In this document: one piece after another, positions 1-37,674 of the stretch
How the letters are laid out: each line of letters starts with the position of its first letter
How positions within the stretch are numbered: the first letter of the stretch is position 1
Assembly (NCBI GenBank): GCA_022844265.1
Contig: JALHMA010000011.1
Span: 1-37,674, forward strand
Length of the DNA: 37,674 bases
Origin: Saprospiraceae bacterium
Lineage (GTDB): Bacteria > Bacteroidota > Bacteroidia > Chitinophagales > Saprospiraceae
Reading direction: 5' to 3'
Program-made: the position numbers and the translations under genes
Notes under the pieces: model-generated
What the model was told of the DNA's origin: nothing
The model's database searches: none
The model's input: only the letters and a program-made list of their open reading frames with translations

Positions 1-2082
1 GGAACCGCACTCAAGGGCAGTGACTTGTACGTGAGTGATTATTTGGGAAATAAAATCGTCAAAATAGACCTTACGCAACCCTTTCCTGTTACGCCAACTA
101 CGTTACTCAATAATATAACCAATCCAACCGGATTGCTCGTCATTGGCGATTACCTGTATTTCAATACCGAGGGCAGTATTCCCGGGCTTGGCGCGGCCAG
201 ATCTGCCCGGATAAACCTGACCAGCCCCTCTCCTGCCATAGAACAGGTGCTGACCAATTCCATAGACGATGCACAAGCGTTCGCCAAGGTCGGCGACACC
301 TTGTACATCAGCAGCGCCAACAATGGTATCTTTCGGGTCATCCTCAGTCAGCCGCTTCCGCAGGCGGGCGTTCAGGTCAGTACCGAGAAATGTTCCGGGT
401 TGGCATTACGAGGCAATGAGCTGTATTATGGCCTTTATAGTGGCAGTAATGTATCAAAAATCAACCGGCACCAGCCAAACCCAGATCCGGTAACGGTCGT
501 CACTGGTCTGGCTGGACCCGATGGCTTGACCTTTAGTGGCAATTTTTTATATGTATCCGAGTCCACAGGCAGTAGAATCGTCAAATTCGATGTCACCCAA
601 CCTAACCCTACCGTAGAAACCGTCGTTTCCAGCCTCGCCGGACCTACCCTGACGGTTTTCGACGGATTGAGCATCTATTTCGGCCAGCAAGGTAACGGCA
701 ACGTTTCCAGGCTCTCCGTCAATGCCCTGTCCTTTTCACCCCCGGCTCCGGTCTGTGTCACCGAGTCTGCTGCATTGCGCACGGGCGGCTCGCCCCTCGG
801 CGGCATATACAGCGGCCCGCACGTGACCAATAGCGGCAATGGCGAAACCTTCTCCTTCAATGGGCAGGCAGCAGGGCCAGGTACCTACACGGTTACTTAT
901 ACCAATGGCGCACTGACGAGTACGGCTTCCATTACGGTTGCGCCACTGGCAACTGTATCGGCATCTAGCACCAATATCTCCTGCGCTGGCCTCAACAACG
1001 GCCAGATTACAGCCACAGGATCAGCCGGAGTGAGTTACCTCTGGTCAAACGGTGCAACGACCGCCGTCCTTTCAAACCTGCCCGCCGGTACATACACGGT
1101 CACGGTCACCAACGCCGGCGGCTGTACTGCTACTGCAACAACAACGATCACAGCCCCACCTGCCATCTTGCTTACTACCACTTCCACGCCTAACATGGGC
1201 ACACCGAACAACGGTTCGGCTACCGTCAGCGTCACAGGCGGCACAGCCCCATACGCCTACAACTGGAGCAACGGCGCTACCACAGCGGTCAATACCGGCC
1301 TGGCAGCCGGTACGTACACCGCAACGGTCACAGATGCCAACGGATGTACCAATACCGCCACGGCAACCGTACAAGACCAACCGGTTATCCCGGGCGATGT
1401 TTGCGCCACCGCCAACAACATCAACAGCCTTTTTACCACCACAATTGGAGCGCCGGTAGTCTCTACTCCGTACGACAACACGGGGGCCAATACAACCGGA
1501 GATCCGTCGGTTGACCTGGCTTGTTTTTATCAATCTGACCCCTTACAGCACACGATTTGGTTCACTTTTACAGGCAATGGCAATCGCTACGTGATCCGTA
1601 CCGTACAAGGCGCCGCCACCAATTATATACAAGACGGCGATACCCAGGCGGCACTATTCTCCGGCTCCTGTGCCAACCCGGTTTTTGTAGATTGCAACGA
1701 TGATGAAAACGGAGGTTTGGGTCTGCTCAACATCAGCTTTGAAGTCAATACGGTAGCCGGCCAGGAATATACTTTGATGTTAGATGGTTATGGTGGATTG
1801 CAAGGGCAGTTTTGTCTTGAGGTGACCCGCGTCGGCAGTGTGGGCGCTACCGAGATAACGGCCACTCATATCCGCTTGGCGCCCAATCCCACTACGGGTA
1901 TCATTCAACTAAGTAACGTAACGGCAGATGAGATACAGGTTTTTGACTATACTGGCCGTATGGTGCAGCGGTTGGTGCAGCCGGGCAATACCATTGATCT
2001 TTCCAGGCATGAATCAGGCATTTATCTGTTGCAGATCAGTGAAAAGGGGAAATGGTACGCAGCGCGGGTAGTGAAAGAATAA
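1..2082 (+). CDS. Secreted beta-propeller / SprB-repeat protein with T9SS sorting domain (5' partial)
   Basis: The reading frame is open from the first base, so the true start lies upstream; the TTG at 25 is only the first start-like codon in the window. The first ~230 visible residues are propeller-like blades with a recurring pattern (G-x-x-LY-[FIV] followed ~15 residues on by a x-QP-x-P turn), as in NHL/SMP-30-like propellers. Two SprB-type repeats follow at about 952-1161 and 1162-1383, each with [13 protein letters not shown] and GCT signatures. Next is a PPC-like beta-sandwich (about 1402-1836). The last ~73 residues (about 1861-2079) match the Por secretion-system type A sorting domain, with an APNPTTG start and a GIYLLQI strand. 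It is probably a cell-surface or secreted protein exported by T9SS. Its specific binding role is unknown. Confidence 0.9.
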
Positions 2083-2169
2083 ACTGTCAATAGTGTCCTC
2101 TGGTAAAGCGATTTTGGAAAATACGGAGTGCATCTGAGGAGGCCTGTGTGAAAAAAATCGAGCGCTCCT

Positions 2170-2370
2170 GTGTGGAAACACGCCGGGGCGCTTGGTTTTT
2201 TTGCGGGTTGCCGGAAATATCATTTTCTGGCCCAACAATTCCGTATCTCACTGAGCAATTCCATCCGGATTTTGCTGGTGATTGTGCTGACGGCGGTGGG
2301 GTTGTCGTTTGCGCCGAAAAAGGCGGCGGTGGGGGAAGAGAAGGTGAAAAGTGGGAAAGGGGTAGAGTAA
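2170..2370 (+). CDS. Doubtful small membrane ORF or gene remnant
   Basis: The 351-base spacer between the T9SS gene and the DUF4407 gene holds only this GTG-started 66-codon frame. Its second half encodes one hydrophobic helix (IRILLVIVLTAVGLSF) followed by a Lys/Gly/Glu-rich tail, and codon third positions in that half look GC-biased like the real genes nearby. The first half looks arbitrary, and other frames are open over the same stretch. It could be a tiny membrane protein, the leftover 3' end of a lost gene, or chance. I see no promoter, hairpin or RNA gene in the rest of the spacer. Confidence 0.2.
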   Translation: MWKHAGALGFFAGCRKYHFLAQQFRISLSNSIRILLVIVLTAVGLSFAPKKAAVGEEKVKSGKGVE

Positions 2371-2433
2371 TAGGGAGATTAGCGTTCCAACACAAAATTT
2401 GGAAATTTGCCCAATATGTTTGGTTGCTTGCTC

Positions 2434-3219
2434 TTATACGTCTGAAGGTGTGAGCAGATTCGAAAGCACTGGTGCTATTATTACCATCATGATGAGCAGT
2501 AAGATAGACAGGCCCGGCAGGAAAGATAGTTTTCCGGAGGCTTCCAGGCGGGCCACTAACCCGTCCCTGCGGGTAGACAACCATTGCAGGAGTGCCGTTT
2601 TCTTTTGCTGATCCACTGCTAAGGCATCTGCGTTAGCCGCAGCAATCAGCCGGTCATTTTTTGTTTTCAGGTTCTGGAACTCTTGGTCGGCCTGCCTGTA
2701 TTTGGCTTCTTTTCGTTCGCATTCCGTTCCGCGCCCCACTTTTCCTGTGCCACAGGCGCCATCGCATGCACAGCGGTATTCCTGGTACAAGCGCTCTCGG
2801 ATATTGAAAAGCGATTCCGTTTCAGTTTTGATGCCGGCGATTCGTTCGTTTATTTTTTTTATTTTCAGATCAAAAGAGGCCTCTATGCGAATGGCTTCGT
2901 CCCGTTTTTCATCGAACAGAATGCTGTCAATTTCTGTTTTGAAAATGCGCAATTCCAGGGGTTTGGCGATGACCAGCGACAATATAAAGGCTAATCCGAA
3001 CCTGGGCAAGGCTTGTAACCAGGTGTTGTGCGTACCGGTGTTTTTTTTCAGGGAAGACACAATGTACCGGTTCAGTTTGAAAATTAGCGCCCCCCAGACC
3101 AAGCCGAATAACACAGCAGCGGGCCAGTTATGAAAAGCCGTAAATAAGGCATAGCCGCCCGATAAAGCCGCCAGCAATCCTGTTAAAAATACCGCGCCAC
3201 TTAAAATGGTTATCTTCAT
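2434..3219 (-). CDS. DUF4407 domain membrane protein, short N-terminus
   Basis: 261 residues. Two hydrophobic helices at the start (about 5-25 and 33-48) are followed by a short basic loop, then a third helix (about 73-88) with the PRFGLAFILSLVIAKPLELRIF signature region typical of DUF4407. A long soluble coiled-coil segment (about 90-220) and a last membrane helix (about 231-250) complete it. DUF4407 proteins are inner-membrane proteins of unknown function, common in Bacteroidota. From memory of the family, members usually have ~30 more residues before the first helix, with a conserved aromatic/Cys-containing start. Here an in-frame TAA sits immediately before the ATG, so no extension is possible. 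A repeat element lies just upstream, so the gene may have lost its 5' end. Confidence 0.75.
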   Translation of the reverse strand: MKITILSGAVFLTGLLAALSGGYALFTAFHNWPAAVLFGLVWGALIFKLNRYIVSSLKKNTGTHNTWLQALPRFGLAFILSLVIAKPLELRIFKTEIDSILFDEKRDEAIRIEASFDLKIKKINERIAGIKTETESLFNIRERLYQEYRCACDGACGTGKVGRGTECERKEAKYRQADQEFQNLKTKNDRLIAAANADALAVDQQKKTALLQWLSTRRDGLVARLEASGKLSFLPGLSILLLIMMVIIAPVLSNLLTPSDV

Positions 3220-3237
3220 TTATAAGGAATTATCTGT

Positions 3238-3276
3238 TGTTCATTATTGGTTATCGGTGTTGATAATCAAGCCTTT
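3238..3276 (+). repeat. Degenerate copy A of the TAGTTAT / GATAATCAAGC dispersed element
   Basis: The stretch contains CATTATT, GGTTATC and then TTGATAATCAAGC, matching the junction of heptamers and conserved right half seen in the copies at 5335, 14145, 26925 and 33601. Only the part around GGTTATC-GTGTTGATAATCAAGC is well preserved. It overlaps the 3' end of the leucine-rich-repeat gene: the last codons of that gene and its TAA stop are read from the element. Confidence 0.6.
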
Positions 3277-3936
3277 TATTTTTTTAATGTGTTCAAATAA
3301 GATTTTATTAGCAATATCACCATCAATCACATCCATAAATTGTTTGTCATTATCTACAAAAATACTGGTTATTGCTGGATTTAAATCTAATGTAGGCTGT
3401 ATAGATTCCCAGTCATTTAATTCAGCCGAAAAATAACAGCCACTTATTACTAAATCACTTAGAAGATTAAAATTAATGCTGCCGCAGTTCCAAAATTTAA
3501 AATATTTAAGATTTTTTAATTTATTTAAAGGATTAAAATCTATTTTAGAACAAAATAAAATATGTAATTCTTTAAGATTGAGTAATTTTTCTACATTTGC
3601 TAATTCTCTTAAATTATAACAATCTGATATCGAGAGTGCTTCCAAATTAAAAAGATTATCGAAATCAATGGAAGATATTTCGGTACATTCAATAAATTGA
3701 ATTGATTTCAAATTTGTTATTTCCGAAAGCCCTTTCGGAAAATCTTCCCATGTGCAATTCCTGAAGCAAACTTCATTTAAATTTTGTAATAAACTTAAGT
3801 TGGTTACATCAAGAACGAATGAACTATCTATTATGACATCCCGCACCCCAGTGAATTGAACCACTTCATTTGGAATCACATTTTCATGCCCAAGGTTAAT
3901 TTTTAATGAACCAGAACGTTTACAAATCTTAAACAT
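3244..3936 (-). CDS. Leucine-rich-repeat-like protein, AT-rich
   Basis: 230 residues from the ATG at 3936. An earlier in-frame ATG at 3987 would add 17 residues (MIHYYCRLINYK...) that look like translated leader, so I prefer the internal start. Residues ~40-170 are irregular leucine-rich repeats (LSLLQNLNEVCFRNC, EITNLKSIQFIEC, LFNLEALSISDC, LLNLKELHILFC, KLKNLKYFKFWNC), about 21-24 residues each, with a conserved C or N at the turn. There is no signal peptide or membrane helix, so it is probably cytosolic and protein-binding. Base composition is strikingly AT-rich compared with both neighbours, suggesting acquisition from elsewhere. The final residues (GLIINTDNQ) and the stop are encoded by the repeat element at 3238-3276. 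Confidence 0.7.
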   Translation of the reverse strand: MFKICKRSGSLKINLGHENVIPNEVVQFTGVRDVIIDSSFVLDVTNLSLLQNLNEVCFRNCTWEDFPKGLSEITNLKSIQFIECTEISSIDFDNLFNLEALSISDCYNLRELANVEKLLNLKELHILFCSKIDFNPLNKLKNLKYFKFWNCGSINFNLLSDLVISGCYFSAELNDWESIQPTLDLNPAITSIFVDNDKQFMDVIDGDIANKILFEHIKKIKGLIINTDNQ

Positions 3937-4142
3937 TAGTAGTTTTATTATTTTATAGTTTATGAGTCTGCAATAATAATGTATCATTTAAACTTCTCAA
4001 ATCATCCAAAGCACTTTTTGTTTTACCGCTCCTACTCACCCGGCAGAAAAGCCGTTTCCCCTCAAATACTTGTTTATTTGTGCGCCGTGTGTTTATATTA
4101 GTGTCTGATAAACCAATGAAATGGCTATAAATCTACTTCCTT

Positions 4143-5333
4143 ATGAAAAACACCACCCATCCCATACTTATCCTGGCCTCGTTTTTTTGGGCTACCGCCG
4201 GCTTTAGCCAGGTCAACCAACCGTACACGGCCTCCTTTGTCGGGCGGATGGGTGTTGATACCGTGCTGGTGGAGACGTATACTATGATCAACAATCATCT
4301 GTACGGAAAAGCCTTTGTTCGGGTGCCGGAGGATTATATCGGTGAATTCAGCATTCATTTTTACCCGGACGGCAGTATACGGGAGTTCAATGTTTCCGCG
4401 ATGGACCCGTTCAACAGTTCCGTGCCTTTTGCTGCGAAATCCGGCGCATTTGAATACAGGCTGAATATGAATTGCAAAAACGATACCTGCACCTACTATA
4501 ATTCCATAACAGGCGTACCGGATGAAAAGATATACAAACATCCGGCTCCAAAAGTAGATTTTGTAGGCGGCTGGGTTCCTTTTATTTCTCTGATGGAATG
4601 GCAATGCAGGCGGTTGGTGCAATCCGGGCGGCAGGCAATGCCCTTAAAAATGATCAACCACAATATCGGGGTGTACGACATCGGCGTTCATTTCCTGAAT
4701 AAGGATACGGTCATTTTTGGTGGGCCTTTTCTGGAATATACAAAAATCAGGATCGATCCGGCAGGAAAAATCCTCGACATCGACGGCATCGGCACACCCT
4801 GGAATTATTATGTGACCAGTCATGCGCCCATCAATATTGACGAATTTGCCAAAAGAATGGCGAAAACACCCGGAATCGGGATACCTTCCCCGACAGAAAC
4901 GATTCAGGCTAATATGCGGGGCGCAAAGATGAGTCTCACGTACGGAAGACCGTACAAACGCGGCAGAACCATTTTTGGCGGGGTGGTGCCTTACGACACT
5001 TTATGGAGGACCGGCGCAAACGGGCCAACCGTTTTGGATATGCAACACGGCATCAAGATCGGAAATACGGTCATTCCCAAAGGGAAATACAGTATTTATT
5101 CTATTCCAAAAAAGACGGAATGGACGCTTATTTTTAATACCGATCTGACCTCATGGCCCACCGATCCGAACAGAAGTAAAGAATTTGCGCAGGTTACCAT
5201 TCCCGTTGAAAAAAGCAACGATATCAGGCAGCAGTTTACCATTGAAATGGCTGGAACAAAAGACAGGGGTGAAATAAGGTTTTGCTGGGACGATGTTGTG
5301 GCCATTGCGGCGTTTGGGGTGCTTGAGGAATAA
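4143..5333 (+). CDS. Secreted DUF2911 domain protein
   Basis: 396 residues with a clear Sec signal peptide (first ~23 residues, ending GFSQ). The middle (25-250) is a beta-rich region not assigned to a family, with a CKNDTC pair that may form a disulphide. From about residue 253 to 370 it matches DUF2911: RGAKMSLTYGRPYKRGR, then GRTIFGGVVPYDTLWRTGAN, then GKYSIYSIPKKTEWTLIFN. DUF2911 proteins are exported Bacteroidota proteins of unknown function. A lone gene: the upstream spacer (3988-4142) shows no clear promoter, and a TAGTTAT element begins 1 base after the TAA stop. Confidence 0.85.
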   Translation: MKNTTHPILILASFFWATAGFSQVNQPYTASFVGRMGVDTVLVETYTMINNHLYGKAFVRVPEDYIGEFSIHFYPDGSIREFNVSAMDPFNSSVPFAAKSGAFEYRLNMNCKNDTCTYYNSITGVPDEKIYKHPAPKVDFVGGWVPFISLMEWQCRRLVQSGRQAMPLKMINHNIGVYDIGVHFLNKDTVIFGGPFLEYTKIRIDPAGKILDIDGIGTPWNYYVTSHAPINIDEFAKRMAKTPGIGIPSPTETIQANMRGAKMSLTYGRPYKRGRTIFGGVVPYDTLWRTGANGPTVLDMQHGIKIGNTVIPKGKYSIYSIPKKTEWTLIFNTDLTSWPTDPNRSKEFAQVTIPVEKSNDIRQQFTIEMAGTKDRGEIRFCWDDVVAIAAFGVLEE

Positions 5334-5334
5334 A

Positions 5335-5409
5335 TAGTTATTAGTTATTGGTTATTCGTGCTGATAATCAAGCATTTATAATTAATTTAATCTAAACTAA
5401 TATTGACGC
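5335..5409 (+). repeat. Dispersed element, copy B (TAGTTAT heptamers plus conserved right half)
   Basis: Units in strict 7-base register: TAGTTAT (5335-5341), TAGTTAT, TGGTTAT, TCGTGCT and GATAATC (5363-5369), followed by AAGCATTT, an AT-rich stretch and AAACTAATATTGACG. The inverted copy at 14145-14219 matches through the ATATTGACG end. It starts 1 base after the stop of the DUF2911 gene. Confidence 0.85.
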
Positions 5410-5446
5410 TCGGGGTGCATTTCAGATTGCCGCCTGGCAACGTGCG

Positions 5447-5491
5447 CTGTTTATTGACGGGGTGACTTCAAGTCACCCCGTCAATAAACAG
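5447..5491. repeat. Perfect 45-base palindrome
   Basis: CTGTTTATTGACGGGGTGACTT is mirrored exactly on the other side of a single central C (5469), giving a 22-bp stem. It lies between the DUF2911 gene and the alpha/beta hydrolase, both on the plus strand. No T-tract follows, so a classical intrinsic terminator is not obvious. It could be an RNA-level processing or termination hairpin, a protein-binding site or a small mobile palindrome. Confidence 0.85.
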
Positions 5492-5520
5492 CAATCCAGT
5501 TGGCAAAAAAAAACTAGCGT

Positions 5521-6330
5521 ATGAACTTTTACAAACTGTTGAAAAAACCCTTTTTTGGAAACTTTATGGTAAGATGGAGAAATCCGTTAACCGAACAAGA
5601 AATACAAGAATGGGAACAAATTAAAACAGACAGCAAATCGGGTGGAACTATTTTTGGGTTATTTTCCAAAACAAAGGAAAATATGGCCAAAGCAACGATT
5701 GTGTTAGGACACCCCATGGGAAAAGAAGCCAAAGGCTACTTTTTAAAAAATGGCTACACCGATTTGTTGCTAAGCAACGGATACAATGTGGTCATTTTTG
5801 ATATAAATGGGTTTGGTGAAAGCACGCATGGTAACTTTTCTTATTTTGAAGATATTGTAGCCATCAGCAGAAAAGCAAAAGAGTTGACACCCGATTTGCA
5901 GATAGGGTATCACGGGATTTCATTGGGCGGACAATGGGCAACTATTTCTTTTGCGGACCATACGCATTGCTACGATTTTGCAATTATCGAAAGCGCGGCA
6001 ACAACTTTGGATGAATTTTGGATTCACTTTCCTTTTGCCTATAAAGTATTACAATTTTCAAATTTAATTATGCCTCGATACAAACAAAAAATTAAAATGA
6101 TCGATAGAATAAAAGAAGCAAAAAAACTAAAATCCATCCTGTTTATTTATGCTCAAACAGATACCTGGACAACTGTATCCATGGGAGAAAGATTTCAAAA
6201 AAATTGCCCAGTGCCATCTGAATTATGGACGGTGACGGAAGCAAAACATGCCATGATAATGAAGTCCAATCACAGCGAACAATACAAACAAAAAATACTT
6301 GACTACTTTGATAAATCAATAGTTGCATAA
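5521..6330 (+). CDS. Alpha/beta hydrolase, cytosolic
   Basis: 269 residues with no signal peptide. An alpha/beta-hydrolase core is visible: an oxyanion-region strand (IVLGHPMG, ~60-67), a strand-turn VVIFDINGFGES (~90-101), the nucleophile elbow GISLGG with Ser134, a probable acid Asp214 (IYAQTD) and a catalytic His243 (AKHAM). Substrate not predictable; similar proteins are annotated as lysophospholipase- or esterase-like. The gene is AT-richer than the following one. It is followed after 11 bases by the beta-lactamase-fold gene, so the two may be cotranscribed. Confidence 0.8.
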   Translation: MNFYKLLKKPFFGNFMVRWRNPLTEQEIQEWEQIKTDSKSGGTIFGLFSKTKENMAKATIVLGHPMGKEAKGYFLKNGYTDLLLSNGYNVVIFDINGFGESTHGNFSYFEDIVAISRKAKELTPDLQIGYHGISLGGQWATISFADHTHCYDFAIIESAATTLDEFWIHFPFAYKVLQFSNLIMPRYKQKIKMIDRIKEAKKLKSILFIYAQTDTWTTVSMGERFQKNCPVPSELWTVTEAKHAMIMKSNHSEQYKQKILDYFDKSIVA

Positions 6331-6341
6331 AAATGCAAATC

Positions 6342-7631
6342 ATGAAATATTTATTCACCTCGTTTTACCTTTTTCTGGTTTTTGCCGCCGCTGCTCAAAC
6401 CCCATCCCTTAAAAAGTCGCCGCCATTGTCGGAGGCGAAACCGGAAACGGTGGGCGTTTCTGCGCAGCGCCTGGCGCGCATCGACTCCATGTGCCTGCAA
6501 GCCATTGCAAAGGGCGAGGTGCCCGGTATGGTGGCCCTCGTGGCCCGGCACAACAAAATCGTGTATTACAAGGCCTTTGGCATGGCGGATGATTCCCTGG
6601 GCAGGGTGTTGAAACGGGACGATATTTTCCGGATCGCTTCACAAACCAAAGCCATTACTGCGACAGCCGTTATGATGCTATGGGAAGAAGGCAAATTCGG
6701 CCTCGACGATCCGATTTCCAAGTTTATCCCCGAATTTAAGAACCCCCGGGTACTCAAAACTTTCCGGTTCAGCGATACCACTTTCACCACCGAGCCGGCC
6801 AAAAGCGAGATCACCATCCGGCAATTGCTGACCCATACCTCGGGGCTGGGATACGGTGTGATCGACGGGGACGAACGTTTCAAAATGATGTACCATAAGG
6901 CAGGCGTGACCGATTTGTTTACCACGGATACCATCAGCATCGGGGAAAGTGTAAAAAAACTCGCCGGATTACCCCTGCACCACCAGCCGGGTGAAAAATT
7001 TACCTACAGCGAAGGACTCGACGTGCTTGGTTATCTGGTAGAGATTGTCTCCGGGATGCCTTTCGACCGGTTTTTGAAAACCCGGCTGTTTGATCCGCTG
7101 GGCATGAAAGACACCTGGTTCTATTTGCCCGACGACAAAGCGAGCCGGTTGGTGCCGGTGCAGCAGCCCGAAAATGGAAAATGGGTGCGTTATGCCTTTA
7201 CTTTTTACGATCCTGCCTATCCTGTTACTGGCGCCAGGCGCTTTTTTTCCGGCGGCGCGGGGCTGTCCAGTACTGTTGTGGATTATGCCAATTTTCTACA
7301 GATGTACCTGAACGGAGGCGAACTCAACGGCGTGCGTATCCTGAGCCGCACCACCATACAATCCATGATGGGCAATCAGACCAAAGACCTGATGAACGAT
7401 CCCGACGCATTTTACGGCCTGGCATTCGGCGTGGTCAGCCAGGTAGGCCAGGATGCGGGCGGGAAAGGCAGCGCCGGCACCTTCGAGTGGGGCGGATATT
7501 TCAACACTTCCTATTTCGCCGATCCGAAGGAAGGCATCATAGGCCTGTTGTTTAAACAAACGCAGAAAACATATTCCGATGGCACCGGCAACAGATTCCG
7601 CGTGTTGGTGGGGCAGTCGATGGACGATTAA
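6342..7631 (+). CDS. Serine beta-lactamase-fold hydrolase (class C / EstB-like), exported
   Basis: Beta-lactamase/penicillin-binding-protein-like fold. I start at the ATG at 6342 because it begins a clean signal peptide (MKYLFTSFYLFLVFAAAAQ); an ATG at 6333 adds only three residues. The SxxK motif is SQTK (Ser100, Lys103 from this start). The second motif is YSE rather than the YxN of true class C enzymes, and the third motif region contains EWGGY. This favours an esterase or D-aminopeptidase-type enzyme over an antibiotic-hydrolysing beta-lactamase, but substrate cannot be told from sequence. Located in the periplasm or secreted. Confidence 0.88.
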   Translation: MKYLFTSFYLFLVFAAAAQTPSLKKSPPLSEAKPETVGVSAQRLARIDSMCLQAIAKGEVPGMVALVARHNKIVYYKAFGMADDSLGRVLKRDDIFRIASQTKAITATAVMMLWEEGKFGLDDPISKFIPEFKNPRVLKTFRFSDTTFTTEPAKSEITIRQLLTHTSGLGYGVIDGDERFKMMYHKAGVTDLFTTDTISIGESVKKLAGLPLHHQPGEKFTYSEGLDVLGYLVEIVSGMPFDRFLKTRLFDPLGMKDTWFYLPDDKASRLVPVQQPENGKWVRYAFTFYDPAYPVTGARRFFSGGAGLSSTVVDYANFLQMYLNGGELNGVRILSRTTIQSMMGNQTKDLMNDPDAFYGLAFGVVSQVGQDAGGKGSAGTFEWGGYFNTSYFADPKEGIIGLLFKQTQKTYSDGTGNRFRVLVGQSMDD

Positions 7632-7645
7632 ACGAAAAAGGTTAT

Positions 7646-7653
7646 CACCTTTG
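7646..7653 (+). promoter_or_regulatory. Probable -7 promoter element of the Crp/Fnr gene
   Basis: CACCTTTG, one mismatch from the Bacteroidota TAnnTTTG core, 26 bases before the ATG in the 48-base spacer. No convincing -33 TTTG at standard spacing. The same CACCTTTG recurs ahead of the next gene (8365-8372). Confidence 0.4.
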
Positions 7654-7679
7654 TACAGACAACAGAACTTTAGATAAAA

Positions 7680-8291
7680 ATGGACAAAGACAGATTGTTG
7701 CAGACACAAGCAGAACCGCTGCTCGACCATTTTCAAAAGTTGATACCTTTAAGCAACACGGAAAAGCAGTTGGCTGTCGACTTGTTCAAGCCCCGGCTTT
7801 ACAGAAAACGCCAGTATGTTTTGCAGGAAGGCGACACTTGCAACCAATGCAATTTTGTGGTTCGTGGTTGCTTGCGGATGTATAAAGTGGACACTGGTGG
7901 CAACATCCACATCATACAGTTTGCATCAGAAAATTGGTGGATAATGGACATTGGTAGTTTTCACGACAGGACTCCATCTGAACTCAATATAGACGCATTA
8001 GAGGACACCATGGTATTGCAAATCAGTTATGACAATTTGCTTGCGCTTTATCTCCAGGCGCCAAAATTTGACCGTATATTCAGGGTGCTGATGGAAAACA
8101 GTTATGTGTCCCTTCAAAAAAGGTTATTGCAAAACATAAGTTCCAATGCAGAGGAAAAGTATTTATCTTTTATCCAAACATACCCAGACCTCACGAATCG
8201 CCTGCCTCAAACTCAAATTGCTTCCTTTTTAGGCATGACGCCTGAATTCCTAAGCCGCTTGCGCAATAGAAAAGTTAAATCCAAGTCTTAG
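7680..8291 (+). CDS. Crp/Fnr-family transcriptional regulator
   Basis: 203 residues, the usual length for the Bacteroidota branch of the family. An N-terminal cyclic-nucleotide-binding beta-roll (about 33-120; QYVLQEGD and a RGCLRMYKVD strand) leads through a long dimer helix (~125-150) to a C-terminal HTH (LPQTQIASFLGMTPEFLSRL, ~175-195), the typical recognition signature of these regulators. No Fe-S cysteine pattern like Fnr; Cys residues at CNQCN may or may not matter. It precedes a tight run of small stress-type genes and is a candidate regulator for them. Confidence 0.9.
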   Translation: MDKDRLLQTQAEPLLDHFQKLIPLSNTEKQLAVDLFKPRLYRKRQYVLQEGDTCNQCNFVVRGCLRMYKVDTGGNIHIIQFASENWWIMDIGSFHDRTPSELNIDALEDTMVLQISYDNLLALYLQAPKFDRIFRVLMENSYVSLQKRLLQNISSNAEEKYLSFIQTYPDLTNRLPQTQIASFLGMTPEFLSRLRNRKVKSKS

Positions 8292-8339
8292 TTTCAGCCT
8301 ACCCTTAATCTATATCAATACTATTTCTTGATGCAGTTC

Positions 8340-8372
8340 ATTGGAGCGCAGCCGCGGCTCCCTGCACCTTTG
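8340..8372 (+). promoter_or_regulatory. Probable promoter of the SnoaL/F420-like/NTF2-like operon
   Basis: ATTG (8340-8343), a 21-base spacer and CACCTTTG (8365-8372), close to the Bacteroidota TTTG-N19/20-TAnnTTTG pattern. The spacer contains the palindrome GCCGCGGC with a GC-rich flank. The ATG at 8413 is about 40 bases downstream. Confidence 0.45.
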
Positions 8373-8412
8373 TGCCATCAATTCATCTAATAAAGATTTC
8401 AAATTTCAGAAA

Positions 8413-9006
8413 ATGAAAAAATTAGCAACTACAGTTAGCGCAATTGCAGCACTATTCGTAATAGTAGCATCGGTAACTTTCACAAATTGCTCAGGCGGCG
8501 CAAACAATACTGCAAGTAATGCGGAAATTGACTCATTGAGAACCCAAATCACGCTACTGACCGCAAACGATGCAATCATTTCGGCCAATCTTCAAAAGTT
8601 TGATACCCTGGATTATACGGTGTTTAGCAACCAGGAGTGGACGCGGTTACATGAAAGTCACTCCAAAGACATTAAGGTTTATTGGCCTGACGGACATATC
8701 GCAACAGGAATTGAAAAGCATATCGAAGATTTGAAAGCAATGTTTGTTTTTGCGCCGGACACCAGAATCAAAGAGCATCCGATCCGCTTCGGTTCGGGAA
8801 ATATGACCGCAGTAACAGGCGTGTTTGAAGGAACATTTACCAAACCGATGCCGATTGGAGATGGGAAATTTATTCAGCCCACCGGCAAAGCATTCAAAAT
8901 GCCAATGGCCACCATTGGGGTTTGGGGACCTGAAGGGACGATGACAGAAGAGCACCTCTTCTGGGACAACCAAACCTACATGAACCAAATAGGGCTTGGC
9001 AAATAA
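8413..9006 (+). CDS. SnoaL-like (NTF2-fold) lipoprotein / ester-cyclase-like
   Basis: 197 residues from the ATG at 8413; a frame opening at 8341 would place an implausible leader before the signal peptide. The N-terminus has two lysines, a hydrophobic stretch and a cysteine (FTNCSGG, Cys26) followed by small polar residues, so it is probably a lipoprotein, although the -1 to -3 residues are not the usual lipobox. A short coiled segment (~35-60) precedes a SnoaL-like cone fold (~70-190) with HESHSKDIKVYWPDG and a central IRFGSGNMTAVTGVFEGTF strand pair. Related SnoaL-like proteins are cyclases or isomerases, but many act on unknown small molecules. First gene of a three-gene unit. Confidence 0.75.
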   Translation: MKKLATTVSAIAALFVIVASVTFTNCSGGANNTASNAEIDSLRTQITLLTANDAIISANLQKFDTLDYTVFSNQEWTRLHESHSKDIKVYWPDGHIATGIEKHIEDLKAMFVFAPDTRIKEHPIRFGSGNMTAVTGVFEGTFTKPMPIGDGKFIQPTGKAFKMPMATIGVWGPEGTMTEEHLFWDNQTYMNQIGLGK

Positions 9007-9059
9007 GTTGAGCATTCATTTAGAGGTAAAATTCAAACAATTTTAAAAATAAAAAAATC

Positions 9060-9710
9060 ATGTCAGATAAATTAAAAGTAGCAGTTATCGGTGTTGGAAA
9101 TATCGGTACTGCAGTTGCCGCAAATCTTGTGAAAGGCGGTCGCTCTGTTATCGTTGCAAACAAGGAAATCCAGAAAGCAAAGAATCTTGCTGAAAAACTG
9201 GGCGACAAAGTCACCCCCCTGGCAGTTGCTGATGCCATTAAAGCAGCGGATATTATTGTATTTGCCGTGTATTTCAATACAATAAAGGAACTGTTTGATA
9301 CCCACTCAACGGAATTGCAGGGCAAAATTATTGTTGATCCTTCCAATCCAATTGCACCTGATGATAAAGGTGGCTTCAAAAAAATTATTGGTGAAAAGGA
9401 ATCTGCGGGTGAAATCCTTTCTTCCATACTTCCTGAAGGTGCAAAGTTTGTGAAAGCTTTGGGTTCCCTGGGTGCAGGCTCACTTGCCACTGCTTCATTT
9501 CAACAACCGGAAAACGCTGTACTGTTTTATGCTACCGATGACAAAGCGTTAGCAGCGCCCATCGAAGACCTTATTCGGGATACCGGATTTGAACCCATTC
9601 AAATTGGCGGTATCAACCAATCCATCCGTATGGAAGTTTTTGGCGACCTGCATGAGTTTGGGACACTCGGGAAAACGGTCACTGCGTCGGAAGCAAAATC
9701 AAAAATTTAA
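9060..9710 (+). CDS. NAD(P)-binding F420-oxidoreductase-like protein
   Basis: 216 residues, Pfam F420_oxidored type. The Rossmann start VAVIGVGNIGTAVAANL carries GxGxxG at Gly11, Gly13, Gly16; the Asn34-Lys35 after strand 2 favours NADP over NAD. A C-terminal part (KALGSLGAGSLATASF and FGDLHEFG) resembles FNO-type enzymes. Bacteroidota are not known as F420 producers, so it more likely reduces another acceptor with NADPH. It sits 53 bases after the SnoaL-like gene and 22 bases before the NTF2-like gene, consistent with one operon. Confidence 0.82.
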   Translation: MSDKLKVAVIGVGNIGTAVAANLVKGGRSVIVANKEIQKAKNLAEKLGDKVTPLAVADAIKAADIIVFAVYFNTIKELFDTHSTELQGKIIVDPSNPIAPDDKGGFKKIIGEKESAGEILSSILPEGAKFVKALGSLGAGSLATASFQQPENAVLFYATDDKALAAPIEDLIRDTGFEPIQIGGINQSIRMEVFGDLHEFGTLGKTVTASEAKSKI

Positions 9711-9732
9711 GTAACAAATAAAATTCTCAATT

Positions 9733-10185
9733 ATGAAAAAGTCAATTTTCAGTTTGTTGGCCGTGGCTTCTTTTGTGTTGTTCGCAAACACAACAAACGC
9801 ACAATCAAAAGCCAAAGCATCAGTGGAAAATGTAGTGCATACTTATTTTGATGCATTGAATGCGTCGGACGCCAATAAAGTAGTATCTCTTTTCACTACG
9901 GATGGTGTATTACTGGCAGCGGGTGCGCCCACAGCCACAGGTACGGAACAGTTGAAGGGCACTTTTAAATATGTGTTCGATAATTTCACGTACACTTTGG
10001 AAGAAACCGTCGGAGAAGTAACCGTAAAGGGTAATCATGCCATTGTTCGTTCCACTTCAAAAGGTACGTTTGTTATCAAAGCAAGTGGACAAAAAGTAGA
10101 AGACGAATTCAGGGAACTTTTTGTACTGCAAAAAGTAAAAGGCGACTGGAAGATTGCGCGGTATATGTACAACAGGTCCAAGTAA
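9733..10185 (+). CDS. Exported NTF2-like / SgcJ-EcaC-type protein
   Basis: 150 residues with a signal peptide (about 1-24, ending TNAQ). The rest is a single NTF2-like cone domain: VENVVHTYFDALNASDANK helix, VSLFTTDGVLLAAGAPTATG, a central IVRSTSKGTFVIK strand and the C-terminal ELFVLQKVKGDWKIARYM strand pair. This fold is used for small-molecule binding or isomerisation; the ligand is unknown. Third gene of the 8413-10185 unit. It is the second NTF2-fold protein in the unit, the first being the membrane-anchored SnoaL-like protein. Confidence 0.8.
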   Translation: MKKSIFSLLAVASFVLFANTTNAQSKAKASVENVVHTYFDALNASDANKVVSLFTTDGVLLAAGAPTATGTEQLKGTFKYVFDNFTYTLEETVGEVTVKGNHAIVRSTSKGTFVIKASGQKVEDEFRELFVLQKVKGDWKIARYMYNRSK

Positions 10186-10212
10186 TTTTACGATAGGCTT
10201 TTCACTGCAACG

Positions 10213-10250
10213 GGCGGCAACATCCTCAAAGAGACAGGAAAGTTGCCGCC
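10213..10250 (+). terminator. Possible terminator hairpin after the NTF2-like gene
   Basis: GGCGGCAAC (10213-10221) pairs perfectly with GTTGCCGCC (10242-10250) around a 20-base loop. Outer GCAA/TTGC bases (10207-10210, 10255-10258) extend the stem after a small bulge. No U-tract follows, so rho-independent termination is plausible rather than certain. Confidence 0.45.
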
Positions 10251-10342
10251 TGTATTGCATTTCACCGCTATTTAATTTAAGGGGCAACCCTATCTATTCG
10301 TCCCACCTTTAAATCTTCATTTTAACTAAAAAAAGCAAAACC

Positions 10343-11440
10343 ATGAAAAAGATAATAAAATTTTCGTTATTGTTAATATTCGCACTGTGCAGCCAATTGC
10401 TCATGGCACAGTCTCCCTCCGTACCAAAAGATGGAGCCGTTTATGTGAATGCTGCATTGGGTATGGATAGCAATAATGGCACAAAAGAAAGTCCGCTGAA
10501 GTCATTGAATGAGGCTGCCAAACGGGTGAATGTATCGGAAGGTGAAGGAGCCATCACCATTTACCTTTCGCCGGGTATATATGGTTTAGCGGAAACCGTG
10601 GATTTTAACCCCACAAAGTGGACGTTTTCAGCATCGAATCGGCTGACTGTGCGTGCTGAAACACTGCCCGATGACGAAAAATGGAGTCACTCGGATATGC
10701 CTGTTTTGATTTCCACGATGCCATTTTCGATAGAAAAAAACGACAAGGGTGAAATAACCGGAGGGCAAAACTTTGGAATACTGGTACAAAACAGCCATGT
10801 TACAATTCAGGGTCTCCGGATATTGGGTGAACCCGTTCACGAGAATCCTTCCAAAGGCTTGTTGATCAGGAATTATCCTATTGTTTGGGAGGGCAAAAAC
10901 CTGGAAGATTTGAGGGTTACTCAATGTCTGTTTATCGGCAGTAAATATGCTGCGCCCAATCACCTTGGAATTTTGTCAAACGGAACAGCCCTGGAAGTGG
11001 ATCATTGTGTATTTCATGGCGTCAAAGATGCCGTTGTGATGTGGTACAGCCCGGCATCCAACTCTTCCATGCACCATAATCTTATTATAGACAGTTATGG
11101 AGGTATCGTTTGGACATGGTCAGCCACAGATGATTTCAAGTTTTATAACAACGTTGTCAGCAATGCCAATGTGTTATGGATGCTGGAAAAGGACGAAAAA
11201 TTGTCTTATTCGATTGAGCATTCAATTGTTGTAGGCTATAATTCGTTGGTAAATAAAGGTGGCGGCGCTCATGGATTTGGTGAAAAAGCAGATCAAACCA
11301 AATTGAGCATAAACAAGGATGTAATTTTAAAAAAATCGGGAAAACTGGAAATAATCGAAGACCAAACCAGCAGGAATTATCTTCACATAAAACCCGGCAC
11401 ATTGGGCTCTAATTTGGGGGCGGGGTTATTTACTAAGTAG
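10343..11440 (+). CDS. Secreted right-handed beta-helix (DUF1565-like) protein
   Basis: 365 residues with a signal peptide ending LMAQ. Residues ~30-70 match the DUF1565 start (VYVNAALGMDSNNGTKESPL then KSLNEAAKRVN, then a GAITIYLSPGIYG strand). From ~140 on, short parallel-helix rungs are visible: NSHVTIQGLRILG, GTALEVDHCVFHGVKDAVV, SSMHHNLIIDSYGGIV and DDFKFYNNVVSNANVLW, as in polysaccharide lyases and other right-handed helices. Catalytic residues not assignable. There is no T9SS tail, so probably periplasmic. Function unknown; the fold suggests carbohydrate binding or cleavage. Confidence 0.78.
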   Translation: MKKIIKFSLLLIFALCSQLLMAQSPSVPKDGAVYVNAALGMDSNNGTKESPLKSLNEAAKRVNVSEGEGAITIYLSPGIYGLAETVDFNPTKWTFSASNRLTVRAETLPDDEKWSHSDMPVLISTMPFSIEKNDKGEITGGQNFGILVQNSHVTIQGLRILGEPVHENPSKGLLIRNYPIVWEGKNLEDLRVTQCLFIGSKYAAPNHLGILSNGTALEVDHCVFHGVKDAVVMWYSPASNSSMHHNLIIDSYGGIVWTWSATDDFKFYNNVVSNANVLWMLEKDEKLSYSIEHSIVVGYNSLVNKGGGAHGFGEKADQTKLSINKDVILKKSGKLEIIEDQTSRNYLHIKPGTLGSNLGAGLFTK

Positions 11441-11468
11441 TCAAATTGTGGATTTGTTTTTTTAAGCG

Positions 11469-11476
11469 TTACTTTG
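11469..11476 (+). promoter_or_regulatory. Probable -7 promoter element before the lectin-fold gene
   Basis: TTACTTTG, one mismatch from TAnnTTTG, 19 bases before the ATG at 11496. An upstream ATTG (11445-11448) lies 20 bases away, acceptable spacing for a -33 box. Confidence 0.45.
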
Positions 11477-11495
11477 CAAAATAAAATGCATAAAA

Positions 11496-12170
11496 ATGAA
11501 AAATCTAAAATACATTATTTTCGTCAGCCTTTCTCTGATTTCAAATTGCCTGCATGCACAAAAAGTGCATTTGCATGCGGACAATCTCATAGCAAGCAAT
11601 GTGTTTTTATCTCATGAAAAACTGGAAGGACGAAAGGTGTTAAAAGTATTGGTAGATACGACCATCAAGACATTCGATGAGCCCACATTTGCCAAAATAA
11701 AGGATATAGATTTTGAAAATGGCGTAATAGAGGTAAAAGTGTTAAGTCGTATAGTTAAAAATGCCCCTGATTGGGCAAGAGGGTTCATAGGAGTGGCATT
11801 TAGGATTGATGAAAACAATACCAAATTTGAAAGCATCTATATCCGCCCCACAAATGGTCGCGCGGAAGACCAAATCAGGCGCAATCATTCGATTCAGTAT
11901 TTTGCCTTTCCCGATTACAAATTTGAACGCTTGCGGAAAGAATCGCCTGAAAAATACGAATCGTATGCTGACATGGGACTAAATGAATGGATAACAATTA
12001 AAATAGTTGTACAAGGCTCGAATGCCAGGTTGTTTATTGGTAAAAACAAACAACCTGCTTTGATTGTGAATGATTTGAAACTCGGTCAGCATAATTCCGG
12101 GAGTATTGGTCTTTGGGTAGGTAATTGGACGGAAGGTTATTTCAGGGATTTAAAAATAATTAAACAATGA
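11496..12170 (+). CDS. Exported concanavalin-A-fold (DUF1080-like) protein
   Basis: 224 residues; a signal peptide of ~20 residues ends in a HAQ cleavage region. The body looks like a jelly-roll of the DUF1080/laminin-G type: DIDFENGVIEVKVLSR, WARGFIGVAFRIDENNTKFE, SIYIRPTNGR, EWITIKIVVQGSNARLFIGK and GSIGLWVGNWTEGYFRDLKI. Such proteins bind or hydrolyse sugars; no catalytic residues are evident here. Its last four bases overlap the start of the next gene (ATGA), so the two are translationally coupled. Confidence 0.68.
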   Translation: MKNLKYIIFVSLSLISNCLHAQKVHLHADNLIASNVFLSHEKLEGRKVLKVLVDTTIKTFDEPTFAKIKDIDFENGVIEVKVLSRIVKNAPDWARGFIGVAFRIDENNTKFESIYIRPTNGRAEDQIRRNHSIQYFAFPDYKFERLRKESPEKYESYADMGLNEWITIKIVVQGSNARLFIGKNKQPALIVNDLKLGQHNSGSIGLWVGNWTEGYFRDLKIIKQ

Positions 12171-13027
12171 ATTTAAGGTTGTTTTTTTTCATTATTTTAC
12201 TGGGTTTTTGTTCTTATGCTCATAGTCAACAGCATTTAAGAAGGGCTTTTCAGCCGGCTCATGTAGAGAACAAGATACCTTACGGCGCCAATGAAAATGC
12301 AGGGCGTTATGTGCAGGCGAATGATGCTAAAATTTATTACGAAGTTTATGGCAAGGGGCAACCGATTGTGCTGCTGCACGGTGGCTTATTTGGTTCAACC
12401 ATAGAAATGGCAGATTTTATTGACCGTTTGCAGCAGGATTTTCAGGTCATTGCTGTTTCTACAAGGGGTCACGGCAAGTCGGAAATGGGCGCCGAACCAC
12501 TAACGCTCGAACAACGGGCTAATGACGTACTGGCGGTCGTGCAGGCCGTAACAAAAGACAGCGTAATGGTACTTGGGTTCAGCGATGGCGGCTACACCGC
12601 TTATCAATTCGGGGCCATGTATCCGAATAAAGTTAAAAAAATGATCGTGATGGGTGCGGGAGAATTGTATCCCGGATTGAGGGCGTTTAAATTTACTGCA
12701 AAACAAGCCGTGGAAATGGACACAACCTATTGGCAGCAGCAATTAAAACTCATGCCCGAACCCAACAGGCTGGAAGAAATGTTTGCCCAGGTATCGAATT
12801 GTTACAACAAAGCAACTGTCGGCAAAGCATTATTGGGCGCTATAAAATGCCCTGTCCTGGTGCTGGCTGGCGACCGTGACCAAGGCAATACGGTTGAACA
12901 CGTCATCAATGCAGCACGTATGATTCCGAACCATCAAATCGGTATCATACCCAATACCACCCACACAGTTTTCCTGGAAAATTTTGCGGCAGTGTGGGCG
13001 AGTATTGAGCCGTTTTTAAGGGACTAA
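12167..13027 (+). CDS. Exported alpha/beta hydrolase
   Basis: 286 residues with a signal peptide (~1-20, ending AHSQ). Canonical alpha/beta hydrolase: HGG oxyanion motif (71-73), STRGHGKSE (98-106), nucleophile elbow GFSDGG with Ser139, acid in LAGDRD (Asp236 or Asp238) and His266 in NTTHTVFL. Substrate unknown; closest in style to epoxide-hydrolase, haloperoxidase or esterase-like enzymes. The start overlaps the lectin-fold gene by four bases, so it works with that exported protein. It ends convergently 34 bases from an aldo/keto reductase. Confidence 0.85.
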   Translation: MNLRLFFFIILLGFCSYAHSQQHLRRAFQPAHVENKIPYGANENAGRYVQANDAKIYYEVYGKGQPIVLLHGGLFGSTIEMADFIDRLQQDFQVIAVSTRGHGKSEMGAEPLTLEQRANDVLAVVQAVTKDSVMVLGFSDGGYTAYQFGAMYPNKVKKMIVMGAGELYPGLRAFKFTAKQAVEMDTTYWQQQLKLMPEPNRLEEMFAQVSNCYNKATVGKALLGAIKCPVLVLAGDRDQGNTVEHVINAARMIPNHQIGIIPNTTHTVFLENFAAVWASIEPFLRD

Positions 13028-13061
13028 TAAAAGTACTTCTTTGTGGAGGACGGACAACTCC

Positions 13062-14048
<987 letters not shown>

Positions 14049-14071
14049 TCAGATTTTATTAAGCAGGTGTG

Positions 14072-14079
14072 CAAAATTA
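14072..14079 (-). promoter_or_regulatory. Probable -7 promoter element of the cytosolic aldo/keto reductase
   Basis: On the minus strand this reads TAATTTTG, an exact TAnnTTTG match, 26 bases before the ATG at 14045. No TTTG at standard distance upstream. Confidence 0.45.
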
Positions 14080-14144
14080 GTCGAGCCAAAATCTTCTGTA
14101 ACGCATTGATTTACATAGCTTTTTGCCCCTTTTTTTAAATACTT

Positions 14145-14219
14145 CGTCAATATTAGTTTGGATTAAATTGATTGCAAATGCTTGATTATCAGCGCTAATA
14201 ACCAATAACTAATAACTAC
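14145..14219 (-). repeat. Dispersed element, copy C
   Basis: Read on the minus strand: G, then TAGTTAT, TAGTTAT, TGGTTAT, TAGCGCT and GATAATC, then AAGCATTTGCAATC, an AT-rich stretch and CTAATATTGACG. Its right half matches copy B almost throughout. It begins directly after the TAA stop of the Tat-type aldo/keto reductase and separates it from its paralogue. Confidence 0.85.
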
Positions 14220-15365
<1,146 letters not shown>

Positions 15366-15378
15366 TTACGATGAACGT

Positions 15379-16278
15379 TTACGCGTTTCTAAATTTCAAG
15401 GGACTGATGTCGAGGTGTTTTTTGAAGAAGTTATTGAAGTGTGTCACCTCCGCAAAACCCAGGGCATCTGAAATTTCCGATACATTCCAGTTGCTGTGCC
15501 GCAACATAATTTTAGCCTCCTGCAAAATGCGTTCACCGATGATTTGGGTCGTTGTTTTGTCTGTGATCGCTTTGACAGCCCGGTTCAGGTGATTGACGTG
15601 GACGTTCAGTTGTTGGGCAAAACCGGAGGCGGAGCGAAGGCCCACTTTCGGGTGGTTTTCGTCGATGGGGAACTGCCGTTCCAGCAATTCCAAAAATAAG
15701 GTGGCAATGCGCTGTGAAGCGTTTAACTGCTGGTTATCAGTTGCTGCAGCCGGCTGTATTTTCATCGCAAAATGCAGGAGTTCAAAAGCAAGATTCCTCA
15801 ATACATCGTATTTATGCACATAGTCTGATTTGATCTCATCAAACATTTTTTGGTAAACGGCGCTCACCTGTACCACCTGCTCATCTGATAATTCAAACAC
15901 ATGGTTTCCAGCAGACTGGAACACGGAATACTGATTTAAATCGCCGAATTTGTGGAAAAAGTGTGGATTAAAAATACAGTAAAAACCGGTTTTAATCCTT
16001 TCCAGGTTTTCACATTTGTAAGGAATATGTGGATTGGAGAAAAATAACGCCTGTTTTTTGATGGAAATCACCTTGTCCGCATAATGCATGTCGATATCAC
16101 CCACCACCAGCATGATTTTATAAAAATCCCTTCTTTTGTACGGTAGGGGTTTGGACTTACCCGTTTCTACCGGCTCATGCTGAAACACATTGAAATGCCC
16201 TATTTCATGTTTGATGTTATCGGGTATCCAATCAAACTTCCTTTTGTAAAATTCTTCTATTGATTCAATCTTATCCAT
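15379..16278 (-). CDS. AraC-family transcriptional regulator
   Basis: 299 residues from the ATG at 16278; the ORF opens at 16317, but the first 13 residues look like leader and overlap a promoter-like TTCCTTTG (16305-16298, minus). The N-terminal ~170 residues form a cupin-like sensory part (FNVFQHEPV, FFSNPHIPYKCENLE). Residues ~195-299 are two HTH motifs (FAQQLNVHVNHLNRAVK, WNVSEISDALGFAEVTHFNN) with the typical FFKKHLDISPLKFR end. This is the Bacteroidota type that often controls neighbouring reductase genes. It is directly upstream of the Tat aldo/keto reductase and divergent from a GNAT gene. Confidence 0.92.
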   Translation of the reverse strand: MDKIESIEEFYKRKFDWIPDNIKHEIGHFNVFQHEPVETGKSKPLPYKRRDFYKIMLVVGDIDMHYADKVISIKKQALFFSNPHIPYKCENLERIKTGFYCIFNPHFFHKFGDLNQYSVFQSAGNHVFELSDEQVVQVSAVYQKMFDEIKSDYVHKYDVLRNLAFELLHFAMKIQPAAATDNQQLNASQRIATLFLELLERQFPIDENHPKVGLRSASGFAQQLNVHVNHLNRAVKAITDKTTTQIIGERILQEAKIMLRHSNWNVSEISDALGFAEVTHFNNFFKKHLDISPLKFRNA

Positions 16279-16382
16279 CTTTGTCCATTTGATGATGCAA
16301 AGGAATGGGGTCTGCAAATCTTCTTATAATATATTTCAAAGCAATAATTACGATTTTCAAACAATCAACAACTTTCAAGGAA

Positions 16383-16841
16383 ATGCTGCAACTATCAAGA
16401 ACCAACGCTGAAAACCCCGATTTTATCGAACTGGTGAAACATTTAGACCTCGAACTGGCCGAAAGAGACGGAGCCGAGCACAGTTTTTATGCGCCGTTTA
16501 ATACCATTTCCAACATCAAACACGTGGTACTGGCTTACGAAAATGAAAAGCCCGTCGGTTGCGGCGCCATGAAGGAATACGAACCGGGTACCATGGAAAT
16601 CAAACGCATGTATGTGCTGCCGGAGTGCAGGGGGAAAGGCATCGCTGCCGAAATTCTGGCTGAATTGGAGATATGGGCCAAGGAACTACCTGTCACCAGG
16701 TGCATTTTGGAAACCGGACATAAACAACCCGAGGCGATTGCACTCTACAAAAAATGCGGGTATCAGGTCATTGCGAATTACGGACAATATGTGGCAGTGG
16801 AAAACAGTGTTTGCTTCGAGAAGAGAATTGACGAGGGATGA
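16383..16841 (+). CDS. GNAT-family N-acetyltransferase
   Basis: 153 residues from the ATG at 16383; an upstream in-frame start at 16305 adds 26 hydrophobic residues that do not belong to the family. The acetyl-CoA-binding motif A is complete: MEIKRMYVLPECRGKG with R83-G-K-G-I-A88, followed by the ARG/LYKKCGY helix-strand (EAIALYKKCGYQ) at the C-terminus. Substrate unknown; the small size fits amino-acid or polyamine-type acetyltransferases. The stop TGA lies within the heptamer element at 16833: the last residues read DEG from the unit GAGGGAT. Confidence 0.88.
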   Translation: MLQLSRTNAENPDFIELVKHLDLELAERDGAEHSFYAPFNTISNIKHVVLAYENEKPVGCGAMKEYEPGTMEIKRMYVLPECRGKGIAAEILAELEIWAKELPVTRCILETGHKQPEAIALYKKCGYQVIANYGQYVAVENSVCFEKRIDEG

Positions 16842-16943
16842 GGGACGATGAATGAGGAATGAGGAATGAGGAATGAGGAATGAGGAATGACCGAGCGTGA
16901 TGCCGTGATGCCCCCCAACGTTGATGCTCATTCCTCATCCCTC
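16833..16943. repeat. GAGGAAT heptamer element between convergent genes
   Basis: Nine contiguous 7-base units from 16833: GAGGGAT, GAGGGAC, GATGAAT, five exact GAGGAAT (16854-16888) and GACCGAG. The inverted arm at 16927-16943 reads GAGGGAT, GAGGAAT and GAG on the minus strand. The GNAT gene and the M16 gene both end EG-stop on GAGGGATGA, so the element supplies both stop codons. The middle (about 16896-16926) has GTGATGCC repeated twice and only weak pairing. Confidence 0.85.
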
Positions 16944-18188
16944 AAATATCACCTCCATCGGTAAATACACCAGCGTCGCCGAATTCTCCGCCCTGAAAAT
17001 CCCGTTTGCCGCCCGGTGCATTTCCTCCGGTGTGACGGCTAAATAAGTATCCACTTCTTCGTTCATCAATTCGGCCCGGTCCAGGATTTCATAAAAACCC
17101 AGGTTCTGGGCTTTGTTCAGGATACTCGTTTCCGAAAAAACGATGGTACTTTCAAAGCGGTGCTGGATCTTTTTTAATTCTCGTTCTTCAACGGCTTCCT
17201 TTTTCAGGAGTTCGAGTTCTTCCCAGATGGCGGCGATGGCGTCGTCGATGGCTACACCTTCAGCGGGGCGGCCCTCGATGACCAAGAGTCCCGGGTCGAT
17301 ATTGGCGGTGATATAAGCGTCAATTTGAGAAAACACCTGTTTTTCTTTTAACAGGCGGCGGTATAGCCGGGAGGAATGTCCCTGAGCCAGAATATCGCTG
17401 AGCAGGTCGATAGCGTAAAAATCGGGATCCAGCCGGGCGGGCGTTCGGAAAGCCAGGTAAACGGCCGGCACGGGTACGTTGCCCCGCACTTCCTTGCGGA
17501 TGGGAGCGGTTTGGGGCGGTTCCGGGCTGGGATTGTGCTGTATGGACGGGCCTGCCGGGATGTCGGCAAACCATTTTTCCACCAATTGCAGGGCGTCGGC
17601 GGTGCGGATATTGCCCGCAATACTGAGCACGGCATTGGTGGGTGTGTACCAGTTGCGGTAAAAGGAACGCACATCTTCCAGCGTGGCGCCTTCGATGTGT
17701 TCGGGCGTGAGGCCGATGACCGGCCAGCGATAAGGATGCACGTGGTACATCATTTCGGACAGGTGGTGCCAGCAGTCGCCGTAGGGTTCGTTCAGACAGG
17801 TTTCCTTGAATTCTTCCACCACGACCTTGCGCTGCACATCCAGCGATTTTTTGGAAATACTCAGGGCCAGCATCCGGTCGCTTTCCAGCCAGAGCGCCAC
17901 TTCGAGGTTGTCTGCGGGCACTATTTCATAAAACGTCGTGTAGTCATTGGTGGTGTAGGCGTTGTTTTCGCCCCCGGCGCGCTGGAGCGGGTCGTCGAAA
18001 TCAGGTACATTTTTGCTGCCTGCGAACATCAGGTGCTCGAACAGGTGTGCAAACCCCGTTTTGTCGGCGCGTTCGTCGCGCGACCCGACATAGTAAGTGA
18101 TATTGACGGCGGCTAAAGGCGTGGTGTGGTCTTCATGCACCAGCACACGGAGGCCGTTAGACAGTACGGTACGGGTAAAATCAACCAT
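16935..18188 (-). CDS. M16 (pitrilysin/insulinase-type) zinc peptidase
   Basis: 417 residues, the size of a single-chain M16B subunit. Zinc motif HxxEH at 48-52 (HLFEH), with the third ligand probably Glu125 or Glu126 in VVVEEFKE. The N-terminal domain (10-190) carries the usual NGLRVLVHED start. The C-terminal domain holds the VPAVYLAFRTPARLDPDFYA and LSDILAQGHSSRLYRRL stretches typical of the inactive half. No signal peptide is visible, so cytosolic or exported by another route. It starts 7 bases after the TerC stop, so the two form an operon. Stop supplied by the GAGGAAT element. Confidence 0.92.
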   Translation of the reverse strand: MVDFTRTVLSNGLRVLVHEDHTTPLAAVNITYYVGSRDERADKTGFAHLFEHLMFAGSKNVPDFDDPLQRAGGENNAYTTNDYTTFYEIVPADNLEVALWLESDRMLALSISKKSLDVQRKVVVEEFKETCLNEPYGDCWHHLSEMMYHVHPYRWPVIGLTPEHIEGATLEDVRSFYRNWYTPTNAVLSIAGNIRTADALQLVEKWFADIPAGPSIQHNPSPEPPQTAPIRKEVRGNVPVPAVYLAFRTPARLDPDFYAIDLLSDILAQGHSSRLYRRLLKEKQVFSQIDAYITANIDPGLLVIEGRPAEGVAIDDAIAAIWEELELLKKEAVEERELKKIQHRFESTIVFSETSILNKAQNLGFYEILDRAELMNEEVDTYLAVTPEEMHRAANGIFRAENSATLVYLPMEVIFEG

Positions 18189-18194
18189 GTCGGT

Positions 18195-19007
18195 TTAAGG
18201 TTTAGTCACTGCTTCCAAGGGTTCCTCTACTTCCACTTTTGGTTCCACTTTTTTGGGCCAGCCGAAGAAACGGGAAGACAGGATTGGGATAAAAAAGAAA
18301 CTGGCAGTGATGACCGATACAATCAGGTCGGCAGTTTCACCTTCAATCCAGTCTGCCAGGGGGTGTCCTTTCATAAAATGACAAGGCAGCGCCATGAATA
18401 ACTTGATGCCCAGGATGCCGATCACGATAAAGGCGCTGGTTTCGAGGAACGGATAGCGCTCGAGCAGTTTGACAAACCATTGTGCTACAAAACGCATGGC
18501 GAGAATGCCAATAAAAACGCCTGTACAAATCAGCCAGATATTATCGGTGAAGGCGACAGCGGCAAATACATTGTCGAGCGAAAAGGCCAGGTCCATGATC
18601 TCGACGGCAATAACGGTAGCCCAGAAAGGCCCGACGAGCCCGTATGTTATTTTATAAAACCATTTCTGTTCTTTTACGAGCAGGTCGTCGTCTTTGGCAG
18701 GTGTGGCTTTTTTCTTAAAATATTCGTATGCTAAATAAATCAGGTAGGCGCCGCCGAGCGGTTTGAGCCACCAGATTTTGATCAGCCAGGCAGCAAAAAT
18801 GAGGCACAATCCCCGAAACACATAGGCACCCAGAATACCGTAACGCAAGGCCCGTTTTCGTTGGTCGGGTGGGAGGTCGAGCACCATAGTAGCCAATACT
18901 GCGGCATTGTCCACAGACAGAAGGCTTTCGATGAGGATTAGGTTGAATATGATAATCAGCGAGTTTTCCCAGTCAGCGCCCAGGATTTGCTGTAAAAAGT
19001 CCGTCAT
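18195..19007 (-). CDS. TerC-family integral membrane protein
   Basis: 270 residues, about seven membrane helices. Both family signature motifs are present: ESLLSVDNAAVLA (Asp33, Asn34) near the N-terminus and EIMDLAFSLDNVFAAV (Glu136, Asp139, Asp145, Asn146). TerC proteins are implicated in metal (Mn) export or metallation of exported proteins (established knowledge for some members; this one untested). The C-terminus is a Pro/Glu/Val-rich tail. It heads a two-gene unit with the M16 peptidase. Upstream lies the 17-base palindrome at 19069. Confidence 0.92.
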   Translation of the reverse strand: MTDFLQQILGADWENSLIIIFNLILIESLLSVDNAAVLATMVLDLPPDQRKRALRYGILGAYVFRGLCLIFAAWLIKIWWLKPLGGAYLIYLAYEYFKKKATPAKDDDLLVKEQKWFYKITYGLVGPFWATVIAVEIMDLAFSLDNVFAAVAFTDNIWLICTGVFIGILAMRFVAQWFVKLLERYPFLETSAFIVIGILGIKLFMALPCHFMKGHPLADWIEGETADLIVSVITASFFFIPILSSRFFGWPKKVEPKVEVEEPLEAVTKP

Positions 19008-19068
19008 GGATTAAGATTATATCAAATGAGTGAAGAAACGCCGTTTTTAGCAGGCAATTCTGCATAAC

Positions 19069-19085
19069 GTATTGAATTTCAATAC
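19069..19085. promoter_or_regulatory. Palindrome upstream of terC, possible operator
   Basis: GTATTGAATTTCAATAC, two perfect 8-base arms around one base, 62 bases before the terC ATG. No other strong signal in this 150-base spacer. Position and symmetry fit a dimeric repressor site; I see no yybP-ykoY-like riboswitch. Confidence 0.35.
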
Positions 19086-19157
19086 TTTTGGTTTTTGCCT
19101 GTCTTTTTTGTCTTTCCCCTTAACAGGGAATTGTGTAAATAGTTTGAGCGTACAATT

Positions 19158-19664
19158 TTAGTTTTCCTCGGCCTGTTTCAAGAGCGACTCCGAATCGCGC
19201 AGCAGCGATTCCAGTTCGCGTTGCAGTTCCTCTTTGCGCCGCTTCTGATCAGCAGCCTTTGCGGCTTTTTGTTGTTCAGATTTGGCGTCTTTTTTGAGTC
19301 CTTTTTTCGCCAGCGCATCAGCCGCCTGGTCGCCTTTTTCAATGCTGTCTATTTCCGTTTGCAGCTGCGCTTTGCGATCTTCCAGTTCGTCGAGGCGTTT
19401 GAGCACTTTTTCATCAACATATTGTGCGCGGTCGCGAATGGCGCGATAAGCGTCACCCAGTTTGTCGAGTGCGGCATCGTATTTCCCGGCATTGAAGTTG
19501 TTTTTTTCGGTTTTTACCAATTGACCGACAGAAACTACCACATCGCGCATCTGCCCAAAAATTTTCCGGGAATTATCCCGTTCTGTATCGGTGCCGAAGA
19601 AATAATTGTAAACCAGAATGGCAACTACAAGTAATATGCCTATTTTAACAAGCGAACGAATCAT
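19158..19664 (-). CDS. Membrane-anchored coiled-coil protein
   Basis: 168 residues from the ATG at 19664. The frame continues upstream to 19778, but those residues are translated from the inverted repeat at 19713-19831. One N-terminal membrane helix (IGILLVVAILVYNYFF, ~8-23) is followed by a long charged coiled-coil (~35-165) rich in Glu, Lys and Ala, including an AKK/AAKAADQKRRKEE basic stretch. No recognised domain. Topology suggests a periplasmic or cytosolic coiled rod anchored in the inner membrane. Function unknown. Confidence 0.68.
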   Translation of the reverse strand: MIRSLVKIGILLVVAILVYNYFFGTDTERDNSRKIFGQMRDVVVSVGQLVKTEKNNFNAGKYDAALDKLGDAYRAIRDRAQYVDEKVLKRLDELEDRKAQLQTEIDSIEKGDQAADALAKKGLKKDAKSEQQKAAKAADQKRRKEELQRELESLLRDSESLLKQAEEN

Positions 19665-19712
19665 GGCTGTTTTGTATTGGTTTGAAAATTTGCCGCAAAA
19701 GTATGGAAAATA

Positions 19713-19831
19713 GTGCGAAGTCATCAGTGCGAAGTGCGAAGTCCGTAGAGTCCGCTGTTTCATGCCTTGGAAACCCAAGAGTGAAACGGCGGACTCTACG
19801 GACTGACGACTTCGGACTGACGACTTCGGAC
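19713..19831. repeat. GTCCGAA / GTGCGAA heptamer palindrome, copy F
   Basis: Left arm units GTGCGAA, GTCATCA, GTGCGAA, GTGCGAA and GTCCGTA (19713-19747). On the minus strand the right arm reads GTCCGAA, GTCGTCA, GTCCGAA, GTCGTCA, then GTCCGTA. The inner stem is 19741-19762 with 19782-19803, one mismatch in 22 bp; the loop itself has a CTTGG/CAAG pair. It shares its core (GTCCGTAGAGT..., ending GTTTCA) with copy G at 24020. It starts 2 bases after the stop of the RMD1-type gene. Confidence 0.88.
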
Positions 19832-19833
19832 TT

Positions 19834-20610
19834 TTAAAAAATCTTGCTGATTATCAGGTCAAAAACCTCGATACAGATCAAAATAATGATAATCCATTCC
19901 AGTTTGCTGCTTTCGCGGTGCAGGTAAAGTTCGCGGAAAACGGACAAGTTGTCTTCCACTACTTTGAACGTGTATTCGATTTCACGGAAACGCGTTTGTG
20001 TCTCCAGGGTGCGCGCCAGTCCGCGGTGAATGCGATCGAGGTATTCATCTTCCCAGGTAAGATCGGGGCTGTCAAAAATAAAAAGATTTTCGACAATGCG
20101 GTTTTTGGTGTTCAGGGCGCGACCAATAAAGCGGATCATATTTTTGCGGCTGATACTGATACTGCCTTTGTTTTCCATTTGGGATGTGAAATGTTGCATT
20201 TCCTGCAACAGTTCATGTGCGCGCTGGGAGTAAAAATCGAGCGCTACGGAGTGCGCCACATTGAGCATGGCGATTTTGACCACGTCTTCGGTGAATTTGG
20301 GCACTTGCAGCAAATCGAAACCGAAATGTGGTTCCTGGTCTGGGCGGTGTTCAAGTTCAAAATCGTCGCGCAATTTTTCGGATAGCGGGTGGTCGCAGAA
20401 CGGTTGCAGGAAAACGAGGTTTTGACTCATGTCGGTGTCGCTCATATTGGCAAAAACGACCGCACCGTAGTCAAATGCGTAGAAATAACAGTCTTCATCT
20501 ACCAGGTAAAACAATTCAGAGGGGTTTTCCTGGAGCAGCGACCCTGCATACACCTCTTTGAGGCGCTTGAGGTGCAATTGTTCGGCAATATAAAAGGCTA
20601 CGATTTTCAT
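19834..20610 (-). CDS. RMD1/YagE-family (DUF155) protein
   Basis: 258 residues from the ATG at 20610; the frame extends to 20706, but those 32 residues are low-complexity and read from a repeat-like GGTTTGAT stretch. The C-terminal half has the DUF155 features: a long helix region with YSQRAHELLQEM and NKGSISISRKNMIRFIG, and at the end the hallmark ESSKLEWIIIILICIEV membrane-helix start. Yeast RMD1 relatives are mitochondrial-membrane proteins; the bacterial function is unknown. A C-terminal anchor facing the cytosol is predicted. It may be cotranscribed with the coiled-coil gene downstream. Confidence 0.82.
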   Translation of the reverse strand: MKIVAFYIAEQLHLKRLKEVYAGSLLQENPSELFYLVDEDCYFYAFDYGAVVFANMSDTDMSQNLVFLQPFCDHPLSEKLRDDFELEHRPDQEPHFGFDLLQVPKFTEDVVKIAMLNVAHSVALDFYSQRAHELLQEMQHFTSQMENKGSISISRKNMIRFIGRALNTKNRIVENLFIFDSPDLTWEDEYLDRIHRGLARTLETQTRFREIEYTFKVVEDNLSVFRELYLHRESSKLEWIIIILICIEVFDLIISKIF

Positions 20611-20813
20611 ATATTTTGGAGGGTTGGAAGGTTTGATAGTTTGATGGTTGGAAACTTCCCCTTTGGCTTTTGTGCTTTTCTTGTTGCTTTTTTGTCCCTG
20701 ACTCACCTGTATTTTGATGAAAGCCAGAATGAAACAAGGATATGTCGCTTTTTTTTGAACAGTTTGCTACGGAAGAGGTTTGAGTACATTCGAGAACAAA
20801 GATCGAGATTTTT

Positions 20814-20976
20814 GTGAATCGTGAATAGTGAGTAGTGAGTTGTGAATAGTGAGTAGCATCTCGTTAAGGGAATATGGAGAACATTCTTCTAACCAGATGC
20901 TATTCATTATTCACAACTCACTACTCACTATTCACTACTCACCACTCACTATTCACCACTCACGATTCACGATTCC
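20814..20976. repeat. GTGAATA / GTGAGTA heptamer palindrome between divergent genes
   Basis: Left arm 20814-20855: GTGAATC, GTGAATA, GTGAGTA, GTGAGTT, GTGAATA and GTGAGTA. The right arm (20902-20976, minus strand) has eleven units of the same types, and the innermost units occur in the same order as on the left. Inner stem GCATCTCGTTA (20856-20866) with TAACCAGATGC (20890-20900), one mismatch. It occupies most of the 402-base spacer between the RMD1-type and the symporter gene. Unlike most other copies it lies between two 5' ends. The rest of that spacer holds a GGTTTGA-type repeat (about 20617-20653) and a promoter core (20981). Confidence 0.88.
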
Positions 20977-20980
20977 CGCT

Positions 20981-20988
20981 TACATTTG
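20981..20988 (+). promoter_or_regulatory. Probable -7 promoter element of the symporter gene
   Basis: TACATTTG, an exact TAnnTTTG match, directly after the heptamer element and 24 bases before the TTG start at 21013. Confidence 0.5.
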
Positions 20989-21012
20989 CCTCTTTAAAAC
21001 AAAATTGCTCCT

Positions 21013-21894
21013 TTGACTGCTGCTGCTATTGTTGATGTCGCCGTAGGTGGCGTATTGGGTTTGGTTATGTTTGGAGTCGGCTTGTCTCTTACTTTGGCCG
21101 ACTTCATCAGTATTGTCAGGCATCCCCGTGCTTTCTTTACTGCATTGGGCGCCCAGATGCTGGGTTTGCCGATTATCGCCTTTATCATCTGCCTTATAGC
21201 GCCGCTACCTCCCGAAATCAAGGTCGGTTTGATTATTCTGTCCGTGAGTCCGGGAGGCGCCACTTCGGGTTTTCTGACGTATTTATGGGGTGGCAATGTG
21301 GCCCTGTCGCTCTCGCTGACATCGGTCAATAGTTTTTTGACCCTGTTTTCCATTCCTGTTTTGGTCAATATCGGATTGCAGGTTTTTATGGGCCGGGAGA
21401 CCGATTTGCATTTGCCTTTTTGGGAAACGGTAAGCCATATTTTTTTTATTACCATGATCCCGGCTACCCTGGGCATTTTGCTGCGGCGGAATTTTCCGGT
21501 TTTTGCGGAGCGGATCAGTAAACCTGCAAAATACGTGATGCTGGTATTGCTGGGCGTGGTTTTCACCATCAAACTTTTTGCCGGCGAAAGTCAGGGTGGG
21601 GCGGGTTTGAGTATGGATGATTTTATTTTGATTACGCCTTTTGCCCTGATTCAGAACGCATCCTGTCTGTTTTTTGGTTATTTCTTTATGAAATGGATGG
21701 GAATGCCGCATGCATCGAGGATTACAGCCGCTATGGAAAGCGGGGTTCAGAATACCACACTCGCCTTTCTGATAGCCAGTAATATGCTGGGCAACCAGGA
21801 TATGGTAAAACCTGCATTGGTGTATTCCTTGTATTCTTTCTGGACCGCCTGCCTCTTTGCTTACTCCACCAACAGGCTCTATGTCACGGAATAA
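21013..21894 (+). CDS. Bile acid:sodium symporter (BASS)-family carrier
   Basis: 293 residues, nine to ten predicted membrane helices. The start is TTG at 21013: an in-frame stop at 20995 leaves no ATG, and an ATT at 21004 is the only alternative. Family features: FGVGLSLTLADF near the N-terminus, the LSVSPGGATSGFLTYLWGG motif (~75-95) and ITAAMESGVQNTTLAFLIAS (~235-255), the paired sodium/substrate-site segments of BASS carriers. Substrate unknown; bacterial members move organic anions such as pantoate or keto-acids. Confidence 0.9.
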   Translation: MTAAAIVDVAVGGVLGLVMFGVGLSLTLADFISIVRHPRAFFTALGAQMLGLPIIAFIICLIAPLPPEIKVGLIILSVSPGGATSGFLTYLWGGNVALSLSLTSVNSFLTLFSIPVLVNIGLQVFMGRETDLHLPFWETVSHIFFITMIPATLGILLRRNFPVFAERISKPAKYVMLVLLGVVFTIKLFAGESQGGAGLSMDDFILITPFALIQNASCLFFGYFFMKWMGMPHASRITAAMESGVQNTTLAFLIASNMLGNQDMVKPALVYSLYSFWTACLFAYSTNRLYVTE

Positions 21895-21960
21895 CATTCG
21901 CTTAACGAACCGAAGCGGCGTTTGGGCGGATATTTACGGCGTACATACGGGATTGTGATG

Positions 21961-21968
21961 TACTTTTG
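21961..21968 (+). promoter_or_regulatory. Probable -7 promoter element of the LtaS-type gene
   Basis: TACTTTTG, an exact TAnnTTTG match, 107 bases before the ATG at 22076. A TTTG at 21931-21934 is 26 bases upstream, longer than the usual spacing. The rest of this spacer shows nothing else clear. Confidence 0.4.
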
Positions 21969-22075
21969 CATCCGGTAAAGCAACCGTGTTTTTTCAACGA
22001 TGATTTGAACTGGACAAATGATCTCTAATGTCGTGTAGGATGTTGGGAGGTTTCGTCCACCCTGTTATCTAATAT

Positions 22076-24019
22076 ATGGCAATGATGAAAGATTTGTATC
22101 GCCGTTGGGTGCCCTCGCACCTGCGCTTTTTAGTGGTCGTTCACCTGATATTGTTGAGTATTTTCAGCTTGTTCCGGTATGTGACCCTGCTGTACAACCG
22201 CCCCTCCTATTTTTTTCAGGTCGACCGCACCCTGACGGTACGCCAGGCATTTAAAATTGGCCTTTGGTTTGATATTACGGTGGCGAGTTATGCGCTGCTG
22301 CTGCCGTATCTACTGCTCACGGCGGCGTTTATCTGGCCCCGCGAACACCGCAGGCTTTTTGCTTTCACCCGTTTTTATTGCGGCGCCGTTATCCTGGTCT
22401 CCCTGATTATATGTGCGGCAGATGTTCCGTATTTCAACTTTTTCAACTCCCGGCTGACCACCGCTGCCGTACACTGGAAGAACAATTTGCAGGTGGCCAA
22501 GTACATCCTTTCCGAGGTGAAATATTATCCTTTTATCCTCATTTGTGCATTTTGTATCTGGGGGACGGGGCGACTGATGCGGAAAATCTGGCATCGGACC
22601 TGGGCGCCCAACAGCCATTCGCCCAATAACCGGATGGTGGCTACGGCCATGGCATCCGTACTGATGCTGGGCGGCCTCTGGGGTGGCGCAACGCCGAAAA
22701 CGCCCGATATGAAAAGGGCTACTTTCAGCAATGACGGTTTTATTAATCAATTGACACTCAATCCTGTACATACCTGGTTTGACTCGTATTTCGACTTCGA
22801 TATTCATGTCGATAACATTCAAAAAGCCATCAAAAAAGTGCAATACGAATTGGGCATTCAACAGCCGGCTGCCGCTTCTCCCATTGCACGCGAACACCGT
22901 TACCCGCAGTCTGCCAAGCCCATGAATGTGGTACTGGTGTTGATGGAAAGTATGAGCGCCAATCGAATGGGCGTTTATGGAAATCCTAAAAACCTTACAC
23001 CTGGCCTGGACAGCCTGGCCCGCAGCAGTATTTTTTTCGATAACTGTTATTCCAACGGCATACACACCAACGCCGGCCTGTATAGCTCTATTTACGGTAT
23101 GCCGATCATTATGATGCAGCACCCGATGAACAATGGTCGTTCGGAATACCTGGAGTTTACAGGGCTGCCCGTCACTTTGCGCAAAGAAGGTTACATCACG
23201 CAGTTTTTCTGCACACACCCCAAAACCTTTGACAACCTGGATGTTTTCCTGCAAAAAAACGGTTACGACCATATCAGTGATCTGGCTGACTACCCGCCGG
23301 AAGTAGTGGCTAATTCATGGGGTGTAGGCGACGAAACCCTGCTGGAACACGCTTTCCAGAACATGGATAGCCTGGCGTCGGATCCGAGTGGCAAACCGTT
23401 TTTCTCTACCATCCTGACCATCACGACGCATCCGCCGTTTACCCTGCCCGCTTTTACAAAATTCAAGCCGCGCAGTACAGATCCGATTGAGATTACCTAC
23501 GAATACTCGGACTGGGCGATCAAAAACTTCATGGATTCCTGCTCGCGCCAGCCCTGGTACAACAACACCATTTTTGTATTTGTCGGCGATCACGGGGTAA
23601 ATCTCCCCGGTGCTTATGACGTGCCTTTGTCCTACAACCATGTGCCGATGATCATCCATGCGCCCGGCTTGTTCGAACAGCCCGAGGTGCGGCATCAATT
23701 GGCCAACCAAACGGATATTTTCCCGACGGTGATGGGCCTACTCCGGCAGGATTATGTGCAGAATACCCTGGGTTATGACCTTTTTCAGGAAAAACGACCC
23801 TTTGCTTTCTTTTCCCAGGATCATAAAATGGGTGTTGTCAATGAGCGCTTCCTGTACGTTGCGCGTAAATCGGGCAGAGAAACCCTGTATGATTACCGCA
23901 GCGGCTCTTTGGAAGACCTCAGCCACTTGTATCCGGCTTTGGTGGACAGCATGAAAAATTACGCCTGCTCCCACTTGCAGGTGGCGCAGTGGATGATTGA
24001 AAACAACAAGACTAAGTAA
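22076..24019 (+). CDS. LtaS-type membrane sulfatase-fold (alkaline-phosphatase superfamily) enzyme
   Basis: 647 residues. About five N-terminal membrane helices (to ~205) are followed by a periplasmic sulfatase-fold domain (~283-600). Metal and catalytic residues match the LtaS pattern: Glu291 (VLVLMESMSANRMG), the nucleophile Thr331 (GIHTNAG) and Asp505-His506 (FVGDHG). LtaS enzymes transfer phosphoglycerol; in Gram-negatives the relatives modify lipids, glycans or periplasmic glucans with phosphoglycerol or phosphoethanolamine. The exact substrate is not predictable. Alternative starts at 22082 and 22085 are also ATG. The stop TAA is followed without a gap by the GTCGTCA heptamer element. 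Confidence 0.88.
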   Translation: MAMMKDLYRRWVPSHLRFLVVVHLILLSIFSLFRYVTLLYNRPSYFFQVDRTLTVRQAFKIGLWFDITVASYALLLPYLLLTAAFIWPREHRRLFAFTRFYCGAVILVSLIICAADVPYFNFFNSRLTTAAVHWKNNLQVAKYILSEVKYYPFILICAFCIWGTGRLMRKIWHRTWAPNSHSPNNRMVATAMASVLMLGGLWGGATPKTPDMKRATFSNDGFINQLTLNPVHTWFDSYFDFDIHVDNIQKAIKKVQYELGIQQPAAASPIAREHRYPQSAKPMNVVLVLMESMSANRMGVYGNPKNLTPGLDSLARSSIFFDNCYSNGIHTNAGLYSSIYGMPIIMMQHPMNNGRSEYLEFTGLPVTLRKEGYITQFFCTHPKTFDNLDVFLQKNGYDHISDLADYPPEVVANSWGVGDETLLEHAFQNMDSLASDPSGKPFFSTILTITTHPPFTLPAFTKFKPRSTDPIEITYEYSDWAIKNFMDSCSRQPWYNNTIFVFVGDHGVNLPGAYDVPLSYNHVPMIIHAPGLFEQPEVRHQLANQTDIFPTVMGLLRQDYVQNTLGYDLFQEKRPFAFFSQDHKMGVVNERFLYVARKSGRETLYDYRSGSLEDLSHLYPALVDSMKNYACSHLQVAQWMIENNKTK

Positions 24020-24141
24020 GTCGTCAGTCCGAAGTCGTCAGTCCGAAGTCCGTAGAGTACACCGTTTCACTTTTGGTATTTCTAAACATGAAACGGTGTA
24101 CTCTACGGACTTCGCACTTCGGACTGACGACTGATGACGAC
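24020..24141. repeat. GTCGTCA / GTCCGAA heptamer palindrome, copy G
   Basis: Left arm GTCGTCA, GTCCGAA, GTCGTCA, GTCCGAA and GTCCGTA (24020-24054). On the minus strand the right arm is GTCGTCA, a 3-base TCA insert, GTCGTCA, GTCCGAA, GTGCGAA and GTCCGTA. The inner stem, 24045-24069 with 24089-24113, is 25 bp perfect with a 19-base loop. Both flanking convergent genes end TAA directly followed by GTCGTCA, so the element exactly fills the spacer. Core shared with copy F. Confidence 0.92.
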
Positions 24142-25560
24142 TTACCTAGAGCCAGTTGCCCACAACAGCCCGGCTTCCGTTTTCCGGTATTCGGCTGCCA
24201 GTTTCAGGAACTTCACCTGGGCATCCAGCCAGCGTTGTTCGCGGGTATTGATGAGGAAAACAGAACTTTCTCCCTGGTTAAATTTTTCTGTTTCGCCTTC
24301 CAGCAGGGTCAGGTAGTTTCGGGTAATATCCCGGTACAGTACCACCTGATTGCGGAGGTTGTCCAGATCATTGGCATATTGGCGGACTTTATTTTCAATA
24401 GTCTGGCTTTTTTGCTGGATATCGAGTACTGTTTGTGCAATTTTTACTTGCGTTACCTGCCAGTCGCCCCGCGCTTTGCGGTTGAAAATAGGATAACTGA
24501 AATTCAGTCCCCATTTAATATCGTTGGCAAGTACCCCAACGCCTTCCGTGTTACTTGTTGGGAAAAACTCCCAACCGGAGCCCAGGAGGTTGTAATTCAG
24601 GTCGAGTACCGGTTTCCTTTTCTCCATTTTCAAACGACGCTCCACTTCCAGGTTTTGGCGTTTTGCCTCGTACAGGCGCAGTTCAGGATGGTTCACCCGG
24701 GCCTGTTGTACCAGTTCTTCCCGTACGGGTAGGTTTGGAACGGCGTTTTCTGCTTCGGAGAGGACTGGAGGCGTCGGCATTTGTTCCAATGCGAGCGTCT
24801 GATTGTCAGTAATCCAGAGAAAATTGCGCAGTGCCAGGCTTGCATTTTGCATGTCGACGCCGGCAAAATTGACATCCAGCAGCCGGTTTTGTACCTGGAT
24901 AAACGTTTCGATGGTATCGATAGCCGGTTTATCGCCCTGTAAAAAACTTTCGCGCAATGCCTCGTGCCGGATCCGCGACTGGCGGAGTGCAGATTCATAA
25001 ATACGCAACTGGTTGCCGGCCACAACCCAGGTCCAATAGGTTTTGGCTGCCTCGAACATCAAATCATTGAGCAGCAGTTCGCGTTCGGCCTCTGCTCCCT
25101 GTAGTCCGATCCGGGATTGTCGCAGCGCAGCGCGCCTTTCATCCAGCAGCAAACCTTGTCCCAGCGACCAGTTGAAACCCAGCGTGGCCTGGCCATTGGC
25201 CGGCAGGGTAGACTCTGTATTCAGGAAATCGCCGGAGGCCAGGTTGTAAGCGCCTTTTAATTCAAAACCTGCCCAGGTCGGCAGTTTTACGCCGGCTTCG
25301 GTATACTGGAAATACGTTTTTCCACTAAAATTTTTGGAATAAAAATCAGAGTAAGCCTTCGGGTCAAAACCGCCTTTTGCACGCAACAGGGTAGAGGCCG
25401 CCATGTCGCGGTACAGGTCGGCTTGCCGGGCGACAGGATGGCTTTCCAGCACTTGCTGCCTGAAATCCGACCATTCCAGCACCTGTGCGCGGCTGCTGAT
25501 ACACAGGGTCAGCAGTACGACAGCCAAGGTCCATTTTATGCGATTTTGGGGAGTCCTCAT
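24142..25560 (-). CDS. TolC-family outer membrane efflux protein
   Basis: 472 residues with a signal peptide (ending ISSRAQ). Two OEP-type repeats are recognisable as long helical hairpins, each with alternating strand parts (SDFRQQVLESHPVARQA at the start; VREELVQQARVNHPELRLYEAK in the middle; KIAQTVLDIQQKSQTIENK late). It forms the outer-membrane tunnel of a tripartite system. It is the last gene of a three-gene minus-strand operon, and its start overlaps the HlyD gene by four bases. Confidence 0.92.
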   Translation of the reverse strand: MRTPQNRIKWTLAVVLLTLCISSRAQVLEWSDFRQQVLESHPVARQADLYRDMAASTLLRAKGGFDPKAYSDFYSKNFSGKTYFQYTEAGVKLPTWAGFELKGAYNLASGDFLNTESTLPANGQATLGFNWSLGQGLLLDERRAALRQSRIGLQGAEAERELLLNDLMFEAAKTYWTWVVAGNQLRIYESALRQSRIRHEALRESFLQGDKPAIDTIETFIQVQNRLLDVNFAGVDMQNASLALRNFLWITDNQTLALEQMPTPPVLSEAENAVPNLPVREELVQQARVNHPELRLYEAKRQNLEVERRLKMEKRKPVLDLNYNLLGSGWEFFPTSNTEGVGVLANDIKWGLNFSYPIFNRKARGDWQVTQVKIAQTVLDIQQKSQTIENKVRQYANDLDNLRNQVVLYRDITRNYLTLLEGETEKFNQGESSVFLINTREQRWLDAQVKFLKLAAEYRKTEAGLLWATGSR

Positions 25561-26918
25561 TTGCTTTTTACGTCTTTTTCAGTGTTTGTATCGCCCAATT
25601 GCTGGTACAAATCTGGCGGAAATCCGTTCATTATGCGCCACATTTCATACCAAACCGGCACGTCATTAAGTAAAGCAATGCCTTTGGCGCCACCTCCGGG
25701 CTGCAATGCTATTGGCCAGGCTTCTTTCGTAGTGTTCTGGGCGACGAGGATGCGAAATTTACCATTGGCGCTGATATTGCGATCCATGGCGACGACTTTG
25801 CCTGCAAAAGTACCCAGGGATACTCCCGGCCAGCCGCTGAAGAAGAATGCGGGCCACCCGTCAAACAGAAAGCGCACGTCGTGTCCGACTTGTAACAGCG
25901 GCAGGTCGATAGGGCGAACGTACATCTCCACAGCTAATTGATAATCAGCCGGTTGAATACTCACCACCGGGTCGCCTTCTTTGATCATTTCTCCAATGCC
26001 AGGTTTGATAGCCTTAACAATGTAGCCGTCTTGTGGAGCGGTGATGTAGTAAAAACCCTGCCTGCGGGCATAGTTTTCGCGCTCGATACTGAGCTTGCTG
26101 ACTGTCGCACGCGCATCGTATTGCTCGCTGATGGTGCTGAAACGATCGCTGCGGGTTTTAGCGACTTTGTTGGCTGTTTCATTTACCACCAGGCGCAATT
26201 CCGTTTGATAAATAGCCCAATCGTTTTTACTACTGGCCATTTGATTGTCGGCTGCCACCAGTTTGGTTTTTGCTTCCTGTAATTTGAGGCGTTTCTCTTC
26301 CAGTTCGGTCAGTGATTTTAATCCTTTGTCGTACAGCGCCTGCGTTCCGTTTAATTGCCGTTGAGCGACTTGCAGGTCTATTTCCGCCTGCACTACTTTC
26401 AGGCTATCGCTTTCTATTTTAAGCCGAACCTGCTCTATTTTACTTCGAATTTGATTGGTTTTGCTTACCAGTTCGCGCTCCATTGCTGAGATTTGATCGT
26501 TGAGCGCATCGGCTTTGTTGCCATATGACTCAATTGCGCCTTCTTTGGCAGTCACCTGGTTTCCCATGCGCTCCACGAGCCTGGGATCAAAATAGTCTGA
26601 TTTTACTTCGGAAAGATATACGATGGTGTCGCCTTTTTGGACAGCCTGACCTTCGGTGACATACCAGTGCTCGATGCGTCCGGCAATGGTAGCGTGAATG
26701 GTCTGCGGTCTTTGCTCGGGTCGAAGCGTGGTGACTTTTCCGTCAGCATGGACTGTCTGTGTCCAGGGCAAAAACATAAACAACAGGAAAATGACCAGCA
26801 GCGCCAGCATTAGTTTTCGGAAGGAAAGGTGCCAACCGGGTAGTTGACTCGTTTTCAGCGATTGCAACTGGCTCAGGTCTTCGGCATGGTGGAATGTGTT
26901 TTCTGAAATATTCAGCAT
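25557..26918 (-). CDS. HlyD-family membrane fusion protein
   Basis: 453 residues. A short cytosolic N-terminus is followed by one membrane helix (LMLALLVIFLLFMFLPW, ~37-53). Then come a lipoyl/barrel half-motif (GRIEHWYVTEGQAVQKGDTI), a long coiled-coil hairpin (~130-265) and a second barrel half (APQDGYIVKAIKPGIGEMIKE), ending in a beta-barrel domain to ~430. It is the periplasmic adaptor between the ABC transporter (27038) and TolC (24142). It overlaps TolC by four bases. Confidence 0.92.
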   Translation of the reverse strand: MLNISENTFHHAEDLSQLQSLKTSQLPGWHLSFRKLMLALLVIFLLFMFLPWTQTVHADGKVTTLRPEQRPQTIHATIAGRIEHWYVTEGQAVQKGDTIVYLSEVKSDYFDPRLVERMGNQVTAKEGAIESYGNKADALNDQISAMERELVSKTNQIRSKIEQVRLKIESDSLKVVQAEIDLQVAQRQLNGTQALYDKGLKSLTELEEKRLKLQEAKTKLVAADNQMASSKNDWAIYQTELRLVVNETANKVAKTRSDRFSTISEQYDARATVSKLSIERENYARRQGFYYITAPQDGYIVKAIKPGIGEMIKEGDPVVSIQPADYQLAVEMYVRPIDLPLLQVGHDVRFLFDGWPAFFFSGWPGVSLGTFAGKVVAMDRNISANGKFRILVAQNTTKEAWPIALQPGGGAKGIALLNDVPVWYEMWRIMNGFPPDLYQQLGDTNTEKDVKSK

Positions 26919-26924
26919 ACTATT

Positions 26925-27000
26925 TAGTTATTCGTTATTGGTTATTGGTTATTTGTATTGATAATCAATCATTTACAAATAGTTTAGCCAAAACTAATTT
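26925..27000 (+). repeat. Dispersed element, copy D
   Basis: TAGTTAT (26925-26931), TCGTTAT, TGGTTAT, TGGTTAT, TTGTATT and GATAATC in 7-base register, then AATCATTTACAAATAGTTT and AGCCAAAACTAATTT. It lies between the ABC gene and the HlyD gene, inverted relative to their transcription, so here it is inside the leader of HlyD rather than next to a stop. Confidence 0.85.
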
Positions 27001-27037
27001 TGCTTGATTACTTATTTAGTTGATGTGGTTCGAATGA

Positions 27038-28804
27038 TTATTCCGCATCGCCACTCACCCCGAGTGTGGTTCTGAATACGCGGGAAAAGTGTTCCGTTTG
27101 TTGCACCGCTTCAAAAGTGCCATCGAATACAACAATTCCTTTGTTCAGGATAATCACGCGGTCGCAGAGGGCTGCCAGCACTGGATCGGAACTGGTGCAA
27201 ATGAGCGTCCAGGGTTTTGCTTTGTCGGTCAGAAATTGTGCGATGCGCAGCCGGTCCCGGAAATTGAGGTGACCTAGCGGTTCTTCCAATACCAGCATGT
27301 TCGGGTTGTTGGACACAGCGCGCGCCACCAGAATTTTCGTAACTATACTTCGTGAAATATTGTGGCCGCCGGGTAAAAGTTGGGTTTCCAAACCTTCTGT
27401 CGCCTCCTGAATGAACGTGTTTAATCCTACTGTTTCAATAACCTGTAATACGCGCTGGAGTGGAATGCGCGGATTGCCCAGGGTAATATTTTCAAGTATA
27501 CTGCCCTTGAAAATATCCTCCTGAGAGGATAAATCTCCGATATGTTCACGCAGGCTGCGCAGGTTCAGGTTTCTTTTAGATAGTCCGTTGAACATCAGCG
27601 ATCCGGTGAAGTCACGTTTCACAACGGACAGAATTTGCATGAGCGTGCTTTTGCCGGAACCGTTGTACCCGGCAATGACCACCCGTTCACCGCCTTTTAT
27701 TTGAAGCGAAATGGATTGAAGAACGGGCGAACTGCCGTCCTCGTACTGATAACCAAGATCGCGCATTTCGACCTCTAACGGCTGCTCGGGGCTGCAGAAC
27801 TCATTGACCAAAATACCGCCTTCGCGTTCGAGGGGTAAATCCGCCACCTGCCCCAGTTTTTCGGTAGCGGTAAGCACATCGTACGCTGTTTCATGCAATA
27901 AAATCAGTTTTTCCACCGATTCAATAACAAACAAAATCAGGAGTTCTGCGGCGACAAACTGTCCGAGGTTAAGTTCGTTCGACATCACCAGTGCGCTTCC
28001 CAATATCAGAAAACCGCCCAGAATGAGTACCCTGAATGCGACGCTGCTGATGAATTGGGTCAGCAGGATGCGCCAGTGTTTCGCACGCGCATTGAGGTAA
28101 TGCACCGTAAGTGAATCTGCCTGCCGCAACGGGAAATCATTTTCCCCGGCCAGTTTGAATGTATTGGATACGCGCCCCAGTTCCTCGAGCCAAAAAGCAA
28201 TCTTGTACTTGTATTTCGATTCCACCAGGCTGGTTTCTACGCCCTGGGGAGCCGTCCAGTAAAACAGGATAGCCAACAGACCCAGTAATAACAGGGAGAA
28301 CGTCACAAAAGCGGCATGGTAAAAAGAAAGTAGCATCAGGCTGAAAAAAATCTGAAGCACTGCGGTACTGCCCTCAATCAATATTTTGGGTAAGCCCTTC
28401 TGAAGGGTGAGCGTATCGAAGAAGCGGTTGACCAATTCAGGTACATACTCGCGCCGCAACAGTTCCAGGTTGAAGCGGGGGATACGCATGGCAAATTCAA
28501 CGGCCGAATCGGCAAAAATTCGGCGCTGCATGTATTCCATAAGGGAAAGTTGCATGATCCGGAGTATGCCGGCCAGCAACGCGCCGACCAGTACAAAAAG
28601 TACCAGGACTCCCCAGGAGGCATTGATGGCCCCACCGGCAATCTGGCTGATAATCGCCTGAATACCAAGCGGTAAAGAGAGATTAATCAGGCCTGCTACC
28701 ACGGCGTATAAAATCAGGTAGCGTATTTCACGGCGAAACTGGCTAAGTAGCCGAAGCAAACGCCGGATCGGAGTCATTTGAAGGTTAATATATTGTTCAG
28801 GCAT
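27038..28804 (-). CDS. ABC exporter (fused TMD-NBD) with divergent nucleotide-binding motifs
   Basis: 588 residues: six-helix membrane domain (~27-310) and C-terminal NBD (~340-575). No N-terminal C39 peptidase domain, so a type-I-like exporter without leader cleavage. Walker A is intact (GYNGSGKST, Lys385), and the Q-loop Gln429 (LSSQED) is present. The signature is PGGHNIS (478-484) instead of LSGGQ, Walker B ends LVLEEP (Glu507 in place of the usual Asp, followed by Glu508), and the switch region reads ICTSSDP (536-541), lacking the usual His. The NBD could be an impaired or differently paired ATPase. First gene of the ABC-HlyD-TolC operon. Confidence 0.9.
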   Translation of the reverse strand: MPEQYINLQMTPIRRLLRLLSQFRREIRYLILYAVVAGLINLSLPLGIQAIISQIAGGAINASWGVLVLFVLVGALLAGILRIMQLSLMEYMQRRIFADSAVEFAMRIPRFNLELLRREYVPELVNRFFDTLTLQKGLPKILIEGSTAVLQIFFSLMLLSFYHAAFVTFSLLLLGLLAILFYWTAPQGVETSLVESKYKYKIAFWLEELGRVSNTFKLAGENDFPLRQADSLTVHYLNARAKHWRILLTQFISSVAFRVLILGGFLILGSALVMSNELNLGQFVAAELLILFVIESVEKLILLHETAYDVLTATEKLGQVADLPLEREGGILVNEFCSPEQPLEVEMRDLGYQYEDGSSPVLQSISLQIKGGERVVIAGYNGSGKSTLMQILSVVKRDFTGSLMFNGLSKRNLNLRSLREHIGDLSSQEDIFKGSILENITLGNPRIPLQRVLQVIETVGLNTFIQEATEGLETQLLPGGHNISRSIVTKILVARAVSNNPNMLVLEEPLGHLNFRDRLRIAQFLTDKAKPWTLICTSSDPVLAALCDRVIILNKGIVVFDGTFEAVQQTEHFSRVFRTTLGVSGDAE

Positions 28805-28890
28805 TTTCGATAAATACTTGTTCGGTCAGTTAGCACATCAGGACGGATTATTTTGCCAGATCAGGCAATCGGATTTTTAAAACGATTTTC

Positions 28891-30018
28891 ATGGTAACTT
28901 GTTTAAGACTGCAACCTACAAACTTCTCATTGCACAACTATCTTTACGCAAAAATTGCAATCTTGAAACTACAGGAACGACTTGATTTATTAGCCGAACT
29001 GGGTCACTACCTCCGCGCGGGCGGAGATGAAGACCTGGATGCAGCGGTGCAGCAATCATCCATTGAAAATCAATGGTTTACCGAGGAAAATATTCGCAGC
29101 GCACTGAAAGCCATTGCAGAGAAATTCCTGGATCGCGATAAATTGGCCGCCTGGGCTGCCCAATATCCGATGGCCGATCCGGGATACCCGGAAAAAACGG
29201 TCGCTCTGATTATGGCCGGCAATATTCCGCTGGTGGGATTTCACGACTGGTTGTGCGTTTTTGTGGCGGGGCAGCGCGCCAAGGTAAAACTATCCGATAA
29301 AGACAAGCGCCTCTTGCCGCTATTGGTACAGAAAATGGGGCACTGGCGCAAGGATTCCTGGGCGTATACCGAGTTTTTGTCGGACAATGACCGCCTGAAA
29401 GATTTTGACGCCGTTATCGCGACGGGAAGCAACAATACGGCGCGTTATTTCGAACAATATTTCGGGAAATACCCACACATTATCCGCCGCAACCGAAACA
29501 GTGTGGCTGTGCTGACCGGGTTGGAAACTATTCCAGAGCTGTACGCCCTGGGCCGCGATATTTTTTCTTATTTCGGTCTGGGTTGCCGCAATGTCAGTAA
29601 ATTGTATGTGCCGCATGGCTACCACTTCGATACGCTGCTCGAAACCCTGCACGAATACCGGGAGATGATTCTCCACAACAAGTACAAGAACAATTTCGAT
29701 TACAATTTCACCTTGTACATCATCAATAACATACCGCATAAAAACAACGGATGTTTATTGTTGAAAGAAGATACTTCTTTACAGGCACGTATTGCGTCGG
29801 TGCATTACGAATACTACGATGATCTCCATGATCTTGATGCACAGTTAGCAGACCATAAAAATGATATTCAATGCGTGGTGAGCAATGTGCAGTTACCGCA
29901 ATTCCAGGTTTTACCGTTCGGTCAATCGCAGGAACCCGGACTGCATGACTATGCAGACGGCGTGGACATCATGCAGTTTTTATCGGCGTTGAATTTTGTG
30001 CGGGAAAAAGCCGTATAG
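28891..30018 (+). CDS. Acyl-CoA reductase (LuxC-type)
   Basis: Full-length LuxC/PF05893-type protein. Family-typical segments: PGYPEKTVALIMAGNIPLVG, IATGSNNTARYFEQYF, YFGLGCRNVSKLYVPHGYHF and a conserved NNIPHKNNG loop; Cys in GLGCRNVSK is the candidate catalytic cysteine. It reduces fatty acyl-CoA/ACP to aldehyde (known for LuxC; in Bacteroidota the role is uncertain). The family usually starts KLQER...; a TTG at 28963 gives exactly that, with a near-consensus TATCTTTA 17 bases before it, so the 24 residues from 28891 may be untranslated. Stop TAG overlaps a heptamer element. Confidence 0.85.
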   Translation: MVTCLRLQPTNFSLHNYLYAKIAILKLQERLDLLAELGHYLRAGGDEDLDAAVQQSSIENQWFTEENIRSALKAIAEKFLDRDKLAAWAAQYPMADPGYPEKTVALIMAGNIPLVGFHDWLCVFVAGQRAKVKLSDKDKRLLPLLVQKMGHWRKDSWAYTEFLSDNDRLKDFDAVIATGSNNTARYFEQYFGKYPHIIRRNRNSVAVLTGLETIPELYALGRDIFSYFGLGCRNVSKLYVPHGYHFDTLLETLHEYREMILHNKYKNNFDYNFTLYIINNIPHKNNGCLLLKEDTSLQARIASVHYEYYDDLHDLDAQLADHKNDIQCVVSNVQLPQFQVLPFGQSQEPGLHDYADGVDIMQFLSALNFVREKAV

Positions 30019-30276
30019 TGTTTGGTGTATGGTGTTTAGTGTTTAGTGTTTGGGGCGCTTCGCCCTTGGCATCAGCCCCCGACCCCTAAAGGGGAGTGCA
30101 TCGCAATAAATTAAAATTTATATCTTAAAGTACAGATTATCAATCTATTGCGATGCACTCCCCTTTAGGGGTCGGGGGCTGATGCCAAGGGCGAAGCGCC
30201 CCAAACACTAAACACTAAACACCAAACACTGCCAAAGGCGGAGCGCCCCAAACACTAAACACCATACACCAAACAC
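30018..30276. repeat. GTGTTTA heptamer element with perfect 78-bp inverted repeat
   Basis: Left units GTGTTTG, GTGTATG, GTGTTTA, GTGTTTA and GTGTTTG (30018-30052) lead into a GC-rich core. The arms 30031-30108 and 30146-30223 are identical inverted copies over 78 bases. The 37-base loop is AT-rich. A further partial arm follows (30231-30276), with the same heptamer order as the left end and a slightly diverged GGAGCGCCCC core. Thus it has two right arms and one left arm. It fills the spacer between two convergent genes, and the acyl-CoA reductase stop overlaps it. Confidence 0.95.
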
Positions 30277-30278
30277 CA

Positions 30279-31379
30279 TTATGTTATTTTAACAAACCGC
30301 CCGAACACCCATTCGCTGTGCGCAATCCGCAGCCAGCCATCCTGTTCCTCGAACACCTGCATCTTGTCGCCCTTTTCCAAACGGCGCAAAATGATATAAT
30401 CCGTACCAGGGCCCTGGCGGGTGTTGAGTTCATTGGTGCCGGTCACTTCGCCTTGTTTGGGGGCCAGGGGCTGTACCAGCGACTGGGCTATAAACTGCCC
30501 TTCACCTACTTTTAGCCAGGAACCGGACTGCCCGATAACATCCACCATGACACCATTTGGACGCGCGTCGACGACTGCAAAATTGCTGCCCGGGCCGGAG
30601 CGGATGTTGGCGCCCGTGCGCGAATTAATTTGTCCGAGCCAGGTGTTAAATGAAATAGTTACATAATTTTTGGACACCCATCGACCCGTTCCAATGCGCA
30701 GCCAGCCACTTTTTTCTTCATAAATATCGACTTCTGTGCCCAAAGGCAAATTTGCCAACACGTTAAAAGTGGTTCCAGGCCCGCTGCGGACATTGAGTCC
30801 TCTCGGCGTGGTTATCCCAACGGCTATCTGTGGCGCAGGGTCATCGGCCATAGCCTTCACAATGTCAGTTTTAAACGCCTGCCATTTTTTTTCTTCCAGC
30901 ATCATTTTGGGGCAGTCTTTGCCGGTGATATCGAAATGCCGGTAGAGGTCGTGGATGCTAAACTGGTATTTGCGCAGCAGGTGGGCGGCGAGGTCGACGG
31001 AATTCCGGTAGGTTTTATTCCAGTCGCCGTCTTTGTTGACGCACATTTCAAATCCGATCACGAAATAATTGGGCGTCAGGCTTCCTTCCTTAATCCGGTT
31101 TCCGTCCGATTTGTAAATATTGGCGCCGACATGGTAACCCACTTCGTTATCAGGCAGGCACTGGATAATGGCTTTGTCATCGACGATGTAATGCGCCGAA
31201 GCATAGCGATCTGTATTGTTAAAATAATTTCGGTTGGCCTTGGCAGTGGCGCCTTTATCCGTATTGGCGGTCCAGTGTGCGATCACACCTTTCAGTTTTC
31301 GGATGGAATAAGTGTTCTGATCGCGCAGAAAAGGGCGGTTGCGTTTGTTCGTAAGTAAATCTTTGGTAATGCTCAGCAT
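30279..31379 (-). CDS. N-acetylmuramoyl-L-alanine amidase with three SH3 domains
   Basis: 366 residues. Amidase_2 (PGRP/T7-lysozyme type) N-terminus: zinc ligands His35 (GVIAHWT), His148 (YRHFDITG) and Cys156 (KDCP), with GFEMCVN (Glu111) near the active site. From ~191 three bacterial SH3 (SH3_3) domains follow, each opening with the [L/A]N-[V/I/T]-R-[S/Q]-GPG pattern (about 195, 255 and 317) and ending with a GxW strand. No signal peptide is visible, as in phage endolysins, yet no phage genes are nearby. It cleaves the peptide side chain of peptidoglycan; a cell-wall remodelling or defence role is inferred. Confidence 0.9.
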   Translation of the reverse strand: MLSITKDLLTNKRNRPFLRDQNTYSIRKLKGVIAHWTANTDKGATAKANRNYFNNTDRYASAHYIVDDKAIIQCLPDNEVGYHVGANIYKSDGNRIKEGSLTPNYFVIGFEMCVNKDGDWNKTYRNSVDLAAHLLRKYQFSIHDLYRHFDITGKDCPKMMLEEKKWQAFKTDIVKAMADDPAPQIAVGITTPRGLNVRSGPGTTFNVLANLPLGTEVDIYEEKSGWLRIGTGRWVSKNYVTISFNTWLGQINSRTGANIRSGPGSNFAVVDARPNGVMVDVIGQSGSWLKVGEGQFIAQSLVQPLAPKQGEVTGTNELNTRQGPGTDYIILRRLEKGDKMQVFEEQDGWLRIAHSEWVFGRFVKIT

Positions 31380-31411
31380 ATATTAAGTGGCTCTGGGTTG
31401 TAGAAGTCTGT

Positions 31412-31419
31412 TAATTTTG
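31412..31419 (+). promoter_or_regulatory. Probable -7 promoter element of trmD
   Basis: TAATTTTG, an exact TAnnTTTG match, 19 bases before the trmD ATG, predicting a very short leader. Confidence 0.45.
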
Positions 31420-31438
31420 CGGTGAAAATAACTGAAAA

Positions 31439-32131
31439 ATGCGTTTTGATATTATATCCGTTCTGCCGGAATTGTTGGAAAGTCCTTTAAATCACTCCAT
31501 TATGAAGCGGGCCAAAGATAAAGGGCTGCTCGAAGTGTACCTGCATCAATTGCGCGACTATGCCACCGGCAAACACAAACAGGTGGATGATTACCAGTTT
31601 GGCGGCGGCGCAGGCATGGTCATGAAACCCGAACCGATTGCTGCCTGCATCGAACAATTGATGTCTGAACGCAATTACGACGAAATTATTTACACTTCGC
31701 CGGACGGACAGTGCCTCGATCAGCAACTTTGTAACCGCCTGAGCATGAAGCAGAATGTCATCATTCTTTGTGGCCATTATAAAGGTATCGACGAACGCAT
31801 CCGGCAGAAATACATCACGATGGAAATCAGTATCGGCGATTATGTGCTCTCCGGTGGCGAACTGGCCGCCGCCGTGCTGGTGGACTCCATTGGCCGGCTC
31901 ATTCCCGGTGTTTTGAATGACGAAACTTCCGCATTGTTCGATAGTTTTCAGGATGATTTGCTCGCGCCGCCGGTTTACACCCGCCCGGCAGAATGGGAAG
32001 GTATGAAAGTTCCCGACGTCTTGCTGTCAGGCCACGAAAAAATGATAGATGACTGGCGGCACGACCAGAGTATGGAGCGGACAAAAGCGCGCCGGCCGGA
32101 TCTCTGGGAAAGATTCCAGAATGGTGTTTAG
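31439..32131 (+). CDS. trmD: tRNA (guanine-37-N1)-methyltransferase TrmD
   Basis: 230 residues, the normal TrmD length. SPOUT trefoil-knot signatures: the N-terminal [33 protein letters not shown], the SAM-knot segment [12 protein letters not shown] and [16 protein letters not shown]. It methylates G37 of tRNAs reading CNN, preventing frameshifting. In many bacteria it sits in a ribosomal-protein operon with rpsP/rimM/rplS, but here it stands alone. Stop TAG is read from the GTGTTTA heptamer (last residues NGV). Confidence 0.97.
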
Positions 32132-32242
32132 TGTATGGTGTTTTGGGTACTTCGCTTTTGGCGTTAGAGTGCATTTTGGCCAAATTACATTCTAACGCCA
32201 AAAGCGAAGCACACTAAACACTAAATACCATACACTAAACAC
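32124..32242. repeat. GTGTTTA heptamer palindrome after trmD
   Basis: Left units GTGTTTA, GTGTATG and GTGTTTT (32124-32144). The right end (minus strand) reads GTGTTTA, GTGTATG, GTATTTA and GTGTTTA. The core CTTCGCTTTTGGCGTTAGA (32150-32168) pairs exactly with 32191-32209. The heptamer flavour is the same as the element at 30018, but the core is unrelated. It supplies the trmD stop. Confidence 0.88.
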
Positions 32243-32276
32243 ATTTTTTTGCTTAGTTAAAATTTTCTGTGTTGTA

Positions 32277-32311
32277 TTTGTTGTTTAAAAACACAAATAG
32301 TTTTACATTTG
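32277..32311 (+). promoter_or_regulatory. Probable promoter of the zinc-ribbon gene
   Basis: TTTG (32277-32280), a 23-base spacer and TACATTTG (32304-32311), an exact -7 match. The ATG at 32342 is 30 bases further. Confidence 0.45.
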
Positions 32312-32341
32312 TGATCTGATTTAACATACAACGCATGGGTT

Positions 32342-33313
32342 ATGAAACTTTGTCCAAATTGTGCAGCTGAAATTATTCCCGGCTCCAAATTTTGCCATCG
32401 CTGTGGCGACAAGGTCGTCGAGCGCATGAAAGATTGTCCGTCATGCCAGGAGCAAAGCCCCCTGGCTTCCGTCTTTTGCCACCATTGCGGTTTTCATTTT
32501 GAAGGCAGGCACCGCAGCGATCATGGTTATCAGCCGGTTTATCCCCTGGATTTTAACCCAGTTACGCTGACGGAGCAGGTAAAAGCATTGTTTTTTAAAA
32601 GTTTAAAACGGCGGATTGAAGAGGAGCACGATGTTGCCAAATACAGCGACTACGTACACCGTTTTTACGATTCCCGTTTCCGGGAAATTTACAGCCTGCG
32701 CGCCGAACAAATAGCCGATGACCTGATGATGCAGTGGGAACGTTTTGGACGAGCGTCATTGGAAGAAGTGGACCGGCGTATCGAAACGGCATTTGAAGGG
32801 CTGATGGATTATTTTATCATTCAATTTTGCCCCGACCTTAATGGCGTTATGCTGCCGCCCTCCATCCTGAAATATGAAAAATTGCAATTGGAGACTGCTG
32901 ATTTGTGGACCGTACTGACAGACTTCCTCGATTTTGAACGGGAAGAAGAAGTCTTTTACATTGATTTTATCACCATGCCCGCCGACTTGCTGGCCAATGC
33001 CTGCAAGAATTACCTTTTTGCCGAACGCAAGGAAAAAGTGTTTTTCATTTGCGATTTATCGCTCAAGGGAAATTGTAAAGAGGGTTTTGCCATGACAAAC
33101 AAGGCCATTTACTGGCGTGCGCCGTTTGATAAAGCGCGGCGGGTATCATATGAAGACCTGCGCGACATTCGCAGGGAAAAAGAATGGCTGACCATCAACG
33201 GCCATTTTTTCACGGTGAATCCAAGTTTGAACCTGAAACTGTGCAAATTGCTCAAAAAACTGCGCAAATGGAAACCTGAAACGCCCCAGGCAGCCAAAGT
33301 GAGTGGCCGTTGA
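32342..33313 (+). CDS. Double zinc-ribbon protein with C-terminal PH-like domain
   Basis: 323 residues. Two tandem zinc ribbons at the N-terminus: Cys4-x2-Cys7 with Cys18-x2-Cys21, and Cys32-x2-Cys35 with Cys46-x2-Cys49, each in the FC-HxCG arrangement of zinc_ribbon_2. The middle (~70-200) is helical and charged (VDRRIETAFEGLMDYFIIQF). The last ~80 residues (GNCKEGFAMTNKAIYWRAPF, VSYEDLRDIRREKEWLTING) resemble a bacterial PH-like domain, with an A-x-TN-x-x-[IL]YW core. No signal or membrane helix. It sits just before tRNA-His. Function unknown. Confidence 0.72.
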   Translation: MKLCPNCAAEIIPGSKFCHRCGDKVVERMKDCPSCQEQSPLASVFCHHCGFHFEGRHRSDHGYQPVYPLDFNPVTLTEQVKALFFKSLKRRIEEEHDVAKYSDYVHRFYDSRFREIYSLRAEQIADDLMMQWERFGRASLEEVDRRIETAFEGLMDYFIIQFCPDLNGVMLPPSILKYEKLQLETADLWTVLTDFLDFEREEEVFYIDFITMPADLLANACKNYLFAERKEKVFFICDLSLKGNCKEGFAMTNKAIYWRAPFDKARRVSYEDLRDIRREKEWLTINGHFFTVNPSLNLKLCKLLKKLRKWKPETPQAAKVSGR

Positions 33314-33342
33314 AACTTTTTTAAAATTTTCGGGGTTTAATT

Positions 33343-33375
33343 TTTGTCTGTTTTCAAAAACCGATACTATCTTTG
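33343..33375 (+). promoter_or_regulatory. Promoter of tRNA-His
   Basis: TTTG (33343-33346), a 21-base spacer and TATCTTTG (33368-33375), an exact TAnnTTTG. The tRNA begins 21 bases downstream. Confidence 0.55.
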
Positions 33376-33395
33376 CACCCGCTTTCGAGCAAAAT

Positions 33396-33473
33396 GGAGG
33401 TTGTAGCTCAGTTGGTTAGAGCGCAGGTTTGTGGTTCCTGAGGTCGGGGGTTCGAGACCCCTCATCCTCCCCA
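33396..33473 (+). tRNA. tRNA-His (GTG)
   Basis: Full cloverleaf with encoded CCA (33471-33473). G-1 (33396) pairs with C73 (33470), the histidine identity feature. D-stem GCTC/GAGC; anticodon GTG at 33431-33433 in the loop TTGTGGT; T-arm GGGGG, TTCGAGA, CCCCT. Two unusual U-U oppositions: position 5 with 68 in the acceptor stem and 31 with 39 at the base of the anticodon loop. Confidence 0.95.
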
Positions 33474-33480
33474 GAAAAAA

Positions 33481-33513
33481 GAGTCATCCCGAACATTCGG
33501 GGTGGCTCTTTTT
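33481..33513 (+). terminator. Intrinsic terminator of tRNA-His
   Basis: GAGTCATCCC pairs with GGGGTGGCTC (two G-U pairs) around a short loop, immediately followed by TTTTT, starting 7 bases after the tRNA end. Confidence 0.85.
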
Positions 33514-33530
33514 GTTTGTGCGAAAATGGA

Positions 33531-33685
33531 ACACGGATAAAAAGGATGAAACACGGATTTCTTAAATCCGTGTCTCATCCTTTTTAAATCTTCATGGAAA
33601 ACTAGTTTTGGTTAAATTATTTGCAAATGCTTGATTATCAACACTGATAACCAATAACTAATAACCAATAACTACTTATCCGTGT
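33531..33685. repeat. Nested palindromes: 22-bp hairpin and element E framed by ACACGGATAA
   Basis: ACACGGATAA (33531-33540) is mirrored by TTATCCGTGT (33676-33685). Inside lies a separate hairpin, 33539-33560 with 33564-33585, 22 bp with one mismatch and the loop CTT, whose arms also contain ACACGGAT. Between that hairpin and the outer right arm sits dispersed copy E. The layout looks like an element inserted into, or joined to, an older palindrome. Confidence 0.8.
33601..33674 (-). repeat. Dispersed element, copy E
   Basis: Minus strand: TAGTTAT, TGGTTAT, TAGTTAT, TGGTTAT, CAGTGTT, GATAATC, then AAGCATTTGCAAATAATTT and AACCAAAACTAGT. The right half is close to copies C and D. GGTTATCA/TGATAATC and ATTTGCAAAT form small internal palindromes. 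It is 22 bases downstream of the DUF1573 stop. Confidence 0.85.
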
Positions 33686-33696
33686 GCCATTTTTAT

Positions 33697-34170
33697 CTAT
33701 TTTTGCTCATTCACCATACCTTTCAGCATGATTTGCGTCTCATTCGGGTAGGTATTGGCAATAACCGTGATGGCTTTACGCTGCTGATTTTTTTTCATGT
33801 CGGTATTGAACTTGGCCAGAATTTCACCGGTGCCACCTGGTGGAATCGGTTCATCGGGCCACTCCGGAATGGTGCAGCCGCAGGTAGAACGGGCGTTCAG
33901 AATAGTCAGCGGCACTTTTCCGGTATTGGTAAATTTGAAACTATGGGTTACGATAGCGCCTTCCGTGACCTCTCCGAAATCAAATTCGCTTTCATCAAAG
34001 CGGATTCGCGCTAATTGATTGGTATCGCCTGTCAGTTCAGCGGTAGCCGGATTGCGTATCATGTCGGAATTTGGGCCGCCGGAAAGTTCCTGAACACCTT
34101 CCGTTTTGTCATTTTTGCAGGCGAGAAATGCAAAAACACCCACAAAGAGTAATAAAAGACCGTTTTTCAT
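33697..34170 (-). CDS. DUF1573 lipoprotein
   Basis: 157 residues. The signal peptide ends FLAC (Cys18), a lipobox, so this is a predicted lipoprotein. The rest (~55-155) is a single DUF1573 beta-sandwich: FDFGEVTEGAIVTHSFKFTN, the conserved STCGCTIPEWP with two cysteines, and IPPGGTGEILAKFNTD. DUF1573 proteins are common exported Bacteroidota proteins of unknown function. Convergent to tRNA-His. Confidence 0.9.
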   Translation of the reverse strand: MKNGLLLLFVGVFAFLACKNDKTEGVQELSGGPNSDMIRNPATAELTGDTNQLARIRFDESEFDFGEVTEGAIVTHSFKFTNTGKVPLTILNARSTCGCTIPEWPDEPIPPGGTGEILAKFNTDMKKNQQRKAITVIANTYPNETQIMLKGMVNEQK

Positions 34171-34288
34171 ATTGAGATATTAAGAAGCGCCTGCAAAAGA
34201 TTTTTAAACAGGCTTTTTTGTATAAAATTCGGACAAAAGTACGTTGACCGTATTAGCCCGCACAGCTTATTTTCTTAAGGAAACGCAA

Positions 34289-34813
34289 ATGACCGTACCG
34301 ATATTTTTACTGGGTTTTATGGGAAGCGGCAAGTCGTATTGGGGCCGCAGGCTATCGGCAACACTTGAAATGCCTTTTTATGACCTGGACGCGTATATAG
34401 TTGCCCAGACGGGCAAGAGCATTCCCGAACTTTTTGCCGAACACGGTGAAGCCGGTTTCCGAAAAATAGAACAGGCATATCTTCTGGGTTTGATCGAACA
34501 ACCGGCTTCTGTGGTATCTACCGGCGGTGGAACGCCCTGTTTTTTTGATAATATGGAGCAAATGAACCTGTTTGGTCGCACCATCTACCTCCAGGTACCT
34601 GTCGAAATACTGGCCGCACGTTTATCCAAAGAAATGCACCGGCGTCCGTTGCTGGCCGGGCTCGACAGCGAAGAACTGCCGGATTTTATAAAAAATTTGC
34701 TCGAAAAACGCGCTCCTTTTTATGAACTGGCCCAGCAAAAGCCGGAATGGAGTGGGGTAGAGGCTGTTTATTTTGAACGGATATTGGAAGCGACAACGCT
34801 GAATAAAACCTGA
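34289..34813 (+). CDS. aroK: Shikimate kinase
   Basis: 174 residues from the ATG at 34289; a TTG at 34244 adds 15 residues without family counterpart. Walker A GFMGSGKS, the shikimate-binding D-x-D (YDLDAYI), EHGEAGFRKIEQ and the adenine/shikimate region STGGGTPCF are all present, with the lid Arg motif MHRRPLL. It phosphorylates shikimate in aromatic amino-acid synthesis. A lone gene with no other aro gene in the window. Confidence 0.93.
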   Translation: MTVPIFLLGFMGSGKSYWGRRLSATLEMPFYDLDAYIVAQTGKSIPELFAEHGEAGFRKIEQAYLLGLIEQPASVVSTGGGTPCFFDNMEQMNLFGRTIYLQVPVEILAARLSKEMHRRPLLAGLDSEELPDFIKNLLEKRAPFYELAQQKPEWSGVEAVYFERILEATTLNKT

Positions 34814-34841
34814 AAAATAAACAAAATGTCAGTGGGAAGGC

Positions 34842-34849
34842 TACATTTG
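34842..34849 (+). promoter_or_regulatory. Probable -7 promoter element of rmuC
   Basis: TACATTTG, an exact TAnnTTTG match, 20 bases before the ATG at 34870. No clear -33 box. Confidence 0.45.
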
Positions 34850-34869
34850 TCCAACAAAATATTTTACAG

Positions 34870-36183
34870 ATGGAAGTCTATTTTTACCTGCTGGCTGCAT
34901 TGGTGTTGGTTGCTCTAATCGTTTTGTTTACCAGACATCAAGGAAATAACCGTATTCAAGCCATTGATAACGAACAATTTGTGCCCAGGGAGTTATATAC
35001 GGCCACCCAGACGCAGTTAGAAACCCTGCGTGCGGAGTGGCAGGGAAAAGAACAGGAATTGCGCGATGCCCATGCGCAATTGGCCGCCCGGGAACAGCAG
35101 ATTTATCATTTGCAGCAAACCCTTCAAACCCAAAAAGGAGAGGTGGAGCAGTTGCAGGTGAAGTTCAAAACGGAATTTGAAAATATCGCCAACCGCTTGC
35201 TGGAAGAAAAATCGCAGCGCTTTACGGTACAAAATGCCCAGCAACTGCAAACGGTTTTGAGTCCGCTGCGCGAAAAAATCAAAGAATTTGAAGAACACGT
35301 AGACAAAAAATTTCTGGAAGAAACCCGTGAAAAAGCAAGTCTCAAACACGAACTCCAACTGCTGCATACCCTCAATCAGCAACTCAGCCAGGACGCCCAC
35401 CACCTGACCAATGCCCTGAAGGGCCAGAATAAAATGCAGGGCGACTGGGGTGAAATGCAACTTGAAACCCTGCTGGAGCACTCCGGACTTCAAAAAGGTA
35501 TTCACTTTTTGATGCAGGCTACATTCCGCGATGACGACGGCGCCGCCAAACGCCCCGATTTTATCATACAACTTCCTGACAACAAACAACTTGTCGTGGA
35601 TGCGAAAGTGTCGCTAACTGCATTTGAACGCTATTTCAATACAGATGACCCTGCGCAGCGCGACCAGCATTTGCGGGCGCATGTCACGAGCATCCGCAAC
35701 CACGTCGACAACCTGAGCCGCACGAATTACCAGATGTTGTATCAAATCAACACGCCCGATTACCTCCTGCTTTTTGTGCCGCTGGAAAGCGCACTGAGCG
35801 CCGCTTCGCAGGCCGATCCGAAACTGTTCACAGATGCGCTGGATCGCAATATCGTGCTGGTTACGACGAGTAGCCTGCTGGCAACCATGCGCACCGTGGC
35901 GCACCTCTGGAAACAGGAAAAACAGACGCGTTCGGTGCTCGAAATTGCCCGGCACAGTGGCCTCCTGTACGATAAGTTCGTGGCTTTTGTAGACGACCTG
36001 AAAACCATCGGCGCCCGGCTGGACAATGCCCGCCTCGCTTATGACGATGCCATGCACAAACTGACCCATGCCGCCCGTCCCGGTGACACACTCATTGGTA
36101 AAGCGGAGAAAATCAGGGAGTTAGGGGCCAGAGCGACCAAGTCGCTGCCGCAGGATCTGGTGGATGAAGCACTTGGGGAATAA
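34870..36183 (+). CDS. rmuC: DNA recombination protein RmuC
   Basis: 437 residues. One N-terminal membrane helix (YFYLLAALVLVALIVLF), a coiled coil (~45-190) and the RmuC core (~195-400): MQGDWGEMQLETLLEHSGL, RPDFIIQLPDNKQLVVDAKV, the conserved DAKVSL catalytic-like strand and TSSLLATMRTVAHLWKQE. RmuC limits recombination at inverted repeats in E. coli (established knowledge), of some interest because the next spacer is a large inverted repeat. Convergent with the HlyD gene. Confidence 0.95.
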   Translation: MEVYFYLLAALVLVALIVLFTRHQGNNRIQAIDNEQFVPRELYTATQTQLETLRAEWQGKEQELRDAHAQLAAREQQIYHLQQTLQTQKGEVEQLQVKFKTEFENIANRLLEEKSQRFTVQNAQQLQTVLSPLREKIKEFEEHVDKKFLEETREKASLKHELQLLHTLNQQLSQDAHHLTNALKGQNKMQGDWGEMQLETLLEHSGLQKGIHFLMQATFRDDDGAAKRPDFIIQLPDNKQLVVDAKVSLTAFERYFNTDDPAQRDQHLRAHVTSIRNHVDNLSRTNYQMLYQINTPDYLLLFVPLESALSAASQADPKLFTDALDRNIVLVTTSSLLATMRTVAHLWKQEKQTRSVLEIARHSGLLYDKFVAFVDDLKTIGARLDNARLAYDDAMHKLTHAARPGDTLIGKAEKIRELGARATKSLPQDLVDEALGE

Positions 36184-36187
36184 GTTG

Positions 36188-36360
36188 GTGATGATAGCAC
36201 GGCCCTGAAATGTGCGGGGTCGTAAGACCCGCGCACGGCGGTAACGTCTGGCCCAAGAATGAGTGATAACCCATGGCTTTAGTTTGTCGATAAGCTAAGC
36301 GTTACCGCCGTGCGCGGGTCTTACGACCCCGCACTTTCTTCAAAGCCATGCTACCATCAC
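36188..36360. repeat. 173-bp inverted-repeat element filling the rmuC/hlyD spacer
   Basis: The inner arms 36212-36246 and 36300-36334 are perfect inverted copies of 35 bases (GC-rich, beginning GTGCGGGGTCGTAAGACCCG); the loop is 53 bases. The outer arms 36188-36209 and 36339-36360 match at 18 of 22 positions. The four differences are all transitions that become G-U pairs in minus-strand RNA but A-C mismatches in plus-strand RNA. No heptamers. The right end overlaps the HlyD stop; the left begins 5 bases after the rmuC stop. Confidence 0.93.
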
Positions 36361-37658
36361 CGCCGCACACTCGCAAAAATCTGCTCGCTAATCCGCTGCA
36401 AAAAGCCCTTATCGTCAGTAATAATTTCGGCTTTTCCCTGTAGTTGTTGTTCAAACTGAATCTCCCGGCCATAACTGGTGCGCAGGGTATTGTTTTTATT
36501 CACCGGCAGTGCGACGAGGATGGAGTATTGATTGTCTTTTGGAACCAGCGATTTCGAAACAATCAGTCCGCTGATCGTTCCAAATTCATGGTAGGGGTAG
36601 TTGTCCAATTTCAGGATCACCTTTTGTTTTTCTTTGACTTTCCCGCTGCCGGCGATAGGCAGCGATACCCGCCCGATAATTTTGTCGTTTTGCAGCGGCA
36701 CTACGGTCATTACCTGGTCGCCTTGCCGGACATACTGCTGCGCTGTAATTCCGTTGAGCGAGATTTTACCGTCCATCGGTGTCAGGAGCAGGTAGGTTTG
36801 TTTCCATTTACTCACATTGCTGCGGAGTGTGTTCAGGCTGCCTGACAATCGGCTGGAAGCCGAAGATGTGGTTTCCTGTTGTCCAAATGATGCGCTGCTG
36901 ATGTTGTTTTGCAGGCTGATAATTTCGCGCCGCCTTTGTAAAATATTCTCTTCATACTGGTCGCGCTGGCGTTCGAGGTCTGCTAACCTGGTGCGTTCTT
37001 TTTCAAAATCCACACGGGAAGTAATGCCCTGTTCGAAGAGGTCTTTTTGTTTCAGGTACAGGTCTTCAGCTGTTTTTAATTGGTCATTGGTACGTTTCAG
37101 CGCTTTTTGTTCAAATACGATACTTTGTTGCAACTGACTGATTTGCTGATTAATGGAATTGATGTTGGATTGTACCGAGGCGCTTCTATTGTCTCTTCCA
37201 AACTTGAAATCACTCAGGATTCGGACAAAATCGGCATAATCGCCTTGTAATTCACCAAGCGTCAGGCTGTCGGGTTGCTGCACATTTCGGAAATCTTCCG
37301 TTTTCAATTGTTGCCAGGCGCCCAGGCAGGAATCGAGCAGGAGCACATCGCGGTAATTGGCGGTGCTTTGCATCACAGCCAGCAGCTGATTGGCCTTGAC
37401 CCGGGCGGTATCGCTGACCAGCAAGCGGGCAATACGACCGTCGGTGCGGGCGATGATATCTAAAGGTGGTGTAGCGGTGGTAACAATCACTTTTGCCTCC
37501 ACCACATCAGGGTAACGCACCAGCCAGGCCGCGGCGAGCATCATCCCGAAACCAAAAAGTACAATAGTTGTACCCCACCGCACCAGCCAGCCGGGCGGGG
37601 TGCCTAAAATCTCCTGCACATCTTCGGAGCGAAGTTCGACGTATTCGCTATCTGCCAT
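36357..37658 (-). CDS. HlyD-family secretion adaptor (second system)
   Basis: 433 residues. The cytosolic start (~1-27) is followed by one membrane helix (TTIVLFGFGMMLAAAWLVRY, ~29-48), a lipoyl half (IIARTDGRIARLLVSDTARV), a long coiled-coil (~145-280) and the barrel domain (SLNGITAQQYVRQGDQVMTV) to the end. It differs in sequence from the adaptor at 25557. Such adaptors usually follow a peptidase-containing ABC exporter, which would lie upstream, beyond the right edge. The stop lies within the inverted repeat at 36188. Confidence 0.92.
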   Translation of the reverse strand: MADSEYVELRSEDVQEILGTPPGWLVRWGTTIVLFGFGMMLAAAWLVRYPDVVEAKVIVTTATPPLDIIARTDGRIARLLVSDTARVKANQLLAVMQSTANYRDVLLLDSCLGAWQQLKTEDFRNVQQPDSLTLGELQGDYADFVRILSDFKFGRDNRSASVQSNINSINQQISQLQQSIVFEQKALKRTNDQLKTAEDLYLKQKDLFEQGITSRVDFEKERTRLADLERQRDQYEENILQRRREIISLQNNISSASFGQQETTSSASSRLSGSLNTLRSNVSKWKQTYLLLTPMDGKISLNGITAQQYVRQGDQVMTVVPLQNDKIIGRVSLPIAGSGKVKEKQKVILKLDNYPYHEFGTISGLIVSKSLVPKDNQYSILVALPVNKNNTLRTSYGREIQFEQQLQGKAEIITDDKGFLQRISEQIFASVRR

Positions 37659-37664
37659 TTTTTT

Positions 37665-37674
37665 AGTGTTTGGT
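37665..37674 (+). repeat. Start of another GTGTTTG heptamer element at the window edge
   Basis: The last bases read AGTGTTTGGT, the same junction that begins the elements at 30018 and 32124. It starts 7 bases before the HlyD ATG (37658, minus). Only this much is visible, so it is an inference from identity to the other copies. Confidence 0.4.

Follow-up and report, generated by a model that had tools for sequence, protein, structure and literature searches.

Intergenic palindromes with arms of tandem seven-base words in a Saprospiraceae genome

Contig JALHMA010000011.1 of a Saprospiraceae bacterium carries tandem seven-base units in many intergenic spacers, which raises the question of what these sites are and how they arose. 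The first-pass annotation of the window, i.e. the whole analysed stretch of 37,674 nucleotides, had listed twelve such sites as one system of palindromes in several sequence flavours, about one per 3.4 kb.

Two kinds of heptamer site

The tandem seven-base units described by the first-pass annotation were readily confirmed. At a score of at least 12 the window holds ten period-7 arrays, as compared to none in each of 100 Markov-1 shuffles, and no arrays with periods of 4-6 or 8-12. We sampled the same genome (G000) over 41 stretches (811,186 bp, about 13% of the draft), taken from the longest contigs plus two contigs with Y1 transposase genes. At score 12 this sample gave 198 period-7 arrays, which merged into 120 sites (about one per 6.8 kb), and a shuffle gave none, so that the equal density in shuffled sequence considered in the first-pass annotation was not seen. 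At score 16, 122 period-7 arrays were found vs. none in one shuffle, together with 26, 9 and 8 arrays of periods 8, 9 and 10 and none of periods 3-6; the unit length of seven is thus dominant, not exclusive.

Arm symmetry was clear at five of the twelve sites (Table 1). Inverted-repeat scores at 19713, 20814, 24020, 30018 and 32124 were 120, 143, 131, 331 and 132, vs. 13-23 in one shuffled sequence of equal lengths. The signal was weak at 16833 (31 vs. 19 shuffled) and symmetry was lacking at 3238, 5335, 14145, 26925 and 33601 (18-37 vs. 12-24), while the contig end truncates 37665. The single system proposed earlier was therefore not borne out: two things had been merged, long palindromes with word-built arms and short one-armed MITE copies. 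The only Rfam match above gathering score in the window is one tRNA, and no RNA family was found at the elements.

Table 1. Heptamer-bearing sites in the window.
Feature	Coordinates	Strand	Remarks
One-armed TAGTTAT element, degenerate copy	3229..3290	+	only GTTATCGGTGTTGATAATCAAGC part clear
One-armed TAGTTAT element (MITE) copy	5335..5401	+	directly 3' of stop codon
One-armed element copy	14152..14223	-	left end TAAGTAG; first listed at 14145
GAGGRAT array (16833-16890) with short weak inverted partner (16927-16944)	16833..16944	.	
Palindrome, AGTGCGA/AGTCCGA words	19709..19835	.	inverted-repeat score; orthologous spacers
Palindrome, GTGAGT/GTGAAT words	20814..20975	.	core of GGCAT..CGTTAG family (model R1)
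Palindrome, AGTCCGA/AGTCGTC words	24016..24145	.	between convergent genes
One-armed element copy	26923..27014	+	right end ATTACTTA
GTGTTTR palindrome, right half partly duplicated	30018..30278	.	between convergent genes
GTGTTTR palindrome	32120..32245	.	fits model R3
One-armed element copy	33598..33678	-	left end TAAGTAG
GTGTTTR array start, truncated by contig end	37665..37674	.	array continues in syntenic spacers of G048 and G015

The one-armed TAGTTAT sites are a separate TA-target MITE with a heptamer block at one end. Among 26 copies in the sample the terminal inverted repeat was seen as TAAGTAGTT on the left in 13 and as ACTTA on the right in 9, with both in 5. Two nested insertions (L029:12135-12228 and L209:5231-5317) show duplication of the TA, the empty site being preserved in the opposite arm. 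The element resembles TA-target MITEs of the IS630/Tc1-mariner type, with which it shares ends of AGTAG/CTACT, the TA duplication and the lack of an ORF; it differs in its heptamer block and in having no DDE_3 transposase (PF13358) match in its own genome, this gene being matched once in G048 and in 13 of 42 genus genomes.

Cores, polarity and mirrored arms

The palindromes in the own-genome sample belong to families scattered through the genome, and every family has a core and a word of its own. Heptamer palindromes in several flavours, as the first-pass annotation had it, thus occur genome-wide and far above chance, with cores specific to the flavour. A model of the GTGAGT core gave best E-values of 3e-25 in G000 and 1e-23 in G048, 1e-15 or weaker in G046, G043 and G015, and no match in the remaining 37 of the 42 genus genomes. 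The GTGTTT core model gave at least 72-102 scored matches each in G000, G015, G043, G048 and G046 (both strands counted) and one to four, among the matches listed, in six other genomes; with the core models, generic long hairpins reach about 62 bits too.

Polarity was one-sided, as 64 of 78 neighbouring array pairs ran G-rich then C-rich and none the reverse (9 CC, 5 GG). The two arms of an element were also more alike than arms with shuffled partners (identity 0.935 vs. 0.910, sd 0.004; maximum of 10,000 permutations 0.927), using 59 of 63 elements after exclusion of four of mixed or unclassed flavour, with a small excess within flavours D, E and F. The conserved order of units across arms, as first described, thus stands statistically over the 59 elements and fails as a statement about each site. 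Changes on both sides were seen in 9 of 30 and 9 of 29 core pairs, which 4 and 1 of 500 shuffles matched, and one variant unit is present in both arms of the G015 palindrome at spacer 19713. Seventeen Desulfobacterota elements showed no sign of mirroring. Sense-strand G-U and A-C mispairs were equally frequent (60:60, 25 co-directional elements); this absence of wobble bias argues against RNA-level pairing as what maintains the arms. Flank symmetry outside the arms was weak (p 0.026).

Taken together, the dispersed common cores, polarity and mirroring, with the lineage-limited amplification, spacer exchange and placement at stop codons shown below, suggest several families of non-autonomous, REP/MITE-like DNA elements at the palindromic sites, which would have multiplied by copying and stayed palindromic because one arm is copied from the other, a reading we hold with about even confidence. 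Each element would have a core that forms the stem, and arms in which a short word, usually 7 bp long, is repeated in tandem. Copies may arrive by some route and survive where they do least harm, just 3' of stop codons. Where hairpins form during replication, the polymerase could then change strands and use one arm as the template for rewriting its partner. Slippage would meanwhile lengthen and shorten the arrays, so that the mirroring of the arms persists even as one flavour gives way to another. It counts against this best explanation that no mobiliser was found among the genes searched, and that a scan of nested insertions did not yield a clean boundary for the insertion of any heptamer palindrome. 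The uneven mirroring, the weak flank symmetry and the scoring of generic hairpins by the core models also count against it. Two palindromes carry an inverted copy of the adjacent gene end, which favours the explanation, but neither is a heptamer palindrome and one lacks an ortholog for comparison.

Placement at gene ends and in relatives

With genes called throughout by a crude longest-ORF scheme, the distance to the stop side was at most 15 bp in 74 of 111 cases, and to the start side in 24 of 67 (medians 4 bp vs. 37 bp); arrays occurred in 7 of 89 divergent spacers. Counting any long inverted repeat, heptamer or other, 61 of 90 convergent, 118 of 244 co-directional and 18 of 84 divergent spacers of the own genome were occupied, i.e. 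long hairpins fill about two thirds of the sampled convergent spacers.

The comparison of orthologous spacers advised by the first-pass annotation revealed different families in one spacer as well as empty sites among relatives. Spacer 20814 lacks this palindrome in G015, G043 and G046, and spacers 19713, 24020 and 30018 hold a palindrome or word-built repeat in all five syntenic species, with differing words. The palindrome families show lineage-limited amplification and family exchange at orthologous spacers. GTGTTTR palindromes were also found in Planctomycetota and Desulfobacterota, these being phyla among the matches listed and not a census; one GTGTTTR element searched against plasmid and phage carriers had no match.

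The bias towards convergent spacers, and the three spacers occupied in all species despite differing words, would also fit functional gene ends, i.e. bidirectional transcription barriers or mRNA-stabilising 3' structures that selection retains without constraining their sequence. We regard this as rather unlikely: a simple scan found the canonical intrinsic terminator pattern (hairpin, then T run) in only 1 of 92 heptamer spacers, eight relatives do without such hairpins, the sense strand lacks a G-U bias, and the same placement is expected if insertions elsewhere get lost.

Mobility, slippage and known heptamer repeats

If the palindromes were REPIN-like, they would be substrates of HUH Y1 transposases of the same genome (RAYT or IS200-like), mobilised in trans. 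Their hairpin form and G/T-rich 5' foot are like those of REPs. REPs carry a GTAG or CGTC foot beside the stem; by eye, GTAG occurs among the arrayed words of the GTGAGT consensus and is absent from the GTGTTT and ATGAGTT consensus. Long inverted repeats occupied 250 of 707 spacers in ten genus members with Y1 (84 of 289 excluding the own genome) vs. 1 of 101 in eight without a Y1 match, a comparison that ignores kinship, in which some Y1-genome stretches were picked for holding Y1 genes and the eight Y1-less genomes were assessed on 21-40 kb each, and G007 and G008 on 20 kb each. Among the matches listed, 25 genomes carry GTGTTTR palindromes, three of them genus members already counted; 23 of the 25 have Y1, vs. 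42.8% of species in PMC6006769. However, no period-7 array came closer than 469 bp (L211) to the Y1 ORF at any of the 50 distinct Y1 loci, some of which end at contig ends. The palindrome-flanked cognate gene that defines a RAYT, and that the first-pass annotation had suggested looking for, was therefore not found. Y1 genes are also few (three matches in G000) for the many families, and the draft genome HSG2, with three matching loci among the matches listed, has no Y1 match. We thus consider Y1 mobilisation unlikely. By eye, other palindromes adjoin many of the 50 loci, and in L002 a small sub-threshold GGTTTCA-word palindrome lies about 600 bp from the Y1 gene, past another ORF.

Other candidates were rejected. 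Loss of SbcCD does not explain palindrome survival, as an SbcD-type match was found in 38 of 42 genus genomes (above cut-off in 5 of the 38), palindrome-rich and palindrome-poor alike. As mobilisers, reverse transcriptases had no match in the palindrome-rich G000, G048, G015 and G043 (four in G046), and DDE_Tnp_1 was found once in G000 and in seven of the eight Y1-less genomes. Thirteen ORFs of the sample are flanked by arrays on both sides, with no recurrent family (names by eye). The idea that the words supply stop codons was considered by eye and set aside.

Plain slippage, with every site an independent microsatellite-like expansion, would agree with the varying array lengths and with heptamers being common in prokaryotes (PMC6344855), but it is very improbable given the common cores, the 64:0 polarity, arm mirroring, family exchange and placement at stop codons. 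Hardly credible is a role as translational regulatory sites near start codons that an RNA-binding protein recognises, the proposal made for TAACTGA of Beggiatoaceae (PMC4679880), since, despite GTTATCA arrays being TAACTGA on the opposite strand, our elements lie on the stop side and seldom in divergent spacers.

Beyond the copied, non-autonomous elements preferred here, it is conceivable, if doubtful, that one DNA-level process in distant phyla builds hairpins from short words. It would append units of 7 bp, or more rarely 8-10 bp, at the hairpin foot, the 5' arm carrying the G-rich strand, and copy arm onto arm. The abundance of intergenic heptamers among prokaryotes would then be the trace it leaves, and the unit length would be determined by a single machinery, either HUH-related or the replication fork itself. 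That many heptamers of this genome are arms of dispersed palindromes of one polarity offers a way into the question of why seven-base repeats abound in bacteria, and since these arms have polarity, families, mirroring and exchange, the origin of seven, arm rewriting and mobility become testable.

Like REPs, the palindromes of the own genome are short, extragenic, dispersed and present many times over. With REP/BIME/REPIN systems and their RAYT (TnpA-REP) they share 3'-end and convergent-spacer placement and mosaic nesting, and differ in arms of tandem 7-bp words, several families per genome and no array-flanked Y1 gene found. Elhai and others reportedly linked small dispersed repeats to cyanobacterial heptamer arrays in 2008. 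The novelty claimed for Bacteroidota holds in part. No earlier description of word-built palindromes was found in the open-licence literature, which excludes most subscription papers, whereas tandem heptamers are in print: TAACTGA from Cyanobacteria and five Bacteroidetes, chiefly as direct repeats close to start codons, apart from an inverted case in BOGUAY (PMC4679880). Tandem intergenic heptamers are likewise described for Xanthomonas (GGGAATC) and Nostoc (GGGGAYT), with 70 and 75 inverted pairs, one array per strand, in two Xanthomonas strains (PMC4692102); a single word per genome is described there, in contrast to the many words, family cores, mirroring and orthologous-spacer exchange seen here. 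The own genome also contains tandem intergenic arrays of GTTATCA, whose reverse complement, when rotated, reads TAACTGA; the word is identical, but our elements are palindromes at stop codons and not direct repeats by start codons.

Period-7 arrays and the elements that carry them

The window belongs to a draft genome (6.05 Mb in 561 contigs) and was scanned for tandem periodicity together with 40 further stretches, 811,186 bp in total. At score 12 the window held 10 period-7 arrays, as compared to none in 100 shuffles, and no arrays of periods 4-6 or 8-12 were found in it. At score 16 the whole sample gave 122 period-7 arrays against none in one shuffle, which places the heptamer arrays noted in the first-pass annotation above shuffled DNA. 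Other periods were represented by 26 (period 8), 9 (period 9) and 8 (period 10) arrays, and the counts at periods 14 (89) and 21 (42) were largely harmonics. Lowering the threshold to score 12 gave 198 period-7 arrays at 120 sites. Across the whole own genome, four copies of GTKWNTN matched at 697 and 703 places, as compared to 19 and 14 for the reversed pattern, and a match was present in 16 of the 40 genomes searched (own genome counted in).

The same annotation had read the sites as one palindrome system. This held for the five long palindromes listed below; the other sites in the table carry a one-armed element and were removed from the system.

Word-bearing elements in the window
Element	Positions
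Long palindromes	19713, 20814, 24020, 30018, 32124
One-armed TAGTTAT element	5335, 14145, 26925, 33601
One-armed TAGTTAT element, degenerate	3238

Selection by the TGATAATCAA core and a preceding GTTATY unit gave 26 distinct one-armed copies in the sample, of which 13 have the left end TAAGTAGTT, 9 have the right end ACTTA and 5 have both. The unit order is partly common (TTA then TTG in 12/26, TTA-TTG-TCA in 6/26). Two copies sit inside one arm of another palindrome, one in the own genome (L029:12135-12228) and one in the related genome G048 (L209:5231-5317); in both cases the filled site has two TA, and the empty site, still visible in the opposite arm, has one. We read this as a TA-target MITE. 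DDE_3 had 0 matches in the own genome and 1 in G048. The dispersed palindromes are a genuine class, dense and unusually regular, from which the heptamer-bearing MITE is separate.

A short perfect palindrome with ATTGACGGGGTGACTTCAAGTCACCCCGTCAAT at 5446-5492 of the window recurs in two sampled stretches, L004 (2558) and L017 (3003), and is therefore another dispersed REP-like repeat without words.

Words, cores and pairing of the arms

The 198 arrays formed 16 word clusters, and 171 of them belonged to the five largest. A given word varies mainly in one or two of its letters, e.g. GTGTTT[G/A/C] and GTGAGT[A/G/C/T]. Every main word pairs with a core, with some swapping: GTGAGTN with GGCAT..CGTTAG, GTGTTTR with GGGGCGCTTCGCCTTTGGC, ATGAGTT with TGGAGTTTCAGGCTGG and GTTATTN with CGTGTGGT. 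Among 78 neighbouring array pairs, 64 had a G-rich array followed by a C-rich one and none had the opposite order; both arrays were C-rich in 9 pairs and G-rich in 5. A second set comprised 105 long inverted repeats in spacers without an over-threshold heptamer array. A strong period was seen in 16 of these (7 with a period of 8 bp, 6 with 10 bp, 2 with 7 bp and 1 with 9 bp), and words including GATATTNN, GGTTGATNN and CACATAGNN recurred by eye. Polarity is weaker in this set, since 74 left halves were G-rich and 27 were C-rich. Palindromes nested in palindromes also occur in the sample; one palindromic insert of 124 bp (L042:16883-17008) lies within one arm of another palindrome and, judged from the opposite arm, seems to have produced no target duplication.

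Same-flavour arms (59 of 63 elements) were 93.5% identical in cis as compared to 91.0% for shuffled partners (sd 0.4, maximum 92.7% over 10,000 permutations), an excess that was most evident for the GTGAGT and GTGTTT flavours and slight for the rest. Two cores had both-side changes in 9/30 and 9/29 pairs, a level that 4 and 1 shuffles out of 500 attained. On the sense strand, selection at the RNA level would be expected to make G-U mispairs commoner than A-C ones. The observed ratio was 60:60 in 25 co-directional elements (4/63 elements with long centres excluded), and maintenance of the pairing at the DNA level is therefore the more likely reading. For GTGTTTR palindromes in other genomes, agreement of the inner two variable letters across arms was 0.88 in Bacteroidota (0.52 for all pairs, n=24), 0.69 in Planctomycetota (0.54, n=34) and 0.38 in Desulfobacterota (0.52, n=17); mirroring is thus not universal.

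Turnover, gene context and distribution

Four genomes are syntenic with the window over most of it from 17 kb on, with identities to the own genome in one protein of 90% (G048), 84% (G015), 83% (G043) and 83% (G046). Spacer 30018 has a palindrome in all five genomes, built from four different words, one of 8 bp (GTGTTTTR in G048, where the core seems by eye to be homologous). Three words were found at spacer 19713, where G015 has a variant unit in both its arms, and spacer 20814 is without an element in three relatives. One further spacer has a GTGAGT-type palindrome in G048 versus an ATGAGTT-type in the own genome, and one more G048 palindrome corresponds to an empty site there. In G015 a non-heptamer palindrome (L075:1537-1645) has as its far arm an inverted copy of the adjoining gene's last codons, the own-genome spacer being plain; one in G048 (L092, near 2235), without comparable ortholog, likewise carries inverted last codons. 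Both point to local inverted duplication and suggest that arms can be copied locally.

Between convergent genes at 36188-36360 the window has a long palindrome that lacks heptamer words (inverted-repeat score 132); in G048 and G015 this spacer contains word-built palindromes.

The 120 heptamer sites were assigned to spacers (89), called ORFs (19) and elsewhere (12). Spacers with a heptamer site were 29/93 convergent, 53/240 co-directional and 7/89 divergent; for all long inverted repeats, occupancy was 61/90, 118/244 and 18/84, respectively. Distances of 15 bp or less were found in 74/111 cases on the stop side and 24/67 on the start side. Of 15 gene ends at which an inverted repeat extends into the ORF, 6 have, by eye, their final residues and stop encoded by the words. 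A simple scan found terminators in 13/418 spacers. Positions 33397-33510 of the window contain a tRNA gene followed by an apparent canonical terminator by eye (a short hairpin with a T run), from which the word palindromes differ. At L036:12419-12864 heptamer arrays flank an ORF whose start resembles, by eye, that of ribosomal protein L23, and elements therefore appear to reach a ribosomal operon.

With the GTGAGT-core model, the best E-values were 3e-25 for the own genome, 1e-23 for G048 and no better than 1e-15 for G046, G043 and G015; the remaining 37 of the 42 genus genomes had no match. The GTGTTT-core model had at least 72-102 matches in these five and at least 1-4 in six others, counting both strands; unrelated long hairpins reach about 62 bits with such models. 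The GTGTTTR-palindrome pattern was found in at least 81 stretches from at least 25 organisms (by title). Among the matches listed, hosts were Saprospiraceae, other Bacteroidota, Planctomycetota, Desulfobacterota, a 'Deltaproteobacteria' record, one Chromatiales and one unplaced bacterium, and the cores differ between phyla. Period-7 array pairs away from the selected matches were GC 8, CC 3, GG 1 and CG 0. In six Desulfobacterota stretches (L129, L147, L166, L177, L178, L200) the GTGTTTR palindromes have conserved outer flanks with a TTTTTACGA motif in common, so they look like one homogeneous mobile family.

Known repeats and candidate mobilisers

In form and placement the palindromes are like REP/REPIN, where a cognate RAYT is expected. 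The RAYT link raised by the first-pass annotation was not borne out as cognacy, since 0 of 50 distinct Y1 (HUH transposase) loci had a period-7 array within 469 bp, and we therefore do not file the palindromes under REP/REPIN. Flanking palindromes of the Y1 genes in L206, L209, L211, L215, L217, L221 and L223 vary from gene to gene by eye.

Heptamer arrays are described for TAACTGA in Beggiatoaceae, Cyanobacteria and five Bacteroidetes (PMC4679880) and for GGGAATC in two Xanthomonas strains, with 70 and 75 inverted pairs (PMC4692102), and across a wide range of prokaryotes no intergenic tandem unit is reported to be more abundant than the heptamer (PMC6344855). In the literature searched, mainly open-licence, we found no account of multiple families of word-armed palindromes that show such polarity, mirroring and exchange. 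There is a fair chance that the word palindromes will lead to the cause of intergenic heptamers.

Long inverted repeats occupied 250/707 spacers in ten Y1-bearing genus members (84/289 excluding the own genome) and 1/101 in eight Y1-less members; G007 has Y1 yet 0/5 such spacers (20 kb sampled). Among the matches listed, Y1 was present in 23 of 25 genomes with GTGTTTR palindromes, three of these records having Y1 coordinates identical to those of G015, G048 and G009; a background rate of 42.8% of species is given in PMC6006769. The Y1 link is a correlation without cognacy, kinship among genomes not being corrected for. The occurrence of DDE_Tnp_1, reverse transcriptase and SbcD does not track the palindromes. 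The genus member G008 has 52 DDE_Tnp_1 and 25 DDE_3 matches, many of them identical, which marks an insertion-sequence expansion, and its 20-kb sample contained few palindromes.
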